From the NCBI GenBank assembly GCA_027623315.1, contig JAQBYD010000003.1, forward strand, positions 62,001-126,000: DNA of 64,000 bases, read 5' to 3'. The position numbers and the translations under genes are program-made. Positions 1 through 64,000 of this stretch are shown here, in pieces. This DNA comes from Verrucomicrobiota bacterium. Lineage in GTDB: Bacteria; Verrucomicrobiota; Kiritimatiellia; CAJWTS01. Under the pieces are notes generated by a model. It ran no database searches. It was given only the letters and a program-made list of their open reading frames with translations, and had not been told where the DNA came from. Position 1 is the first letter of the stretch; the number at the start of each line of letters is the position of its first letter.

Positions 1-523
1 GCAGGTAGCCATAGATCATTAGCGAGACGGCCAGCATTCCGCTGGTGTGACTCAAAAGCGTCCCGTTGGTGAACAGGAAGTACGGGCAGCACAGGGCGAG
101 GATCGCGCCTATATAGGGAGAAACCCCAATCCGGCGGCACGTCATGGCGATCATGAAGATCGTCAGCGCCGAGGCGAGGGCCGACATCAGGTAGGGGTCA
201 CCCAAGACCACCCCCGGAATCAACCAGACAGAGTGCGCCGGCGGATACCGGGATAACCATCCTGCCTCGCGATGAATAATGACCATCTCCTGCGCGAATG
301 CGCGATAGTACGGCGGAGCGTCGCGTGCGATTCGTCCGGAGAGAAAGTTATTCGCTTGAAAAATGTAGCTATTCTCATCCGTGGTCATTGGCGCCTGGTG
401 GAAGACGCGCACACTAATCCAATACGACAACGCGGCACCCAGCACACAAAGCAGTATGAGGCCTGGCAGATACAGGCGCCCCTCCGCGGGGTACGAGGGG
501 GTTGAGTCCAGAGTATTCTGCAT
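1..523 (-). CDS. GT39-like membrane glycosyltransferase, N-terminal part (runs off window)
   Basis: The reverse strand is open from an ATG at 523 to the window edge, giving about 174 residues with no stop. The protein has a hydrophobic segment near residues 18-36 (LPGLILLCVLGAALSYW), then MTTDENSYIFQANNFLSGR and RYPPAHSVWL, then further membrane segments. An acidic pair (TDE) after the first membrane helix, followed by a YPP/HSVW stretch, is typical of ArnT/PMT-like (GT39/GT-C) sugar transferases that use polyprenyl-phosphate sugars. It starts 11 bp after the dmeF stop on the same strand, so it may be co-transcribed, but nothing ties it to metal handling. The C-terminal half is outside the window. 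The fold class is fairly sure; the donor and acceptor are unknown. Confidence 0.6.
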   Translation of the reverse strand, partial: MQNTLDSTPSYPAEGRLYLPGLILLCVLGAALSYWISVRVFHQAPMTTDENSYIFQANNFLSGRIARDAPPYYRAFAQEMVIIHREAGWLSRYPPAHSVWLIPGVVLGDPYLMSALASALTIFMIAMTCRRIGVSPYIGAILALCCPYFLFTNGTLLSHTSGMLAVSLMIYGYL

Positions 524-534
524 GCGACCCGATA

Positions 535-1461
535 TCACACGGTACGGCGCACTTCAATATTTGAGTGCACGACGCCGAGTTCCTTCGGAATTTGATCGTG
601 GTATCTGCTCGCGCGCTCGGGATTCCGCGCGGTCACAGTCAGGGCGGCGGCATAGATCCCGGGCCCGATCGACCAGATATGAACATCGGTCAGAAGCGTG
701 TCCTCGGCCTTTTCAATCGCATCCCGGACGCCGTGTACCACGGATTCGGGTGCCTGGGCATCGAGGAGTATTCCACTGGTATCGCGCAGCAACTGCACGG
801 ACCAGCGGCCGACGAGCACGGCACCCACGACGCCCATCGCGGGGTCCATCCACCGCAGCCCGAAGTATTTTCCGGCGAGGAGGGCTCCAATCGCCAATAT
901 CGATGTCAGCGCGTCCGCCAGCACATGAAGATAGGCTGACCTCAGATTATGATCTTCGGGCTGAGCGTGGTGATGGTCGTCATGGTCGTGACCGTGGTGG
1001 TGCCCGTGATGATGTCCGTGATCGTCCTTCAGAATCACGACACAAACCCCGTTCACCAGCAGACCGACAACGGCCACCCACAGCGCGTGGTCAAAGTCGA
1101 TAGCGACCGGACGGAACATCCGCTGGATACTCTCGGCGACCATGATCAGGGCAAAGACGGCCAGCAGATTGGCTCCGGCAAACCCGGCCAACGCATTGAC
1201 TTTACCGGTCCCAAAGGTGTAGCGGCGATCGAAAGCATGCCGGCGGGCGTAGAAGTAGGCGAACGCGGTAATCGACAGCGCCGCCGCATGCGAGGCCATG
1301 TGCAAACCATCCGCAAGCAACGCCATGGACCCAAAGATGAATCCGGCTGCAATCTCGACGACCATCATGATCGCCGTAATCGCGATAACAACTAGCGTCC
1401 TGCGCTCGCCAGGCCGTACCTGCTCCTGCCCGAAACTATGGTCGTGTAATGATGTATGCAT
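535..1461 (-). CDS. dmeF: Cation diffusion facilitator, DmeF-type Co/Ni exporter
   Basis: This is an inner-membrane CDF antiporter of about 308 residues that moves divalent cations (Co2+/Ni2+ in characterised DmeF) from the cytoplasm to the periplasm. Visible features are the N-terminal MHTSLHDHSF stretch, the TM2 metal-site motif ADGLHMASHA (His/Asp), the FGTGK loop, a very His-rich loop (DDHGHHHGHHHGHDHDDHHH) between TM4 and TM5, and the TM5 motif HVLADALTS. This matches the DmeF subgroup rather than ZitB/CzcD. I chose the ATG at 1461 because GGTGA lies 7 nt upstream and the protein then starts like family members; a GTG at 1473 is possible. It lies downstream of a CzcA-type pump, so it probably feeds metal to the periplasm for tripartite export. 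Confidence 0.9.
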   Translation of the reverse strand: MHTSLHDHSFGQEQVRPGERRTLVVIAITAIMMVVEIAAGFIFGSMALLADGLHMASHAAALSITAFAYFYARRHAFDRRYTFGTGKVNALAGFAGANLLAVFALIMVAESIQRMFRPVAIDFDHALWVAVVGLLVNGVCVVILKDDHGHHHGHHHGHDHDDHHHAQPEDHNLRSAYLHVLADALTSILAIGALLAGKYFGLRWMDPAMGVVGAVLVGRWSVQLLRDTSGILLDAQAPESVVHGVRDAIEKAEDTLLTDVHIWSIGPGIYAAALTVTARNPERASRYHDQIPKELGVVHSNIEVRRTV

Positions 1462-1467
1462 GGTTGA

Positions 1468-1483
1468 ATTCACCGGCGTGAAT
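1468..1483. promoter_or_regulatory. Candidate operator dyad before dmeF
   Basis: The sequence ATTCACCGGCGTGAAT is a 6-bp inverted repeat (ATTCAC/GTGAAT) around CGGC. It lies just upstream of the preferred dmeF start and overlaps its ribosome-binding region. Position and symmetry fit an operator or a translational control site. No regulator gene is adjacent and no second copy was found, so this is only suggestive. Confidence 0.25.
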
Positions 1484-1656
1484 GATCATCCGTATCGTAA
1501 CATGGCCAGGTGCGGTGATGTCACGACACTATTACACACCCACACGAAAAATTGCCGCGTGCCACAGGGGCCGTCTGCCGTCGCCCTGCATCCCGAATAG
1601 AGCCGACTTGAACAGGGCATGCACGAAGCCGAAAACAGAGCTCAAGGCGAAGCGGA

Positions 1657-4600
1657 CTAACCCTCCCCGTTTTCACCATCCACCTCGTCCACAGGACCGG
1701 AAATCCATTGGTAAAGTACCGGCAACACGAGAAGCGTGAGAATCGTTGAGGTGATCACACCGCCGATGACTACGGTCGCGAGCGGACGCTGAACTTCGGA
1801 GCCCACGCCGGTGGAAAGGGCCATGGGCAGGAAGCCCACGGCATCGGTGACCGCGGTGGCGAGTACCGGCTTGAGGCGTTGGTGCGCGGCGCTGATGACG
1901 GCGTCGCCGATCGCCTGGCCGTCGCTGATGAAGCTTCGGATGGCCACAACCAGAATTTGCCCATTCAGCACGGCGATCCCGGAAAGCGCAATAAAACCGA
2001 CGGCGGCGCTGACACTGAAGGGAATTCCGCGCAGCCATAGCGCCGAGACTCCGCCTATAAGGGCGAAAGGTATTCCGGTGTAGATCAGCAGCACGTCGCG
2101 AAGATTCTTCATACTGAAGAACAGCAATAGAAACACGAGCAGAAGCGTGACGGGCACGACCAGCATAAGACGATGCTGGGCCCGCTCAAGATTCTCGAAT
2201 TGTCCGCCCCACTCGACGACGTAGCCGTCCGGCATGGGGACCTCCCGTTGAATGCGCGGCTTGACCTCCTCGATGAAGGAGCCGACATCCCGCCCGGTAA
2301 CATTACATTGCACCCGAATCAGTCGGCGTCCCCATTCGCGGTTGATTGTGGCGAGTCCGTCAGCGGTCTCGACCGTTGCCAAGGTGCGCAACGGAAATTT
2401 CCGACCCGTTTCGGTCGGGATGATCGTGTTGGCGAGCACGTTGGGATCCTGGCGATGCGTGTCCGGCAGTCGCGCGACCAGATCGAATCGGCGCTGCCCC
2501 TCGAACACCTCGCCCACGGTACGCCCGCCGACCGCCTCGACAAATTCCAGGACATGGCGCACAGATACCCCGTTTCGCGCGAGGGCCTGCTGATCCATGC
2601 GTACCTCGACGGTGGGTTGGCCTGTGAGCTGATCCACCGCGATGTCCGAGGCGCCGGGAATCTCGAGCAAAACGCGCTGAATACCGTCACTGATGCGCAC
2701 CAGTTCTTCGAAATCGTCCCCGTAGATCTTGATGCCTAGATCCGTGCGGATGCCTGAGATCATCTCGTTCATACGCATTTCAATCGGTTGGGTGAAAACC
2801 ATGTTGAGTCCCGGTAGATCGGAGATTTCTTCCTGTATGGCGGCCGCGAGCTCAACCTGGCTCCTGGCGCGGGTCCAGCTTTCGCGCGGCGTGAGGGAGA
2901 TGAAGATGTCGGTCAACTCCGTCCCCATCGGGTCGGTGGCGACTTCGGCGGTGCCGATCCGGCTCCAAACATGCCGAACTTCGTCGGGAAACTCACTCAA
3001 CAACAACTGTTCGATGCGCGTATTGTAGGCGGTCGACTGGTCAATGGAGATGCCGGCGATGCGGATGGTATTGATGACCAGGGCCCCTTCGCTGAGGCGC
3101 GGCAGGAATTCTGCTCCCAGGCGTGTCGCCTGCCATCCGGTCAGGACCAGAAGGACAACGACTGCCGTCAGGACCCACGTACGCGCCTTCATCGCGCAGG
3201 AAAGAAGAAAGGCATAGGCGCGCAGCAGCCCCCGTTCGACAAGTCCTTCCTTCGATTTCGGCCTTCGGGGAAGGAGGTAGTAGCTCAGTACGGGAGACAG
3301 TGTCAGCGCGATTATCAGTGCGCCCACCAGGGCGAAGACAAAAGTCCATGCCATCGGCTTGAACATCTTGCCTTCGATCCCTTCCAGGGCGAGCACCGGC
3401 AGGAAAACAATGAGAATGATGCCGATGCCGAAGGCGATGGGGCGGGCTACTTGCCGGCCTGACTCGATAATGGTCTGCAAGCGTTCGGCGCTGCTCAGCG
3501 GACGGCCAAGCTGTCGAGAGCGCTCCGTGAGATTGCGCAAGTTGGCCTCGGTCATCACCACCGAGCCGTCGATGATAATGCCGAAGTCGAGGGCCCCAAG
3601 GCTGAGGAGACTCGCGGCAATGGCAAATTCAAACATGCCCAATACCGCGAACAACATCGCCAGCGGGATCACAAGCGCCACGAGCAATCCAGCCCGCAAA
3701 TCGCCGAGTAGCAGAAACAGCGCGACGATCACCAGGAATGCTCCCAGATACAGGTTGTGCTTCACGGTGCCGATCACCGAGTCGGTCAACTCGGTTCGGT
3801 CATAGACAATATCGACGATAACATCCTCGGGCAGGGCGGGCCGGACCTGATCGAGCTGCGCCTTCAGACTCCCGGTGACGATCTGGGCGTTTTCTCCCAT
3901 GAGCATGAAGGCCAGCCCGAGCACCACTTCGCCTCGACCGTTGGCGGTCACGGCGCCGCGGCGGATCTCGTGGTCAATCTTCACCTCCTCAGCGATATCG
4001 TGAATATAGACCGGGCCACCGCTATAGGACGTCACGACAATGTTCTCGATCTGCTCGATAGTGGTCACGCGCCCCATGCCACGAACCATTTGCGACACGC
4101 CGCCTGCGGTGATGAGTCCGCCACCGACATTGTGATTGTTCTTATCGAGCGCGTCGTAAATCTCCTCGAGGGTCAGGTCAAACTTCAACAAGGCCTTGGG
4201 TGAGATCACGACATGGTACTGCCGGACCTCGCCTCCCCACGAATTCACCTCCGCGACGCCCGACACTTTGCGCAATTCGGGCTTGATCACCCAGTCATGC
4301 AGGGTGCGCAGCTCTTCCAGCGTTCGGTTCGGATTCTCCGAGCGCACCACGTAGTGGAAGATTTCACCCAGCCCGGTGGCGATGGGACCCAATTGCGGAC
4401 GTTCGATGCCGCCGGGCAGCTCCACCGCGTTGACGCGCTCGAAGACGTACTGGCGGGCGTCGGTAATGTCCGTGGCGTCGTCGAACGTGGCCACGACCTG
4501 CGAGAATCCAAATTTGGATACGGAGCGTACGTTCACCAGTCCCGGCAAACCGCCGATGGACAGCTCGACGGGGAGCGTGATTTGCTGCTCGATCTCTTCG

Positions 4601-4773
4601 GGATTAAGCGCGGCCGCTACCGTGTTGATCTGCACCTGAACGGGTGTCGTGTCGGGGAATGCGTCCACGGGCAGCGAGCTCAGCCTCCATAGTCCAAGCG
4701 CGCTGATCAAGACGAACAGCAGGAGTATGAGCAGTCGATTCTTCAGCGCGAAGTCGATAAGTCTGACAAGCAT
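1657..4773 (-). CDS. czcA: CzcA-type heavy-metal RND efflux pump (module 1)
   Basis: This is a proton-driven inner-membrane pump of the HME-RND family, about 1038 residues (family ~1040). It begins MLVRLIDFALKNR, the usual family start, with GGGAG 7 nt upstream of the ATG at 4773; an upstream in-frame start at 4803 lacks support. TM4 carries DFGIIIDGSVVMTE with D396, D402 and E409. This is the Asp-Asp-Glu proton relay pattern of CzcA (D402/D408/E415), not CusA. The CusA methionine triad is absent, because the matching positions read LVINT and TELTD, so divalent Zn/Co/Cd/Ni export is expected. Its adaptor gene lies 33 bp upstream and dmeF lies downstream. The module has no TolC gene of its own and presumably borrows one, for example from module 2. 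Confidence 0.92.
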   Translation of the reverse strand: MLVRLIDFALKNRLLILLLFVLISALGLWRLSSLPVDAFPDTTPVQVQINTVAAALNPEEIEQQITLPVELSIGGLPGLVNVRSVSKFGFSQVVATFDDATDITDARQYVFERVNAVELPGGIERPQLGPIATGLGEIFHYVVRSENPNRTLEELRTLHDWVIKPELRKVSGVAEVNSWGGEVRQYHVVISPKALLKFDLTLEEIYDALDKNNHNVGGGLITAGGVSQMVRGMGRVTTIEQIENIVVTSYSGGPVYIHDIAEEVKIDHEIRRGAVTANGRGEVVLGLAFMLMGENAQIVTGSLKAQLDQVRPALPEDVIVDIVYDRTELTDSVIGTVKHNLYLGAFLVIVALFLLLGDLRAGLLVALVIPLAMLFAVLGMFEFAIAASLLSLGALDFGIIIDGSVVMTEANLRNLTERSRQLGRPLSSAERLQTIIESGRQVARPIAFGIGIILIVFLPVLALEGIEGKMFKPMAWTFVFALVGALIIALTLSPVLSYYLLPRRPKSKEGLVERGLLRAYAFLLSCAMKARTWVLTAVVVLLVLTGWQATRLGAEFLPRLSEGALVINTIRIAGISIDQSTAYNTRIEQLLLSEFPDEVRHVWSRIGTAEVATDPMGTELTDIFISLTPRESWTRARSQVELAAAIQEEISDLPGLNMVFTQPIEMRMNEMISGIRTDLGIKIYGDDFEELVRISDGIQRVLLEIPGASDIAVDQLTGQPTVEVRMDQQALARNGVSVRHVLEFVEAVGGRTVGEVFEGQRRFDLVARLPDTHRQDPNVLANTIIPTETGRKFPLRTLATVETADGLATINREWGRRLIRVQCNVTGRDVGSFIEEVKPRIQREVPMPDGYVVEWGGQFENLERAQHRLMLVVPVTLLLVFLLLFFSMKNLRDVLLIYTGIPFALIGGVSALWLRGIPFSVSAAVGFIALSGIAVLNGQILVVAIRSFISDGQAIGDAVISAAHQRLKPVLATAVTDAVGFLPMALSTGVGSEVQRPLATVVIGGVITSTILTLLVLPVLYQWISGPVDEVDGENGEG

Positions 4774-4806
4774 CGAATGCTCCCTGGCTACGGCCCCAAG
4801 CAAGGT

Positions 4807-6396
4807 CTAGTCATCAACGCATCCCGCACCCAGCCGGGACTTCAGGAACTCCGACATAACGATGAAGCTACCGTCCGTGACCACGGGATCGTTGGGCGCG
4901 AGCCCGGCCATCACGACGGTGGTGTCACCGCTGGTCTCGCCGAGCGTGACGCGGCGCAGGGAGTACAGGTCAGGCTCGTTTTGCACGAAGACGAAAGCCC
5001 CGCCCTCGTGGCGTTGCACGGCCTCGCGTGGCACCATGGCCGCGGGCTGCACATCGCCGGTCAGGATGCGGGCGTCGCCGAACAGACCGGTCTTGATCAG
5101 ACCGGTCTCGTCCACCACCTCTGCTCGCGCGCGAACCATACGACTGCGTGGATCGACCGCGGTGTCAACCCAGGTAATGCGCCCCACGTAGGTCGCGCCG
5201 GGCAGCTCGGGGAACCGGGCTTCGACACGCTGCTCCAGGCGAATCTGGCCGATCTGGTCGGAAGGGATCGACAGCGCGAGCCAATGCGTTGACAGGTCGG
5301 CAATCGTAAAGAGCGGGTGCCCCATGTCAATGGCTTCACCGACGGCCGCGCTGCGCTCGATTAACGTTCCTGCGAACGGGGCCCGGATGTCGAGATCCGC
5401 CGAGGCCTCCTGCTTGTTCGCGATTCGAGCGAGTTCGTCTTCGGTCATTCCGAGATTGAGCAGCTTCTGCCGCAGGTTGCTCAGAGCCAGACTAGCGGTG
5501 CGATAGGCGGCTTCGGCGTCCAGAAACTCACTCTCGGTGGAGATCTCCTGCTCTTTGAGTCGTTTCTCCCGCTCAAAGGTCTGACGGCGGATATCGCGGT
5601 CGACGATGGCGGAAAGGTAATCGCTCTTGGCCGAGGCCACGTCGGCAGAGCGGAGAACCACGAGGACGTCCCCCCTTTCGACCTGATCGCCGATGTCGTG
5701 CCGGACCGCATGGACGATGCCGCCCGCCAACGGGGCGACCTTTGCCATCGCGTTCAGGTTGTACCGCACTTCACAGAAAGCCCTGATCGCCGGGGCGGCC
5801 TCCGCGAAACGAGGGCGTTCGGTTCGAAGACCGGCCTTGTCCGCGGATTGGAGAGAAGGGAGGCGGACCTGTAAATTGCCGCCGGGCGGCATCGAGGCCG
5901 CGAGCTCCGGTTGGCATATGCCACACTCGCGTTCCGGCACCCTGTGCTCATTGCAGTAAAGGCCGGCGGACCGGGCTCCCCCATCGCCTGGTTCGGCTGG
6001 ATCATTTCGGGCGGACTCTTTATCGGACTTGAGCTCCGGGTGACACAGGTGACACTCGTCCTCATACAGGGAATGTTCCTTACAGAAGAGGCGGCTCTTG
6101 TCCTCCAACTCGGAGTGGCATAGCCAGCATCGATCTTCGTAACGTCCGTGCTCTTTGCACCAGAGCCGGCCTTTATCCCGTTTGGACGGATCGCAGATAA
6201 AACAGGTCTCGTCGGCGCCGTCGTGCGTGTGGATTGCGTTGCCGGGGGTTGATTCCGCGGCGGCGATTTTTCCCGCTTTTTTCGCAGCGGCGTCGGGTTT
6301 CGACTTCCCGCAGCCACTTAGAAAAAGGGACGCGGATGCCAGAGCGCAGACTAGATAGATAGGGTGGCGTGATAGGTGTTTAGGCAGTGTTCTCAT
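4807..6396 (-). CDS. RND periplasmic adaptor lipoprotein with Cys/His zinc-knuckle-like repeats
   Basis: This is the membrane-fusion subunit linking the downstream CzcA pump to an outer-membrane channel, 529 residues. The N-terminus is a lipoprotein signal with lipobox LSGC (C29). Residues 58-161 hold 3.5 copies of C-x2-H-x6-C-x2-C, at 80-93, 105-118 and 148-161, plus a first copy at 58-68 lacking its leading Cys. Copies are followed by (H/Q)PEL or HSEL. After this come the usual barrel-sandwich/lipoyl half motifs (VAPLAGGIVHAV and IRAPFAGTLIERS), a helical hairpin between them, a beta-barrel (RFPELPGATYVGRI) and a membrane-proximal domain. The Cys/His segment is absent from CzcB and CusB and probably binds or senses metal in the periplasm. 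SD GGAGGAATG gives close spacing to the start. Confidence 0.88.
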   Translation of the reverse strand: MRTLPKHLSRHPIYLVCALASASLFLSGCGKSKPDAAAKKAGKIAAAESTPGNAIHTHDGADETCFICDPSKRDKGRLWCKEHGRYEDRCWLCHSELEDKSRLFCKEHSLYEDECHLCHPELKSDKESARNDPAEPGDGGARSAGLYCNEHRVPERECGICQPELAASMPPGGNLQVRLPSLQSADKAGLRTERPRFAEAAPAIRAFCEVRYNLNAMAKVAPLAGGIVHAVRHDIGDQVERGDVLVVLRSADVASAKSDYLSAIVDRDIRRQTFEREKRLKEQEISTESEFLDAEAAYRTASLALSNLRQKLLNLGMTEDELARIANKQEASADLDIRAPFAGTLIERSAAVGEAIDMGHPLFTIADLSTHWLALSIPSDQIGQIRLEQRVEARFPELPGATYVGRITWVDTAVDPRSRMVRARAEVVDETGLIKTGLFGDARILTGDVQPAAMVPREAVQRHEGGAFVFVQNEPDLYSLRRVTLGETSGDTTVVMAGLAPNDPVVTDGSFIVMSEFLKSRLGAGCVDD

Positions 6397-6560
6397 TCAT
6401 TCCTCCAGGGATCGATAGTCGGGTACATGTCTTGGACGTTCGCGAAACAGCTTGGGTAATCTCCGCCTTGACCGGGAACGGCAATCGCGAGGCGCCGTCA
6501 CAGGCTTTGCGTCCGTGCCAGTAAAAGTTTCCACGGCAGGCGCGAGAGAGTATGCGGGTA
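6397..6560 (-). other. Spacer between Cys-rich protein gene and adaptor gene
   Basis: This is 164 bp without a convincing gene. Just after the upstream gene's stop it matches the equivalent spacer of module 2: the DNA around the C-terminal IVLRI codons, the stop and the following TACCC is nearly the same in both places. Further on the two spacers diverge. A strong GGAGGAATG ribosome-binding site for the adaptor closes the spacer. Confidence 0.5.
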
Positions 6561-7001
6561 TCAAATGCGCAGAACGATCATTCGTCGCGCGACCAGAGAG
6601 GCAGACATCAGCAACGGTGCTTGGCGTGCGACGCACACTGCGTTCGCCCGGCCATCGCGAGCTACTCTATCATTCAGGCCGCCTGACTGCGATGTGTGGG
6701 GCAGATGGTTCTTAGCCGAAAGCGAGTGTCTCGCTCCGGACGACGAAAGCAACATAGCGTCCGATGAAAGCGGCACGTACACACAATCTCCGCCGCTGTC
6801 GATACAGGCGGCGGCACGCATGTCGCACTCGCCATGCTGTCGGTGATACGGGACCTCCTCAGAGTCCCGGCAGGTGCCGGCACACGCCATTTCCAACGCA
6901 ACATCACCATCGGCACAGATACAGATCCCCAGCCCCGAAACCGTTGTCCCCGCAAAGCAGAGCAACACCAGCCAAGAGATTAGACGGGGAAAGCGGTTCA
7001 T
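6561..7001 (-). CDS. Cys-rich exported protein heading RND module 1 (CxCADGDVALE family)
   Basis: I do not recognise a named family. The product is 146 residues with an N-terminal signal sequence (MNRFPRLISWLVLLCFAG), then GICICADGDVALEMAC, several spaced cysteines (CRDSEEVP, CDMRAAACIDSGGDC), the stretch VPLSSDA, and a C-terminus ending ARRMIVLRI. The gene at 14525-14959 is a clear paralogue: it is 144 residues, shares C-x-x-DG-x-(V/I)A-x-E, EVP, DCV and SSD, and ends QRTIVLRI. Both sit directly upstream of an RND efflux set, so a periplasmic metal-binding or sensing role is likely by context. The start at 7001 is well supported by AAGGAGA 8 nt upstream, and it overlaps the preceding small ORF by ATGA. 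Confidence 0.7.
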   Translation of the reverse strand: MNRFPRLISWLVLLCFAGTTVSGLGICICADGDVALEMACAGTCRDSEEVPYHRQHGECDMRAAACIDSGGDCVYVPLSSDAMLLSSSGARHSLSAKNHLPHTSQSGGLNDRVARDGRANAVCVARQAPLLMSASLVARRMIVLRI

Positions 7002-7177
7002 CGTGCATTCTCCTTCGACAGAAGCCCAGGCCCGGCTTCTGCTCCTGTGTCGCGTGCCAGGGAATAGAAGACGAGTTTCCATTTCTGTCGATTCTCGAGA
7101 AACCCCTCCGTCACCAATGTCCGAATGCTGTCACGGAACCGCTTGCCTGTCAACAGATTCATTGAACCGTCTTTCAT
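6998..7177 (-). CDS. Possible small winged-helix protein or regulator fragment
   Basis: This is a 59-residue ORF starting MKDGSMNLLTGKRF. The stretch RDSIRTLVTEGFLENRQK followed by WKLVFYSLARD looks like the recognition helix and beta-wing of an ArsR/MarR-type winged helix (compare HLKVLREAGLV...VYYRLA). It is too short for a complete regulator. Its stop overlaps the ATG of the Cys-rich gene (ATGA), and its own ATG overlaps the stop of another open stretch upstream (acidic frame, 7180-7350) that lacks a normal start codon. The pair could be a decayed or frameshifted regulator, or a leader reading frame. The similarity is judged by eye only. Confidence 0.33.
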   Translation of the reverse strand: MKDGSMNLLTGKRFRDSIRTLVTEGFLENRQKWKLVFYSLARDTGAEAGPGLLSKENAR

Positions 7178-7365
7178 TCTTCGTTCGAGCTCAGCGCGCC
7201 GCCTTGTTGCAACCAGGTCGCACCGCCCCGGCATATCGCCGCCAGTATCGACACGTCCGCCTCTTCCGAACCTTTGGCAAATGCTTCGCCGTCGTGGTCA
7301 TACGGGGATATTTCATCCTCCTCATTCCGTAACGCATTCCTCTGTCCGCCTTATTGCCCCTACCT
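7178..7365 (-). other. Intergenic stretch with an open acidic frame lacking a start codon
   Basis: This lies between the BamE-like gene and the small winged-helix-like ORF. One minus-strand frame reads a protein-like sequence including ISPYDHDGEAFAKGSEEADV and ending LSSNEE, whose stop overlaps the next ATG. No ATG, GTG or TTG opens this frame after the preceding TAA, so it is either a pseudogene remnant or chance. A second frame with SD-like AGAGGAATG gives an Arg/Lys-rich 48-residue peptide that looks like a shadow. Confidence 0.3.
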
Positions 7366-8049
7366 CTACTCAAGTGCTCTGTGATCTTGCCGCAAGGCCT
7401 CCATTTCCTCCGACAGGATCTCACGCTCGCGCCGATAGCGCCTCTTCAGCCGGCTTATCCCCGTCGCGTGCAACTTTCGGGTCACATTCTGGATTTCCTG
7501 TTCGAGCTCTGCGATTCGCGCCTCCAACGCGCCCTTTTCTGCCGCGAGGACTTCGCGCCGCGCCGTGGCAATCTCGTTGGTCACGGGAACGTCCGGACGG
7601 GCTTCCTGGAGCTCGAGCCAGTAGGACAACCGCTGATCGGGCGACAACTTCTGAAGAGCAGAACTCTCTGTGCCTTCCGATCCGTCGTGAACGGCCTCTC
7701 TGATCCTTTCGTTCAATTGCCCTTTTCTGGACGCCTGCCGTGCCACCGCCTCGTGGCGCATCCGCTCCTCTTCTTCTCTCATTTCCTCTACGCCACGTAG
7801 CCTGATCAACGAGACGACCCCATTCGCAAAATCAACGGATCCTCTCTCGTAAAAGAGCGTTTCGCTCTCGCCCGTCACCATTTGGCCTCGCGGCTTTCCG
7901 AGCTGTTGAATGACCTGCGCCTTGCTCTCACCAAGCCTGACCGTCTCTGTCGCCAAGCCCACGCTCAACGTCGCGCAGAACGCCACTGCGACGAATCGAA
8001 ACCATGTTCGAGGATTTCTAGTCGTCTCGAGTCTGAATCCGTTCATCAT
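7366..8049 (-). CDS. Exported BamE/SmpA-like plus coiled-coil protein of unknown function
   Basis: The product is about 227 residues. An N-terminal signal sequence (FVAVAFCATLSVGLA) precedes a short domain VRLGESKAQVIQQLGKPRG...ETLFYERGSVDFANGVV. That pattern (G-x-S-x-x-x-V-x-x-x-LGKP, then a beta strand and a FxNGxV turn) is typical of SmpA/OmlA/BamE-type folds. The rest is strongly charged alpha-helix, with long coiled-coil stretches at about residues 85-115 and 165-227. It is the last gene of RND module 2, directly after the PII-like gene. GGAGGAG abuts an ATGATG, so the exact start (8049 or 8046) is uncertain. The function is unknown; a role in outer-membrane assembly or periplasmic scaffolding is only a guess. 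Confidence 0.65.
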   Translation of the reverse strand: MMNGFRLETTRNPRTWFRFVAVAFCATLSVGLATETVRLGESKAQVIQQLGKPRGQMVTGESETLFYERGSVDFANGVVSLIRLRGVEEMREEEERMRHEAVARQASRKGQLNERIREAVHDGSEGTESSALQKLSPDQRLSYWLELQEARPDVPVTNEIATARREVLAAEKGALEARIAELEQEIQNVTRKLHATGISRLKRRYRREREILSEEMEALRQDHRALE

Positions 8050-8091
8050 CTCCTCCGTTCTTGTTTTCTTCTACAATGCGCAAACGCGCGT

Positions 8092-8436
8092 TCACCACAC
8101 CGCCGCGTCACCGCGGTCCCCGGTTTGGATGCGCAGGGCATCCTCCACCGGAGAGACATACACCTTGCCGTTGTCCGGCAGCCCCGTGTGGGCTTTCTCC
8201 CTGATCGTTTCCAAGATCTCCTCAACTCGTGACGCCGGGCAGACGATCTCCATCCGCACAGATTTCGGGAACCCGTGGAATGGGGTGTGATCGGAATGCT
8301 GCGAGTGCTCGCGCGATCCACTGCCGATGCGCTGCACCTCCGAGATACTTGCGCCCGGAAAGCCTTCGATTTCATGCAGAGCGAAGATGACATCGTCCAG
8401 CATGTTCGGCTTTATGAATGCAACAATACATTTCAT
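8092..8436 (-). CDS. Divergent PII-family protein associated with metal RND efflux (PII-NG type)
   Basis: This 114-residue protein has the PII/GlnB frame: it begins MKCIVAFIKPNMLDDV, continues with an SEVQRIGSGS strand-turn, and ends VYVSPVEDALRIQTGDRGDA like the C-terminal PII signature. The T-loop differs from GlnB/GlnK: it is His/Ser-rich (GSREHSQHSDHTPFHGFP) and lacks the uridylylated Tyr51 and its context. A divergent PII group (PII-NG) is known to be encoded beside heavy-metal RND genes. It lies 16 bp after the stop of the CzcA-like gene in the same direction, with a GGAAGG site upstream. It is more likely to act on the pump or sense ligand or metal than to regulate nitrogen. Confidence 0.82.
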   Translation of the reverse strand: MKCIVAFIKPNMLDDVIFALHEIEGFPGASISEVQRIGSGSREHSQHSDHTPFHGFPKSVRMEIVCPASRVEEILETIREKAHTGLPDNGKVYVSPVEDALRIQTGDRGDAAVW

Positions 8437-8452
8437 CTCTATACCTTCCTGC

Positions 8453-11400
8453 TTAGTCTACTTGTTTTCGCTCCATCCGCTCTTCTACCCAGACGTAAAC
8501 CGCCGGGATCACGAAGAGGGTGAGCAGTGTTGATGTTGTCAGCCCGAAAACGACGACTGTCGCCAGGGGCCGCTGTACGTCGGCGCCAATCCCTGTTGCG
8601 AGCAGCAACGGCAGGAGTCCGAGAACCGTCGTCATGGCGGTCATCAGCACCGGCCGCAGACGCAGCTCGGCGCCCTCTGTCACTGCTTCAGCGACTGACT
8701 TGCCTCGCTCGCGCAGATCGTTGAAGTACGTCACGAGCACCATCCCGTTCTGCACGGCAATTCCGAACAAGGCAATGAAGCCCACTGAGGCCGGTACCGA
8801 GAGATACGATCCCGTGATGAGCAGGCCAAGAATCCCTCCAATCAGGGCCAGCGGAACGTTGACGATGATGATCAGCGCATGCCGCATCACCCCGAACGAC
8901 ATCCAGAGCATCACAAGCACCAGGCCGATCACCGTCGGCACGATGATCGTCAGCCGCTTCATTGCGCGTTGCTGGTTCTCGAATTGCCCGCCGTACTCAA
9001 TCGTGTAACCCGGGGGCAGCTCCACTTTCTCCGCAATGCGGGTCTGAATGTCCGCTACAACACCGCCCAGGTCACGTCCTCGCACATTGCCCTGCACGAT
9101 CCAGCGCCGCTGGTTCCTCTCCCGGTTGATCTGGATTGGCCCCGTGACCTGTCGGACATTCGCGACTTGCGACAACGGAACGGAGAACCCGCTAATGGTC
9201 GGCACCAGGATGTTTCTCACCGCCTCCGGATCAGACCGATACTCCTCCTGGAAGCGCATGTGGATCCCGAACCGCCGCGTGTGCAGGTAGATGCTGTCGA
9301 TCACTTCACCACCGACCGCCAGCTCGACCATTTCCATGATCTCACTGACGGTCACGCCGTAGCGGGCGCAGGCGGCGCGATCCGCAACGATCTGCACCTG
9401 AGGCTGCCCGAAGCTTTGCTCCGAGGACAGGTCGACCAAACCGGGAATGTTGTCGATGGCCCCCCGGACCTCCTCAGCCTTCTGGCGCAGCACGCTCAGA
9501 TCCTCACCATAGATCTTGATGGCGAGCTGGGCCCTGATTCCCGAGAGCAACTCGTCGAATGCATTCTGAATCGGCTGTGTGAAGTTGAGCTGCACACCGG
9601 GGAACGGCTTGAGCCTGGCACCTATCGCTTCGATCAGCTCTTCCTTGCTGTCAAGCTCGCCCCATTCATCCATCGGCTTCAGCTCGATGTGCACCTCGGC
9701 GTAGTTCACCGGGTGAGGGTGGCTTCCCGCCTCCGGTCGCCCGACGCGCGAAATGGTTTCGTCGACGGCATCGAACTGCACAACCTCTTTCTCCATCTCC
9801 ATAATCAGCTTCGTGCCTTCCTCCAGAGATATCGAGGGTGACATCGTCACGCCGATCAGGATCGAGCCTTCCTCAAGCGTCGGGATGAACTCAGTCCCCA
9901 GTTTCGGGACGAGCGCCAGGCTCCCGACCAGTGCAGCAACCGCCACACCCATCACCGCATACTTGAAGCGCACCGCACCGGCCAGCAGGGGACGGTAGGC
10001 CGCTTTCAATACACGCACGAGCGCAAGCTCCTTATGGGGCGCCTGTTTGAGCAGGAAAAGCGACAATACAGGCGCGACAAGTACCGCCACAAGCAGCGAC
10101 CCCAGCAACGCAAATGAAATCGTGAACGCCATCGGCGCGAACATCTTCCCTTCCACTCCTTCAAGCGTGAAGAGAGGGAGGAACACGATGATAATGATCG
10201 CGATCGAAAACACAATCGGCCGGTTCACTTCCTTCGCGGCATCGTAGATGACCATCGCCTTGGACTCACCCCGTGCATGGGGTTCACCGAGATGACGGAA
10301 TAAATTTTCCACCATCACGATCGCACCGTCGCCAAGCATCCCGATGGCGATCGCAATACCTCCCAGCGACATCAGGTTTGCAGAAATTCCCCGCACACCC
10401 ATGCAGAGCACTGCAACCAGTGCACAGATTGGAAGCGACAACGCCACAATGAACGCCGTCCGCAAGTTGCCCAGGAAGAGCCCGAGCGTTACGACCACCA
10501 GAATGCTGCCAATCAACAGCGACTTCTTCACCGTCCGGGTCGCGTTCCGAACCAGTTCTGCCTGCTCGTAATACGGAATCAACGTCACACCCTCGGGCAA
10601 CGCCTTCTTCACTTCCGCCACTTTCCCATACAGACGCTCGATCACCTGCGACGTGTTCTCACCGAACAGCTTCAGAACCATGCCCGAGACCACTTCTCTC
10701 TCGCCGTTGAGCGTCACCACACCACGGCGAATTTCGTTTCCGTAGGCCACTTCCGCCACATCGGAAAGTAGAACAGGCCGCCCATCGTCTTCCTTCACAG
10801 CGATGTTCTGGATGTCATCCAGACTCTCGACCAGACCGATACCGCGTAGCAGGTGCTCCTCAGAGCCCAGCACGAGGAACTGTCCGCCAACATTGCGGTT
10901 GTTCTCTCTCACGGATTCAACCAGGTTTTCCAGCGTGAGGTCGTACTTCCGCAAGGCATTCGGGTTTACACGAATCTGGTACTGCAACACATGTCCGCCA
11001 ATCGACAGGATCTCCGTCACACCGGGCACCGTCTGAAGCTGGAATTTCACAACCCAGTCGTTCAATTCCCGCAGCCAAGTATCGAGTGGCTTTCCTCCCG
11101 TATCGACCACATCGGGGTCGGCCTCCAGGTAGTAGAGGAATATCTGTCCAAGCCCCGTAGAGATTGGCCCAAGTGTCGGTGGCTCATCCGTTTCGGGAAG
11201 CTCCGCCATCACGCTTGCCAGGCGTTCGCCGACAAGCTGCCGGGCAAAGTAAATGTCGGTGCTGTCCTTGAAGTAGACATAGATCACCGCCATCCCAAAC
11301 GCTGACGTTGACTTGATCTGCGTCACACCCGGCAGACCATTCATGGACGACTCGATGGGATATGTGATCAGTCGCTCGATTTCTTCAGGGGCCATCCCAT

Positions 11401-11560
11401 GGCCTTCGGCGAAGACCGGCACCATGATGGGCGAGATGTCAGGGAAGGCGTCGACCGGCATGCGCTTGTATTGCACGACACCTATGCCGAGCACGGCAAG
11501 GACGGCGAGCAGCACAAGCCCCGGAGTCTTCAATGCAGATTCAGTGATTCTGTTTATCAT
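8453..11560 (-). CDS. CzcA/CusA-family heavy-metal RND pump (module 2)
   Basis: This is an HME-RND inner-membrane pump of 1035 residues. The N-terminal helix is followed by RMPVDAFPDISPIMV, a standard family segment. TM4 reads AIAIGMLGDGAIVMVEN with A405, D411 and E418, so the first CzcA Asp is replaced by Ala as in CusA-like pumps while DGA...VEN resembles CzcA. The methionine triad of CusA is missing (EEGSILIGVT, HPVNYAE and DELLSGIR at those sites). Substrate choice is therefore unclear, and a divalent metal is most likely. The start at 11560 has GAGGTG 6 nt upstream. Partners are the adaptor upstream, TolC before that, and the PII-like protein downstream. Together they form a complete tripartite set. 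Confidence 0.92.
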   Translation of the reverse strand: MINRITESALKTPGLVLLAVLAVLGIGVVQYKRMPVDAFPDISPIMVPVFAEGHGMAPEEIERLITYPIESSMNGLPGVTQIKSTSAFGMAVIYVYFKDSTDIYFARQLVGERLASVMAELPETDEPPTLGPISTGLGQIFLYYLEADPDVVDTGGKPLDTWLRELNDWVVKFQLQTVPGVTEILSIGGHVLQYQIRVNPNALRKYDLTLENLVESVRENNRNVGGQFLVLGSEEHLLRGIGLVESLDDIQNIAVKEDDGRPVLLSDVAEVAYGNEIRRGVVTLNGEREVVSGMVLKLFGENTSQVIERLYGKVAEVKKALPEGVTLIPYYEQAELVRNATRTVKKSLLIGSILVVVTLGLFLGNLRTAFIVALSLPICALVAVLCMGVRGISANLMSLGGIAIAIGMLGDGAIVMVENLFRHLGEPHARGESKAMVIYDAAKEVNRPIVFSIAIIIIVFLPLFTLEGVEGKMFAPMAFTISFALLGSLLVAVLVAPVLSLFLLKQAPHKELALVRVLKAAYRPLLAGAVRFKYAVMGVAVAALVGSLALVPKLGTEFIPTLEEGSILIGVTMSPSISLEEGTKLIMEMEKEVVQFDAVDETISRVGRPEAGSHPHPVNYAEVHIELKPMDEWGELDSKEELIEAIGARLKPFPGVQLNFTQPIQNAFDELLSGIRAQLAIKIYGEDLSVLRQKAEEVRGAIDNIPGLVDLSSEQSFGQPQVQIVADRAACARYGVTVSEIMEMVELAVGGEVIDSIYLHTRRFGIHMRFQEEYRSDPEAVRNILVPTISGFSVPLSQVANVRQVTGPIQINRERNQRRWIVQGNVRGRDLGGVVADIQTRIAEKVELPPGYTIEYGGQFENQQRAMKRLTIIVPTVIGLVLVMLWMSFGVMRHALIIIVNVPLALIGGILGLLITGSYLSVPASVGFIALFGIAVQNGMVLVTYFNDLRERGKSVAEAVTEGAELRLRPVLMTAMTTVLGLLPLLLATGIGADVQRPLATVVVFGLTTSTLLTLFVIPAVYVWVEERMERKQVD

Positions 11561-11573
11561 AATGACACCTCAA

Positions 11574-12944
11574 TCAATGACCGTGTCCGGCATGGGAGCC
11601 GAGATTACTTGTGATGACAGTGGCCTTGAGCTGGAACGCCCCGTTCGAAACGTACTTCATTCCCGGCTCCAGTCCGGCCGTCACCTCGACGTTCACGCGA
11701 TCACCCCGTCCGAGCGTCACAGACGTCATCTCGAACCCGCCCTTACGCTCCACAAAGACGACGTCACGGCCCTCAATGTTCTGTACGGCATTGCGTGGAA
11801 TCACCACTGCCAGGTTCTCCTCGGCAGTACTGCAGAATCCCGTCACAAAGGTGCCGGGCATCCAGCGGCCATCACGGTTATCCAGAACCACCCGGGCCGT
11901 CGCGGATCGCGTCGATTCCTCGACGAAAGGCGTCACCATGGCGACCACACCGCGTGCTTGCACCCCGCTGTGATCAACCCGCAACGTCACGTCCTGGTGT
12001 GGACGCACGGCATCCAGGTTCTTGGTGTACACAGTCAGATTCACCCACACACTGCTCGTGTCGACCACCGTGAAGATGTCCGTGTCCGCCTCCAGGCCCT
12101 CGCCCAGCGAGATGTGCTTCGCTGTTATGACTCCAGCTTGGGGCGATCGGATCTCGTATCGCGCAATGGCCTCGTCAGGCTCGGTGTCCAGCGTCTCAAT
12201 CACCTGCTCAGAGAGCCCTAGTGCGTGCAGTTTCTGATCTGCCGACCGCAACGCAATCCGCGCCTCTGCGAGCACCTGTTGCGCCTCTAAGAAGTCCTGT
12301 TCGGATGACACCTGCTTTTCGCGTAGCGCCGTCTCCCGTGCGAAGGTCTTCTCCGCCAATACCCCGCGGGCCTTTGCGGCGAGGTACTCCGACTTTGCGT
12401 CGGCCAGTTCCCGACTCTCGATGACGGCCACGATTTCGCCAGCCTCTACGAGGTCGCCCACGCTCTTGTGGACCTCACGGGCGACTCCGGCCACGCGCGG
12501 AACCATATGCACAACAAGATCCTCGTTGAACACGACCTCGCCCGGCAGGCTGACTTCATTCCGCAGACTGCCCGGCCCGGCAGGCCGCACGGCAATCCCG
12601 AAACGCTTCCGTTGCTCCGGCGTCAGCCGGAGCCCGCTCCCTTCATCCGCCTGTTCGGCGTGGCCTGCCCGCCCGCTTGCGGAGCTTGCGGCGTGGTCGT
12701 GGCCGGAATGGTCTTCCTCCCCGGATTCCTCATTATGCTCGGTGTGGCCCTTGCCCTCATGTTCTGCGTCCGCGTCGTCCGCATGGGCGTCGTCACTTTC
12801 CGCATGGGCGGCGTGGTCGTGCCCTGCGTGACTGTCCTGCGCATGCGACTCCGCCGCTACGCCGACGCCCCACATCAGGGCCAGCCCCGGCACGGCCAGT
12901 AAGCTCAGTCTCTTGTTCAGCAAATCCCGAATCGGTTTCATCAT
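11574..12944 (-). CDS. czcB: RND periplasmic adaptor with His/Asp-rich N-terminal domain (module 2)
   Basis: This CzcB/CusB-like membrane-fusion protein has about 456 residues. A signal sequence (LAVPGLALMWGVGVAAES) is followed by about 70 residues rich in His, Asp and Glu (SHAGHDHAAHAESDDAHADD, later EEDHSGHDH), probably a loose metal-binding tail. The conserved core follows: MVPRVAGVAREVHKSVGD (barrel-sandwich), a helical hairpin, IRSPQAGVITAKH, and a C-terminal domain ending SHAGHGH. The start at 12944 follows the TolC stop by one base, with AAGGAT about 6 nt upstream. It connects the downstream pump with the upstream-encoded TolC. Confidence 0.9.
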   Translation of the reverse strand: MMKPIRDLLNKRLSLLAVPGLALMWGVGVAAESHAQDSHAGHDHAAHAESDDAHADDADAEHEGKGHTEHNEESGEEDHSGHDHAASSASGRAGHAEQADEGSGLRLTPEQRKRFGIAVRPAGPGSLRNEVSLPGEVVFNEDLVVHMVPRVAGVAREVHKSVGDLVEAGEIVAVIESRELADAKSEYLAAKARGVLAEKTFARETALREKQVSSEQDFLEAQQVLAEARIALRSADQKLHALGLSEQVIETLDTEPDEAIARYEIRSPQAGVITAKHISLGEGLEADTDIFTVVDTSSVWVNLTVYTKNLDAVRPHQDVTLRVDHSGVQARGVVAMVTPFVEESTRSATARVVLDNRDGRWMPGTFVTGFCSTAEENLAVVIPRNAVQNIEGRDVVFVERKGGFEMTSVTLGRGDRVNVEVTAGLEPGMKYVSNGAFQLKATVITSNLGSHAGHGH

Positions 12945-12945
12945 T

Positions 12946-14355
12946 CTAATCCTTCTTTTTTCCATTCATCAGTACTTCAATACTTGTGCCCGTAATCCCT
13001 TGGATATCGGCCAACGCGGTGTGATAGTCGCTCAATGCGTCCACCAGCGCGCCCTTGGCCTGGAATAGCCCCCGCTGGGCGTCGAGCATATCCAGGAATC
13101 CGAACTTTCCCTGTTGGTATCCCTCGTGAGCCGCCGCGAAGGCCTGCTCCATGGCGGGAACCACCTTCCCTCGCAGGGCTTCCACGCGCTGGTAGGATGT
13201 CGTGAGTCCCGCGTGGATCTCCGCCAGTTCGGCAGCCAGGGCTAACTCCGCAGCCGACCGTTCCGCTTCCGCCTTCGAGAGCCCGTACGCGGCGGCGGCA
13301 ATGTTGCCCTGGTTTCGATCGAAGAGGGGCAACGGCAGGCCGACACCCAACGCCAGCGAATCTGTCCCGTCCTCCTCAAAGCTCTGAAACCCGATGGCGG
13401 CCGTCACATCCGGCACCCTAGCCGATTTCTCCAACGACAACGCGGACCGGCGCATTCGGATTTCCGCATCCCATCGTGCAAGATCCGGGTTCAACGCGAG
13501 GCGGGAACGCAGGGCGGTCATCGAAGGAACCGGGCCAAGCACACCGTCCAAATGGCCTTCGACGTTCGAGAACTCTGCCCGCTCACCCCCCCACATCGCT
13601 GCGAGTTTCCTACGGGCAACACGCAGCACGTTGTTGGCCTCGAACAAGTCCATGCGCACCATCTCCAGCTCGGCCTCACTCTTTGACGCCTGGAGAGGGG
13701 GCTCCTTGCCTGCCTTCACTCGTTCCCTCACGGCACGACTCGTCTTCTCCGCGAGCTGCACTGCCGCTCCTGCCAACTCGAACCGCTGCTGGGCCACGAT
13801 CACGGCCGTGAAGCGTCGCGCCGTCTCGGTGAAGACGTCGAGCCGCTTGCTCTCATAGTCCCAGCCGGCCAACTCGCCTTCTGCTTCGGCAACCCGTGTT
13901 CGCCAATGCCGCTTGCCTCCAAGCTCGAAGAGTTGGCCGAGAGTCACAGACGTCTCGGCGGCGTCGAGGCCTTTGCCGTCGCGGTCGTACTCATCCAGCC
14001 CGAACTCAAGTTCAGGGTTCGGTAGCGCCCGAGCCTGTAGCAATCGAGCTTCGACGGCCCGCAGATTGTGCGAAAACGCCGCAAGCGACGGGTTGCGAAG
14101 CAATGCCGCTCCCAACGCCTGTTCCAGCTTCAATGTGCCGGTCGGCGCGGCCGGTTGTTCGTCAGGATTCATCTCGTGTGCCTCAAAGCCGGCGGTCGGA
14201 TAATGCGCCCCTAAAGGGCGCGCCTCCGGGAGCGCCATATGCCGGCCGGCCGGCCGGCCGGCTTGCGAAGCTTGCGGCCGGGTGGCGGCGCACCCCGTGA
14301 TGAGCAGGCTTGCGGAACCTCCCAATACTGCATTCAGTAAGACTCTTCTTATCAT
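12946..14355 (-). CDS. czcC: TolC-family outer-membrane efflux lipoprotein (module 2)
   Basis: This is the outer-membrane channel of the module 2 tripartite pump, about 469 residues from ATG 14355. The start gives a clean lipoprotein signal (MIRRVLLNAVLGGSASLLITGC) and has GGAG 6 nt upstream; longer in-frame starts (TTG at 14397, ATG at 14373) fit worse. The protein shows the two OEP repeats typical of TolC/CusC, with long alpha-helical stretches and NPSLAAFSHNLRAVEARLLQ and NPDLARWDAEIRMRRSALSL at equivalent places of the two halves. It is probably shared with module 1, which lacks its own channel. Confidence 0.9.
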   Translation of the reverse strand: MIRRVLLNAVLGGSASLLITGCAATRPQASQAGRPAGRHMALPEARPLGAHYPTAGFEAHEMNPDEQPAAPTGTLKLEQALGAALLRNPSLAAFSHNLRAVEARLLQARALPNPELEFGLDEYDRDGKGLDAAETSVTLGQLFELGGKRHWRTRVAEAEGELAGWDYESKRLDVFTETARRFTAVIVAQQRFELAGAAVQLAEKTSRAVRERVKAGKEPPLQASKSEAELEMVRMDLFEANNVLRVARRKLAAMWGGERAEFSNVEGHLDGVLGPVPSMTALRSRLALNPDLARWDAEIRMRRSALSLEKSARVPDVTAAIGFQSFEEDGTDSLALGVGLPLPLFDRNQGNIAAAAYGLSKAEAERSAAELALAAELAEIHAGLTTSYQRVEALRGKVVPAMEQAFAAAHEGYQQGKFGFLDMLDAQRGLFQAKGALVDALSDYHTALADIQGITGTSIEVLMNGKKKD

Positions 14356-14418
14356 TGATTTCTCCATTTCCATCGTGTTCAAACACACGCCTCCCAAAGA
14401 CGTGTGAAAAGTCGGGGG

Positions 14419-14467
14419 GCCTTTGCAGCATCACATGATGGGAAGCCATCCCGACGCTGGCAAAGGC
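14419..14467 (-). promoter_or_regulatory. Stem-loop in the Cys-rich/TolC spacer (candidate attenuator)
   Basis: Outer arms 14419-14429 (GCCTTTGCAGC) and 14456-14467 (GCTGGCAAAGGC) pair with one bulge. Inside them, 14437-14450 (GATGG-GAAG-CCATC) forms a second hairpin. On the transcribed minus strand a GTCGGG segment can pair alternatively with the CCCGAC that follows, just before TTTTC. The element lies between the exported Cys-rich gene and tolC, so it could tune downstream expression. I read it by eye; no folding was run. Confidence 0.4.
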
Positions 14468-14524
14468 ATCGCCATTCGTGTCGATGTAGAATCAACACAG
14501 AAGGCGTAAGCGGCAAAAGGGGTA

Positions 14525-14959
14525 TCAGATACGCAGGACGATCGTCCGTTGCGCGAGAAGGGCATAAGCCGGACCCGGCGGCGCCCCATGTGCGAGCCGC
14601 TGGGTCTTTCGGCAGTCCGCGAAGGCCAACGCCGCAGGACCAGTCGTCAAATCTCTCGAACCCGCGTGTTTCAGTAAGCGATCGTGTCGCACATCCTTCG
14701 TGAAGCGCAACGCTTTGTCCGACGAAATTGAAACATCTACGCAGTCGCCCGCCACGGTCTCCGCGATTCGCGTGATGCAACCCGATCCCCCGGTTGGGAC
14801 TTCGCCCGGATAACTGCATGGCTCACGGTGAACGACCTCAATCGCGATATGCCCATCATCGCCGAGGCACAGCACCATGCCCGAAACACCGGACACCGTC
14901 ATGGCGATGGCGATCAGACAAACCGTTGCTATCTTGGCCCTTTTCAACACAGATATCAT
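14525..14959 (-). CDS. Cys-rich exported protein heading RND module 2 (CLGDDGHIAIE family)
   Basis: This 144-residue paralogue of the gene at 6561-7001 begins with a signal sequence (MISVLKRAKIATVCLIAIAM). It continues with MVLCLGDDGHIAIEVVH, EPCSYPGEVP, a Cys-x-x-Arg, GDCVDVSISSD, and ends PAYALLAQRTIVLRI. I recall uncharacterised proteins with a similar C-x-G-x-DGH-x-A-x-E motif near metal efflux genes, but no function. An in-frame ATG at 15070 has GGGGAG upstream and overlaps the cusA stop, but it would add 37 unlikely residues. The start at 14959 matches the paralogue's length and signal position. Context suggests periplasmic metal binding. Confidence 0.7.
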   Translation of the reverse strand: MISVLKRAKIATVCLIAIAMTVSGVSGMVLCLGDDGHIAIEVVHREPCSYPGEVPTGGSGCITRIAETVAGDCVDVSISSDKALRFTKDVRHDRLLKHAGSRDLTTGPAALAFADCRKTQRLAHGAPPGPAYALLAQRTIVLRI

Positions 14960-14975
14960 TGAGATTGAGGACAAT

Positions 14976-15003
14976 AGCATAGAGCGGGGCCGCTGTAAAT
15001 CAA
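14976..15003 (-). promoter_or_regulatory. Candidate promoter with palindromic spacer before module 2
   Basis: On the minus strand, TTGATT (14998-15003) and TATGCT (14976-14981) are 16 bp apart. The spacer holds the dyad AGCGG-CC-CCGCT (14983-14994). A palindrome inside the spacer resembles how MerR-type activators sit, but the spacing is short for that class and no such regulator is encoded nearby. The implied transcription start is about 10 bp before the ATG at 14959. Confidence 0.3.
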
Positions 15004-15069
15004 AACGCGAGAGCTTCCGAACTGCGCTCGACGTCCCCCCGCAGGCCGGCTCCCGGGTCGCAGGCGTCA

Positions 15070-18000
15070 TCACTCTCCCCTGCGAGCGAGCCGGAACTCC
15101 TCGACCCAGCAGTACAGAACGGGCACGACGAAGATGGTGATGAGGACGACGGTCATGCCGCCGAACGAAGGGATCGCCATGGGCAGCATGACGTCGCTAC
15201 CGCGGCCGGTTGAAGTCAGAATCGGGATCAAAGCCAGAAGCGTCGTCGCCACCGTCATCAGGCAGGGCCTGACCCGCCGTTCCCCGGCCATGATGATCGC
15301 CTCCCGCACTTCGCCTGCTGACGTGGGCTTGCGGTCACGCATGATCTGAGCGATGTATGTCGACATGATGACCCCATCGTCCGTGGCGATGCCGAACAAC
15401 GCAAGGAAGCCCACCCACACCGCCACGCTCATGTTGATCGTGTGGACCTGAAACAGGACGCGCATCGACACACCGAACACAGAGAAGTCCAGGAACCAGG
15501 GCTGACCATAGAGCCAGATCATCAGGAAACCGCCGGACCATGCGACAAAAATACCGGAGAACACCAGCAGCGTCGTGGGTACGGATTTGAACTGGAAGTA
15601 TATCAGCAGGAAGATCACGAACAGCGCGATAGGCAAAATCAGCGCGAGCGTCCTGGCCGCACGCACCTGATTTTCGTAATTGCCCGCGAACGTATAGCTG
15701 ACGCCGCGCGGGAGCGTGAATTCGCCGCTGTCGATCTTCGACTGCAGATACGCCTGGCATTCTTCCACCACATCGACCTCGGCGAATCCAGCCTTCATGT
15801 CGAAGACGATGTAGCCGATCAGGAAGGTGTCTTCGCTCTTGATCACCTGCGGACCGCGGATGTAGCGAATGTGCGCCAGTTCGGTAATCGGGATCTGCGT
15901 CCCTCCCGAACCGCTTACGTAGATTTGCTCCATGGCCTCGATGCTGTCGCGCAGTTCGCGCTGGTAACGCACCCGCACGGGATATCGCTCGCGTCCTTCC
16001 ACGGTTGTCGTGGTCTTGCGGCCACCGATGGCAATCTCGACCACATCCTGGAATTGGCGAATCAGCACGCCGTAGCGCGCCAGTGCGACCCGGTCCGGTA
16101 CGATCTCCAGGTACGGCTTGCCCACGATGCGATCGGCGATAACGGCCGCCGGCTGCACACTGGGTACTTCCTTCAGGAAACGCTCGATCTGCAACCCGAC
16201 GGTTTCGATCGTTTCCAGATCGGGTCCCTTGACCTTCACGCCCATGGGCGCCCGCATGCCGCTAGCCAGCATGACGATGCGCGCGGCAATCGGTTGCAGT
16301 TTGGGCGCTGAAGTTGAGCCCGGCATCTTGGCCGCCTTCACGATCTCGTCCCAGATATCGTCGGGCGTGCGGATATGATCGCGCCACTGCCGGTATGGAC
16401 GTCCGGAGTCATCCGGGATGAGCTCACCGAACTCATCGCGCTGAAATTCGCCCTTCTTGCGGTCATAGCGGAAATTAACGCGATGGCCTTTCCGGTCCGT
16501 AATGAACTCCGGCTTGTAGTTGATGACGGTTTCGACCATCGAAATGGGGGCGGGGTCAAGGGGTGTCTCGGCGCGTCCGATCTTTCCGACCGCCGATTCG
16601 ATCTCGGGAATGGCTTCAAACGCCATATCCTGTTTAGACAGCATATCGATCGCCTCGCCAATGGACGCATGTGTCATGGTCGTGGGCATGAAGAGATACG
16701 AGCCCTCGTCCAGCGGGGGCATGAACTCCTTGCCAAAACCGGGGAACGTATGCGCCAGGGCCGAGACCGGCCCGGAGGCGCGAACGCGTTCGGGCAACCA
16801 GCCCATCGTACGATCGAACCCCAGCCATGCGGTCAGTCCGAATAGGACCAGCGTCGCAGGCACCGCGAGAAAAAGCGCCTTGTGGACCAGGCACCACGCC
16901 AGGAGTCGCGCGTAGAAGTGCTGGAACAGCTTGAAGAATCCAAGCAATCCGCCGATCAAGACAGCGACGAAGATTAAATTCCTGAGCAGCCCTAGCTCCA
17001 GTCCGAGCGGCTCCCAGTCCTTCGTCAGAAGAACGGCGACTACCAATACGGCCAAACCGCTGGCCGCTAAAGGTGCCCAGCGCGAAAAGCGCTCGGGTAT
17101 GCGATCCTGAAGCATGAAATAGATCCCGAAAACCGCCAGCGCCAGTCCCGCCCACCAGGCGACCATGGCACCGAGGACGACGCCCACGGCGATGATCGCA
17201 ATGTTCAGCAAGGAACGCCACCGACCCGGGCGAATCTTTCCGCAGAAGAGAAGCTGTGCGGCGGGAGGCAGAACGGTGAGCGCGATGAGAATGGACGCGA
17301 TCAGCGCAAACGACTTGGTGTAAGCCAGCGGCTTGAACAGTTTCCCTTCAGCCCCGAGCATAGTGAACACGGGAAGGAAGCTGACCACCGTTGTGGCAAC
17401 CGCGGTTAGGACTGCACCACCAACTTCGCTCGCTGCTCGATGCACAATTTCCAGGGGTGATTCACCCGGTTCGGCCTCATCCAAATGGCGCAATATGTTT
17501 TCGCAGATGACGACACCCATATCCACGATGGTTCCTATCGCAATGGCGATTCCGGAGAGAGCCACGATGTTGGCCTGTACACCAAAGAGCTTCATTCCGA
17601 CAAAACAGAGCAGCACGGAGAGCGGCAACATGCCGCTGATGATGATACTGCTGCGCAGGTGCATCACCATGATCAACACGACGATGATCGTGACCAGGAT
17701 CTCCTGCCCGATCGCTTCGTTGAGGGTGCCCAAGGTTTCATAGATCAGCCCCGTCCGATCGTAGAACGCCACAACCGTAACTTTGCTGGTGGTTACCCAG
17801 GCAGGCCATTCGTCTCGCGGCACGGAGCGTAGCCAGCCCAGCCATGCATCATGGTTAAGGACCGGTCCCTCAAAGGCCTCGAACCCATTCTTCAGCGCGA
17901 AGGCTTCCACATCCGGCCGCGAGGTCAACGCAAAATCGACCACCGCTTTGGTGGGCAGCGCTTCCCTCGTCTCCTCAATCTTCTTCTTAACGTTGTTGAT

Positions 18001-19011
18001 GGCGGCCAGGGGATTGTCACCGTATCGGGCCACGACGACGCCGCCAGCCGCCGGAGCACCTCCCTTGTCGAGCGCGCCACGCCTGGTCGCAGGGCCCAGC
18101 GCCACGGTGGCCACGTGCTTAACGAGGATTGGAATGTTGTCGTTGACCGCGACAACGCTGTTCTCGATGTCGGATACATTCTCGATAAACCCGATACCCC
18201 GAATAAAATACTCCGTTCTGTTCATTTCGAGCGTGCGCGCGCCGACATCGATATTGGAGGCCTTGACGGCATGCGAAATGTGTTCGAGCGTTACGCCGTG
18301 CGCGCGCATCGCATCAGGGTCCACGTCGACCTGGTACTCCTGGACATATCCTCCAATGGAAGCGACCTCGGCCACTCCGTCGGCGGCAAGCAGCCAGTAC
18401 CGCGCGTACCAATCCTGTACTGTACGCAGCTCGGAGAGATCCCACCCCCCGATCGGCTTGCCGTCCGGATCGCGCCCTTCCAGCGTGTACCAGTAGATTT
18501 GCCCGAGCGCCGTGGCATCCGGTCCCAGCGCAGGCGATACGTCCGGGGGCAGCGTGCCGGCAGGGAGGCTGTTCAACTTCTCCAGCACGCGTGTACGCGA
18601 CCAATAAAACTCCACGTCGTCTTTGAATATGATGTAGATGCTCGAGAACCCGAACAGGGAATAGCTGCGGATCGTCTTGACGCCGGGGACACCAAGCAGG
18701 GCGACCGTCAGCGGGTAGCTGATCTGGTCTTCCACGTCCTGCGGGGAACGCCCCATCCATTGCGTGAAGACGATTTGCTGATTCTCACCGATGTCAGGAA
18801 TGGCATCGACGGGAACGGGGTAGCGCGTGATGCCACCCGCTTCCCACTCGAATGGAGCCACCAACCAGCCGCCGAACATGATCGCAATCATGAACAGCGC
18901 GACGACGAGCTTGTTCTCCAGGCAGAAGCGGATCAGCTTCCCGATCGCGGAGCTCTGCTCCGGAGAGGCGGCAGGTGGTAGGTGTTTGGTGGTAGGTGTC
19001 AGGGAGTCCAT
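15070..19011 (-). CDS. cusA: Oversized CusA-type Cu/Ag RND efflux pump (module 3)
   Basis: The pump has about 1313 residues; typical CusA is ~1047. TM4 reads AIAIGTIVDMGVVICEN (D497, E504), the CusA pattern. The three substrate methionines are kept: M775 in LFMPTT, M825 in ISMVET and M914 in IVMLAS. They sit with the expected Glu (E827) and Arg (R911); CusA K678 is Arg here. This supports Cu(I)/Ag(I) export. The extra length includes a hydrophobic block with additional membrane segments at about residues 585-725 and a charged periplasmic insertion at about 835-900. The start at 19011 has AGAGGA 7 nt upstream and overlaps the four-helix-bundle gene by 13 bp. Its first codons (PTTKHLPP) are made of a flanking repeat. 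Confidence 0.93.
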   Translation of the reverse strand: MDSLTPTTKHLPPAASPEQSSAIGKLIRFCLENKLVVALFMIAIMFGGWLVAPFEWEAGGITRYPVPVDAIPDIGENQQIVFTQWMGRSPQDVEDQISYPLTVALLGVPGVKTIRSYSLFGFSSIYIIFKDDVEFYWSRTRVLEKLNSLPAGTLPPDVSPALGPDATALGQIYWYTLEGRDPDGKPIGGWDLSELRTVQDWYARYWLLAADGVAEVASIGGYVQEYQVDVDPDAMRAHGVTLEHISHAVKASNIDVGARTLEMNRTEYFIRGIGFIENVSDIENSVVAVNDNIPILVKHVATVALGPATRRGALDKGGAPAAGGVVVARYGDNPLAAINNVKKKIEETREALPTKAVVDFALTSRPDVEAFALKNGFEAFEGPVLNHDAWLGWLRSVPRDEWPAWVTTSKVTVVAFYDRTGLIYETLGTLNEAIGQEILVTIIVVLIMVMHLRSSIIISGMLPLSVLLCFVGMKLFGVQANIVALSGIAIAIGTIVDMGVVICENILRHLDEAEPGESPLEIVHRAASEVGGAVLTAVATTVVSFLPVFTMLGAEGKLFKPLAYTKSFALIASILIALTVLPPAAQLLFCGKIRPGRWRSLLNIAIIAVGVVLGAMVAWWAGLALAVFGIYFMLQDRIPERFSRWAPLAASGLAVLVVAVLLTKDWEPLGLELGLLRNLIFVAVLIGGLLGFFKLFQHFYARLLAWCLVHKALFLAVPATLVLFGLTAWLGFDRTMGWLPERVRASGPVSALAHTFPGFGKEFMPPLDEGSYLFMPTTMTHASIGEAIDMLSKQDMAFEAIPEIESAVGKIGRAETPLDPAPISMVETVINYKPEFITDRKGHRVNFRYDRKKGEFQRDEFGELIPDDSGRPYRQWRDHIRTPDDIWDEIVKAAKMPGSTSAPKLQPIAARIVMLASGMRAPMGVKVKGPDLETIETVGLQIERFLKEVPSVQPAAVIADRIVGKPYLEIVPDRVALARYGVLIRQFQDVVEIAIGGRKTTTTVEGRERYPVRVRYQRELRDSIEAMEQIYVSGSGGTQIPITELAHIRYIRGPQVIKSEDTFLIGYIVFDMKAGFAEVDVVEECQAYLQSKIDSGEFTLPRGVSYTFAGNYENQVRAARTLALILPIALFVIFLLIYFQFKSVPTTLLVFSGIFVAWSGGFLMIWLYGQPWFLDFSVFGVSMRVLFQVHTINMSVAVWVGFLALFGIATDDGVIMSTYIAQIMRDRKPTSAGEVREAIIMAGERRVRPCLMTVATTLLALIPILTSTGRGSDVMLPMAIPSFGGMTVVLITIFVVPVLYCWVEEFRLARRGE
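18969..19004. repeat. GGTGGTAGGTG repeat, left flank of four-helix-bundle gene
   Basis: The plus strand reads two copies of GGTGGTAGGTG(T) separated by TTT. It codes for the N-terminus of CusA on the minus strand and overlaps the stop of the four-helix-bundle gene. A related sequence lies in the opposite orientation at 19511-19537, on the other side of that gene, so the two form imperfect inverted flanks. Confidence 0.6.
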
Positions 19012-19496
19012 GGGAAGTCCTCTTCTGCGTTCTGCGTCACCGCAACAGCGTCCGTCCATGCCGGTTGCGCAGGTTCACCTCCATAGGTCGCACGTTCTTC
19101 GCGAACGACTTTGCCGGTGCGGGTTGTCCCTTTCCACTCGCTCAGCGACTGGTGAAGCCCTTCCAACATTCGACCGCATTCGTCGTAGCGTGAATCGAGT
19201 TCGTGAAAACGCTCTTCGGTCAGGTACATCTTGTCCTTGGCTACATCGATGTGATGCTGTGTCTCGCGGACTTCACCCAAAGCCCGATTGATGGCCTCGA
19301 TGTACATGTTGGTGTGGCGGCTTCCCCAACCTTCGGCGATGAGTGCCGGCGCGGAATTCGATGACCTCCTCACCTGTGACCCCAACTCGTACGTTTCGAA
19401 CTTGGGAGAACGAAGTGTTTCGCGATGCACTTCCAGATGCAGCCCCTTAAGCTTCTGATACACTTTCAACTCCCGGAACGAATTCAATTTTGCCAT
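18999..19496 (-). CDS. Four-helix-bundle protein (23S rRNA intervening-sequence/S23 family)
   Basis: The 165-residue product has the hallmarks of the four-helix-bundle family often encoded in rRNA intervening sequences and as stray genes. It begins F-REL-KVYQKLKGLHLEV, then YELGSQVRRSSNSAPALIAE, then YIEAINRALGEVRETQHHID, and a closing MLEGLHQSL. The last ~40 residues (from KGTTRTGK) are low-complexity and run through a flanking repeat. It lies between cusB and cusA, with strong SD AAAGGAGA, and is the only member of the operon with no obvious metal role. Inverted GGTGGTAGGTG-type repeats flank it, which suggests insertion as a cassette. The biochemical function is unknown. Confidence 0.85.
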   Translation of the reverse strand: MAKLNSFRELKVYQKLKGLHLEVHRETLRSPKFETYELGSQVRRSSNSAPALIAEGWGSRHTNMYIEAINRALGEVRETQHHIDVAKDKMYLTEERFHELDSRYDECGRMLEGLHQSLSEWKGTTRTGKVVREERATYGGEPAQPAWTDAVAVTQNAEEDFPWTP

Positions 19497-19510
19497 TTCG
19501 CGAATCTCCT

Positions 19511-19537
19511 TTCCCCTACCACCTACCCCCCAACACC
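19511..19537. repeat. CTACCACCTACC repeat, right flank of four-helix-bundle gene
   Basis: The plus strand reads CCCCTACCACCTACC followed by CCCCAACACC, an imperfect inverted counterpart of the repeat at 18969-19004. It encodes the last codons and stop of cusB (LGGRW) on the minus strand. Confidence 0.55.
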
Positions 19538-21834
19538 TCCCGAATCTCGCCGCACCCCAACATGGCTTCCCCGAAATAGGGATTGCGTGTGTCCTTATCG
19601 TTCTGAATCCAGGTTGCGCCTTCCCCGCCGAGGGCCATCGGGCACTTGAACTGGTACAGCGGCCCCGACGGTGCTCCGAACCGCTTGGCTGCTGCCATTA
19701 TCTGCTCCGACAGCGGCGCCAAGGCCACGCGGCTTGCGGACAGGGCATCCGCCTGCGCCACCTTGGAAATCATGCTCTTCAAAGCATCCGCCTGCGCCAT
19801 CCAGGCCATGTGGTCACCGCCGGTCAGCAAGGTCATGTCTACGGAGGAGAGCGCGGCAAGCGCATCCCTGGCGTTAGCCGTCGCCTTGGCGAAATCGTCC
19901 GCGGCGAGAGCGCCCTGAAGTTCGATATAGCCGTTCACGACTCCCCCGAACTGTGCGAGAAACTCCGGGTTGACTGTGGAATTCGGTTCGACGTGGCGTC
20001 CGTGAGCCGGGTCCATCTTCCTGCGCATCGAGGCGGCATGCCCACGCAGGGCTTCGGCGAGGTGCTTCGCGCCGGTAAGCGTCTCGATGGTACTGCCTTC
20101 CAGCCCGTCGTTCCCCAGGAGCATGGCGTATTCCTTCCACAGCAGTGCCAAATGGCCGCTCATTTCCTCAACGGTAACGGCCTCGACACGATCGCTCAGC
20201 GCAGCGAAAGCGGCATGAATGTCCTTGAGATCCCCGCTTCCCACCGAATCGTCCGCCGCCTGTGTCGCGGACAGCACATCGTGCAACTGGCTCTGCGTCA
20301 ATGCGGACAGCGTCATGCCCGTCATGCCACTTTGATCTTCCGGATTATTCCCCATGGCTGGCTTCGAACCACCGTGGTCGTGTCCACCGCCACCGCCGCC
20401 ACCCTCCGGGGTCATCATGCTTGGCTTCGCGTAGATCTGCAGCTCGGCATCGAGCTTGAAGGCGCCTTTTGTAACCACCCGTTCGCCTTCGCTCAGACCG
20501 CGTCGAACGAGGTAGTAATGCCCCGCACGCGGTCCCAGAACGATCTCGCGGCCCTCAAACACGCCTGGCCTGTCCGGCGACATCACGTAAACGATGGCGC
20601 GTCTGCCGGTGATCAGCGCCGCTGACACGGGGATCACGAGTGGAGCTTCCTCGCTGTCGCCGAGCACGTACCCCAATGATTCAGCGCTGACGAGGGGCAT
20701 TCCGCAAATATCGCAGTCGCCAGGTGCGCTCTTAACAATCTCCGGATGCATGGGACTGATCCATTTGCCGGCGAGCTCTGAGGAGAACACCCTGCCCCCC
20801 GTCGAAATGTTGGCGCGCACGGTGGCGCGCACAAACATACCCGGTTTGAGATCTCCGGACCGGTTATCCACATTCACGCGCACCTTCACCGTGCGGGTCT
20901 TCTCGTTCAGAACAGGGTCGATGAACGCAATGGTTCCGCGAAAGGTTCGCCCCGGATAGGATTCGGTCTCGAACTCCATGTCTTGACCATAGCGAATCCA
21001 GGAGAGATCCGACTCGTACGCGTCGAGCTTGACCCACACTTGCGACAGATCAGCAATCGTGTAGATGCGCGTTCCCGTAGTCACGTACCCTCCCTCAAGC
21101 GCATTCTTGTGGATGACAATTCCGCTGATTGGGGAGTAGATCGTGAGGTGATCATCCGGTGTGCCACGCTTTTCGATTCCCTTGATCTGTTCTTCCGTGA
21201 GCCCCCACAGCCGAAGTTTCTCACGTGAGGAGACCACGGTGTCTGCGGTGCGATCTTTAACGAGGGGACTGTCGCTGCCCTTCAGGCTCTCGACCGTCTT
21301 AACGGCTTGAATCAACTCTTCCTGCGCGGCCAGCAGTTCCGGGCTGTATATGGAGACCATGTGATCGCCCTTCTTAACTTCCACGCCGGTATAGTCCACG
21401 TAGAGCCGATCCAGTCGGCCAGGCACCCACGCCGTCAGATAGGCCAGCTTGGTCTCGTCGTAGTCTACTTTTCCGACCATTCGGATTTCAGCAGTGGCGA
21501 AACGTCGCTCGACAGGCGACGTTTCGACGTCGGCAAGCGCCTGCGCGGTCCGCGAAAGCTTCAGTTCACGCAGGCTCATCGGAGCGTCATCCGCCTCATG
21601 CGAGGCCATTACCGGGATCAGATTCATCCCGCACTTCGGGCACTTGCCCGGTTCCGGGAGCTGGATTTCCGGATGCATGGAACACGTCCAGAACTTGACT
21701 TTGGCCTCCTGGTCGCCGGCGTGCCTCGATTCGATGTCGGCGGAGCGGTGCCCGGAGCAACCGCGCCCGATGATGCTGCCGATCAGCAGCGCGGCTGCGA
21801 CAATCATGATCATCTTCTTCTTGTTTACCTTCAT
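19516..21834 (-). CDS. cusB: CusB-type RND adaptor with two heavy-metal-binding domains and DUF3347
   Basis: The adaptor has 772 residues, about twice a simple CusB. In order: an N-terminal membrane anchor or signal (residues 8-25); a heavy-metal-binding domain (C51, M53, H54, C65, C68, M70); the adaptor core with hairpin (about 95-345); a second metal-binding domain inserted at about 356-381 (MHPEI, C374, C377); a C-terminal beta domain to ~465; a Gly/His linker (GGGGHDHGG); and a DUF3347-like helical region from ~510 to the end, with the family signature FKCPMALGGEGATW and RNPYFGEAMLGCGE. It passes Cu/Ag to CusA. The ATG overlaps the tolC stop (ATGA), so translation is coupled. Confidence 0.92.
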   Translation of the reverse strand: MKVNKKKMIMIVAAALLIGSIIGRGCSGHRSADIESRHAGDQEAKVKFWTCSMHPEIQLPEPGKCPKCGMNLIPVMASHEADDAPMSLRELKLSRTAQALADVETSPVERRFATAEIRMVGKVDYDETKLAYLTAWVPGRLDRLYVDYTGVEVKKGDHMVSIYSPELLAAQEELIQAVKTVESLKGSDSPLVKDRTADTVVSSREKLRLWGLTEEQIKGIEKRGTPDDHLTIYSPISGIVIHKNALEGGYVTTGTRIYTIADLSQVWVKLDAYESDLSWIRYGQDMEFETESYPGRTFRGTIAFIDPVLNEKTRTVKVRVNVDNRSGDLKPGMFVRATVRANISTGGRVFSSELAGKWISPMHPEIVKSAPGDCDICGMPLVSAESLGYVLGDSEEAPLVIPVSAALITGRRAIVYVMSPDRPGVFEGREIVLGPRAGHYYLVRRGLSEGERVVTKGAFKLDAELQIYAKPSMMTPEGGGGGGGHDHGGSKPAMGNNPEDQSGMTGMTLSALTQSQLHDVLSATQAADDSVGSGDLKDIHAAFAALSDRVEAVTVEEMSGHLALLWKEYAMLLGNDGLEGSTIETLTGAKHLAEALRGHAASMRRKMDPAHGRHVEPNSTVNPEFLAQFGGVVNGYIELQGALAADDFAKATANARDALAALSSVDMTLLTGGDHMAWMAQADALKSMISKVAQADALSASRVALAPLSEQIMAAAKRFGAPSGPLYQFKCPMALGGEGATWIQNDKDTRNPYFGEAMLGCGEIREVLGGRW

Positions 21835-23225
21835 GGTGTCTTCAGTCCTCTTTCTACAGTCTCCATGTCCATCCCGGCCAGTGGACGTCCCACCAGCATT
21901 TCAATCTCGGCCAGTGCGATTTCGCGGTCAACCGACGCCCTCTCATGGGCCAACTGGAACTCCAACAGCAAGCGCTCGGCGTCGATCAGGTTGAGGAAGT
22001 CCACCGAGCCGGCGCGATAGGCCTCCTCGGTGACGTTGAGAGATTGCTCGGCTTGCGGCACCAGGGTCTTTCCGTACAGGTTGATCTTACGGTCCGCGTC
22101 ACGAAAGCGATAGAGGGCCATTCTGAGCGCAGCATCCAACAGGTTTCGGCGGTCGTTTCTGGCGAGCTCAGCGGCTTCACGGCGTCGCGTCGCTTCCCTT
22201 ACGCCCGCACGGTATTTGCCTCGCCACAGGGGTACGTCAATCGCAAGCATCGCCACGACGGGATCTTTTCCACTGCCCGCCATGTCGGGGTTGAGCGCCT
22301 CGCCGGTCTGGATATAGTCCACGCCGAGCATGAAGTCGGGGTAACCTGCGCGGCGCGCCAGCCGAATGGCCTTCTCCTCGCGCGCCACGTCATGCTCAAG
22401 TCCCCTTAACTCGGGATTCTGCCCATGCAGGAGAGCGAACAAATCCTCATCGACAAAGTCGGCACGATGGGCGGGGGCGTTCGTCGGCCATGGTAGCGGC
22501 GCGTCATGGGTCCGGCCCAGCGCCGCGTTGAGGCGGGACGCGACCGGTTGCCGCAGATCCTTCAGCGACCGCACGCGCTCATCCAGCTTACCAAGCTCCA
22601 CCTGCGCCTTGATGACACCGGCGACCGGTGCACCTGCTTTATACTTCGCTTGCGCAACGCTCTCGATACGCTTCATCAGGTCCATGTTCTCTTCCGTTAT
22701 GGCGATCGCGCGCGACAGGTAGAAGTACTCGTAATATCCGCTCTTGACCTGTCGAAAGAGATTGAACTTCATCGATTCGTACCGTTCATAAGCGGCCTTC
22801 GCCTGCTGCGCTGCAATATCCCCGCGCAGGTCCAGGATCCCGAACCACGGAAACATCTGCGCCACTCCAAATTTCTGTTCCTGGGGGCCCACGCGCGTTT
22901 CCACGCTCTCGATGAAGTTCGCATAGGTGACGCGAGGGTCGGGCAGTGCTTTCACCTGGGGAATCTTCTCCAGGGCCGCCAGCCATTGGTGGAAGGCCGC
23001 TTCGAGCCCCGGATTATTCAGGGCCGAGTAGGTCAGGCAAGCGGAGAGCGTGGTCTGTTGCGTAAGGTCCGGCAGGTCCGTGCTGTCACGTGATTGCCTC
23101 CCTTGCTCGTAGGCGGGAAGGGGCCACGCTCGTCCGTCCGCGACGGACTGCCCCCCCACACCGCCGTAGATCCATAGCGCCATGCCGCAGACCCGACTCC
23201 ATGTTCGCCTAGTCAGTGTCGTCAT
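21831..23225 (-). CDS. cusC: TolC-family outer-membrane channel (module 3)
   Basis: This outer-membrane efflux protein has about 464 residues. It shows long helices and two related halves (NPGLEAAFHQWLAALEKIPQ and NPELRGLEHDVAREEKAIRL), and AGSVDFLNLIDAERLLLEFQ near the end, as in TolC/CusC relatives. PDPRVTYANF and MFPWFGILDLRGD match the version found with DUF3347-containing adaptors. I chose the ATG at 23225 because GGAG lies 9 nt upstream; the ATG at 23240 has no ribosome-binding site. It is the first pump subunit of the Cu/Ag module and overlaps cusB by 4 bp. Confidence 0.9.
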   Translation of the reverse strand: MTTLTRRTWSRVCGMALWIYGGVGGQSVADGRAWPLPAYEQGRQSRDSTDLPDLTQQTTLSACLTYSALNNPGLEAAFHQWLAALEKIPQVKALPDPRVTYANFIESVETRVGPQEQKFGVAQMFPWFGILDLRGDIAAQQAKAAYERYESMKFNLFRQVKSGYYEYFYLSRAIAITEENMDLMKRIESVAQAKYKAGAPVAGVIKAQVELGKLDERVRSLKDLRQPVASRLNAALGRTHDAPLPWPTNAPAHRADFVDEDLFALLHGQNPELRGLEHDVAREEKAIRLARRAGYPDFMLGVDYIQTGEALNPDMAGSGKDPVVAMLAIDVPLWRGKYRAGVREATRRREAAELARNDRRNLLDAALRMALYRFRDADRKINLYGKTLVPQAEQSLNVTEEAYRAGSVDFLNLIDAERLLLEFQLAHERASVDREIALAEIEMLVGRPLAGMDMETVERGLKTP

Positions 23226-23320
23226 TTGTTGTCGCTCCATTCACGGTAACCGGCTCGGGTCGGGCTGTCGCGCGCGATCGAGGGCGAAAACATCGCCCCG
23301 ACCGCGCCACGCGATGCCGA

Positions 23321-23728
23321 TCAGTGATCGTGCCCGCTGTGGTCATCTGCTTTCTTGTGGCTGGATTTTTCTTTGTGGGCAGCGCCTTTGATTTGGGCGG
23401 GACTCGCCCCGCCCTTCTGCTTCTCGATCTCCGCGACGAGTTTGGCGACGTACTTCAGCGGATCCTTGTTGAAGTCCTTGAGGCAGCCTTTGCAGCAGAA
23501 CTTGATCTCCTGTTTGAACACCAGGCTCGGCGCTTCTCCCATCGATCCGACCTCTTCGTCCGAGACCAGACAAATTTTCAGCGGGTAGGCGCGGACGCCT
23601 TCCTCAGCGCCGCCGGCCTTCTCTGCAGGCGTACCGTGGTCCTTGTCGTTCGCGACGGCCAAACCGAGCCCAGTCATCAACAGGACTGCCGTGATCACGA
23701 CTGCGATTTTTCGTGTTTCGCTCTTCAT
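23321..23728 (-). CDS. Periplasmic YHS/TRASH-like metal-binding protein
   Basis: The 135-residue product has a signal sequence (IAVVITAVLLMTGLGLAVA), then a YHS/TRASH-type domain: C53 in LKICLVSDEEVGSM, a short strand, then KFCCKGCLKDFNKDPLKYV with C78, C79 and C82. This arrangement binds soft metals in related proteins. The tail is Lys/His-rich and ends HSGHDH. It precedes the tolC-cusB-cusA genes in the same direction, so it probably acts as a periplasmic copper or silver chaperone or buffer. The start at 23728 has GGAGAG upstream. Confidence 0.8.
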   Translation of the reverse strand: MKSETRKIAVVITAVLLMTGLGLAVANDKDHGTPAEKAGGAEEGVRAYPLKICLVSDEEVGSMGEAPSLVFKQEIKFCCKGCLKDFNKDPLKYVAKLVAEIEKQKGGASPAQIKGAAHKEKSSHKKADDHSGHDH

Positions 23729-23930
23729 TCTCTACTCTCCTTTTTGTTTGGGGCGGAGTCAGCACCAAGCCTCCTCCTATTGGAATGGTCGGGGCCAGAC
23801 AGTTCGTCTCGAAACACATCTACGGAGTCAATCGGGGATCGTTCATGGAAGCGATGCCTTAGAGGCATGGCATCCCGAGAGAACAGAACGGCGCGCGACG
23901 GGAACCAGAACGGCTCGTCACGGAAATAAA
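23729..23930 (-). other. Spacer between Cys-rich and YHS genes
   Basis: This is about 200 bp with no credible gene. It holds a small stem (ATGCC-TTAGA-GGCAT, near 23854-23868) nested with GATGCC/GGCATC. No U-run follows on the minus strand, so it is not a clear terminator. Confidence 0.4.
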
Positions 23931-24302
23931 TCAGAGCAGAAAGGCCCGGTGGGCCAGGTACGCAGGGGGCGAGTGGTCCGCGAACGATGCGCGGAGCGAG
24001 CGTACCGAAATCGCGCCGGCAGGCTTGAACGCCGTGATTTGGAGCACGGTCACGGCGACGCGGCCAACCCAGTTGGGTGCGGGCAGGTCATAACCGGGTT
24101 TGTCCTGGGCAGCTTGAAGCCGCTCGAGGCAGCAACTGCAGTCGCCGGGGGCCTCATCGGCATCCGCCGACTGTCCCTCCGCCGTATCACAACACCCATG
24201 CGCCACCGCATCGACGGCAGTCGCCGCCGGCAACGCCACAGCCCTGCACCAGCAGATAGGCAGCAAGCAGAGAATCAGCGCAAATGTTCCGAGCCTCTTC
24301 AT
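23931..24302 (-). CDS. Small Cys-rich exported protein heading RND module 3
   Basis: The 123-residue product has a signal-like N-terminus (MKRLGTFALILCLLPICWC), then HGCCDTAEG and DCSCCLERLQ, two closely spaced Cys clusters, and a C-terminus PPAYLAHRAFLL. The end resembles those of the exported proteins heading modules 1 and 2 (PAYALLAQRTIVLRI, SLVARRMIVLRI), while the Cys region does not align simply. It may be a distant member of the same group or an independent protein in the same role. An upstream in-frame start at 24425 would add 41 residues before the signal and is unlikely. The function is unknown; copper binding is plausible from CC and CSCC. Confidence 0.6.
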   Translation of the reverse strand: MKRLGTFALILCLLPICWCRAVALPAATAVDAVAHGCCDTAEGQSADADEAPGDCSCCLERLQAAQDKPGYDLPAPNWVGRVAVTVLQITAFKPAGAISVRSLRASFADHSPPAYLAHRAFLL

Positions 24303-24452
24303 CACTCTGGAATTATCTCCCATGGCGAAATCAGGGTCAACCGTAATTGCGCAGATTGCATCTACCTGGATTTGCAGCGGTTTTCGATCCGAAATTCGAT
24401 GAACAGGGGGCTTTTGCTCACTCATCTGGAGCGGAAGTCGCTCCCTGAGACA

Positions 24453-25727
24453 TCAGCCGACCGTCAGGTTCTCGATAATTCCGATCAGCGGGAGGAACAT
24501 CGAGACCACGATCACACCCACAATCACCGCGAGGAAAACGATCATGAGGGGCTCGATAACTGACGTGAGACCTTCCACTGTAGTATCGACCTCGTCGTCG
24601 TATGCGTCCGCAATCTTGAGCAGCATCTCGGGCAGGGCCCCAGTCTCCTCTCCCACATCAACCATGCTCACCACGATATCGGGAAATGCGCCCGAGGCAG
24701 CCATGGGATCGGCGATGGTATCCCCCTCTTTGACGCTGTCATGAATCTGCATGATGCAATCCGAGATCACCTGGTTCCCTGCGGTATCACGGACGATGTT
24801 GAGTGCCTGCAGGATCGGTACGCCCGATTGAAGCAACGTGCCGAGCGTTCGTGAAAAACGCGCCACGGAGGCCTTTCGAAACAGGACCCCGAAGATCGGC
24901 AGTTTCAGCTTGATCGCATCGATTAGGGAGGCCCCCTTTCCGGTACGCCGAATCAATTTCGCTCCCACGATCATGATTGCGATCGCAAGCAGATGAAAAT
25001 ACCACTGGTCCCTCATTCCTTCACTGAACGTCATCACGGCCTGCGTCAAGGCCGGCAATTCTTTGCCACTCAGCAGGTCATTGAAGATATCCTCAAACCT
25101 GGGAATGATGAAAACCATCAGGAAGATGAGGATCAGCGTGGCCATGATGAGCACGACGACGGGATAGACCATGGCGCCCTTCACCTTGTTGCGAATGCGC
25201 TCAGCCTTCTCCATGAACTCCGCCAGACGTGACAGAATCTCGTCCAGGATACCGCCGGCCTCACCAGCTCTGACCATGTTCACGAAGAGGTGATTGAAAA
25301 TCCTGGGGTACTGACTGAGGGCCTCAGAGAAGTTGCTACCGCTTTCGATCGACTCGCCGAGTCCTTCTAGCGCGGTGCGCAGCGCGGGATGTTTCTCCTG
25401 CTTGAGCAGCGTCTTGAGCGCGCGCAACAGCGGGAGACCGGCGTCCAGACAGATCGCCAGCTGGCGCGTCAAAACCGACAATTGCCTCTCCTTGACCCTC
25501 GGTGTAAAGCCGGGGATACGAAGCTCCATCCTGAGCCCCTTGCCGCCACCAGCCGATGCCTTTGCAGCAGATGGGCCGCGCCCGTTTCCGGACGCCTCGG
25601 TGACGCTCGTCGGAAAGAGGCCCTTCTCCTTGATGAGCGTGATGGCCCGTGCGCGGCTATCGGCGCGCACGGTTCCGGTGCTCTCCCGACCACGGGCGTC
25701 CATACCACTGTAGCGGAAGTCCGGCAT
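24453..25727 (-). CDS. gspF: Type II secretion/type IV pilus inner-membrane protein GspF/PilC
   Basis: This polytopic platform protein has about 424 residues. Its N-terminus MPDFRYSGMDARGRESTGTV is the usual start of GspF/PilC, so ATG 25727 is preferred over 25808. Two T2SF domains are visible: the first around LTRQLAICLDAGLPLLRAL with GEAGGILDEILSRL, the second around FSRTLGTLLQSGVPILQAL with VGEETGALPEMLLKIA. Each is followed by membrane helices, and the C-terminus is VVSMFLPLIGIIENL. In the cell it couples the assembly ATPase to pseudopilin polymerisation. No other secretion or pilus genes are in the window, so it is an orphan here, downstream of rplQ. Confidence 0.88.
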   Translation of the reverse strand: MPDFRYSGMDARGRESTGTVRADSRARAITLIKEKGLFPTSVTEASGNGRGPSAAKASAGGGKGLRMELRIPGFTPRVKERQLSVLTRQLAICLDAGLPLLRALKTLLKQEKHPALRTALEGLGESIESGSNFSEALSQYPRIFNHLFVNMVRAGEAGGILDEILSRLAEFMEKAERIRNKVKGAMVYPVVVLIMATLILIFLMVFIIPRFEDIFNDLLSGKELPALTQAVMTFSEGMRDQWYFHLLAIAIMIVGAKLIRRTGKGASLIDAIKLKLPIFGVLFRKASVARFSRTLGTLLQSGVPILQALNIVRDTAGNQVISDCIMQIHDSVKEGDTIADPMAASGAFPDIVVSMVDVGEETGALPEMLLKIADAYDDEVDTTVEGLTSVIEPLMIVFLAVIVGVIVVSMFLPLIGIIENLTVG

Positions 25728-25904
25728 TACGGTCAGAGTATAGATTGGGCGTGATGCGGGTGCAATAGCGAACGCTGCGCACAACGCGAAGATTGCGCCG
25801 CGGGGCAAAGCGGTGACGCGGAGTCAGGAGGGAAAAGCGAATCGATCCGAAGTCAAATTCCGGCGCGCGATGCCCCGTGACCTCTTCTATACAAGCCCGG
25901 CCGC

Positions 25905-26291
25905 CTACTCGTCGTCGGTGGCGACTGCAACCGAGCCGGTGTCGACCCACTCGAGCAACGCCATCTCGGCGCCATCACTCGTGCGGCGGCGAGTTTTGAT
26001 GATTCGGGTGTATCCGCCCGCGCGTTCGCGAGAGCGAGGCGCGACCTGGTCGAAGAGCAACTTCACGCAATCGCTCTGCCTCAACACGGATAGGGCATGG
26101 CGCCTGGCGGCAACGGTATCACGCTTCCCCAGGGTCACCATCTTGTCCGCCACGCGGCGGGCTACCTTGGCCTTGCCTAATGTCGTCGTGATGCGATTTG
26201 CGCGAATCAGGGCACAGACAAGCGCTGCCAACGTGGCCTCGCGATGGCCCGTCTTGCGGCTTAGGAGCGTCTTGGACTTACAATGCCGCAC
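25905..26291 (-). CDS. rplQ: 50S ribosomal protein L17
   Basis: This 128-residue protein starts MRHCKSKTLLSRKTGHREAT, the L17 N-terminus with Cys at a position usually Arg. ITTTLGKAKVARRVADKMVTL follows, matching the conserved core. The start codon is GTG with AGGAG 6 nt upstream, just after the rpoA stop, so the two are coupled. The C-terminus is short and acidic (VATDDE). It is the last gene of the ribosomal supercluster. Confidence 0.93.
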   Translation of the reverse strand: MRHCKSKTLLSRKTGHREATLAALVCALIRANRITTTLGKAKVARRVADKMVTLGKRDTVAARRHALSVLRQSDCVKLLFDQVAPRSRERAGGYTRIIKTRRRTSDGAEMALLEWVDTGSVAVATDDE

Positions 26292-26294
26292 GTT

Positions 26295-27455
26295 CTACTC
26301 CTGTGCACCGGCTTCGACGGTCTCTTCCGCTTCGACGGTCTCTTCCGCTTCGACAGACTCTTCCGCTTCGGCAGACTCTTCCGCTTCGGCAGTCTCTTCG
26401 AACTCGCCGGCGTCATCGTCCGCGATCTCGTCGCTGGCGAATACGGCTGCGGCTGCGGAGGCCGCGACTGCACTCAGGACACCGTCCTCAAAAGTCATCC
26501 CGAGGCCAAGGCCGAGTTGCGTAAGCTTGTCCTTAATCTCGTTAAGTGACTTCTTGCCGAAGTTGCGATACTTAAGCATCTCCGCCTCGGACTTGCAGGT
26601 CAGCTCACCGACCGTCGTGATATTCGCATTGTTCAGACAGTTGGCGGCGCGTACGCTCAGCTCGATCTCGTTCACACTCATCGCCAACTTCTTCTTCAAC
26701 TCGTCCCGCTCCTCGTCGGGTTCGTTCACGTCGGCGTCGAACTCAATGACGGTGCGGTCGTAGTTCACGAAAACGTCGAGGTGATGGCGCAGAATAGCCG
26801 ATGCCATGATCAGCGCCTCGTCCGGGCTGACGCGTCCGTCACTCCACACATCCAGGATGAGCTTGTCGTAATCCGTACGCTGTCCAACGCGCGTATTCTC
26901 TGTCGAGAAGTTCACGCGGCGAACCGGCGAGAAGATCGAATCGATCGGAATGCGACCGATTTCCTGTTCTGTGCCCTGATTCCACTCGGCGGGGCAGAAG
27001 CCACGGCCAACGCGGGTCTCAATTTCCATCTCAAGCGTGCCGTCTGCAGCCAGCGTGGCGATGTGCATGTCGGGATTCAGGATCTCGACCACGCCGTCGG
27101 TTTGAATGTCTCCCGCGGTTACTTCGCAGGGGCCCTTCACCGAAAGCCTCAGGGACCGCGGTTCACGCGAGTAGGCCTTCAACAGGACCTTCTTGAGGTT
27201 CAGGATGATATCGGTAACATCCTCAGTGACACCGGGCAGCGTGCAGAACTCATGAAGGGCGCCGTCAATCTTCACCGACGTAATCGCAAATCCCTCAAGC
27301 GACGAAAGCAATACTCGCCGCAGTGAGTTTCCGAGTGTACGGGCGTAGCCCACCTCGAAAGGTTCCGCGATGAACCGTGCATACGTACTGGTCGCCGTGC
27401 TCTCTTCCTTCTGCAATCGCTTCGGCATTTCGAAGCGGCTTAGTCTGATAGGCAT
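26295..27455 (-). CDS. rpoA: RNA polymerase alpha subunit with acidic repeat tail
   Basis: The alpha subunit has 386 residues against a usual ~330. The N-terminal dimerisation domain shows FEVGYARTLGNSLRRVLLSS and the C-terminal DNA- and activator-binding domain shows NNANITTVGEL and FGKKSLNEIKDKL. Beyond the normal end, about 45 residues form a tail of EAEE(S/T)VEAEE units, encoded by imperfect 18-bp tandem repeats at 26313-26400. The tail is strongly negative. rpsD lies upstream and rplQ downstream. Confidence 0.95.
   Translation of the reverse strand: MPIRLSRFEMPKRLQKEESTATSTYARFIAEPFEVGYARTLGNSLRRVLLSSLEGFAITSVKIDGALHEFCTLPGVTEDVTDIILNLKKVLLKAYSREPRSLRLSVKGPCEVTAGDIQTDGVVEILNPDMHIATLAADGTLEMEIETRVGRGFCPAEWNQGTEQEIGRIPIDSIFSPVRRVNFSTENTRVGQRTDYDKLILDVWSDGRVSPDEALIMASAILRHHLDVFVNYDRTVIEFDADVNEPDEERDELKKKLAMSVNEIELSVRAANCLNNANITTVGELTCKSEAEMLKYRNFGKKSLNEIKDKLTQLGLGLGMTFEDGVLSAVAASAAAAVFASDEIADDDAGEFEETAEAEESAEAEESVEAEETVEAEETVEAGAQE
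26313..26400. repeat. 18-bp tandem repeat in the rpoA 3' end
   Basis: About five imperfect copies of CTCTTCCGCTTCGACGGT (plus-strand view) encode the E/A/V/T tail of RpoA. The unit length is a multiple of three, so copy-number change keeps the frame. Confidence 0.8.
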
Positions 27456-27502
27456 TCTATGTCGTCCTTTCCCAGGAACTATGCGTTGTCTCTTGGCTCG
27501 AA

Positions 27503-28132
27503 CTACTTCGAGTACAATTCCACCACAAGTTGTTCATTCATCGCCGGCGCGATTTCGTCGCGCGACGGCACATGCAAGACCGTGCCCTGCAATTTTTCCT
27601 TGTCCAGCGCGAGCCACTCGGTCAGCGCGCAAGCGTCCGTGGCTTCCACGCTGAGCGTGCAATACTCCCGACTATTGGCCTTGTCACGAACCGTGATCAC
27701 CGACCCTTCCTTGAGGGTCATCGATGGCACGGTCGCCTTCCGATCGTTCACCCTCACGTGATTATGGCGCACCAGTTGGCGTGCCGCGGCACGCGACGGA
27801 GCAAATCCAAGACGATAGACAATGTTGTCCAGCCGCAACTCAAGTAATTGCAACAGGGTCTCGCCGGTCACCCCACGGCGTGCCGCAGCGCGATCGAAGA
27901 AGCGCCGGAACTGACCCTCGCGAAGACCGTAGAACCGGCGCAGGCGCTGTTTCTCGCGGAGCTGAACGCCGTAGTCAGAGGTCTTGCGCGGCCGACGACC
28001 AGCCGTCACACCCGGTGCCGGGCGTCCCGTCTCGATGGCGCACTTCGACGTATAGCAACGCCGACCCTTCAAAAACAGCTTCATCGCCTCGCGACGACAA
28101 AGCCTACACTTGGCTCCCGTTTCTCGTCCCAT
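27503..28132 (-). CDS. rpsD: 30S ribosomal protein S4
   Basis: This 209-residue protein is an early assembly protein of the small subunit. The N-terminus keeps a zinc-knuckle (CRLCRREAMK...RCYTSKCAIE), so this is the Zn-binding (C+) S4 form. YGLREGQFRRFFDRA and the S4 RNA-binding domain (LLELRLDNIVYRLGFAPSRA, VRHNHVRVND) follow. It sits between rpsK and rpoA as in the alpha operon. Confidence 0.95.
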   Translation of the reverse strand: MGRETGAKCRLCRREAMKLFLKGRRCYTSKCAIETGRPAPGVTAGRRPRKTSDYGVQLREKQRLRRFYGLREGQFRRFFDRAAARRGVTGETLLQLLELRLDNIVYRLGFAPSRAAARQLVRHNHVRVNDRKATVPSMTLKEGSVITVRDKANSREYCTLSVEATDACALTEWLALDKEKLQGTVLHVPSRDEIAPAMNEQLVVELYSK

Positions 28133-28137
28133 AACCC

Positions 28138-28749
28138 TTACACTCGCCTTTTCTTACGTGGACGGCACCCATTGTGTGGCATGGGTGTAACATCCCGAAT
28201 CATCGTTATATTCAGTCCGGTCGACTGCAACGCACGAATGGCCGATTCCCGCCCGGAACCCGGCCCCTGCACACGGACCTCGACCTCGTGCATTCCCTTA
28301 GACACCGCCTGGCGGGCCGCATCCTGCCCCACCACCGTGGCCGCAAAAGCTGTACTCTTGCGCGATCCCTTAAATCCGGAACGTCCGGCGTTGCTCCAAG
28401 CCACCACGCCACCGCGTATATCGGTGATCGTGACGGTCGTGTTGTTGAAAGTTGCCTTGATATGAGCGATGCCGGCCGGCATACCACGCTGACGCGATCG
28501 CGACGGTATTGGTTTCGGACGAGCTTCGCCATCGGCGGGGGTTCCGTCCCCGTCCCCGGCGGGTGCCGCGCCCGCCTCAGCCTTAACCGGCTCGGTAGCG
28601 TCCCGCTCAGGTGCATCATCCTTGCCTGCCGACGGCGCATCCTGCGGCGCGGCTTTCTCTTCCGGCTTCCCCACGGGCGCGGCATCCGCTTGCGCCTCGC
28701 TGGAACTCGAAAGCTTATCCTGCGAATCCTGTTTTTCTTCGTCAGCCAT
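28138..28749 (-). CDS. rpsK: 30S ribosomal protein S11 with long acidic N-terminal extension
   Basis: This 203-residue protein is about 75 residues longer than usual S11 (~129). The S11 core starts at about residue 92 ([18 protein letters not shown]) and ends [10 protein letters not shown]. Before it lies an Ala/Pro/Glu/Asp-rich stretch (for example [31 protein letters not shown]). The extension is in frame and without a plausible internal start that would give a full-length core, so it appears to be translated. The gene order rpsM-rpsK-rpsD is normal. Confidence 0.93.
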
Positions 28750-28769
28750 GATCTATGATTACCAATCGA

Positions 28770-29168
28770 TTACTTCGCCTTTGCGACCGAGCGAGCTTCC
28801 TTGCCACGCACGGCACCGACGGTGCGACGCGGTCCCTTGCGGGTGCGCGCGTTCGTGCTCGTACGCTGACCCCGTACGGGCAATCCTCGCGTGTGCCGGA
28901 TTCCCCGATAACTACCTATGCTCGAAAGACGCCGGATGTTCTGAGAGACCTCGCGATGAAGATCGCCTTCGACGATGTACTTATTCTGGAGCAAATCCAT
29001 GATGCTCCTCAGTTCGTCATCCCCAAGATCGTCTGCCTTTTTGCCCGGATCGATTCCGGCTTCCTTCACAATCTCGGCAGCACGCTTCGGACCGATCCCG
29101 TAAATGTAACGCAGGGAAACCTCAACCCGCTTGTTGCCGGGGATATCTATACCTAAAACTCGTGGCAT
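28770..29168 (-). CDS. rpsM: 30S ribosomal protein S13
   Basis: This 132-residue protein is in the head of the small subunit and contacts P-site tRNA and the L5 bridge. [30 protein letters not shown] and the C-terminal [20 protein letters not shown] are all canonical. It follows rpmJ, which has a good ribosome-binding site, and precedes rpsK. Confidence 0.96.
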
Positions 29169-29187
29169 TAAATTACTCTCCCTGCGT

Positions 29188-29301
29188 CTATTTCTGCCTT
29201 TGTTTGTGCCGTGGATTCACACAGATCACGCGCACAACACCCTTCCGCCTGATCAGGCGGCATCGCTCACACATCCTACGCACCGAGGCCCGCACTTTCA
29301 T
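29188..29301 (-). CDS. rpmJ: 50S ribosomal protein L36
   Basis: This short gene codes for 37 residues starting [20 protein letters not shown] and ending NPRHKQRQK. The zinc ligands C-x2-C, Cys and His of the Zn-type L36 are present ([12 protein letters not shown]). AGGAGA lies 6 nt upstream of the ATG. It sits between map and rpsM, where L36 is expected. Confidence 0.95.
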
Positions 29302-29336
29302 CTTACTCTCCTATACGAGGAAAATCGAAAAATATA

Positions 29337-30146
29337 TCAGCTGTCTCGGCGCTCGTCCACAACAAAATTCGAAACTGCGGCACTTTCTTCTGCCAACACG
29401 TCTGAGACCGTCAGAATCTCAGGCCCACCGTCCAAAATGGCCACCGTATGCTCGAAATGGGCCGACGGCTTGCGGTCCCCCGTCAGCACGGTCCAGCCGT
29501 CATCCATCACCTGGACCTCCGCGACACCGAGGTTGACCATGGGTTCGATCGCGAGCGTCATGCCGTGCCGTAGTCGCGGTCCCTTGCCCGCAGTTCCGAA
29601 ATTCGGCACCTGCGGATCTTCGTGCATGGATCGCCCTACCCCATGCCCAACGAACTCTCGGACGATTGAGAACCCGGCTCGCTGGGCGACCACTTCGATC
29701 GCATGCGAAATATCCCCAAGCCGCCCGTTGACCACTGCATTATCGATGCCGGCCCGAAGTGCCGACTGCGTCGCATCCACCAGGCGCATGACCTCCGCAT
29801 CGGTCACGCCCACCATGATCGTCACCGCCGTATCGCCAACGAATCCACCGTGATGCACGCCGACGTCGAGACTCACGATATCACCAATCTCGATACGCCG
29901 ATTGCCCGGTATGCCATGCACGACCTCGTCATTCACAGAGAGACAAACATTTCCGGGAAACCCTTTGTATCCAAGAAACGCACTCTTCGCTCCCGCCGCC
30001 GCGATCAGTTCCGCCGCGTAGGCATCCAGTTCTCCCGTCGTCGCACCCGGACGAATCTGCGACGCGACACGGTCCCGCACCGACGCAGCCAGTTGACAAC
30101 TGATGCGCATCGCCGCGATTTCTTCGTCTGACTTAATGATGATCAT
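29337..30146 (-). CDS. map: Methionine aminopeptidase, type I
   Basis: This enzyme removes the initiator Met from nascent proteins; it has about 269 residues from ATG 30146 (MIIIKSDEEIAAMRISC). Metal ligands are recognisable: Asp in SLDVGVHHGGFVGD(T), His in EFVGHGVGRSMHEDP, Glu in LAIEPMVN and Glu in SAHFEHTVAI. The longer upstream frame has no similarity and overlaps adk, so it is not used. The order adk-map-rpmJ is the usual spc arrangement, but infA is not present between map and rpmJ. Confidence 0.95.
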   Translation of the reverse strand: MIIIKSDEEIAAMRISCQLAASVRDRVASQIRPGATTGELDAYAAELIAAAGAKSAFLGYKGFPGNVCLSVNDEVVHGIPGNRRIEIGDIVSLDVGVHHGGFVGDTAVTIMVGVTDAEVMRLVDATQSALRAGIDNAVVNGRLGDISHAIEVVAQRAGFSIVREFVGHGVGRSMHEDPQVPNFGTAGKGPRLRHGMTLAIEPMVNLGVAEVQVMDDGWTVLTGDRKPSAHFEHTVAILDGGPEILTVSDVLAEESAAVSNFVVDERRDS

Positions 30147-30163
30147 CGCATCGATCTCGCGCA

Positions 30164-30820
30164 CTACGATTCGCACGCCTCCAGCGTTACCATGATCACG
30201 TCCATGGTCGCCTTTGGTGTCGTCGACGCTTCCACCGGAACCAGCACCCCACGCTTCTCGTAGTACGCAATTAAGTCGCGCGTCTGATCCTCGTAGACGT
30301 CCAACCGATGGCCGATCGTCGATTCCTCGTCGTCCGCTCGCCGATAGAGTTCGCCACCACACACGTCACAAACACCCTTCTGCTTTGGCGGAACATTGAC
30401 GATGTGATAGTTGGCGCCGCAGGTGCGACAGATGCGTCGTCCGGTGAGTCGCATGATCAGCACATCATTCGGGGCCTTGAGGTAGAAGACATGGCGAATA
30501 TTCCCGTCGCGTGCTTCGAAACTTCGGTCGAGTAACTCGGCCTGACTCAGGGTTCGCGGAAATCCATCAAAGATGTAGGCGTCGCCCTTGCCCCCCTCAT
30601 CCAGGCGCTCATCGACGATACGGACAATGACGTCGTCGGGTACGAGCTCGCCATCGGCGATATATTTCTCAGCCTCACGCCCGATCGGGCTCCCGTCCGT
30701 GATGGCAGCGCGTAGCATGTCCCCCGTGGAAATGTGGACGTAGTCCGTACTCTTGCGAATCATCTCGGCCGCCGTGCCTTTTCCCGAACCGGGTCCGCCA
30801 AGAAGAATCATCGCGTGCAT
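30164..30820 (-). CDS. adk: Adenylate kinase with zinc-type lid
   Basis: This 218-residue kinase interconverts ATP, AMP and ADP. The P-loop is GGPGSGKGT, then HISTGDMLRAAI (AMP site) and FDGFPRTLSQAE. The lid holds C-R-T-C-GANYH and C-DVC-GGELYRRADD, four cysteines in the zinc-binding lid form found in Gram-positives and many others. It lies between secY and map. Confidence 0.96.
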   Translation of the reverse strand: MHAMILLGGPGSGKGTAAEMIRKSTDYVHISTGDMLRAAITDGSPIGREAEKYIADGELVPDDVIVRIVDERLDEGGKGDAYIFDGFPRTLSQAELLDRSFEARDGNIRHVFYLKAPNDVLIMRLTGRRICRTCGANYHIVNVPPKQKGVCDVCGGELYRRADDEESTIGHRLDVYEDQTRDLIAYYEKRGVLVPVEASTTPKATMDVIMVTLEACES

Positions 30821-30857
30821 CGTGCGAACTGTCCCGGATGCTTCCTATTCGCCCTGC

Positions 30858-32207
30858 CTACCGCCGGCCGCGCAGGCGGCCCTTCTTCAGAAAACCATCG
30901 TAATGGCGCGTCAGAAGATGCGACTCGATCTGGCGCATGGTGTCGAGCGAGACGCCCACGATGATGAGCAGACTCGTTCCGCCAAAGAAAGACGCGACCA
31001 ACCACGGAATCTGAAACTGGCGAGCCAGCACCATGGGGATGACCGCGATCACCGTCAGTGCGATGGCCCCGATCAAGGTGATTCGTGTCATCGTATGGTC
31101 GAGATACTCCGCCGTCGGTCGCCCGGGGCGTACGCCCGGCACGTATCCGCCATTCTTTTTCAGATCATCGGCAATTTGGAGCGGGTTAAACTGGGTCGCG
31201 ACCCAGAAGTACGAGAAGAAGAGAATCATTAACCCGTAGATCGTGAGGTATGGCATCGACCCCATGTCGCTCAGACTCGCGCCAATTCGCTGGATAGCCG
31301 GGAACGGGATCGCGTTGAAGATTAGGGCCGGGAACATCAGGAGCGCTTGCGCAAAGATAATGGGCATCACTCCGGAGTAGTTGACCTTCAGCGGCATGTA
31401 GGTGTTTTGACCGCCGTATACCTTGCGCCCCACCACGCGCTTGGTGGTGTGGATAGGGATCTTGCGCGTCGCCTGCGTGATGGCGATGGTCCCAGATATC
31501 ACGAGGAACATCATCACCAGCATTCCCACCAGGTGGAACATGCTGAGCCCGGCGACACCGCCCTGGCCTTTGAAAAGGTTTGCGGCCTGCGAAATAGCGG
31601 CCGGAAGCGCACTGACGATATTCACGGTAATGATTAGCGAGATTCCGTTTCCGATGCCTCGCTCGGTGATCTGCTCGCCCAGCCACATCATTAACATCGT
31701 ACCCGTCGTAACGGCGAGGACGGCCATCAAGCGGAAGCCCCAGCCCGGGCTGTAGACGATGCTCGTATCGATACCGAGCGCGCCTGGATTCTCCAACGTG
31801 ATGGCAAGAAAGAATCCCTGCACCACGCAGATCGCGAGGGTCAGGTAGCGCGTATACTGCGTAATCTTCTGGCGTCCCACATCTCCCTCTCGCGCCAGGC
31901 GCTCCAGGGTGGGGATCACCGCCGTCATCAACTGCAAGATAATCGAGGCGCTGATATAGGGCATAATGCCCAGTGCACCCACGGCACACTGCGAGAGGGC
32001 ACCGCCGTTGAAGAGGTCGAACAGCGACAACAGGCCGCCACCGAGCAGATGTTGCACGCGCTCAATGGCTCGTTGCAACTCGGCCGCATCCACTCCCGGA
32101 ATCGGCACGCTCGTGACAATGCGACAGGTGAAGACCAGTCCGAGCGTGAACAGAAGACGGGAGCGGAGTTCGGGTATCTTGAACGAGTTGACGAATGCGG
32201 AGAACAT
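30858..32207 (-). CDS. secY: Protein translocase subunit SecY
   Basis: This 449-residue channel of the Sec translocon has ten membrane segments. Signatures are VPIPGVDAAEL, the plug and TM2 region (LGIMPYISASIILQL), and the cytoplasmic loop KYGG-like RKVYGGQNTYMPLKVNYSGV, ending with a basic tail (KKGRLRGRR). It starts 3 bp before rplO ends. Confidence 0.96.
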   Translation of the reverse strand: MFSAFVNSFKIPELRSRLLFTLGLVFTCRIVTSVPIPGVDAAELQRAIERVQHLLGGGLLSLFDLFNGGALSQCAVGALGIMPYISASIILQLMTAVIPTLERLAREGDVGRQKITQYTRYLTLAICVVQGFFLAITLENPGALGIDTSIVYSPGWGFRLMAVLAVTTGTMLMMWLGEQITERGIGNGISLIITVNIVSALPAAISQAANLFKGQGGVAGLSMFHLVGMLVMMFLVISGTIAITQATRKIPIHTTKRVVGRKVYGGQNTYMPLKVNYSGVMPIIFAQALLMFPALIFNAIPFPAIQRIGASLSDMGSMPYLTIYGLMILFFSYFWVATQFNPLQIADDLKKNGGYVPGVRPGRPTAEYLDHTMTRITLIGAIALTVIAVIPMVLARQFQIPWLVASFFGGTSLLIIVGVSLDTMRQIESHLLTRHYDGFLKKGRLRGRR

Positions 32208-32210
32208 CGT

Positions 32211-32657
32211 CTAAACGGTAGTCAGGAGTTCGCAGGAACCGCCGGCCGCCTCAATCTTGGTACGAGCAACGGCACTGAACGCATGCGCATGGACCGCGAC
32301 AGCGCGATCGATCGAACCGTTGCCCAGGACCTTAATTCTCACGCCCTTGCCCTGCGCCGCCCCGCACTGCGCGAGCAATTCGGGAGTCACGGACGCCGCG
32401 TCGAGTCGGGCCAACAAGGCCACGCTAACCGGGACGTATTCGACCCGGGTATAATTCGTGAAGCCGCGCTTAGGAATCCGGCGAACCAACCGCATTTGGC
32501 CACCTTCAAAACCGGCCTTGTGCTTGTGGCCCTTGCGGGCCATCTGGCCCTTGTGCCCCTTGCCACAGGTCTTGCCGCGACCGTTACCACGCCCGCGGCC
32601 AACCCTGATGGCGATCTTGCGAGCGCCGCGTGCGTTCGTTAGACCGTGCAGATTCAT
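32211..32657 (-). CDS. rplO: 50S ribosomal protein L15
   Basis: This 148-residue protein has the Gly/Arg-rich N-terminus ([20 protein letters not shown]) and [17 protein letters not shown], which identify L15. The start overlaps the rpsE stop by 4 bp. Since rpsE and rplO touch, rpmD (L30), usually between them, is missing. Confidence 0.95.
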
Positions 32658-33157
32658 ATTCCGACACTCCGAATGGCGCGCACCTCTTCCCTCGAGCGAA
32701 GCTGCTGAAGTGCATTCAAGGTGGCCTTGACGACGTTCAATTTGTTGTTACTTCCGAGCGATTTGGCCAGGACATCGTGGACGCCAGATAGCTCGAGCAC
32801 CACGCGAGCGCCGCCGCCGGCGATCACACCGGTTCCCGGGCACGCCGGACGCAGGTACACATGGCCGCCGTCACACACACCCGTGACTTCATGAGGAATC
32901 GTACCGCCCTTCATCTGCACGGATTGCAGAGAGCGCCGCGCGATTTCACCGCTCTTGCGAATCGCCTCCGCGACTTCGTTAGCCTTGCCGAACCCGTACC
33001 CGACCAATCCACTACGATTGCCGACCACGACGACGGCGCTGAAACTGAACCGTCGCCCGCCCTTAACGACCTTGGAGCAGCGGTTCACGAACACAACGCG
33101 TTCTTCGAACTCGTCTTTCGCACCTTCTCTAGAGGCTATAGTCTGTAGCTTACCCAT
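32654..33157 (-). CDS. rpsE: 30S ribosomal protein S5
   Basis: This 167-residue protein affects decoding fidelity. The double-stranded RNA-binding domain ([31 protein letters not shown]) and the C-terminal S5 domain ([38 protein letters not shown]) are intact. It sits between rplR and rplO. Confidence 0.96.
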
Positions 33158-33180
33158 CTCTCAACCGGCTCCCTGTCTCT

Positions 33181-33528
33181 TTAGAATTTTAGACCCGCTG
33201 CGCGGGCGGCGTCCGCGAGCGCCTTGACGCGCCCATGAAACTGGTAGCCACCGCGGTCAAATACCACATCCTGTACGCCTTTCTCGCGCACCAATTCGCC
33301 AAGCTTTGTCCCAAGTTCGGCCGCCTTCTCAACCGTAACACCGCCGTCCGTAGCCAACGATGATACCGCCACAAGGGTGCATCCCTTCGCGTCGTCGATC
33401 ACCTGGGCATACAGGTGCCGATTCGAGATCATCACGGCGAGCCGTGGCCGCTCGGCAGTCCCTTCAATTTTCTTGCGCAGGCGCTGGTGCCGGCGCGTGC
33501 GATAGTCTTCGCGTGACTTCAGTTTCAT
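33181..33528 (-). CDS. rplR: 50S ribosomal protein L18
   Basis: This 115-residue 5S rRNA-binding protein has [20 protein letters not shown], then [20 protein letters not shown] and the final GLKF, which are typical. The start codon region overlaps the rplF stop by one base. Confidence 0.95.
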
Positions 33529-34064
33529 TATGCCACCGTCTTTCCAACCTTGCGGCGAATGTGCTCGCCCTTGTAACGCACGCCCTTGCCCTTGTAGGGC
33601 TCAGCCGGATTCGCAGCGCGGATACGTGCCGCCAGGGCTCCAACCATCTGCTTATCACAGCCCTTCACCACGACCGACGTGCCACCATCGACCGTGACGG
33701 TGAGAGTATCCGGAATATCAAGGACGACAGGGATCGAATAACCCAGCGCCATGGAGAGCTTATCGCCCTGCACCTCGGCCCGAAAGCCGACGCCCTGGAT
33801 CTCCAGTTCGCGCGAGAATCCTTCCACCACCCCGGTGACCATATTGGCGACGAGGCTGCGATTCAAACCGTGCAGACTGCGCGACTGCTTGCTGTCGCCG
33901 ACGCGGTCCACCGCGAGCGAGTTCGCTTCGATCTTGATCAAGATGCCGGTCGAGAGGGTGTGCGAAAGCTCTCCGTTAGGCCCCTTGACCGTGACGGTGT
34001 CTCCCTCCTGATCGACCGTTACCCCGGCCGGAACATCGATTATACTGTATCCAATTCGGGACAT
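33528..34064 (-). CDS. rplF: 50S ribosomal protein L6
   Basis: This 178-residue protein starts [17 protein letters not shown] and contains [12 protein letters not shown] and the C-terminal signature [19 protein letters not shown] in a slightly altered form ([16 protein letters not shown]). It lies near the sarcin-ricin loop in the large subunit. It follows rpsH by 4 bp. Confidence 0.95.
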
Positions 34065-34068
34065 AATA

Positions 34069-34467
34069 CTACCACAGGTGGCACAGCACTTCGCCGCCCA
34101 CGTTCTTTCGTCTCGCCTGGCGATCCGTCAGAATGCCGGACGACGTGCTCAGAACGGCAACGCCCAGTCCGTCCAGCACGCGCGGCACATTGGTCGCCTT
34201 CACGTAGTTTCGTAATCCGGGACGGCTGATGCGCTTCAACCCGCGAATCGCCGGCTCCTTTTCGCCATAGTACTTCAATCGGATCGAGAGCTCTCTCTTC
34301 GGGCCCTCGTGGATGACCTCGACATCCGTGACGAACCCCTCACGCTTCATCAGTTCCACGATGTCGGCTTTCAATTTCGAATAGCGCACCTCGAGTGAAT
34401 CGAGCCGCGCAATATGCGCATTTCGGATGCGCGTTAGTAAATCAGCTATGGGATCGGACATGCTCAT
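34069..34467 (-). CDS. rpsH: 30S ribosomal protein S8
   Basis: This 132-residue protein has MSMSDPIADLLTRIRNAHIA and the C-terminal STSSGILTDRQARRKNVGGE, which are the S8 signatures. It binds the central domain of 16S rRNA and, in some bacteria, represses the spc operon. It is located between rpsN and rplF. Confidence 0.96.
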   Translation of the reverse strand: MSMSDPIADLLTRIRNAHIARLDSLEVRYSKLKADIVELMKREGFVTDVEVIHEGPKRELSIRLKYYGEKEPAIRGLKRISRPGLRNYVKATNVPRVLDGLGVAVLSTSSGILTDRQARRKNVGGEVLCHLW

Positions 34468-34480
34468 AATAATATCTACT

Positions 34481-34666
34481 CTACCAACTCGCCTTGATCA
34501 CACCGGGAATCTGTCCGATCGATGCCAACTCGCGGAAACAGATCCGACAGAGCTTAAACCGCCGGATGAACGCTCGCGGCCGCCCGCAGCGCGTACAGCG
34601 ATGGTAGCCGCGAACATTAAATTTCGGCACCCGTTCGGACTTTGCGATTAACGATTTCTTTGCCAC
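34481..34666 (-). CDS. rpsN: 30S ribosomal protein S14, zinc-binding short form
   Basis: This 61-residue protein is the type Z form. C-x2-C ([10 protein letters not shown]) and C-x2-C ([10 protein letters not shown]) bind zinc; the longer zinc-free form would be ~100 residues. The C-terminus [12 protein letters not shown] is standard. Keeping a Zn-type S14, S4 and L36 in the same cluster suggests zinc is not limiting in this organism's niche. Confidence 0.96.
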
Positions 34667-34677
34667 TACTCCTCCGT

Positions 34678-35220
34678 TTATTCCGATGTTGCGAACGGCA
34701 TCCCGATGAGCTTTAGCAACTCGCGGGTGTCGTCATCCGAAGATCCCGTTGTCACGATGGTGATATCCATTCCGTGGGTAAGCTTAATCTTGTCCGGATC
34801 GATCTCCGGGAAAATCACCTGGTCGCGAATTCCCAATGAAAAGTTTCCACGGCCATCAAATCCCTTTGCAGATATCCCTCGAAAGTCGCGGACTCGGGGC
34901 AAGGCTGAATTTATCAGGCGGTCCAGGAACTCCCACATCCGCTTTCCGCGCAATGTGACGCGCGCCCCGATATCCATGCCCTCGCGCAGCTTGAAGTTCG
35001 AGATGCTCTTGCGCGCCTTAGTAACCTCCGGACGCTGCCCCGAAATCGTGGCCAGGTCTTCGGTCAATGCCTTGAAGACCTCTTTGTCGACCGCCGCCCC
35101 GATCCCCATGTTGACCACGACCTTGGTGATACGCGGAGCCTGAAGCAAATTGACGTGCCCACGCGCCTTCATGACGGCCGGCCGGATCTCAGTTACGTAT
35201 TTTTCCTGTAAAGTTGCCAT
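34678..35220 (-). CDS. rplE: 50S ribosomal protein L5
   Basis: This 180-residue protein binds 5S rRNA and P-site t[43 protein letters not shown] and [20 protein letters not shown] are the family motifs. It lies between rplX and rpsN. Confidence 0.96.
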
Positions 35221-35238
35221 GTCTAACCTCGTCTAGTC

Positions 35239-35553
35239 TCAGTCGAAGACGTGCGCGCTCTTCTTTGATTTCCGTATGCGACGCCCACTGCTGCGATCAA
35301 TCGACACTCCAACGCCCCGCTTCGTCTCCGGGCAATAGAGCTGCACATTCGAGATGTGCAGCGCGGCCTCAATCTCTGAGAATCCGCCCTGCGGATTCTG
35401 CTCGCTCTTGCGCATCGCCTTCTTGATCAGGTTCACGCCTTCGACAATGACCCGGTCTACATCCGCCCGGACGTGCAAAACCCGCCCGGTTTGCCCGGCA
35501 TGATCGCCGCTCAAGACAATTACCGTGTCATCACGCTTGATCTTGTAGGGCAT
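35239..35553 (-). CDS. rplX: 50S ribosomal protein L24
   Basis: This 104-residue protein has the KOW motif at DTVIVLSGDHAGQTGRVL, then GVNLIKKAMRKSEQNPQGGF and SNVQLYCPETKRGVGV. It starts assembly of the large subunit. Confidence 0.95.
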   Translation of the reverse strand: MPYKIKRDDTVIVLSGDHAGQTGRVLHVRADVDRVIVEGVNLIKKAMRKSEQNPQGGFSEIEAALHISNVQLYCPETKRGVGVSIDRSSGRRIRKSKKSAHVFD

Positions 35554-35555
35554 GG

Positions 35556-35921
35556 TTAGAGCACCTCCGGAGCGAGCGAGATCACTTTCATGTAGTTCTT
35601 ATCGCGCAATTCACGAGCCACGGGGCCGAAAATTCGCGTACCCACCGGGTTATTCGTCGCATCCAGAATCACCGCGGCATTATTATCAAAACGAAGTCGG
35701 CTGCCGTCCGCACGGTGAATCGCCTGCCGTGTCCGGACGACCAACGCATTGCAAACCTGCCCCTTCTTTACCAATCCGTTCGGCGTGGCCTCTTTCACGG
35801 ACACCTTGATGATATCCCCTACGTGGGCATATCGCTTGCGTTGACCCAACACGCGGAAACATCGCACGCGCTGTGCCCCGCTGTTGTCGGCGACTACCAA
35901 ATCTGTTTCTTCCTGGATCAT
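35556..35921 (-). CDS. rplN: 50S ribosomal protein L14
   Basis: This 121-residue protein has [20 protein letters not shown], the L14 signature, [20 protein letters not shown] and [20 protein letters not shown]. Complete and of normal length. Confidence 0.97.
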
Positions 35922-35923
35922 GC

Positions 35924-36199
35924 TCAGGTACCCGGCGCCGTGCTAATCACCGCGGTCAGACGCCAACGCTTCAACTTGCTCACGGGGCGCGACTCGACGA
36001 TGCGAACACTGTCGCCCTTGTGCGCTTGATTGCTCTCGTCGTGCGCATGGAACTTCTTATACGTACGAACCACCTTGCCGTACAGCGGATGGCGCGTCCG
36101 TCGCTCCACTCGAACGACGACCGTCTTATCTTTCGCGTCGCTGACGGCGACGCCAACCCGCGACTTGCGATTACCACGTGTAGAACTCTCTTCCGTCAT
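35924..36199 (-). CDS. rpsQ: 30S ribosomal protein S17
   Basis: This 91-residue protein has [40 protein letters not shown] and [20 protein letters not shown], all canonical S17 OB-fold elements. It overlaps the rpmC stop by 4 bp (ATGA). Confidence 0.96.
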
Positions 36200-36414
36200 G
36201 ACGTCAAACCTTCCTGGGATCTGGCCGCGATCAAACGCTCACTCGCGATGGTGTTCATGCGCGCGATCTCACGCCGTAGGTGACGCAAACGAAGCGGTTG
36301 CTCGATCTGCGCCGTGCTCTTCTGGATGCGAAGATTGAACAACTCCTTGTTCACCTCCTCGAGACGCTGCTCGATCTCTATGTCGCTCATCCCTCGTAAC
36401 TCCGTTGCTTTCAT
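36196..36414 (-). CDS. rpmC: 50S ribosomal protein L29
   Basis: This 72-residue helical hairpin protein has [40 protein letters not shown] and the closing [11 protein letters not shown]. It sits near the peptide exit tunnel. Confidence 0.95.
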
Positions 36415-36436
36415 TTGCAGCGATACTCCAATTCAC

Positions 36437-36844
36437 TCATCTCGACACGAAAACCGTAGGAATCGGGAGCTTCGCAGCCGCCAGTCTCAGCGACTCGCGC
36501 GCCACCTGCTCGGTTACACCCGCGACTTCGAAGAGCATGCTGCCCGGCTTGACCACCGCGACCCAGAACTCTGGCGCGCCCTTGCCCTTGCCCATACGTA
36601 CTTCCAGGGGCTTCTTGGTGACGGACTTGTCTGGAAAAATCCGAATCCAAACCTTACCACGCCGTTTCATATGCCGGTTAACCGAAATACGACACGCTTC
36701 AATCTGGTCCGCCTTGATCCAGGCGCGCCCCATCGACTTCAATCCGTATTCGCCGAAGGACACACGATTCCCCGTCATGGCGTTGCCCTTACGGCAGCCC
36801 CGGTGAATCTTGCGGTGCTTCACTCTTTTTGGCATCAACGCCAT
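36437..36844 (-). CDS. rplP: 50S ribosomal protein L16
   Basis: This 135-residue protein starts [21 protein letters not shown] 6 nt before the first ATG supports that start over the internal MPKRVKH. The signature regions [20 protein letters not shown] and [18 protein letters not shown] are conserved. It is needed for 23S peptidyl-transferase region assembly. Confidence 0.96.
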
Positions 36845-36868
36845 AGTTTTCCTCCGGCTTACGCCTCC

Positions 36869-37540
36869 TTAAAACGCGCGGCTTGGGGGTCTCGCCCCGC
36901 GGCCGGTAGCCTCTTCTTCAGGCTGCTTGCAAATCCAAACCTTAATTCCGATTCGTCCCGCCGTCGTCGCCGCCTCGGCGAAACCGTAGTCGATATTCGC
37001 ACGCAGCGTATGCAGCGGCACGCGACCTTCCTTGTACCACTCCGCACGCGATAACTCGGCGCCCCCCAGGCGACCACTGGCCCGCACCTTGATCCCGTCG
37101 ACGCCCTGGTCCATCGCCGTCTTGATCGCGCGCTTGAGCGCCCGACGAAACGAAACGCGGCGCCCGAGCTGCACGGCAATGCTCTCCGCGACGAGTTGCG
37201 CGTTGGTGTCGACGTTCCGTATCTCCTTGATCTCAATGTAGATCTCGCGGCCCTTGCTCATGCTGGATATGTCCGCCCGAATCTTCTCGATGTCCGCGCC
37301 CTTACGCCCAATCACAATGCCCGGCCGCGCCGTGCAGATCGTGACGCGCACGCGGTTCGCGTAACGCTCGATCAATACATCAGAAACCGCTGCATTTTCC
37401 AAGCGAACCTTGATCAGCTTGCGGATCTGAAGATCCTCCCGAAGCAGGTCGCCAAATTCTTTCTTGGATCCGAACCAACGCGAGCGCCAGTTCTTGTCCA
37501 CCGTGACGCGCAGTCCAATTGGATTTACTTTCTGTCCCAA
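36869..37540 (-). CDS. rpsC: 30S ribosomal protein S3 (probable TTG start)
   Basis: This S3 has about 223 residues. The family always opens M-GQKVNPIGLR; here that position is a TTG at 37540, with AGAGGAG 7 nt upstream. A GTG 18 bp further upstream lies within the rplV end and would add KRSKPL. The KH domain (RPGIVIGRKGADIEKIRADI) and the C-terminal domain (SGRLGGAELSRAEWYKEGRV) are intact, and the tail is short. Confidence 0.94.
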   Translation of the reverse strand: MGQKVNPIGLRVTVDKNWRSRWFGSKKEFGDLLREDLQIRKLIKVRLENAAVSDVLIERYANRVRVTICTARPGIVIGRKGADIEKIRADISSMSKGREIYIEIKEIRNVDTNAQLVAESIAVQLGRRVSFRRALKRAIKTAMDQGVDGIKVRASGRLGGAELSRAEWYKEGRVPLHTLRANIDYGFAEAATTAGRIGIKVWICKQPEEEATGRGARPPSRAF

Positions 37541-37544
37541 CGGT

Positions 37545-37901
37545 TTACTCCTCTTCACTGACGGGCTCTTTCCCGTCTGACAATATTACGCGCACATGAC
37601 TCGATCGCCGCATGATCGGCCGCACCATCCCCCGCGCACGGGACCAATACCGGCGAGTGCTCGGGCCCTGGTCAACCACGGCGAGCTTGACAACCAAATC
37701 ATCCGCAGACAGGTTCGAATTATTCTCCGCATTCGCGATTGCCGACTTCAAGGTCTTGCCCAACACGGTTGCGCCTTTCCGTTCACTAAAATCGACGACT
37801 TTAAGCGCTTCGGCAACCGACATCCCCTGGATGCGGCGGGCCAAGTCGCGCGCCTTGGTCGACGATAGTCGCACAAATTTTGTAATCGCTGTGACGTCCA
37901 T
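37545..37901 (-). CDS. rplV: 50S ribosomal protein L22
   Basis: This L22 has about 118 residues from ATG 37901 (MDVTAITKFVRLSSTKARDL), preceded by AGGA at a normal distance. A longer frame to 37943 adds MAHEESAWHEQEFG, which is not family-like. The beta-hairpin region (STRRYWSRARGMVRPIMRRS) that lines the exit tunnel is conserved. Confidence 0.94.
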   Translation of the reverse strand: MDVTAITKFVRLSSTKARDLARRIQGMSVAEALKVVDFSERKGATVLGKTLKSAIANAENNSNLSADDLVVKLAVVDQGPSTRRYWSRARGMVRPIMRRSSHVRVILSDGKEPVSEEE

Positions 37902-37964
37902 TCCAAATTCCTGTTCGTGCCATGCCGACTCCTCGTGAGCCATGCCGGCATCATTTCAATCACC

Positions 37965-38249
37965 CTATTTCAATGCAGCCGTCTTATCCGTATGCGAACC
38001 ATGCCGACGGAACACGCGCGTCGGCGCAAACTCGCCAAGCCGGTGTCCGACCATATTCTCCGTAATGAAGACCGCCAGATGCTGCTTCCCGTTGTGGACG
38101 GCGAAGGTGTGCCCGATAAAATCGGGCACGATCATGGAGCGACGCGACCACGTCTTAATGGGACGACGATCCCCGCTCTGTTCCATGCGATCAACCTTCT
38201 TGAGCAGTTTCTCGTCGACATACGGGCCCTTCTTGAGTGAGCGCGCCAT
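37965..38249 (-). CDS. rpsS: 30S ribosomal protein S19
   Basis: This 94-residue protein has [40 protein letters not shown] and [20 protein letters not shown], which are the standard S19 segments in the head of the small subunit. It lies between rplB and rplV. Confidence 0.97.
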
Positions 38250-38251
38250 GC

Positions 38252-39076
38252 CTATTTCCTCCGTTTCACGATGAATTTACTAGACGCTTTGCGCCGTGAG
38301 CGGGTCCGCTTCCCCTTGGCCAACTGTCCCCACGGAGACACCGGGTGCCCGCCACCGGACGTACGACCTTCCCCGCCACCCATCGGATGGTCGACAGGGT
38401 TCATCGCCACGCCACGAACCGTAGGGCGAATACCCAGCCAGCGCTTCCGACCGGCCTTACCCAAACTAGTCCTCGAATGATCGGAGTTCCCGACCTGACC
38501 GATCGTCGCCAGGCACGTCGACTTCAAAATCCTGATCTCTCCCGATGGGAGTTTAACCTGGGCCTGCTCACCCTCACGCGCCATCAACTGCGCGCCCAGA
38601 CCGGCGCTGCGTACGATCTGTCCGCCGGCGCCCGGACGCAGCTCAAGGTTATGAATGGTCATGCCCAGCGGTATACGCGACAACGGCAACGCATTGCCCG
38701 GCGTCGGCTCGGCCGTGTCGCCCGAAAGCAGGGTCTGCCCTACGCGCACCCCGCTCGGCGCAATAATGTAACGTTTCTCTCCGTCCACGTAATGCAACAA
38801 GGCGATGTTCGCCGTGCGGTTCGGGTCGTACTCGATCGTCGCAACCTTCGCCGGAATCCCGTGCTTGTCGCGACGGAAGTCGATCACGCGATAACGGCGT
38901 TTATGCCCGCCACCACGATGACGTACCGTGATACGGCCTGAGGAATTACGTCCGTCATTGTTCTTCTTCGGACGGAGCAAGCTCCGCTCCGGCGAGTTCG
39001 TCGTAATCTCTTCGAAGTTGAGCAGCGTCGTATGCCGCAGGCTCGGTGTTCTCGGTCTATATTTCTTAAGTCCCAT
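38252..39076 (-). CDS. rplB: 50S ribosomal protein L2
   Basis: This 274-residue protein is near the peptidyl-transferase centre. [20 protein letters not shown], and the C-terminal signature [20 protein letters not shown], including the conserved His of the PVDHP loop, are present. Length is as expected. Confidence 0.97.
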
Positions 39077-39085
39077 AACGATCCC

Positions 39086-39373
39086 TTAGCCGAGCGGTAT
39101 TTCCTGGCCTTCGGCCAGGGTGACAACGGCACGCTTCCAATCGGCGCGCTTCCCGAATCCGCGCTGCGTACGGTCGCGCTTCATCTTGCCGCGATAATTC
39201 ATGGTGTTCACCTTCGTGACGTCCACTTTAAACAAGAGCTCCACCGCGCCCTTAATCTCGACACGGTTCGCATCGCGTGCGACTTCAAACAAGTACTTGT
39301 TCTGAGCCAGCATCGCGGAGCCCTTCTCCGTCATCTGGATGTTTCTGACAATGCCGTAGGGGTTCTTCTTCAC
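39086..39373 (-). CDS. rplW: 50S ribosomal protein L23
   Basis: This 95-residue protein docks trigger factor and SRP at the exit tunnel. It has YLFEVARDANRVEIKGAVEL, FKVDVTKVNTMNYRGKMKR and a short C-terminus. It overlaps the rplD stop by 4 bp. Confidence 0.94.
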   Translation of the reverse strand: MKKNPYGIVRNIQMTEKGSAMLAQNKYLFEVARDANRVEIKGAVELLFKVDVTKVNTMNYRGKMKRDRTQRGFGKRADWKRAVVTLAEGQEIPLG

Positions 39374-40032
39374 TCGGCATCGCCTCCCGACCGTGCGGAA
39401 ACCGTGGCTGCCGCCATACGGCCCTTCAAGGCCTCGAGTGCCGTGGACTCCACTAGAATATTCGGATAGCGAACCAACTGGTAGGTGTTGAGCGTGTCCG
39501 CCGTTGTAATCTCAAGCCGAGCAATGTTTCTCGCCGACAAACAGACGTTGGGGCTCAACTCGGACAAGACTAGAAGCATCGGCCCCCTCAACTCCAGCGC
39601 CTTTAAGAACGCGGCGAAGACACTTGTCTTGGGCTCGGCGAACTCGAGCTTATCGATCAGGCGAATGGCGCCGTCCTTAATCTTCTCGCTCAATGCACGT
39701 CGGAACGCCAGGCGACCCGTCTTGCGATTCACCTTCTTGCTATAATCGCGCGGTTTCGGACCGAAGCACACCGCACCGCCTCGCCACAAGGGAGACTGCC
39801 GATAACCGGCACGCGCGCGGCCCGTGCCCTTCTGCTTCCAGGGCTTCGCGCCGCTACCCGCAACCTCGCCCTTCGAAAGCGTTGACGCCGTGCCGGCGCG
39901 CTGTGCGGCGCGATAGGCCACGATCACGTCGTGTACCGCCTGCGTCCCGCGCTCAGTCTCGAGAAGTGAGTCGTCGACCGTGGCCTCACCCTTCGCGCTG
40001 CCATCCATAGCATAAATCTTCAATGTGCTCAT
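39370..40032 (-). CDS. rplD: 50S ribosomal protein L4
   Basis: This 220-residue protein has the tunnel-reaching loop (GSGAKPWKQKGTGRARAGYR) followed by SPLWRGGAVCFGPKPRDYSK. The C-terminus carries ITTADTLNTYQLVRYPNILV. Its ATG overlaps the rplC stop (ATGA). Confidence 0.96.
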   Translation of the reverse strand: MSTLKIYAMDGSAKGEATVDDSLLETERGTQAVHDVIVAYRAAQRAGTASTLSKGEVAGSGAKPWKQKGTGRARAGYRQSPLWRGGAVCFGPKPRDYSKKVNRKTGRLAFRRALSEKIKDGAIRLIDKLEFAEPKTSVFAAFLKALELRGPMLLVLSELSPNVCLSARNIARLEITTADTLNTYQLVRYPNILVESTALEALKGRMAAATVSARSGGDAE

Positions 40033-40811
40033 GATGTCGCCTTGGCCTTCTTCTTCAGTGCCCGACGCACGAACACCACGCCGCCGTTCGGACCGGGCAC
40101 CGCGCCACGCACGAGCAACAGGTTATCCGCGCCGCGCACCTGGACCACCGCAAGGTTCTGGACGGTGATCGAGCGATTCCCCATGTGCCCGGGCATCGCT
40201 TTACCCTTGCTCACGTTGGCCGGATAGGAACTACAGCCGATCGCGCCCGGGCGACGCTTCGAGTGGCCACCATGACTCATACGGCCACCGGCCATGTTGT
40301 GCCTTTTCACAACGCCCTGGAATCCACGCCCCTTGGTAGTTGCGATTACGTCGACGTACCCGACATCTTCAAAAGTGCGCACCGTAACGGTATCACCCGA
40401 CTTGACGGCCGAGTCCGCGTCGACGCGGACCTCGCGCACGAATCGCTTGGGCGCCGTGCCCGCCTTCTTGCAGTGACCGATCGCAGGGCGAGGCATGCGC
40501 GATTCTTTCTGATCGAGGTACCCGAGCTGCACCGCGTCATAGCCATCCGCGGACGTGCTCTTGCGCTGGAGCACCACGCAGGGCCCAACCTCCAGAACGG
40601 TAACGGGAATCATCGTGCCGAACTCGTCAAATACGTTGGTCATGCCCACCTTGCGCCCGATCGATGCCGAGACATCAGCAGATTCGGGCAGCGCTTCCTC
40701 CACCGTCGCAGCCGGCGCGTTGTCTTCCGCAGCAGAGCCGTCCACCGACGCGGCGTCTTCGTCCGGCGCCTGCTCGACGGCTACGTTCTCGTTTTCTTTT
40801 TCTTCCGGCAT
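40029..40811 (-). CDS. rplC: 50S ribosomal protein L3 with acidic N-terminal extension
   Basis: This 260-residue protein has a normal L3 start (SIGRKVGMTNVFDEFG) only at about residue 50; about 48 residues before it are Glu/Asp/Ala-rich (EKENENVAVEQAPDEDAASV...). No internal start codon lies near the normal N-terminus, so the extension must be translated. The core motif TTKGRGFQGVVKRHNMAGGR and MPGHMGNRSITVQNLAVVQV are intact. Confidence 0.94.
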   Translation of the reverse strand: MPEEKENENVAVEQAPDEDAASVDGSAAEDNAPAATVEEALPESADVSASIGRKVGMTNVFDEFGTMIPVTVLEVGPCVVLQRKSTSADGYDAVQLGYLDQKESRMPRPAIGHCKKAGTAPKRFVREVRVDADSAVKSGDTVTVRTFEDVGYVDVIATTKGRGFQGVVKRHNMAGGRMSHGGHSKRRPGAIGCSSYPANVSKGKAMPGHMGNRSITVQNLAVVQVRGADNLLLVRGAVPGPNGGVVFVRRALKKKAKATS

Positions 40812-40929
40812 AATAGATTCCCATCACGAAGCATGACCCTAACCGCGTTCCCGGCATAAGCCGAAACGTCAGCCTAAGACTTAAGTTCAAGCCCTTGGTG
40901 TCAGCGCCCCGTTACTCGTGGTCCAACGT
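40812..40929 (-). other. Spacer between rpsJ and rplC
   Basis: This is about 118 bp, unusually long inside this tightly packed cluster. It has no ORF I would call. It could hold an internal promoter or the S10 leader type control site, but I see no clear hairpin and U-run. Confidence 0.4.
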
Positions 40930-41238
40930 CTAAATCTTAATCGTAATATCCACGCCCGCCGGAAGGTTGAGCTTCTTCAACTCATCAACCGTCTTGGCCG
41001 TCGGCTCGACAATGTCGAGCAGACGCTTGTGCGTGCGAATCTCAAATTGTTCCATGGACTTCTTGTCCACATGCGGACTGCGATTCACCGTGAAGCGTTC
41101 GATGCGCGTCGGCAGTGGCACAGGCCCGACGATGCGCGCGCCGGTTCGACGCCCGGTCTCGACAATGTCCTCCAGTGCCTGGTCGAGCACCGCGTGATCG
41201 TACGCTTTCAACCTGATCCGTATACGTTGTCCATTCAT
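40930..41238 (-). CDS. rpsJ: 30S ribosomal protein S10
   Basis: This 102-residue protein (NusE) also acts in antitermination. [40 protein letters not shown] and [20 protein letters not shown] are canonical. It follows fusA after 11 bp, so the str and S10 operons are joined without tuf between them. Confidence 0.97.
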
Positions 41239-41249
41239 AATAGCGTCAC

Positions 41250-43382
41250 TCAGAAATTGCTGATTTGCTCCCTTAGACTATCCGGAACCTCGTCGAACAT
41301 GGCCGGTTCCATGGTGTAGCTCGCCCGCCCTTTCGTAAGGGAGCGGATTGTGGTAGCATATCCAAAGAGCTCTGCCAAGGGAATAGATGCGGAAATCGTC
41401 TGGATAAGTCCCGTCGCCGCCATCTGCCGGATCTTGCCCCTGCGTCCGCTGAGGTCGCCAAGCACGTCGCCCATGGTTTCACTTGGGGTTAAGATCACCA
41501 ATGACATGATCGGCTCGAGGATCGCAGGGCTCGCGCTGGAGAGGGCTTCGCGCAATGCCATCACGGCGGCCGTTCGAAAGGCCACTTCGGTCGAAAGCTC
41601 AGACTCAGCCTCGCCGTCCACGATTCGCACCCTGACATCGGCCATCGGAAAGTTGGCCACGACGCCCGTCGATAAGCCGTCCAGGAGGCCGGAGCGAATG
41701 CTGGCGTGGAATTCGGCCGGAACCAGTCTGGTCGACACCGCAATCTCGATGTCGTTGCCTTCGCCTCGCGCCACGGGCTCCACCTCAAGCTTCAGCCGGG
41801 CGAACTGACGAGTCCCGCCGATTTCACGGTCAAAAGTATGCGTTGCCGAGCCCGCGCCGCGGATCGTCTCGCGGTAGGCCACCATCGGCTTCCCGGTCTT
41901 GGCGTCCATCTTGTACTCGCGCTTCAAACGGTCGTGAAGAATATCGAGATGCAGCTCCCCCATCCCACTCACGATCAGCTGTCCCGTCTCCGGGTCCGTG
42001 CGCAGGAGGCAGGTCGGATCCTCGGACGCCAGTGCCTCAAGCGACGCCGTAAGCTTCTCCCGCTCGGATTGCGTACGCGGCTCGATGGCCATTGACATAA
42101 CCGGCTCGGGAAACTGGATACGCTCAAACGCTATCGGATGTCCGTCGGCACTGAGCGTGTCACCCGTCGTGGCGGCCTTGAGTCCGCCCACCGCACCGAT
42201 CTCGCCGGAGTACAACACGTCCACGTCCTCGCGGTGGTCGGCATGCAATCGAAGAATACGGCTCACGCGTTCGCGCTTGCCCGTTCGCGCGTTGTAAACG
42301 TTCTGACTCTTCTTGATCTGGCCCGAGTAGACTCGCACAAAGACCAGTCGATCCAAGTATGGATCCTTTACCAGTTTGAACGCCAGGGCGCCCAGCGCAC
42401 CGAAGTCATCCGCCTCACGCGTCTCAGTCTTGCCGCTCTTGGGATCAATACCTTCGACCGCCGGAATATCAAGAGGCGATGGCAGAAAATCGGTCACGGC
42501 GTCCAGGAGGGGCTGCACACCCTTATTCTTCAGCGACGAACCGCACAGGACCGGCACCAAGGCGCCGCTGACGGTCTGACGTCGAATCGCTGAGCGCAGT
42601 GCGTCTGCGGAGACGTCCGGCGCCGCGAGATAGTCGTCCAACAGGATTTCATCGAATTCCGCCACACACTCGATTAAGGAAGCGCGCGCACGTTCGGCCT
42701 CGGCGGCGAGGTGGTCCGGGATCAAACACGTCGCGAGTTCCCGCCCCAGTTCATCGGAATAGCGAATGGCGTTCATCTCGATCAGGTCGATGACGCCCTC
42801 GTACTTGTCCTCCGCACCCCACGGAAGCTGAATCGCGTGCACGCACCCCGACAGCTTTTCACGGATCTGTGAGACGACTCCTTCGAAATCGGCGCCGACG
42901 CGGTCCATCTTGTTAATGTAGACGATGCGCGGCACATGGTAGCGATCTGCCTGGTGCCAGACCGTCTCCGACTGCGGCTCGACGCCACCCACGCCGCAGA
43001 AGACCCCGACGGCGCCATCGAGCACGCGCAGCGAACGCTCGACTTCGACGGTGAAGTCAACATGCCCCGGGGTATCGATGATGTTGATCTGGTGAGCCTT
43101 CCAGAAGCAAGTCGTGGCGGCGCTGGTGATCGTAATGCCGCGCTCCTTCTCCTGGTCCATCCAATCCATCACGGTGGTTCCGTCGTGGACTTCTCCCATC
43201 CGATGAACGCGGCCGGCGTAATAGAGCATCCGCTCCGTGGTCGTCGTCTTTCCGGCGTCGATGTGGGCGATGATCCCGATATTGCGAATCGCGGATAGCG
43301 GCGACCGCCGCCCGGGCGCCTCGCGCTTTGCGGGTACGTCAGATCCCGTTTTATCGCTATCTTGAGTCAACACCGTGTCCAT
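41250..43382 (-). CDS. fusA: Elongation factor G
   Basis: This 710-residue translocase GTPase has P-loop AHIDAGKTT, switch [20 protein letters not shown] and NKMDR. Domain IV and V motifs follow, with [20 protein letters not shown] and GRASYTMEP near the end. About 24 extra residues precede the usual start ([20 protein letters not shown]). It lies between rpsG and rpsJ. Confidence 0.96.
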
Positions 43383-43402
43383 TTCTGAAATCGCTCGAGG
43401 GT

Positions 43403-43873
43403 CTACCAGCGGTAATGCGCGAACGCACGGTTGGCCTGCGCCATCTTATGCGTATCGTCACGCTTCTTGATCGCGTCGCCCTCGCCCTTGTAGGCATCCA
43501 TCAATTCACGCGCCAGGGCGACGCGCATCGGGATGCCCTTGCGGGCCGTCGAGTATCCGATGACCCAGCGCATCGCAAGCGCGAGTTGGCGCTCACGGCT
43601 CATCTCAATCGGAACCTGGTATGTCGCTCCACCAACTCGGCGTGACTTGACCTCCACGCGCGGTTTGACGTTGTCGATCGCCTGTTGCAGCACCTGGACT
43701 TCGTCCTCACCCAATTTCTCGCGCACCTCTTCGAGTGCTCCGTACACGATGTTCTCAGCCACGGTCTTCTTGCCGCGGCGCATCACCTGGTTAATCAGGC
43801 GTTTCACCAGGGCGCTCTGGTAACGCGGATCCGGCGTTGGCTCTCTTCGTTCTGCTCTGCGGCGTCTTGCCAT
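43403..43873 (-). CDS. rpsG: 30S ribosomal protein S7
   Basis: This 156-residue protein nucleates the head of the small subunit. [40 protein letters not shown] and the C-terminal [13 protein letters not shown] match S7. It is placed between rpsL and fusA. Confidence 0.97.
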
Positions 43874-43882
43874 AATGTCTCC

Positions 43883-44263
43883 CTAGCTATCCTTGGACGG
43901 CTTTTTGGTGCCATACTTCGAACGGCCCCGACGGCGACCTTCGACACCGAGGGCATCCAGCGTGCCGCGCACGATATGGTAACGAACACCGGGTAGATCC
44001 TTCACACGCCCGCCGCGCACCAGCACGACGCTGTGCTCCTGCAGGTTGTGACCCTCTCCCGGAATATAGGCGGACACCTCGTGCCCGCTGGTGAGCCGCA
44101 CACGCGCGATCTTGCGCAGGGCCGAGTTCGGTTTTTTCGGCGTCTGGGTCTTGACCAGTACGCAAACACCGCGGCGCTGCGGCGAACCGCCCAACGCTCG
44201 CGACTTGCTCTGCGACTTGATCCGTTTGCGACCGTGTCGCACGAGTTGGTTTATCGTCGGCAT
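43883..44263 (-). CDS. rpsL: 30S ribosomal protein S12
   Basis: This 126-residue protein is at the decoding centre. [40 protein letters not shown] and [20 protein letters not shown] are conserved. The streptomycin-related lysines ([15 protein letters not shown]) are wild-type. It follows rpoC by 35 bp. Confidence 0.97.
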
Positions 44264-44298
44264 AGGTGTCTGATATCCTCTCTTCTAAGGTTGTCGTT

Positions 44299-47200
44299 CT
44301 AGCCCAGCAGTTCTTCGAGGCGTCGCGTCGCATCTTCATCCGCGCGCGGCATCTCGTCTTCAGCGATTGGTTCCGCCGTCGGCACCAGCGTAATGTCACG
44401 ATGGAGCGGGAATCCAGTTCCACCCGGAATCAGGTGCCCCATGATGACGTTCTCCTTGAAGCCACGCAGCTTGTCTACGCGGCCCAAGGTTGCAGCGTCG
44501 GTCAGGATCCTCGTCGTGTCCTGGAAGGACGCCGCCGAGATGAAACTCTCGGTCTCGAGCGAGGCCTTGGTAATCCCAAGCAGCGCCGGCGACGCTTCCG
44601 CCGGTCGCTTGCCCTCTTCCATGGCCCTCTCGTTGGAGTTCTGGAATCGCTGGCGATCGATCTGCTCGCCCCACAGGAACTCGGTGTCCCCCGGATCCGT
44701 AATGCGAACTTTGCGCAACATCTGGCGCACGATCGTTTCGAGATGCTTGTCATTGATCTCCACGCCCTGCAGGCGGTAGACCTCCTGTACCTCGTTGACG
44801 AGATATTCCTGCAGCTCCTGCGGCCCGCAGACCTCCAGGATCTCCTGGGGAACGATGGGTCCCTCGGTCAACTGCTGACCCTTGTTGACGTGGTCGCCCT
44901 TGAGCACCACGATGTGCTTACCCATCGGGATCAGGTGCTCCTCGGTGTCCCCGGTGACGGAGTCGCGAATGATCAGGCAACGGCGACCGCGCCGGTTCTC
45001 GCCAAACTCGACGGCGCCTTCGATCTTGGCGATCTCGGCGGCGTCTTTCGGCTGGCGCGCTTCGAAAAGCTCGGCCACGCGCGGCAGGCCGCCGGTGATG
45101 TCACGCGTCTTCGACTCCTTGCGTGGCGTCTTGGCCAGGAGGTCGCCCGGCTTCACGAGCTGGGCTTCCTTGACCATCACGTGAGCGCCGGCCGGAATAC
45201 TGTGAAAGGCCAGCACGTCGCCGGTCGAGGCGTCCTTGACGACAACCTGCGGGTGCATATCCTCTTTGTTTTCGAGAACGACGGTTCCCTTGAGTCCGGT
45301 CGTCTCGTCGACTTCCTTCTTCACCGAAACGTTCTCTACAAAATCCAGGAAGCTGACCTTACCCTCGGTCTCCGATAGAATCGGCACGCTGTACGGATCC
45401 CAGCTTACGAACGTCTGGCCCTTCTTAACGCGTTCACAGTCGGCCACGCTGATCTCGGCGCCGAGCGTCACGCTGTGGCGCTCGAGTTCGCGACCGTCGT
45501 CATCCACGATGGCGAGGGTACCGTTCTTGTTCAGGACGTTGCGGGTGCCGCCATCGCGCTTGGCGATGCGCAGATCGATGTACTGCACAATGCCGTTGTT
45601 CTTCGCCGTAATATTCGGCTGCTTGAACACGGAACTTGCCGTGCCGCCGATGTGGAACGTCCGCATCGTCAACTGCGTACCGGGCTCACCGATCGACTGC
45701 GCGGCGATAATACCCACCGCCGTGCCGATATCGACCGTTCGGCCGGTAGAGAGGTCGCGACCGTAGCAGGCGGCACAGATCCCGTGCTTCGACTCACAGG
45801 TCAGAACGCTGCGGATCTTGACGTGATCCATGCCGATCTTCTCGATCCTGGCAGAGGCAATCTCGTCGATCTCCCGTCCCGCACCCACGATCTGCTCCTT
45901 CGAAACCGGATCGGTGATATCGATCAATGCCGCGCGGCCAAGAATCTTGCTGAAGAGCGAAACGAGTTCCTCGTCACCCTCGCGAATCGCGCTGGTCTCG
46001 ATTCCGTTCAGCGTGTTGCAGTCCTGCTCGACGATAATCACGTCCTGTGCGACGTCGACCAACTTACGAGTCAAGTAACCCGCATCCGCCGTCTTCAACG
46101 CGGTGTCGGCCAGGCCCTTGCGGGCTCCGTGCGTACTAATGAAGTACTCCAGGACGCTCAGACCTTCGCGGAAGTTAGCCGTGATCGGGCGCTCGATGAT
46201 GTCGCCGGACGGCTTGGCCATCAATCCACGCATGCCGGCAAGCTGCCGGATCTGCTGGCGGCTGCCGCGCGCCTTGGAGTCCATCATCATAAAGACCGGA
46301 TTGGCCTCGTCACTGCCACGGTTGGCTTCAATCGCCTGTAGCATGACCTTGGTAACATCCTCGGTGGCCTGCGTCCAGATATCGACGATACGATTGTAGC
46401 GCTCCCCGTCGGTAATGATGCCCTGGCGATACTGGTCCCAGGTCTTCTTGACCTGAGCGCGTGCCTCGGTCGTGATATCATCTTTTTCGTCCGGGATAAT
46501 CATGTCGACAATCCCGATCGAGATTCCGGACAGCGTGGCGTGCTCGAAGCCCAGTGACTTGAGATCGTCCAGCATGCGCACGGTCTCTTCGAGTCCGGAA
46601 CGCTGGTAACAATGCATGATCATGTCCGCGAGAAAGTCACCGTTGACCTTGTTGTTCACGAAGCCGAGCGTGCTCGGCCAGATTTCATTGAAAAATACTC
46701 GGCCCACCGTGGTTTCCAAAACCGTCGGTTTCGGGTCCCCGTAGACGGTCTGACTACCCTTGTCGGGGTTGCGGAACCGAATGCGGTCATGGACTTTCAA
46801 GGCGCCGTCATGGCGTGCCAGGTGGACTTCGTCCGTAGAGCCGAAGAGCGGCAGACGCTCCTCACCCGCCCCGTCCTCGCCGACGACTCGCTTGCGGAAC
46901 TCCAAGCGGCGATCTTTCTGCGAGAAGGACGTGATGTAGTAGATGCCCAGCGCGATGTCTTGCGTCGGCGTCATGATCGACTGTCCACTCGACGGCTTGA
47001 AGACGTTGCTGGTCGCCATCATCAACAAGCGCGACTCAAGCTGCGCTTCGACCGAAAGCGGAACGTGCACCGCCATTTGGTCTCCGTCGAAGTCCGCGTT
47101 GTACGCCGTACACACGAGCGGATGCACCTGGATCGCTTCACCTTCGATCAGGAGCGGCTCAAACGACTGCATGCTGAGCCGGTGCAGGGTCGGGGCCCGG

Positions 47201-48474
47201 TTGAGCATGACCGTCTTGTCCCGGGTCACATCTTCCAGAATGTCCCAGACTTCCTCGGACTGGCGTTCGATCAGCTTCTTGGCACTGCGCACGGTGTGCG
47301 CGATGCCCAACTCCTTGAGGCGGCGAATGATGAACGGCTCAAACAGGACCAGCGCCATCTTCTTGGGCAAACCGCACTGGTGGAGCTTCAGGTCCGGACC
47401 AATCACGATGACCGAGCGGCCCGAGTAGTCCACGCGCTTGCCAAGCAGGTTCTGACGGAAACGTCCGCCTTTGCCCTTGAGCATATCGCTGAGCGACTTC
47501 AAGGGCCGGTTACCGACGCCCGTCACCGGGCGGCCATGGCGGCCATTGTCACAGACGGCGTCGACGGCCTCCTGCAACATTCGCTTCTCGTTGCGAATGA
47601 TCACGTCCGGTGTCTTAAGCTGGAGCAGGTTCTTGAGCCGGTTATTACGGTTGATCACACGCCGGTACAGATCGTTCAAGTCCGAGGTCGCAAACCGTCC
47701 ACCCTCAAGCGGAACCAGTGGGCGAAGGTCCGGCGGAATCACGGGCAGCACATCGAGGATCATCCACTCGGGACGGGCTCCGCTCGTGCGAAATCCCTCC
47801 ACGACCTTCATGCGCTTGGAAATCTTCTTGCGCGTCTGCTTGCTGCGCGTGGCCTCCATCTGGGTCTCCAGGTCGTCCATCAGCGCGTCCAGGTCGGTGG
47901 TCCGCAGCAGATCACTGATCGCCTCGGCCCCCATCTTCGCGGTGAACCCGTCGGGATACTGATCCTGCGCCTCGCGATACTCCATCTCGCCGAGGAGATC
48001 CTTCTTGCGCAGCGGCGTCTCGCCGGGGTCGATCACGATGTAGTCCTCGTAGTACAGAACGCGCTCAAGATTGTGGGCGGTCATGTCAAGCACCAGGCCG
48101 ATGCGGCTGGGCGTACACTTAAAGAACCAAATGTGTGACACGGCAACCGCCAGCTCGATGTGCCCCATGCGCTCGCGGCGTACGCGCGAAACCGTGACTT
48201 CCACGCCACAGCGATCACAGATGACACCCTTGTGCTTGATGCGCTTATACTTGCCGCAGGCGCACTCCCAGTCGCGGCTCGGCCCGAAAATGCGCTCGCA
48301 GAACAACCCGCCGCGCTCAGGCTTGAACGTCCGGTAGTTGATCGTCTCCGGCGTCTTGACCTCGCCGCGACTCCAGGATCGAACCGTCTCTGGTGATGCG
48401 AGCGAAATAGTGACCGAGTCGAACTCGTCTACCGGCATGCTCTCACGTAATCCGTATGGTTGGGTACCGTACAA
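44299..48474 (-). CDS. rpoC: RNA polymerase beta' subunit (TTG start)
   Basis: This 1391-residue subunit contains the catalytic Mg-binding loop [12 protein letters not shown] and two zinc sites: [20 protein letters not shown] at the N-terminus and [19 protein letters not shown] later. The bridge helix and trigger loop region ([40 protein letters not shown]) is conserved. The likely start is TTG at 48474 with GGAGG 6 nt upstream; the ATG at 48438 (MPVDEFDSV) has a weaker site. Confidence 0.96.
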
Positions 48475-48489
48475 TGGTGGCCTCCGAGT

Positions 48490-51400
48490 TTAGGTTAAAG
48501 GGTTATCGTCATCTTCATCGCTATCGACTGGGCCGCGCACCTTGACCTCCAGGCAGAGGCTGCGCAGCTCCTTCATCAGCACGTTGAACGACTCGGGCAT
48601 TCCCGCCTCGAGCGTGTTCTCGCCCTTCACGATCGCCTCATAAATCTTCGTACGCCCGGCCACATCGTCGCTCTTCACCGTGAGCAACTCCTGCAGGGCA
48701 TAAGCGGCGCCGTACCCTTCCAGGGCCCAGACCTCCATCTCCCCGAGACGCTGGCCACCGTACTGTGCCTTGCCGCCCAGCGGTTGCTGCGTCACCAGCG
48801 AGTAAGGCCCAACCGCGCGCGCATGAATCTTGTCGCTGACGAGGTGGTGCAACTTCAGCATGTAAATCTGTCCGACCACGACACGCTGGTCGAAGGGCAG
48901 ACCCGTGCGACCATCGAACAACTCGGTCTTACCGTCGTCGCTCTGATCGGCCTCCGCGAGACGCTCCCAGATCTGTTTCTCCGAGATTCCGTCAAAGACC
49001 GGCGTCTGCGCATACATTCCGAGAATCTTGCAGGCCATACCGAGATGCGTCTCGAGCACCTGCCCCACGTTCATACGCGATGGCACGCCGAGCGGATTCA
49101 ACACGATGTCAACCGGCGTGCCGTCCGGCATGAACGGCATATCCTCCATCGGAAGGATTCGCGCGATAACGCCCTTGTTGCCGTGACGGCCGGCCATCTT
49201 GTCGCCCACGGCGAGCTTCTTCTTGCTCGCGACGTAGACGCGTACCTGCTTGATGATGCCCTGGTCGATATCGTCGCCGCTCTCGGCACGATCCACGGAT
49301 CGCTCGCGTTCCTCGGCGAGGTCGTCAAACTTGTTTTTGAACTCGCCAATGATCTCGTCGATCTTGATCTGAATCGGGCTACTCTCGATGGATACAGACT
49401 CGTAGGTCTGGGCCAGCTTGCGCAGCAGCGTCTTGGTGATCTTACGGTTGGCGGGGATGATGATCTCACCCGAATCCACGTTCATCACGTCCAACGGGAT
49501 CTTCTCGCCCAGCAGAATGTTGCTCAGCGCTTCAGTCAACCCCTCGGTCAATTCCTGCGACTTGCCCTTGTGCTCCTCCTCGATCGTCTTGCTCTGGCGG
49601 CGTCGCTCGCTCGGCGTCATCTTCTCGGCCGTCATGTCCTTGTGCGCCGTGACGTTGACGTCCATCACGATGCCGTTGACACCACTCGGTACGGTCAGCG
49701 ACGTGTCGCGCACGTCCGCGGCCTTCTCACCGAAGATAGCTCTCAGGAGACGCTCTTCGGGCGCCAGTTCGGTCTCGCTCTTCGGCGTAATCTTGCCAAC
49801 AAGGATATCCCCGGAGCGCACTTTGGAGCCCACGCTGATCACACCGTCATGTCCAAGATTCTTGAGCGCGTCCTCGCCCACGTTCGGAATATCGCGTGTG
49901 ATCTCTTCCGGACCCAGCTTCGTATCGCGCGCGCCGACCTCAAACTCCTGAATGTGAATCGACGTAAACACGTCATCGCGCACCAGGCGCTCGCTGATGA
50001 GAATCGCGTCCTCGAAGTTGTATCCGCACCAGGGCATGAACGCGACGAGCAGGTTTTTTCCCAGCGCGAGTTCACCGCAGTCCACGGCGGGACCATCGGC
50101 AAGCACATCGCCGACGGCGATCTTCTGGCCGACCTTCACGATTGGCTTCTGGTTGATACAGGTACCCGAGTTGGAGCGCATGAACTTCTGAAGGTCATGT
50201 TCGGTAAACGTGTCCTGCGCCTGGCGCTTGGTCGGCATCTTCCCGTCCTCGGAAATCACGATCTTGTTGCCGGATACGTAAGCGACTTTCCCGGCGCGGT
50301 CCGCCACCACCGTGACTCGTGAATCACGTGCGATCCGTGCTTCCATCCCCGTTCCCACATAGGGGCGTTCCGTGGTCAGGAGTGGCACCGCCTGGCGCAT
50401 CATGTTCGATCCCATCAGGGCGCGGTTGGCATCGTCGTGCTCGAGGAACGGGATCAATCCCGCCGCCACACTCACGACCTGCTTCGGCGAAACGTCCATG
50501 TACTCGATTCGCTCGCGGGGCAGTTCAAGGAAGTCGCCGCGTACTCGCACCGAAACCAGGTCGTTCACGAACTGGTTGTTATCGTCGAGGAGGGCGTTGG
50601 CCTGTGCGATGACGAAACGCTCTTCCTGGTCGGCCGTAAGATACTCGACCTTCTCCGTCACGCGCTCCTTCACGACCTTGCGGTACGGGCTCTCGATAAA
50701 CCCGAACTCGTTGACGCGCGCATAGGTGCCCAACGAGGAGATCAGCCCGATGTTCGGGCCTTCCGGAGTCTCGATCGGACAAATACGCCCGTAATGGCTG
50801 CTGTGCACGTCGCGAACCTCGAAGCCCGCACGTTCGCGACTCAAGCCGCCTGGTCCCAGCGCGCTGAGGCGGCGCTTGTGTCCCAACTCCGAGAGCGGGT
50901 TCGTCTGGTCCATGAACTGGCTGAGCTGGCTGCGCCCGAAGAAGTCCTGCACGACCGCGGAAAGTGTCTTCGGATTGACCAGCCGTTGCGGCGTCAAGGT
51001 GCCCGTCGTCGGATCGAAAAGAGTCATGCGCTCGCGGATCAACCGCTCGGTGCGGGCCAGTCCGACCCGGCACTGCCCTTCCAACAACTCGCCGACCGTA
51101 CGCACGCGCCGGCTTCCGAGGTGATCGATATCATCGACGGTTCCCTCGCCCTTGCGAATCATCAACAAGTGGCGAATCGCCGCAACGATGTCCTGCGTAT
51201 CCAGCACGCGGACGCCTCCGTCCACGACGCCTTCCAGGCCGAGTTTCTGATTGATCTTGTAACGTCCGACACGACCGAGGTCGTAGCGGCGCTGATCGAA
51301 GAAGAGGCGCTTCAACAACTGGCGCGCATTGGACGGGGTCGCCGGATCGCCGGGTCTCAGACGCAGGTAGATATCCTTGAGCGCATCATCCATCGACGTC

Positions 51401-52272
51401 GTCTCGTCGGAGCGCAGGCTGGTCAGGATCACGCCGTCGTCCCACGAGACGTCGACCACCTCGGCCTTCTTGATGCTGGCGGCCAACATGCGGCTCGTCG
51501 CACTGAGCGTCACGTCGTCGTAGCGACGCGCAATAATAGTCTGCGAGTCGATATCGATCACGTCCTCCTTGAAGACGAGATGTGCGATATCTTCCTCGGT
51601 CAGCTTGTCCGAGAGCTTCAGATTCTTGCAGGTGTAGAACACGTCCAGCAGCTCGTCGTCAGACCCGTAGCCCAGCGCCCGCAGGAATGTGGTGGCCAGG
51701 AATTTACGGCGGCGGCGGCGGCGGTCCATGTAGATCCAGAGGTGATCCGAGGTGTCAAACTGCACCTCGACCCATGAACCGCGGTCGGGAATGATCCGGA
51801 ACGAATACAACGTCGATCCGTTGGCGTGCAACAACGACTCGAAACAGATGCCCGGCGAACGATGGAGCTGGCTGACCACGACGCGCTCGGCGCCATTCAC
51901 CGTGAACGAGCCACGATTGGTCATGAGCGGAATTTCGCCCATGTAGACGGTCTCTTCACGGATTTCATCGCCGTCCTTGAGGCGAAAGGTCACATGCAAC
52001 GGCGCGGCGTATGTCCCGCCATCACGCAGGCATTCCATGATGGTCTGCTTGGGCGTGGAGAGATCGTACTTAACGAAGTCGAGTACGTAGCGTCCATCGT
52101 AACTCTCGACCGGAAACACATCCTTGAAAACCCGGTGTAGCCCGAGACGCTTGCGTCGCGTCGGCGAGACCTCCACCTGCAGAAAATCCCTGTAGGAGTC
52201 CAGCTGGACCTCGATCAGGTCCGGAGGATCGATAATCTCTTTAAGTTTACCGTAGTTTGTTCGCTCAATCAT
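48490..52272 (-). CDS. rpoB: RNA polymerase beta subunit
   Basis: This 1260-residue subunit has the rifampicin region [20 protein letters not shown], wild-type at the usual resistance positions (Asp, His and Ser of that motif). [38 protein letters not shown] and the C-terminal [20 protein letters not shown] follow. The C-terminus ends with an acidic stretch ([12 protein letters not shown]). It is 15 bp upstream of rpoC. Confidence 0.97.
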
Positions 52273-52498
52273 ACATTACCTTGTTCAAGGAATTCGCGTT
52301 CCAGTTTTTCGTTCAGCCCGTACCGTCAACCAGGCAACCGCCACGGCTCGACAAGCCGTTTTGGACAGCCCGAGGCATGTGTGCCGGGAGACAACCACCG
52401 CCCCGATGCCGTCACGGCTCCGCTGCAGCGGGTAAGGCTCCATCTGTGGAGTTCCGTCTCGTTCTATCGTTTTGTCGCTTACCCAATCCGCGGTCGCT
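52273..52498 (-). promoter_or_regulatory. rplL-rpoB spacer with hairpins (candidate attenuator/processing site)
   Basis: This 226-bp gap lies in the place where many bacteria attenuate or cleave the transcript. On the minus strand it holds, in order, CTCCA-CAGA-TGGAG, the palindrome CCGCTGCAGCGG, and ACGGCT-TGTCG-AGCCGT, each able to form a stem. No strong U-run follows, so partial attenuation or RNase processing is more likely than full termination. By-eye reading only. Confidence 0.4.
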
Positions 52499-52960
52499 CT
52501 ACTTGATCTCGACGGTTGCGCCTGCGCCTTCGAGCTTCGCCTTGATCTCATCGGCCTCTGCTTTGCTCACGCCTTCCTTGACGGGCGTCGGAGCCGATTC
52601 CACGAGTTCCTTCGATTCCTTCAGGCCCAGACCCGTAATGGCACGAACTTCCTTGATCACGCCGATCTTGGACTCGCCAAACGACCCCAGGATGACCGAA
52701 AATTCAGTCTGCTCTTCGGCGGCGTCGCCACCATCGCCGCCTGCAGCCGGAGCCGCCGCCATCATGGCCGGGGCGGCCGCGCTGACACCGAGGCGATCCT
52801 CGAGAACCTTGACGAGTTTCGACAGCTCAAGAACACTCATCCCTTCGATGTACTCCACGATTTCAGCCATCTTGCCGTCCAGCCGCTCTGCGCTGCCGGA
52901 GGATTCGGCTGGAGCTTCGCTGGGAGCCTCCGCCTGTTTTTCTTCCGTTGCTTCTGACAT
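52499..52960 (-). CDS. rplL: 50S ribosomal protein L7/L12 with acidic N-terminal extension
   Basis: This 153-residue protein exceeds the usual ~122. About 30 residues rich in Glu/Ala/Ser/Pro ([20 protein letters not shown]) precede the normal N-terminal dimerisation helix ([20 protein letters not shown]). AGGAGA 6 nt before ATG 52960 supports the long form over the internal Met. The hinge ([18 protein letters not shown]) and C-terminal domain ([20 protein letters not shown]) are normal. Confidence 0.95.
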
Positions 52961-52977
52961 GGTTATTCTCCTCTGTG

Positions 52978-53520
52978 CTAACCTTCTTGTTGTTTTTTGT
53001 CCTCAAAAGCCTTCAAGAGATAGACGATGCTCGCCGTCTTCTGGCTGAGCACGCCCACCAGCTGGGACATTGGTGCAGCCAGCGTACCGACCACCATAGC
53101 CTGTAACTCCTTCTTAAACGGAAGCGCCGCAAGCTCGGAAATATCGGCGGCGGTTAACGCGAGTTCGCCCATCGCGCCCGCCCTCGCGTTCTCGCGATTG
53201 AGCGCGCCGATGAACTTCTTGAGTGCTTTGGCAACGCCACTGACGTCGCCCTCTCCGAAAATCACGCCCGTCGGGCCGACCAGCTCATCGGTCACCGACT
53301 CCAGCCCCATGTCGCGAACCACATGCCGCAGCAAGCGGTTCTTCACGATGTGAAACCGCGCCTGGTGCTCACGCAGCCGTGCGCGCAAATCGTTGAGCTG
53401 CCCAACGGTCAATCCCTTGTAGTCCAGCAGGAGAAAATAGGAAGCGTTACCAAGGTGCTCCCGGAATTCTTCGACCACGGACTCCTTCTCCGGCCGTACG
53501 TTTCTAGCTTCGTCCTTCAT
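52978..53520 (-). CDS. rplJ: 50S ribosomal protein L10
   Basis: This 180-residue stalk-base protein has [46 protein letters not shown] and a C-terminal helix binding L7/L12 ([20 protein letters not shown]). It sits between rplA and rplL as usual. Confidence 0.95.
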
Positions 53521-53527
53521 AGGGTCC

Positions 53528-54220
53528 TCACGCAGTGGCTTCCTGCAGTCCGACCTGCAATCCGACGCCCATCGTCGAACTGACCGAAACCTTCTTGATG
53601 TAGTGGCCCTTGGCCGTGCTCGGCTTACTCGCGATCACCGACGCAATCACCGCCTGGGCGTTCTCCAGTAGCTGGTCTGCGCTGAAGGACAACTTGCCGC
53701 AGGGGACGTGCACATTACCGTGACGATCCATGCGGAACTCGACCCGGCCGGCCTTGCTGGCCTGCACGGCCTGCGCGGTATCGTCGGTGACCGTCCCCGT
53801 CTTCGGATTCGGCATCAACCCGCGCGGCCCCAGCACCTTGCCCAGCTTGCGAACTTCCTTCATGGCTTCGGGCGTCGCGACGGCGACGTCAAATTCCAAC
53901 CAGCCACCGCTAACCTTCTCGATCAAATCCTCGTTGCCCACGATGTCGGCTCCCGCCTCGCGCGCTGCATCCGCCGCGGCTCCGCTGGCGAAGACCGCGA
54001 CTCGAACGTTCTTCCCGGAGCCATGCGGCAGGTTCACGGTGCCACGCACGGCCTGGTCGGACTTGCGCGGGTCGACACCCAGCCGGAATGCCAATTCGAG
54101 AGTCTCGTTGAACGATGCAGTCGGGTTCGACTTGAGAAAGTCGACCGCTTCGGGCAGGCCGTAGACCTTGTCCTCTACCTTTTCCGAAACCGCCCTGTAT
54201 TTTTTTCCGTTTTGTGCCAT
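53528..54220 (-). CDS. rplA: 50S ribosomal protein L1
   Basis: This 230-residue protein has VRGTVNLPHGSGKNVRVAVF, the L1 signature, and GRVEFRMDRHGNVHVPCGKL. It binds the L1 stalk and often autoregulates its operon. It follows rplK by 3 bp. Confidence 0.96.
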   Translation of the reverse strand: MAQNGKKYRAVSEKVEDKVYGLPEAVDFLKSNPTASFNETLELAFRLGVDPRKSDQAVRGTVNLPHGSGKNVRVAVFASGAAADAAREAGADIVGNEDLIEKVSGGWLEFDVAVATPEAMKEVRKLGKVLGPRGLMPNPKTGTVTDDTAQAVQASKAGRVEFRMDRHGNVHVPCGKLSFSADQLLENAQAVIASVIASKPSTAKGHYIKKVSVSSTMGVGLQVGLQEATA

Positions 54221-54223
54221 TGC

Positions 54224-54649
54224 TTAGTCCACCACGTTGATACCCATGCTTCGTGCCGTGCCTTCGATGATCAGCATGGCAGCGTCCTCATCATTCGCAT
54301 TCAGATCTTCCACTTTCGTCTGCGCAATCTCGCGGACCTGGCTACGATTTACCGTGCCGACCTTATTGCGGTTCGGGACCCCGGACCCCTTCGCCAGCCC
54401 GGCGGCACGTTTCAAGAGAACCGCCGCTGGAGGGCTCTTCATAATGAAGCTGAAGGACTTGTCCTGGTACACCGTCAGCACCACCGGTACGATCATGCCC
54501 TGCTTGTCCTGGCTCGCGGCGTTAAAAGCCTTGCAGAACTCCATGATATTCACGCCGTGTTGACCCAACGCCGGCCCCACCGGCGGCGCGGGATTCGCCT
54601 GTCCGGACGGGATCTGCAACTTAATCGTACCTGTAATCTTCTTCGCCAT
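54224..54649 (-). CDS. rplK: 50S ribosomal protein L11
   Basis: This 141-residue protein has [40 protein letters not shown] and [20 protein letters not shown], all standard. It forms the factor-binding stalk base with 23S rRNA. Confidence 0.97.
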
Positions 54650-54659
54650 AACCGTTCCT

Positions 54660-55223
54660 CTAGTCGACTCGCTCGACCTGCCAATACTCCAATTCCACCG
54701 GCGCTGAACGCCCGAAAATCGCGACCGAAACCTTCAATTTCCCACGCTCGGGATCCACCTCTTCGACACTGCCGTTGAAGTTCAGGAACGGACCATCGTT
54801 GATCTTGACCGTCTCCCCCGGCTCGAACTGAACCTTGGGCTTCACCTTCTCCTGCTTCTCGTGCATCTGGTTCATCAGGCCGTCGACTTCTTCCGCGCGC
54901 AGCGGCACCGGCTTCTCGCCGCCGATGAACCCGATAACGCCGGGTGTATCGCGCACATAATGCCAGATCTTCTCGCTCAGCTCACGCTGATCGTTATACA
55001 GGTCCATCTTGATCAGAACGTAGCCGGGGAAGAACTTCCGTGTGGTTGTCGTGCGAACGCCACGCTTCACCTCCGAGACCTTCTCGGTCGGAATCACGAC
55101 ATCCTCGATCAATTCTTCCAGCTCTTCGGCCTTCAAACGCTTGAGAATACTCTCGCGCGCCTTGCCTTCCTGGCCCGTTAACGTGTGAACCACGAACCAA
55201 TCTTTCTGCGTCGCAGCGCTCAC
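54660..55223 (-). CDS. nusG: Transcription termination/antitermination factor NusG
   Basis: This factor has about 187 residues from GTG 55223 ([20 protein letters not shown]), with GGAGG about 11 nt upstream. A TTG at 55247, one base before the secE stop, is an alternative. The NGN domain and a KOW motif ([20 protein letters not shown]) are present. It couples RNA polymerase to ribosome or Rho. Confidence 0.95.
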
Positions 55224-55247
55224 TGTATTCGTATCCTCCGTCACCAA

Positions 55248-55454
55248 TTATCGTCCAATCAGAAGCCGTATCGTACTCAACAGGCCCCAGTCACTCATTC
55301 CTATATAGACGCTCAGCACAATCACGAAGGCAATCACGACCATCGTGCTCTGCACCAATTCGCTCCGCGGGGGCCAGGCCGACTTGTGCATCTCTGCACG
55401 CACTTCGCGCATGAACCCCCGAAACTGGTCGACTTTTCCTGCGATCTTTTGCAT
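55248..55454 (-). CDS. secE: Preprotein translocase subunit SecE
   Basis: The true start is probably ATG 55454, giving 68 residues. The cytoplasmic helix QFRGFMREVRAEMHKSAWPP and a single membrane helix (MVVIAFVIVLSVYIGM) are visible. A longer frame to 55547 would overlap tRNA-Trp. It lies directly before nusG. Confidence 0.92.
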   Translation of the reverse strand: MQKIAGKVDQFRGFMREVRAEMHKSAWPPRSELVQSTMVVIAFVIVLSVYIGMSDWGLLSTIRLLIGR

Positions 55455-55517
55455 TTCAACGTCTACACCACCGTCATCAACACCGCTTCCACTACCGGAC
55501 TCGCCACGCCGCAAGGC

Positions 55518-55594
55518 TGGCAGGTCAGGAGGGACTCGAACCCCCAACCCTCGGTTTTGGAGACCGATGCTCTGCCAAATTGAGCTACTGACCT
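55518..55594 (-). tRNA. trpT: tRNA-Trp (anticodon CCA)
   Basis: The minus strand folds as a complete cloverleaf: acceptor AGGTCAG/CTGACCT, D-arm GCTC...GAGC, anticodon arm TCGGT-CTCCAAA-ACCGA with anticodon CCA, and T-arm GGGGG-TTCGAGT-CCCTC. The discriminator is G and the 3' CCA is encoded. It lies between tuf and secE, a common location. Confidence 0.96.
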
Positions 55595-55683
55595 CTTAGC
55601 AGCCTTCGAGCTAATGCCCCCGATCATGCCCAGCCGACCCGCGTTGCCGCCGGCCGGAAAACCTCGTTCAGCAGCACAGGCGT

Positions 55684-55711
55684 GAAAAGGCCCGGCGTTG
55701 CCACCGGGCCT
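55684..55711 (-). terminator. Rho-independent terminator after tuf
   Basis: On the minus strand AGGCCCGG-TGGCAACG-CCGGGCCT forms a perfect 8-bp stem followed by TTTTC, 17 bp after the tuf stop. It should end or reduce transcription before tRNA-Trp. The downstream genes may then have their own promoter or depend on readthrough. Confidence 0.8.
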
Positions 55712-55728
55712 CAGAGTCACGTCTGCAC

Positions 55729-56937
55729 CTATTCAAGAATCTTAACAACCGTACCAGCGCCCACGGTGCGTCCGCCCTCACGAATCGCGAAACGCATCTT
55801 CTCTTCCATGGCGATCGACTGAATCAACGCTACCTTCATGCTCACGTTGTCACCGGGCATGACCATGTCAACGCCCTCGTCCAACTCAATGTCGCCCGTC
55901 ACGTCGGTCGTACGGAAATAAAACTGCGGACGGTATCCCTTGAAGAATGGCGTGTGGCGTCCACCCTCATCCCTGCTGAGCACGTAGACCTCGGCCTCAA
56001 ACGTCGTGTGCGGCGTAATCGAACCCGGTTTCGCCAGCACCTGGCCGCGCTCAACCTCGTCCTTCTTCGTGCCGCGCAGCAACACACCGACATTATCCCC
56101 GGCACGTCCTTCATCCAGCAACTTGCGGAACATTTCCACGCCGGTCGCCGTGGTCTTGGCGGTATCACGCAGCCCGACGATCTCAACTTCGTCGCCGACG
56201 GTCACGATACCACGCTCCACACGACCCGTGACGACCGTGCCGCGCCCCTCGATCGAGAACACATCTTCAATCGGCATCAGAAACGCCTGGTCCGTAATGC
56301 GAACGGGCTCCGGAATGTAGGCGTCGAGTGCCTCGAGCAGTTCGGTGATGCATCCGCAGGCCTCATCCTCCGCCGACTCCGCTTGCGTGGCGGCGAGCGC
56401 GTTGCCGCGCACGACCGGGCAATCATCGCCGGGGTAATCATACTTGGAAAGCAACTCGCGAATCTCGAGCTCGACGAGGTCCAGCAACTCCGGATCATCC
56501 ACAAGATCACACTTGTTCATGAACCCGACGATCGCCGGAACGCCCACCTGGCGCGCCAGCAGGATGTGCTCGCGCGTCTGCGGCATCGGCGCATCGGAGG
56601 CGCTCACCACGATGATCGCGCCGTCCATCTGCGCGGCACCCGTAATCATGTTCTTCACGTAGTCCGCGTGACCGGGGCAGTCGACGTGCGCGTAGTGCCG
56701 ATTGTCACTCTCGTACTCGACGTGCGAGGTTGCGATGGTCAGAATCTTCGTGGGGTCGCGCCGTCCCTGCGACTCCGAAGCCTTCGCCACCTGATCGTAT
56801 GAGATGAAAGTACTCAGCCCCTTCAAGGACTGCACCTTCGTAATCGCTGCCGTGAGCGTCGTCTTGCCGTGATCGACGTGGCCGATCGTGCCGACGTTCA
56901 CATGCGGTTTGGATCTTTCAAATTTTTCCTTCGCCAT
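55729..56937 (-). CDS. tuf: Elongation factor Tu with divergent switch I
   Basis: This EF-Tu has 402 residues from ATG 56937 ([20 protein letters not shown]), with GGAGGAAC upstream. P-loop [14 protein letters not shown] and NKCD are intact. The switch I region, normally AP-EEK-RGITI, reads [20 protein letters not shown] before SHVEYES. I recall a similar RDxTK-x-x-TIA form in planctomycete EF-Tu. Domains 2 and 3 are normal ([23 protein letters not shown]). It is the only tuf in the window and is placed before secE-nusG, not after fusA. Confidence 0.95.
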
Positions 56938-57053
56938 GGTTCTGTTCCTCCAGCAGGGATCCCGCGCCGGCACGTCTACCGCATCACGTTACCCTTGTCT
57001 TCTCTACGTTATCGCTTCTCTTACTACGTACCAATTCCTACACACCAATTCAA

Positions 57054-57129
57054 TGGAGCCCACGAGCGGGATTGAACCGCTGACCTCATCCTTACCAAGG
57101 ATGTGCTCTACCAACTGAGCTACATGGGC
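57054..57129 (-). tRNA. thrT: tRNA-Thr (anticodon GGT)
   Basis: Cloverleaf on the minus strand: acceptor GCCCATG/CGTGGGC, D-arm GCTC...GAGC, anticodon arm CATCC-TTGGTAA-GGATG with anticodon GGT, and T-arm AGCGG-TTCAATC-CCGCT. The discriminator is T and CCA is encoded. It heads the tuf transcript. Confidence 0.96.
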
Positions 57130-57319
57130 CAAGATCCATCCAACACGCGTTGCGCCTGTTTACACGCAAACCGCTTCCGGCTAAACACGCTCACGCATGT
57201 ACGCCACCTTTCGACTCTCGCGCGCCCATGAAATCCTGCCGGGCAAAGCCAGAGTCGGGTGGGTTGCACACCGAAAATAGCCAGTAAATGGGACTAAACC
57301 GCCTAGTCCCAAACCGAAA

Positions 57320-57347
57320 AGATTATCACCCACCGCCGTTGTGTCAA
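57320..57347 (-). promoter_or_regulatory. Candidate sigma-70 promoter for tRNA-Thr/tuf cluster
   Basis: On the minus strand a consensus -35 TTGACA (57342-57347) is 16 bp from TAATCT (57320-57325). The predicted transcript starts near 57312, about 180 bp before tRNA-Thr. A perfect -35 fits strong expression of translation genes. Confidence 0.6.
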
Positions 57348-57515
57348 CAGACAATTTGAGTATTTCATAATTATTTTGCGGCCCCGTCCATCTGACACAC
57401 GGCAGAGCAACGAGCATTTGAGTGCCCGCAGACTTTGAACCCTCGGCCCTGCCGTGCGCCGGGCTCTCGCGTAAGCCCCGATACCTCGCACACCCCGCGT
57501 TTTAGGGGTTTTCGC

Positions 57516-57545
57516 TTGAGTCGTCATACGTCAATGGTCTACTAT
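57516..57545 (+). promoter_or_regulatory. Candidate sigma-70 promoter for rpoN
   Basis: TTGAGT (57516-57521), an 18-bp spacer and TACTAT (57540-57545) lie just before the rpoN ATG at 57572. The leader would be about 20 nt. Moderate match to consensus. Confidence 0.4.
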
Positions 57546-57571
57546 CACTATTTGAAACGAGATTTCGCACC

Positions 57572-59002
57572 ATGGGACAACAAACACTAAGCCTCTCCCA
57601 GCAGCAGCGCATGCAGATGATTCTGGCGCCGCAGCTGCGCCAGTCACTGGAGATGCTCCAGCTCCCAATCCTGGAGCTGCGTACCGTAATCCAGCAGGAA
57701 TTAGAACAGAACCCGACCCTCGAGGAATCCCCCGGCGATAACGAGCAGATCGAGATCGAATCCGGATCCAGCGAGTTGGAGGACAATAAGGAACTCGATT
57801 TCGATAAGGATTTCGAGGCCATGGCCCAACTCGACGATGAGTGGCGGGACTACTTCTTTCAGGATCAGAACAACTACGGCAGCACCTCCGAAAGCGCCGA
57901 AAAACACCAGTTTCTGCTCGATTCGCTACCTCAACAGGAGTCCCTGCAGGAGCATCTGATGGGGCAGCTGACCTTCGCCGGGCTCTCGGAGGACGACGAG
58001 AAGATCGCGGAGATGATCATCGGCAGCATCGACGAAGATGGCTATCTCACCCTGAGCATCGAGGACCTCTCCGAGACCGCCGGCTTCGACGTCGAGCACC
58101 TGCGCGATATTCTCTCGATCGTGCAGGAGTTTCACCCCACGGGTGTAGGCGCCAAGGACCTGCGGGAGTGCCTGCTGCTCCAACTCGAACGGCTCGGGCA
58201 GGTCGACTCGCTGGCCCGGAAGATCGTGGAGGGCCACCTGAAAGACATCGGGGCGCGCAAGTTCTCGACCGCTTCCAAGGCCCTCAAGGTCTCGGTGGAA
58301 GATATCCAGGAAGCCGCGCGCTTCATCGCCAGCCTCGACCCCAAGCCGGGACGCATCTGCACGGCGGAAGTCTCCAGTTACGTCTTCCCGGAAGTCGTGG
58401 TGCAGAAGATCGAAGGCGAATATCTCATTATGATGGACGACGACCAGCTTCCGCATCTGCGCATCAGCAACCACTACCGGCAGCTGATGCGCGAAGCCAC
58501 CACCACCCGCGACGTGAAGAACTATATCCAGGAGCGCGTGCGCGCCGGCGCCTTTCTGATCAAGAGCATTCACCAGCGGCAAAAGACGATCTACAAGATC
58601 GCCGCCGAAATTGTCCGAGTGCAGAAAGCGTTTCTCGATCAAGGCATCGCACATCTGAAACCGGTTACCATGTCGCAAGTCGCCGACGCGGTCGGGGTTC
58701 ACGAAACAACGGTCAGCCGCGCAGTCAACGGGAAGTACATGCGAACGCCGCAGGGCATGTATGAGATGAAGTACTTCTTTACGACCGGCCTCAAGGCCGC
58801 GGACGGACGCGACGTCTCCAACAGGACGGTGAAGGATATGATCTTGACCCTCGTCGCCGCCGAAGACCCCGCCAACCCCCACTCGGATCAGGAGCTCCTT
58901 GAAGATCTCAAGGAGCAGGGCATCAACATCGCGCGCCGCACGATCGCGAAGTACCGCCTGGTGCTCCGCATCCCCCCTTCACACCTGCGCAAAGCCTTTT
59001 AG
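57572..59002 (+). CDS. rpoN: RNA polymerase sigma-54 factor
   Basis: This 476-residue sigma factor needs AAA+ activators to open promoters. Region I is Gln/Leu-rich (LSLSQQQRMQMILAPQLRQS), region II is acidic (residues ~50-95), then the core-binding domain, the helix-turn-helix (MSQVADAVGVHETTVSRAVN, GKYMRTPQG) and the RpoN box ARRTIAKYR near the C-terminus. The protein is complete. It is divergent from the tuf cluster and convergent with the next gene. Confidence 0.96.
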   Translation: MGQQTLSLSQQQRMQMILAPQLRQSLEMLQLPILELRTVIQQELEQNPTLEESPGDNEQIEIESGSSELEDNKELDFDKDFEAMAQLDDEWRDYFFQDQNNYGSTSESAEKHQFLLDSLPQQESLQEHLMGQLTFAGLSEDDEKIAEMIIGSIDEDGYLTLSIEDLSETAGFDVEHLRDILSIVQEFHPTGVGAKDLRECLLLQLERLGQVDSLARKIVEGHLKDIGARKFSTASKALKVSVEDIQEAARFIASLDPKPGRICTAEVSSYVFPEVVVQKIEGEYLIMMDDDQLPHLRISNHYRQLMREATTTRDVKNYIQERVRAGAFLIKSIHQRQKTIYKIAAEIVRVQKAFLDQGIAHLKPVTMSQVADAVGVHETTVSRAVNGKYMRTPQGMYEMKYFFTTGLKAADGRDVSNRTVKDMILTLVAAEDPANPHSDQELLEDLKEQGINIARRTIAKYRLVLRIPPSHLRKAF

Positions 59003-59026
59003 ACCGCCCGAACGAAATCCGGCGGA

Positions 59027-59941
59027 CTAGCGATCGGCGAATGTGTCACAACATTCCATGTCGCCGCTTTCCAACCCGATCTTGAACCATTTCACTCGAT
59101 CCGCCGAACTGCCATGCGTAAAGGAGTCCGGGGTTACATGCCCTTGCGCCTGTCTCTGCAAGGTGTCGTCGCCAATCGCGCTGGCCGCCCTGAGACCCTC
59201 GTCAACGTCACCTGCCTCAAGCAGTTGTCGCGACCGGTTGGCATGATGCGCCCAGACGCCGGCGAGACAATCCGCCTGGAGTTCCTGTCGAACCGAAAGC
59301 TTGTTGCCTTCCGTCTCGCTTAGCTGACTGCGCGCCGCGTGTACTTTTTCGGATGTGCCCAGCAAGGTCTGGATGTGGTGACCCACTTCGTGGGCAATCA
59401 CATAGGCCTGTGCAAAATCTCCCGGTGCTTTGAAGCGATCCCTCAACTGATCATAGAAGCTCAAGTCGATGTAGACCTGTCGATCACCCGGACAATAGAA
59501 GGGGCCGACCGCTGATTGAGCCATTCCACAGGCCGACTTCACGGCCCCGCGAAACAGGACGAGGCGCGGCTCCTCGTAGGTCTTTCCCTGCTGCCGGAAC
59601 AATTCGGACCAGGTCTCTTCGGTATCCGCCAGAACGACCGAAACGAACTCCACCAGTTCCTTTTCGTCTTCCGATTCCCGAAGCGGTTCCGTAGTCGACT
59701 CGACCGTGGCACCTTGCTGCAACGAAAGACCACCCATTATTTTGCCAAGGTTTCCACTCCATAGACCGTAACCAAGCACAACAGCCACCAGGATCACGGT
59801 ACCCTTGACCCCTAGAAACCTGAGGGCCAACGGGAGCAAGCGTAAGATGCCGCCGCCGCCGCGTATGCCGCCAACGCCGCGCGCGCGCATGCCGCGGCGG
59901 TCGTCCACATTGCTACTCCTGCGATTTCCACGCCAACGCAT
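59027..59941 (-). CDS. ypfJ: Neutral zinc metallopeptidase, YpfJ family
   Basis: This 304-residue membrane-anchored protein has an N-terminal Arg/Gly-rich segment, one membrane helix (VKGTVILVAVVLGYGLWSG) and a periplasmic domain with the zinc motif HEVGHH, followed by ELQADCLAGVWAHH, which supplies the further conserved Glu/Asp. SACGMAQSAVGPFYCPGDRQ is the family signature. GGGAGGA precedes the ATG. The physiological substrate of this family is not established. Confidence 0.92.
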   Translation of the reverse strand: MRWRGNRRSSNVDDRRGMRARGVGGIRGGGGILRLLPLALRFLGVKGTVILVAVVLGYGLWSGNLGKIMGGLSLQQGATVESTTEPLRESEDEKELVEFVSVVLADTEETWSELFRQQGKTYEEPRLVLFRGAVKSACGMAQSAVGPFYCPGDRQVYIDLSFYDQLRDRFKAPGDFAQAYVIAHEVGHHIQTLLGTSEKVHAARSQLSETEGNKLSVRQELQADCLAGVWAHHANRSRQLLEAGDVDEGLRAASAIGDDTLQRQAQGHVTPDSFTHGSSADRVKWFKIGLESGDMECCDTFADR

Positions 59942-59959
59942 GGCTGTCCTCCCAGTGGT

Positions 59960-60781
59960 CTAAAGTTGTAACGGATCCGGATCGGGGCTCAAGGCGGACG
60001 ATCTTGTTCTGTCGTAGCGCTCGAGGAACTCCCTGGCCAGCGCACGGTAGGCCACGGCCCCCGCACAGTTGGAATCATACGTAATGATCGGTTGCCCGTA
60101 GCTCGGTGCCTCGCTCAAGCGCACGTTGCGCGGAATTTTCGTCTCAAACACCTTGTCACCAAAATGCCCGGTCACCTCATCGACAACCTGCTGGGCGATA
60201 TTCGTGCGCGCGTCGTACATCGTCATCACGATTCCACCCAACTCGAGGCCCGGGTTGTCGCCCTGCTCACGAATTTTCTGAATCAGCCGCGACACCACGC
60301 TCAGCCCTTCCAGGGCGTAGTACTCCGTTTGCAGCGGGAGAATCATGCTGTCGGCGGCCGTCAGCGCGTTCATCGTCAGGATCCCGAGTGAAGGCGGACA
60401 ATCGACGCAAATATAGTCGTACGCGTACTCGGCCAGAAAGGGCGAAATGGCCTCGCGAAAGCGATGCAGGTAGCGGTCCGCGCGCGCGACATCAATTTCG
60501 GCGCCGGCCAAATCAACCTCCGAGGGCACGGCGTGCAATCCTTTGATCCCGGTCGGTTGAACCAGGCTGGCGACGTCGCCGTTACCCAGCAGTGCGTCGT
60601 ACAGGCTCTGCCCGGCATGCTTGTCGAGACCGACACCGCTGGTCGCATTGGCCTGTGGATCCAGATCGATCAACAGCACTTTCTTGCCCAGCTCGGCCAG
60701 GCAGGCCGACAGGTTAACCGCGGTGGTTGTTTTTCCAACACCACCTTTTTGATTAGATACTGCGAAAATATGAGCGGGCAT
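59960..60781 (-). CDS. parA: ParA/Soj-family chromosome-partitioning ATPase
   Basis: This 273-residue ATPase has a deviant Walker A (QKGGVGKTTTAVNLS), DLDPQANATSGVG, VDCPPSLGILTMNALTAADS (Walker B) and VPLQTEYYALEGL-like LPLQTEYYALEGLSVVSRLI. It positions replication origins together with ParB. No parB lies downstream inside the window on this strand, since ypfJ follows instead. The N-terminus is short, as in Soj, without a regulatory HTH. Confidence 0.92.
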   Translation of the reverse strand: MPAHIFAVSNQKGGVGKTTTAVNLSACLAELGKKVLLIDLDPQANATSGVGLDKHAGQSLYDALLGNGDVASLVQPTGIKGLHAVPSEVDLAGAEIDVARADRYLHRFREAISPFLAEYAYDYICVDCPPSLGILTMNALTAADSMILPLQTEYYALEGLSVVSRLIQKIREQGDNPGLELGGIVMTMYDARTNIAQQVVDEVTGHFGDKVFETKIPRNVRLSEAPSYGQPIITYDSNCAGAVAYRALAREFLERYDRTRSSALSPDPDPLQL

Positions 60782-60873
60782 GATCGGACTAACGCTCTCC
60801 CTGCGTCCGTCGACGCATTGAAATCAGCAGACTATCACGATTCGGCAGCCGCGCAACTGGTAAGCGTGACGCG

Positions 60874-60953
60874 CTAACCCGGACATCTCACACTTTTCCT
60901 ACTACGAACACGGATAGCTCCGTCAGGCTTGATCGAAACAGGGCTTCGCCAAT
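60874..60953 (+). repeat. Dispersed ~80 bp repeat, copy A
   Basis: This begins with CCCGGACATCTCAC and ends with CGTCAGGCTTGATCGAAACA GGG. It matches copy B at 63914-63993 at both ends with the same spacing; the middle is less conserved. It lies between parA and dtd and contains no ORF. Confidence 0.85.
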
Positions 60954-60959
60954 TCACAG

Positions 60960-61409
60960 TTAATCATCCGTGCTCAGCTCGATCGTGACGGGGCCGTCGT
61001 TGTGAATCTCGACCTGCATCATGGCGCCAAAGATGCCCGTTGCCACACGGTCGGCGCCCAGCGTCTCTCGCAGGCGCGCCACGTAGGTTGCGTAAAGCGC
61101 TTCGGCGACCTCCGGCTGCGCGGCGCGCACGAAACTCGGGCGATTCCCCTTACGCAACTCCGCATACAGCGTAAACTGAGAGATGGCCAGGACGGATCCG
61201 TCGACATCCGCCAGGGCCAGGTTCATCTTGCCCTCTGGATCGGAAAAGATGCGCAGGCGCGTCGTTTTGTCGGCCAGTGTGATCGCGTCGGCTTCAGCGT
61301 CTTCGTGACGTACGCCGACCAGCGCCACGAAGCCCGCTCGAATTTCACCGACCAGGGATCCATCCACGCTGACGCGGCCCGCGGTGACGCGTTGGATCAG
61401 AACCTTCAC
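60960..61409 (-). CDS. dtd: D-aminoacyl-tRNA deacylase
   Basis: This enzyme has about 149 residues and hydrolyses D-amino acids from mischarged tRNA. It has the active-site motif SQFTL and the cross-subunit GPVT motif (NDGPVTIEL), with RIFSDPEGKMNLAL between. The start is uncertain: GTG 61409 gives MKVLIQRVTAGRVSVDG, which lines up with other Dtd proteins; TTG 61427 overlaps the upstream stop. It follows the TPR gene. Confidence 0.93.
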   Translation of the reverse strand: MKVLIQRVTAGRVSVDGSLVGEIRAGFVALVGVRHEDAEADAITLADKTTRLRIFSDPEGKMNLALADVDGSVLAISQFTLYAELRKGNRPSFVRAAQPEVAEALYATYVARLRETLGADRVATGIFGAMMQVEIHNDGPVTIELSTDD

Positions 61410-61423
61410 GTCAGCCGTGCGCG

Positions 61424-62818
61424 TCAACTGCCCTCGGAGTACGCGCGGTCCATGCGCTCGGCAACGTCGCGGAAGCCAATGTCAACCTGGTAGATCGCTT
61501 TGAAGTGATTGAGCGCCGCGTCGAGATCGGCTAACGCCTCGCACGCCAGCGCGAGCTCGTAAACCATTCCCATCTTAGCCTTGTTCATGACCGGGATTTC
61601 GGAAATCGCGCGCTCGAACTGTTCGCGCGCCAGGTCGTGCTGTCCCTTCCCTGCAAAGCACATCCCGATATGGAAGACGGCGTCGACCCGGCGCTTCGGG
61701 TGGCGCTGCGCCTGCTGAAAGTACGGGAGCGCACCGGCGAGATCTCCGCCGTCGTAGAGCGCCTTACCGAGTTGATACTTCAGGTCCAGGTCGTTGGGAT
61801 AGCTCTCCGTGCGACTGTAGAGACTATCCAGGTAGTACTGCTCCTTCTCAGCCTGCACGGCGGCGGCCTCGTCCGTTTTCCCATCCGCCTGCAACTCGGA
61901 AGCCTTGTCGTCGTAGACCATCAGGTACGTCTCGACCATCATGTTCTCGACCTGCGGGTCACCCACCGAGATCTTGAGCGCCTCCTCGAGGGCCTGCAAT
62001 GCTTCCTCAAGGTGTCCATGGTCGCGATACAGGCGGGCAAGCTGACGCCGGAAGTTGAGATTCGCCGGCTCCTGCTCGATCTTGGCGAGCGTCTCCTCAA
62101 TCATCGTGTCCATATCGCCGCCGTCCTTGACCGCCTTGTTCTCGTTATCGAGCGAAGCAGCCTCATCCTTGTCGGCGATATTGTCCCGGAAAGTCCTACC
62201 ATCGCGGACCATCTCATCCCAACCGCCGCCCTTCATCGTGTCGACAGCGCTGGCGTTTTTCAAAAGTCGCCTGACGTCAAGATCGCCGGGGATGAGCGCG
62301 CAGAGCCGCTCGTAGGTTCGCGTGGCTTCGCGGGGGCGATTCGCAGCCTCGTAGACTTGGCCCAGTCGGCGCAGGACATCCGGCACATCGGGCGTGTGGT
62401 CGCGCAGCAGTTCCATCGTCTGAACGGCCAGTTCTGCCGTGCCGGCGGCGATCGCCGCATCGGCCAGGAGGAATGCGAACTTCGAATTGAGGGGATCGAT
62501 GCGCAGCAACTTTTCAGCCGTGAGTATCGCCTTCTCGGGCTGCTTCATCTTCAGTTGCCCCATGCCCATCATGAGCCGGGCCAATCCCTTCGCGCCGGAG
62601 ACCTTGTGCGTCATGGCACTCCCGCCGGTCTCGTTGAACTTTTCAACTTCGACCATGCGCAGATGCCGGCGGGCCTTCAGGAAAAGCGGCTCCTGCTCGA
62701 TACAGGAGGCGAAGATCTCGATCGCGTAATCAAGATTCCCGCTCTCCATCGCGAGCGTGCCACGATTAAACAAATCTCCAAGCTGTCGCGACGGCTGTTC
62801 TATGTATTCAACGCTCAT
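61424..62818 (-). CDS. Tetratricopeptide repeat protein
   Basis: The 464-residue product starts at ATG 62818 (MSVEYIEQPSRQLGDLFNRG), with AGGGA upstream. At least eight TPR-like helical pairs are visible, for example RGTLAMESGNLDYAIEIFAS, RRQLARLYRDHGHLEEALQA, YQLGKALYDGGDLAGALPYF and MCFAGKGQHDLAREQFERAI. No signal sequence is seen, so it is probably cytoplasmic. I recall similar proteins in Verrucomicrobia-type genomes but know no function. A charged insertion (EEAA-rich) lies in the middle. Confidence 0.8.
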   Translation of the reverse strand: MSVEYIEQPSRQLGDLFNRGTLAMESGNLDYAIEIFASCIEQEPLFLKARRHLRMVEVEKFNETGGSAMTHKVSGAKGLARLMMGMGQLKMKQPEKAILTAEKLLRIDPLNSKFAFLLADAAIAAGTAELAVQTMELLRDHTPDVPDVLRRLGQVYEAANRPREATRTYERLCALIPGDLDVRRLLKNASAVDTMKGGGWDEMVRDGRTFRDNIADKDEAASLDNENKAVKDGGDMDTMIEETLAKIEQEPANLNFRRQLARLYRDHGHLEEALQALEEALKISVGDPQVENMMVETYLMVYDDKASELQADGKTDEAAAVQAEKEQYYLDSLYSRTESYPNDLDLKYQLGKALYDGGDLAGALPYFQQAQRHPKRRVDAVFHIGMCFAGKGQHDLAREQFERAISEIPVMNKAKMGMVYELALACEALADLDAALNHFKAIYQVDIGFRDVAERMDRAYSEGS

Positions 62819-62957
62819 GGTTCCCTTTTGTGCCCCGCGCAAGCGGGCGGAGCGACATCCTGTGCGCATGCCGAACGCCTGTCAAAAAGAATACGGGCCC
62901 GGGTGGGCGGCTGCTATTCGCTTGCCCCGCATCCGTATTCCGTGCTCCTATTATACG

Positions 62958-63917
62958 ATGCACGCCGCGCAAACGAAAACGATTTTATGCCTGGCCCCGA
63001 TCATCACCGTCGCGCTTGCCGCATGGCTTGAAGCGGGCCCCGAGCGAGTGAGTATCGACGCGGTTGCGCGCTCATACGGATACCCGCGACCCCACGTTTC
63101 TGACACGTCGCTGACACTCAGGAGCAACTACAGCCGTCTCGAATTCACGCACGGCAACCGCCGGATGCTCGTCAACGGCATCGTGGTGATGATGAACGAT
63201 GCGTTCATCTACGAGTCGGACAAGGCCAGCGTGGCCCGGATCGATCTGGAGACGGTGATCAATCCGGTCTTGCGGCCGCAGGACGTCGACGCGCCGCGCG
63301 CGTCACGATTGGTCGTGATCGATCCCGGACATGGCGGCGCAGACGGCGGGATGAGTGGTAACGGGCTCCAGGAGAAGGGGCTCGTCCTCGACATTTCACG
63401 CCGCGTCAGCGACCGGCTGATCGGATCCGGCTTGCCGGTGCGCCTGACGCGCTACGGCGACCACTCCATTTCCCTGGGCGAGCGCGTTCGCCGCGCGAAG
63501 CGCTGGCAAGCCGCGATTTTCGTGAGCATCCACATCAATGCGGCCGATAATCGAAATGCGGCGGGTTTCGAAACCTATGTCGTTCCAGCCAAGGGGTTCT
63601 ACAGCACGTCGTCGAAGAAATTAGATCTGCGGTCGTACCCGGGCAATCGGTTTGATGCTGAGAACACCGCGTTGGCGTACCAGGTCCATCGTTCCGTATT
63701 GTCCAACGCGCCCGGCGCCGATCGTGGGATCAAGCGTGCGCGCTACGTCGTCATTCGCGACGCACCGTGTCCAGCGATTCTGATCGAATGCGGATTCGCC
63801 AGCAACCCCACCGAAGCGCGGCGCCTCGTGCGCAGCGATCATCGCGCCAGGATCGCCAACGGCATCGCCAAGGGGATCGTGCGCTACTACGAAGTCGCCG
63901 GCAAAGAGCAGCCCTAG
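62958..63917 (+). CDS. amiC: N-acetylmuramoyl-L-alanine amidase (Amidase_3, AmiC-like)
   Basis: This exported 319-residue enzyme cleaves the amide between MurNAc and the stem peptide. A signal-like N-terminus (MHAAQTKTILCLAPIITVAL) is followed by an N-terminal domain resembling the copper-amine-oxidase/stalk type (RRMLVNGIVVMMNDAFIYES). The catalytic domain shows VVIDPGHGGADGGMSGNGLQ (Zn His, Glu follows), VSIHINAADN and ILIECGFASNPTEA (catalytic Glu). The ATG at 62958 gives a normal signal; upstream in-frame codons are unlikely. It is divergent from the TPR gene, with a 139-bp promoter gap. Confidence 0.93.
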   Translation: MHAAQTKTILCLAPIITVALAAWLEAGPERVSIDAVARSYGYPRPHVSDTSLTLRSNYSRLEFTHGNRRMLVNGIVVMMNDAFIYESDKASVARIDLETVINPVLRPQDVDAPRASRLVVIDPGHGGADGGMSGNGLQEKGLVLDISRRVSDRLIGSGLPVRLTRYGDHSISLGERVRRAKRWQAAIFVSIHINAADNRNAAGFETYVVPAKGFYSTSSKKLDLRSYPGNRFDAENTALAYQVHRSVLSNAPGADRGIKRARYVVIRDAPCPAILIECGFASNPTEARRLVRSDHRARIANGIAKGIVRYYEVAGKEQP

Positions 63918-64000
63918 CCCGGACATCTCACGCTTTTTCGTAGCGAGAGCGCGAAGAGCCCGTCAGGCTTGATCGAAACAGGGATTTGCCGATGAAACTG
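63914..64000 (+). repeat. Dispersed ~80 bp repeat, copy B (window edge)
   Basis: This copy begins at the amidase stop (CTAG) with CCCGGACATCTCAC, continues with CTTTTTCGTAGCGAGAG, and includes CGTCAGGCTTGATCGAAACAGGG. It then reads GCCGATGAAACTG, where ATG could open a gene beyond the window. Equal spacing to copy A and its location next to a coding end suggest the terminus of an insertion element. Confidence 0.8.

Follow-up and report, generated by a model that had tools for sequence, protein, structure and literature searches.

Tandem Cys/His units on an RND adaptor of a Verrucomicrobiota bacterium: a candidate metal capture module for Zn/Cd-class efflux

The window, i.e. the whole 64,000-nucleotide stretch of DNA analysed here, carries an RND periplasmic adaptor gene of 529 amino acids (P0001; 4807..6396, minus strand). 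Its parts, the partner pump and the other transporter and adaptor genes located below all lie on the same strand. The N-terminus holds the lipobox L-S-G-C29 (6310..6321), a predicted lipid attachment site whose cysteine is aligned in the relatives. It is followed by a head site, H56-x-H58-x6-C65-x2-C68 (6193..6231), and by three units of the pattern C-x2-H-x6-C-x2-C: unit A, C80-x2-H83-x6-C90-x2-C93 (CKEHGRYEDRCWLC; 6118..6159), unit B, C105-x2-H108-x6-C115-x2-C118 (CKEHSLYEDECHLC; 6043..6084), and unit C, C148-x2-H151-x6-C158-x2-C161 (CNEHRVPERECGIC; 5914..5955). Unit C adjoins the adaptor core (HlyD_D23, residues 202-439; 5080..5793), which is CzcB/ZneB/CusB-like by profile and structure matches. 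The protein ends in the tail G523-A-G-C526 (4819..4830), identified by sequence comparison as a constant companion of the units. The partner pump, a member of the CusA/CzcA family of RND pumps containing LGALDFGIIIDGSVVMTEA, is encoded at 1657..4803 (TIGR00914, 1152 bits, cut-off 701). A CDF-like transporter with a His-rich loop (535..1473) adjoins the module, its family being read from the translation and not from a profile scan. A scan of window positions 1-24000 against Rfam gave no match, and an upstream scan for promoters and terminators found none.

P0001 is an adaptor of the HME-RND type by fold and context. Its core scores 145.8 bits against HlyD_D23 (1.4e-42; cut-off 30) and 149.3 bits against RND_mfp (TIGR01730; cut-off 94.9), its fold matches ZneB (best), AcrA and MexA, and an RND pump is encoded with it, the two features that define an RND periplasmic adaptor. 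The score stays below the cut-offs of the more specific families, with 154.9 bits vs 319.3 for CzcB/NccB (TIGR00999) and 49.7 bits vs 390 for CusB (NF007303 / PRK09783).

The surrounding region (1-23240) is a metal island that directly adjoins ribosomal-protein and RNA polymerase genes. It comprises the CDF-like transporter, a P-II-like protein (8092-8436) and three CusA/CzcA pumps, each complete or partial. The three adjacent pumps come with three different adaptor N-terminal modules: the Cys/His units of P0001, a His-rich N-terminus in the adaptor of the second pump (11574..12965), and an HMBD N-terminus (PF19335) in the adaptor of the third (19516..21834), the latter two being free of units. 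A pair of small, mutually related secreted proteins that contain Cys motifs is encoded here, one directly upstream of the first adaptor (6561-7007) and the other directly upstream of the third pump (14525-15073). The former has no Pfam family, and a similar, IAVLCFGKDHIAVE-like protein precedes the TolC gene on a plasmid of Phycisphaera mikurensis (L261:2276-2668). A secreted coiled-coil protein of 227 amino acids is encoded between the modules of the first two pumps (7366-8049), with no family above cut-off.

Our analysis shows that the Cys/His units of P0001 are real and under selection. The strict pattern is present at residues 80-93, 105-118 and 148-161, exactly as the preliminary description had it, and a six-frame translation of the whole window contains it three times, each time in P0001. 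Among 200,000 shuffles of residues 30-200 a single match arose in 296 and two matches never. At the DNA level the pattern occurs six times in the whole 3.9-Mb genome, three of these in the P0001 gene, and a reversed-pattern control occurs seven times. P0001 was further compared, by codon and by residue, with four relatives (L003, L004 from the isolate Pelagicoccus sp. SDUM812005, L166 and L005). Changed residues amount to 14-22% in the units, 27-53% in the core and 62-77% in the linkers, so that the units are conserved two to three times better than the adaptor core. All 16 candidate ligand positions are the same in the four relatives as in P0001, and the codons at these positions carry 5, 7, 8 and 10 silent changes, respectively. 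Across 30 sampled units the only invariant columns are C, H, C and C. In a variant of the form C-x1-H-x6-C-x2-C the histidine is replaced by cysteine (L174, CECGIPIYQCAEC), a swap as expected for a metal site.

The idea that the first unit (H58...C65-x2-C68) has degenerated and lost its leading cysteine is not supported by our data, as it overlooks H56. Nearly all relatives of the same type carry a head segment H-x-H-x5/6-C-x2-C and then D-[PA]-x-[KL]-R; the spacing is x5 in many of them and x6 in P0001. Since H56 is conserved together with H58, the head site keeps a candidate four-ligand set (H56, H58, C65, C68). Moreover, a complete C-x2-H-x6-C-x2-C unit occupies the same position in several relatives (L034, L037, L038, L039 and L043), and decay can thus be ruled out. 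There are two exceptions, L029 with a glutamate in place of the second cysteine of CxxC and L028 with both histidines replaced. Judged by its conservation, the head site is a variant in its own right and no relic.

The units fall into distinct types in a constant order, namely head, A, B, linker and C, followed by the adaptor core. Consensus sequences are GRLWCxEHxRYEDRCWxC for the A type, RxxCxEHxLYEDECxLC for the B type and LFCNEHGVPExECGIC for the C type; head, A and B are spaced in steps of 25 residues. Adaptors with five, seven or nine units contain two or three copies of the head-A-B block ahead of the last C. The C type is the one retained in single-unit adaptors, as in L045-L047, which carry it alone on adaptors of P0001's own class. 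A second dialect, DWCxEHGVPESxCxxCxP in steps of about 28 residues, is found in Planctomycetota and Myxococcota. The repeat region has no matching entry in Pfam, NCBIfam or the PDB, and known zinc-finger families give no significant sequence or structure match to the units (B-box 0.21, CxC6 0.04-0.4, far below cut-off). In a metal-free AlphaFold2 model of low global confidence (pTM only 0.34) the units reach a pLDDT of about 70-78, and each shows the same short two-strand/turn pattern at medium to low confidence. A fold search with this repeat model returned six matches, none with E < 5, and solved zinc proteins were not matched. Text searches of the open, non-subscription literature found no description of the motif, nor was it found in the text of PMC7726332. 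The repeat module lies outside every curated family searched, while adaptor-borne metal-binding modules as a kind are already known.

On other adaptors the repeat is found in one to nine copies, all on CzcB-like adaptors, in Verrucomicrobiota/Kiritimatiellota, Planctomycetota and Myxococcota. Whole genomes were scanned with a unit profile, which matched 14 of 289 genomes in the window's own phylum, 49 of 246 in the phylum of a planctomycete record (L007) and 20 of 141 in that of a Kofleriaceae record (L029, Myxococcota). Chance probably explains some of the lowest-scoring matches among the 14, which fall in short open frames devoid of a unit. Phage records yielded no unit. Two near-identical unit adaptors come from records titled Acidimicrobiia (L011) and Phycisphaerae (L013), and the L011 contig is probably mis-binned. 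An adaptor-core homologue is encoded on 734 of 72,556 plasmids, and only two of these, both planctomycete, have units. This agrees with the original remark that the motif is absent from CzcB and CusB, for a tblastn search that is poorly sensitive to a single unit and with the homologues judged en bloc. Pseudomonadota are represented by plasmids only.

Our first sample was biased, with unit peptides serving as search anchors, and adaptors were therefore also chosen by unit-free core homology. This core-chosen sample of about 90 adaptors contains 30 with strict units and eight with the variant C-x1-[H/C]-x6-C-x2-C. On the core tree, 30 strict-unit adaptors and one further member with its units lost fall into a single supported group, and the variant adaptors form a second group together with L204. 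Among the top 30 adaptors of P0001's phylum, units are present on the nine whose cores are closest to P0001; the remainder have His-rich or HMBD modules, the C-x1-H/C variant or no module.

The C-terminal tail follows the units closely. A G-x-G-C ending occurs in 38 of 38 unit or variant adaptors of the core-homology sample (36 in the form G-A/S-G-C) vs 0 of 52 others; His-rich adaptors mostly end in HxH or similar. The tree shows only two or three separations of units from GxGC, with two independent pairs on supported branches. With so few separations, common descent alone may account for the correlation. A unit-clade adaptor that has lost its units (L201, G315) has an in-frame TGA at the first Cys codon of its GAGC tail (GGG-TGA-TGC), which may be a point mutation, an assembly error or selenocysteine.

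The pairing with one class of pump is strict. All 61 unit-adaptor pairs with a readable motif have DFGxxxD in TM4 of the pump. Five more pumps are truncated or broken, and their best match is still the first pump of the window. Within the CzcA family we take this Asp/Asp/Glu motif to be the mark of Zn/Co/Cd(Ni)-type pumps. All classifiable partner pumps thus belong to a single class, whatever the number of repeats. The unit cluster of plasmid pK2D_1 also contains genes annotated as cadA and czcD.

Many clusters additionally encode separate small two-unit proteins, immediately upstream of the adaptor or closely downstream of the pump, and wherever the N-terminus is readable it contains a lipobox (e.g. 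the K2D protein, QDV81065.1, MEWLMS...LSGCSSS). The adaptors of such loci carry a median of 2 units vs 3 in loci without a separate unit protein (Mann-Whitney p=0.007, n=53, kinship ignored). On plasmid pPSMK1 of Phycisphaera mikurensis a separate His-rich small lipoprotein (L261:9242-9472) is encoded downstream of a pump with a His-rich adaptor, in parallel to the adaptor/carrier pairing seen for the Cys/His units.

Taken together, the units, each of which presents three cysteines and a histidine in a combination common in zinc sites, very probably bind metal. We read them as an adaptor-fused metal capture and delivery module for Zn/Cd-class efflux, to which we give a probability of roughly 0.6. 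The preliminary description had suggested that a set of identical sites on a periplasmic lipoprotein might capture metal. Capture is the reading best supported by the invariant ligands, the free linkers, the His-to-Cys swap, the single pump class and the separate lipoproteins; the sites themselves are near-identical, not identical.

The units could instead be structural zinc fingers, in which a metal serves folding only and the domain acts in docking or as a spacer for the pump or the outer-membrane channel without any hand-over. This would fit the strict spacing and the set order of A, B and C types, and the conserved non-ligand residues (Y-E-D-R/E, W/H between the cysteines, P after them) resemble interaction surfaces more than metal sponges. 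It is nevertheless unlikely, given that the copy number is free to vary from 1 to 9, that versions exist as separate lipoproteins, that sister adaptors have His-rich or HMBD modules at the same place and that the unit is confined to metal pumps. A periplasmic metal sensor or valve, where filling of the sites alters the conformation of the adaptor and turns the pump on, appears less probable still: carriage is the better explanation for the separate lipoprotein copies, and adaptors with a single unit exist. Such a valve has its precedents in ZneB and CusB, which change shape on metal binding, and in the activation of CusA by CusB (PMC4446572), and near-identical graded sites could report saturation, a role for which the sites had also been proposed.

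Two metal-site-free or heme-based explanations carry far less weight. In the oxidising periplasm the cysteines might be joined as disulphides or act as a CxxC redox pair without binding metal, which would suit their location and the thioredoxin-like gene in the pK2D_1 cluster. We consider it very unlikely, as each unit has three cysteines, an odd number that cannot be satisfied by disulphides within the unit, and as the histidine is invariant, or swapped to cysteine in one variant. Finally, C90-W-L-C93-H94 and C115-H-L-C118-H119 could be read as CxxCH sites for c-type heme, with a histidine after two of P0001's three units, and heme repeats of about 25 residues do exist. The leading C-x2-H is, however, foreign to heme motifs, no cytochrome family scores above its curated cut-off, and the variable residue after CxxC makes heme c most unlikely: in the relatives it is Q 43/H 7 in A units, N 24/D 13/H 9/R 3 in B units and Q 30/H 2/D 1 in C units.

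Under the metal capture and delivery reading, the N-terminal third of the adaptor would be flexible and consist of small metal-binding beads on a string. Each of these beads would fold around one divalent thiophilic metal through its C-x2-H and C-x2-C half-sites; judging from the pump class and the neighbouring genes, this metal would most likely be Zn2+, and also Cd2+. P0001 would have three full beads plus a fourth site of the HxH/CxxC type. The string, anchored in the membrane through the lipidated Cys29, would capture metal in the periplasm and pass it on via the bead nearest to the core and probably the GAGC cysteine. The recipient would be the Zn/Co/Cd-type CzcA-like pump, by which the metal would be exported. 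The separate small unit lipoproteins of other genomes would be CusF-like chaperones. The occurrence of the Cys/His bead both on adaptors and on separate lipoproteins of the same clusters suggests that metal is collected for the pump.

To our knowledge, it is unclear by which route periplasmic metal reaches RND pumps of the Zn/Cd/Co type and whether a CusF-like carrier for them exists. A recurring Cys3His bead that is adaptor-borne as well as separate and comes with a matching Cys tail offers a concrete and easily testable candidate for such a carrier, and the natural series of 1 to 9 beads lends itself to a dose test, in which resistance would be compared across bead numbers.

By its core fold and the class of its partner pump, P0001 resembles adaptors of the CzcB/ZneB type. 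The best match among solved sequences is ZneB (3lnn, 5.6e-24), in which, unlike in P0001, no Cys/His repeat appears. B-box-like zinc-finger families resemble the units in ligand order (Cys, His, Cys, Cys) and have a similar spacing. HMBD (PF19335) shares with the units the N-terminal place on an adaptor and a short Cys/His motif ending in CxxC, but it follows the pattern [CY]xMHP...CxxC and belongs to another adaptor clade; its profile finds no match in P0001 and matches the third adaptor of the window. Adaptors that present or relay metal have precedents in the CusB N-terminus with CusF, in SilB and in ZneB (PMC4446572, PMC6235853). The carrier domain of SilB from Cupriavidus metallidurans exists both in fusion with an adaptor and as a stand-alone protein (PMC4446572); unlike the units of P0001, however, it is C-terminal, has the CusF fold and serves Cu/Ag. 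P0001, the 148-aa neighbour and two stand-alone unit proteins all gave no match to the CusF/SilB carrier domain.

We here define a CHCC-repeat adaptor group by one or more C-x2-H-x6-C-x2-C units N-terminal to the core, a GxGC tail and a DFGxxxD pump, and P0001 shows all of these traits. Tentatively, and with somewhat less than even confidence, we propose that the 25-residue Cys3His bead could represent an uncatalogued carrier family, which in RND efflux of the Zn/Cd class would be the thiolate counterpart of CusF and would exist as adaptor-fused tandem arrays and as separate lipoproteins, with the GxGC cysteine completing the relay to the pump. CusF itself is a small beta-barrel that uses Met/Trp for Cu(I)/Ag(I). 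As in the case of the CusB N-terminal region and CusF, an N-terminal metal module on the adaptor would be combined with a separate carrier encoded in the same cluster; in contrast to CusF, the module would be a Cys3His unit of 25 residues on pumps of the Zn/Co/Cd type, and hence analogous to it but unrelated.

Follow-up and report, generated by a model that had tools for sequence, protein, structure and literature searches.

Two paralogous genes, P0002 and P0003, that head heavy-metal efflux operons in the stretch of DNA analysed (64,000 nucleotides, below called the window) belong to a protein family whose members are suggested, with a rough probability of 0.6, to be exported leaders which, while still nascent chains, sense metal and govern the translation of the downstream efflux genes. 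At the family level, the features read from sequence that point to such a function are the position at the operon head, the anatomy of the protein, the near-fixed spacing of its motifs and a predicted stem between the stop codon of the leader and the next Shine-Dalgarno sequence at gaps up to 160 nt. A third head gene of the window, P0004, unrelated and CutF-like, probably works in the same way.

Three head genes and their efflux modules

The original prediction of three exported cysteine-rich genes, each heading an RND module, was borne out, with all three genes located on the minus strand.

14525–14959, minus strand: P0003, exported Cys protein of 144 aa, head of module B
6561–7001, minus strand: P0002, exported Cys-rich paralogue of P0003 of 146 aa, head of module A
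23931–24302, minus strand: P0004, exported Cys-rich protein of 123 aa, head of module C

P0003 consists of a signal peptide, VLCLGDDGHIAIE, C48, DCVD, a linker and RTIVLRI at the stop, with P0002 displaying the variant ICADGDVALE, DCVY and RMIVLRI, and P0004 carrying CC, CSCC and, at its end, SPPAYLAHRAFLL. That P0002 and P0003 are paralogues, as had been proposed, is confirmed by 32% identity over 136 aa (BLASTP, E=7e-10); equally, P0002 is the sole other credible match to P0003 in a search of the whole genome (E=2.6e-7). Among the stretches said to be common to the two proteins, EVP, DCV, SSD and IVLRI are present, and the first motif had to be corrected from C-x-x-DG to C-x-x-x-DG. The suggested likeness of P0004 holds for the layout and not for detectable sequence homology: homology to P0002/P0003 was looked for and was undetectable, with architecture only being common to all three proteins. 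As judged from its sequence, P0004 is an independent head whose layout is that of P0002/P0003.

All three genes head modules with an RND component of the CusA/CzcA type (TIGR00914; NCBIfam and Pfam). In module A, which is without an outer-membrane gene, P0002 is followed by a CzcB-like adaptor, a CzcA-like RND and a DmeF-like CDF protein; in module B, the order is P0003, OMF, adaptor, RND and a PII-like protein; and module C comprises P0004, a YHS-like exported protein, OMF, a CusB-like adaptor, a four-helix protein and an RND protein of 1329 aa.

4807–6396, minus strand: CzcB-type adaptor with a Cys-rich N-terminal stretch, module A
1657–4803, minus strand: CusA/CzcA heavy-metal RND, module A (TIGR00914 above cut-off)
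535–1473, minus strand: CDF Co/Ni exporter, module A (DmeF equivalog above cut-off)
12946–14355, minus strand: outer-membrane efflux protein, first pump gene of module B (PF02321)
11574–12965, minus strand: CzcB-type adaptor, module B
8453–11560, minus strand: CusA/CzcA heavy-metal RND, module B (TIGR00914 above cut-off)
8092–8436, minus strand: PII-like protein behind the RND of module B (PF00543)
23321–23728, minus strand: YHS-like small exported protein, module C (below the Pfam cut-off)
21831–23240, minus strand: outer-membrane efflux protein, module C
19516–21834, minus strand: CusB-like adaptor with HMBD and DUF3347 domains, module C
15070–19059, minus strand: CusA/CzcA-type RND of 1329 aa, module C (TIGR00914 701.1 bits, slightly below the cut-off of 701.45)

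A widespread family tied to heavy-metal pumps

A homologue of P0003, which also heads an OMF-adaptor-RND operon, has been identified in a second genome of the same class (E=3e-12), and a profile built from three sequences led to further relatives within the phylum. The motif common to these relatives, [VI]-h-C-h-G-x-D-G-H-h-x-h-E (h, hydrophobic), provided a family signature of 13 residues, which, run as a DNA pattern with context and neighbour information left unused, found at least 116 loci when applied to genome contigs and gave no match in viral ones. The matches listed include Poribacteria, Planctomycetota, Methylococcales, Magnetospirillum, Nitrospirota and Zixibacteria as well as Calditrichota, Hydrogenedentota, Gemmatimonadota, Verrucomicrobiota, Kiritimatiellia and others. 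Upon translation, almost all loci encode the same kind of protein; one locus (L053), with 28 aa, is a chance match. Among 53 members scanned against Pfam (threshold E<=0.1) and NCBIfam, only weak single-member matches occurred, which are read as chance, and a PDB sequence search and Foldseek gave no match.

The original prediction had named enrichment next to HME-RND genes as its check, and such enrichment is found. An OMF, adaptor or RND gene, called by tblastn with the pump proteins of the window as queries, lies directly downstream on the same strand in 103 of 116 loci among the matches listed, compared to 0/23 control loci, these being weak or chance matches from other searches. Two further loci (L130 and L148) gain a downstream pump gene at a looser cut-off, and for most of the remaining loci without a pump call the available DNA ends too soon; in L109, L132 and L144, no pump gene was detected downstream despite sufficient sequence. 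The family members are located at the operon head: in 84/89 loci, no same-strand open reading frame of 150 aa or longer ends in the 60 nt upstream. For example, on a Methylomonas plasmid a gene labelled 'hypothetical protein' precedes genes for TolC, adaptor, CusA/CzcA and a P-type ATPase. Because the neighbourhood enrichment is very strong, a role of the P0002/P0003 family in metal handling is well supported, and the family is real, widespread, unannotated and tied to heavy-metal pumps.

Protein anatomy, leader gap and RNA stem

In 54 representatives with <40% identity, the conserved elements are the N-terminal motif, C-x-D and the last eight residues (consensus LRTVVLLI), with a Cys located seven residues past the motif Glu in 36/54 and the CxxCxD form present in about half. 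The distance from C(xD) to the C-terminus spans 58–75 residues (IQR 66–71, SD 3.3; 72 in P0003 and 74 in P0002), and the segment between the two Cys motifs is shorter (44 residues), yet more variable (SD 5.4). The linker of about 70 residues shows an identity of 0.07, which equals background, with the last 8 residues conserved. In P0004, and likewise in nine further heads of this kind that look unrelated, the Cys clusters end about 63–77 residues before the C-terminus. Exit from the ribosome takes about 35–45 residues (PMC6439181) and membrane crossing about 17 residues (PMC9973294), so the Cys motif would just have arrived at the periplasm when the ribosome reaches the stop codon. A PP in the last 15 residues is carried by 8/113 complete members and is missing from 105/113; P0002 has none, in P0003 it lies 18 residues from the end and in P0004 12 residues from the end. 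Since a proline arrest motif close to the C-terminus is missing from most members, it is a guess that the tail acts as an arrest signal. Of the Leu codons at the three final positions, 85 are CTN and 2 are TTR, versus 457 CTN and 134 TTR in the body of the protein (p=5e-7), a bias which may reflect pairing or codon-specific effects.

A finished periplasmic protein, be it a chaperone, a scavenger or a protective protein comparable to CusF or SilE, from which the pump receives its metal would be in line with the signal peptide, the conserved Cys/His/Asp/Glu motif, the pump linkage and the small confident hairpin (28–42) in the AF2 model of P0003, which further contains a strand (74–77) and a helix. 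Such a function is regarded as quite unlikely, as it leaves unexplained the tail conserved exactly at the stop, the linker near-fixed in length and not in sequence, the leader gap, which is never shorter than 73 nt, and the stem that starts at the stop codon; also, the C-terminal third of the AF2 model, which includes the tail, is of low confidence. The conservation of a hydrophobic motif at the very C-terminal end would suit a protein that, like CnrX or CzcI, acts in the periplasm together with a membrane regulator or adaptor, the tail then being a docking peptide or a degron, and CzcI, which heads czcCBA, has been suggested to be a metal-sensing regulator (PMC9973294). This partner function does not predict the RNA features described below and is considered very unlikely.

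With start codons picked by a heuristic that rewards Shine-Dalgarno motifs, the gap between the stop of the head gene and the next start is at least 73 nt in 101/101 loci (median 121 nt; 0/101 below 60 nt), and elsewhere in these operons the median gap is 12.5 nt, with 93/102 gaps below 60 nt. The gap before the first pump gene is more folded than controls, which include coding sequence (z −0.84 vs 0.15 and −0.06, p=1e-7), and the Shine-Dalgarno region before this gene is less free than in controls (p=6e-4). Complementarity to the next Shine-Dalgarno sequence is highest between −5 and +20 relative to the stop of the head gene. Pairing of a locus' own arms in 47 representatives amounts to −11.4 kcal/mol versus −8.8 kcal/mol for swapped arms and −9.4 for GC-matched swapped arms, with 0/20,000 permutations in either comparison. 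Own minus swapped pairing comes to −2.6 at the stop, −1.6 for the window that overlaps it on the upstream side and 0 to about −1.1 in other windows; since a smaller difference (up to −1.07) is also seen in some windows away from the stop, part of the effect is composition. Pairing is kept as the sequence of the stem changes, as in GAAGCCTCC/GGAGGCTTC and CCTCCG/CGGAGG. The signal of the stem is strong at gaps up to 160 nt and not significant for gaps over 160 nt (p=0.09, n=10).

Subjected to the same comparison of own versus swapped arms, YHS heads, many of which have short gaps, gave a difference of −0.3 (p=0.35); with no effect in these heads, the idea that the RNA signal would accompany every Cys protein at an operon head is rejected. 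For look-alikes of P0004, own versus swapped arms gave p=0.05, a value based on few loci, some with clearly mispredicted starts.

The leader gaps of the window itself are the following.

14356–14524, minus strand: P0003 to the OMF start (ATG at 14355), 169 nt, z −3.6, strongly folded
6397–6560, minus strand: P0002 to the adaptor start, 164 nt, z +1.7, no excess folding
23729–23930, minus strand: P0004 to the YHS-like gene, 202 nt, z −1.3, slight folding

A direct duplex of stop and Shine-Dalgarno sequence was sought in these three gaps and was found in none of them, so the mechanism proposed for the window rests on homology and protein anatomy, and its final step may there depend on a different RNA structure or on attenuation.

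Control of transcription by the leader open reading frame, either through Rho-dependent termination or through an intrinsic attenuator, can be considered in this context. CruR uses Rho with a gap of 162 nt (PMC9426467), the gaps of the window measure 164–202 nt and the P0003 gap is strongly folded. Against transcriptional control stand the stem, which at gaps up to 160 nt covers the Shine-Dalgarno sequence itself, and a terminator scan that showed no excess and nothing in the P0003 gap; it seems unlikely.

Sensing by the nascent chain is favoured because the C-terminus is conserved at the stop and lies at near-fixed spacing behind an unconserved linker, and equally because of the long leader gap and the stem that masks the Shine-Dalgarno sequence at gaps up to 160 nt. 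The leader would be translated first and enter SecYEG by its signal peptide. With the ribosome at the stop codon, the conserved tail (LRTVVLLI) would reside within the exit tunnel, and the N-terminal metal mini-domain, composed of V-L-C-h-G-x-D-G-H-h-x-h-E, a further Cys and C-x-x-C-x-D and located about 70 residues back, would just have emerged on the periplasmic side. Bound metal might then slow completion or release at the stop, and the delayed ribosome would cover the start of the stem that otherwise occludes the ribosome-binding site in front of the first pump gene, such that the pump would be made at high periplasmic metal. We infer the stall, the binding of metal, the sign of the response and the identity of the metal. 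With respect to the common periplasmic job first envisaged for these proteins, such as metal sensing, delivery or protection, the role in metal handling stands, sensing, and sensing by a nascent chain, is preferred, and the finished periplasmic protein is disfavoured.

Implications and comparison with known systems

If nascent-chain sensing by these leaders is true, many heavy-metal pump operons across phyla would be switched by a protein that is active only during its synthesis, and genes labelled 'hypothetical protein' would be the sensors of those operons. Equally, a tail that lacks the known proline motif would join the candidate arrest sequences, and the family would provide an in vivo ruler for the reach of a nascent chain needed for periplasmic reading. 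The predictions would be testable in culturable hosts such as Methylomonas with its plasmid gene before a CusA/CzcA operon. Whether the family represents a second, proline-free class of metal-sensing leaders, with a stall by an LRTVVLLI-type tail at the stop codon of the leader or close to it, a fixed reach of about 70 residues for reading periplasmic metal and a translational switch of heavy-metal RND pumps across many phyla, is an evenly balanced matter.

Small exported metal-binding proteins that head resistance operons are also represented by CopL (NF033807) and CzcI. The NF033807 model gave one weak match among the 53 members (E=0.054), by which the family is not placed in CopL, and CzcI has been compared with the P0002/P0003 family by its description. 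Another likeness concerns CruR (DUF2946), which features CxxC, RAPP, Rho and a gap of 162 nt, and which switches an uptake gene off through Rho with a dispensable signal peptide (PMC9426467). Arrest at RAPP has been demonstrated in vitro (PMC12992588). Common to CruR/DUF2946 and the present family are a leader open reading frame in a metal operon, a constant distance between a Cys motif and a C-terminal motif, an Arg seven residues from the end and a gap of about 160 nt like those of the window. CruR has, however, a C-terminal RAPP, whereas the tail of the P0002/P0003 family has the consensus LRTVVLLI and no RAPP, and none of 53 members matched PF11162 (DUF2946/CruR) at E<=0.1. In SecM, VemP and TnaC, as proposed here, the position of the ribosome at the end of a leader open reading frame controls downstream genes; unlike in these systems, the proposed signal is metal and the family contains no known arrest motif.

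A close resemblance in action might be found in CutF of Rhodobacter capsulatus, where Cu is sensed during export and a stem over the cutO Shine-Dalgarno sequence is opened (PMC9973294). CutF-like genes, which often precede RND outer-membrane genes, have PP among the 15 C-terminal residues as their defining feature (PMC9973294); the published rules comprise a length <150 aa, a Sec signal peptide, this PP no more than 15 residues from the C-terminus and, at most 1000 nt away, a next gene with the same orientation (PMC9973294). P0004 agrees with these rules, with 123 aa, PP, a next gene 202 nt downstream and a signal peptide judged from sequence and not by SignalP. The original statement that no characterised member is known holds for the P0002/P0003 family, with P0004 agreeing with the CutF-like rules. 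With CutF, the P0002/P0003 family has in common a small exported Cys protein, the position at the head of a metal operon, a conserved C-terminus and a stem over the next Shine-Dalgarno sequence, the CutF-type intergenic stem being found at the family level at gaps up to 160 nt. On the other hand, in CutF about 45 residues separate CxxxC from the end motif, whereas the family carries C(xD) about 70 residues from the end and a DGH motif, and it departs from the PP rule, as only the 8 of 113 complete members already mentioned carry PP in the last 15 residues. If the reading of its sequence features is right, the P0002/P0003 family would be CutF-like in action and stand outside the published CutF-like definition.

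Additional genes in the three modules

4807-6396, (-): module A adaptor, with a cysteine-rich N-terminal stretch
8092-8436, (-): PII-like protein (PF00543)
15070-19059, (-): RND permease of module C, 1329 residues, unusually long
18999-19496, (-): four-helix protein of the 23S rRNA intervening-sequence type (PF05635)

In module C, the four-helix protein is encoded between the adaptor and the RND permease, its end overlapping the permease reading frame if the latter is called from its first start codon, and the match of the permease to TIGR00914 is split over five stretches and falls just below the cut-off. The PII-like gene lies immediately 3' of the module B RND gene and might exert separate control of the pump. 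The adaptor of module A carries repeated CxxC-type motifs in its N-terminus ahead of the CusB-like barrel.

The two ends of the head genes

14999-14971, (-): promoter-like site upstream of P0003, head gene of module B
24340-24312, (-): promoter-like site upstream of P0004, head gene of module C

Both sites end 9-11 nt upstream of the start codons and, if real, would give nearly leaderless transcripts. At the 3' end, leucine in the last three codons before the stop is encoded almost exclusively by CTN throughout the family loci (85 versus 2), a dominance that differs from the remaining head gene.

Unusual family members and YHS-like heads

Members from Methylococcales, Magnetospirillum and relatives (L050, L051, L052, L061, L104) possess an extra hydrophobic segment within the linker, despite which the spacing to the conserved C-terminal tail is kept. 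A Poribacteria-like member (L144) heads a putative peptidyl-prolyl isomerase/foldase gene and no pump.

The stem pairing the head stop-codon region with the Shine-Dalgarno sequence of the next gene is absent at YHS-like heads (L192-L207, L231-L246 and similar loci). These small exported proteins start many RND operons in the same phylum in place of a family member and display the motif CPVMGGKI...YVCCxGC.
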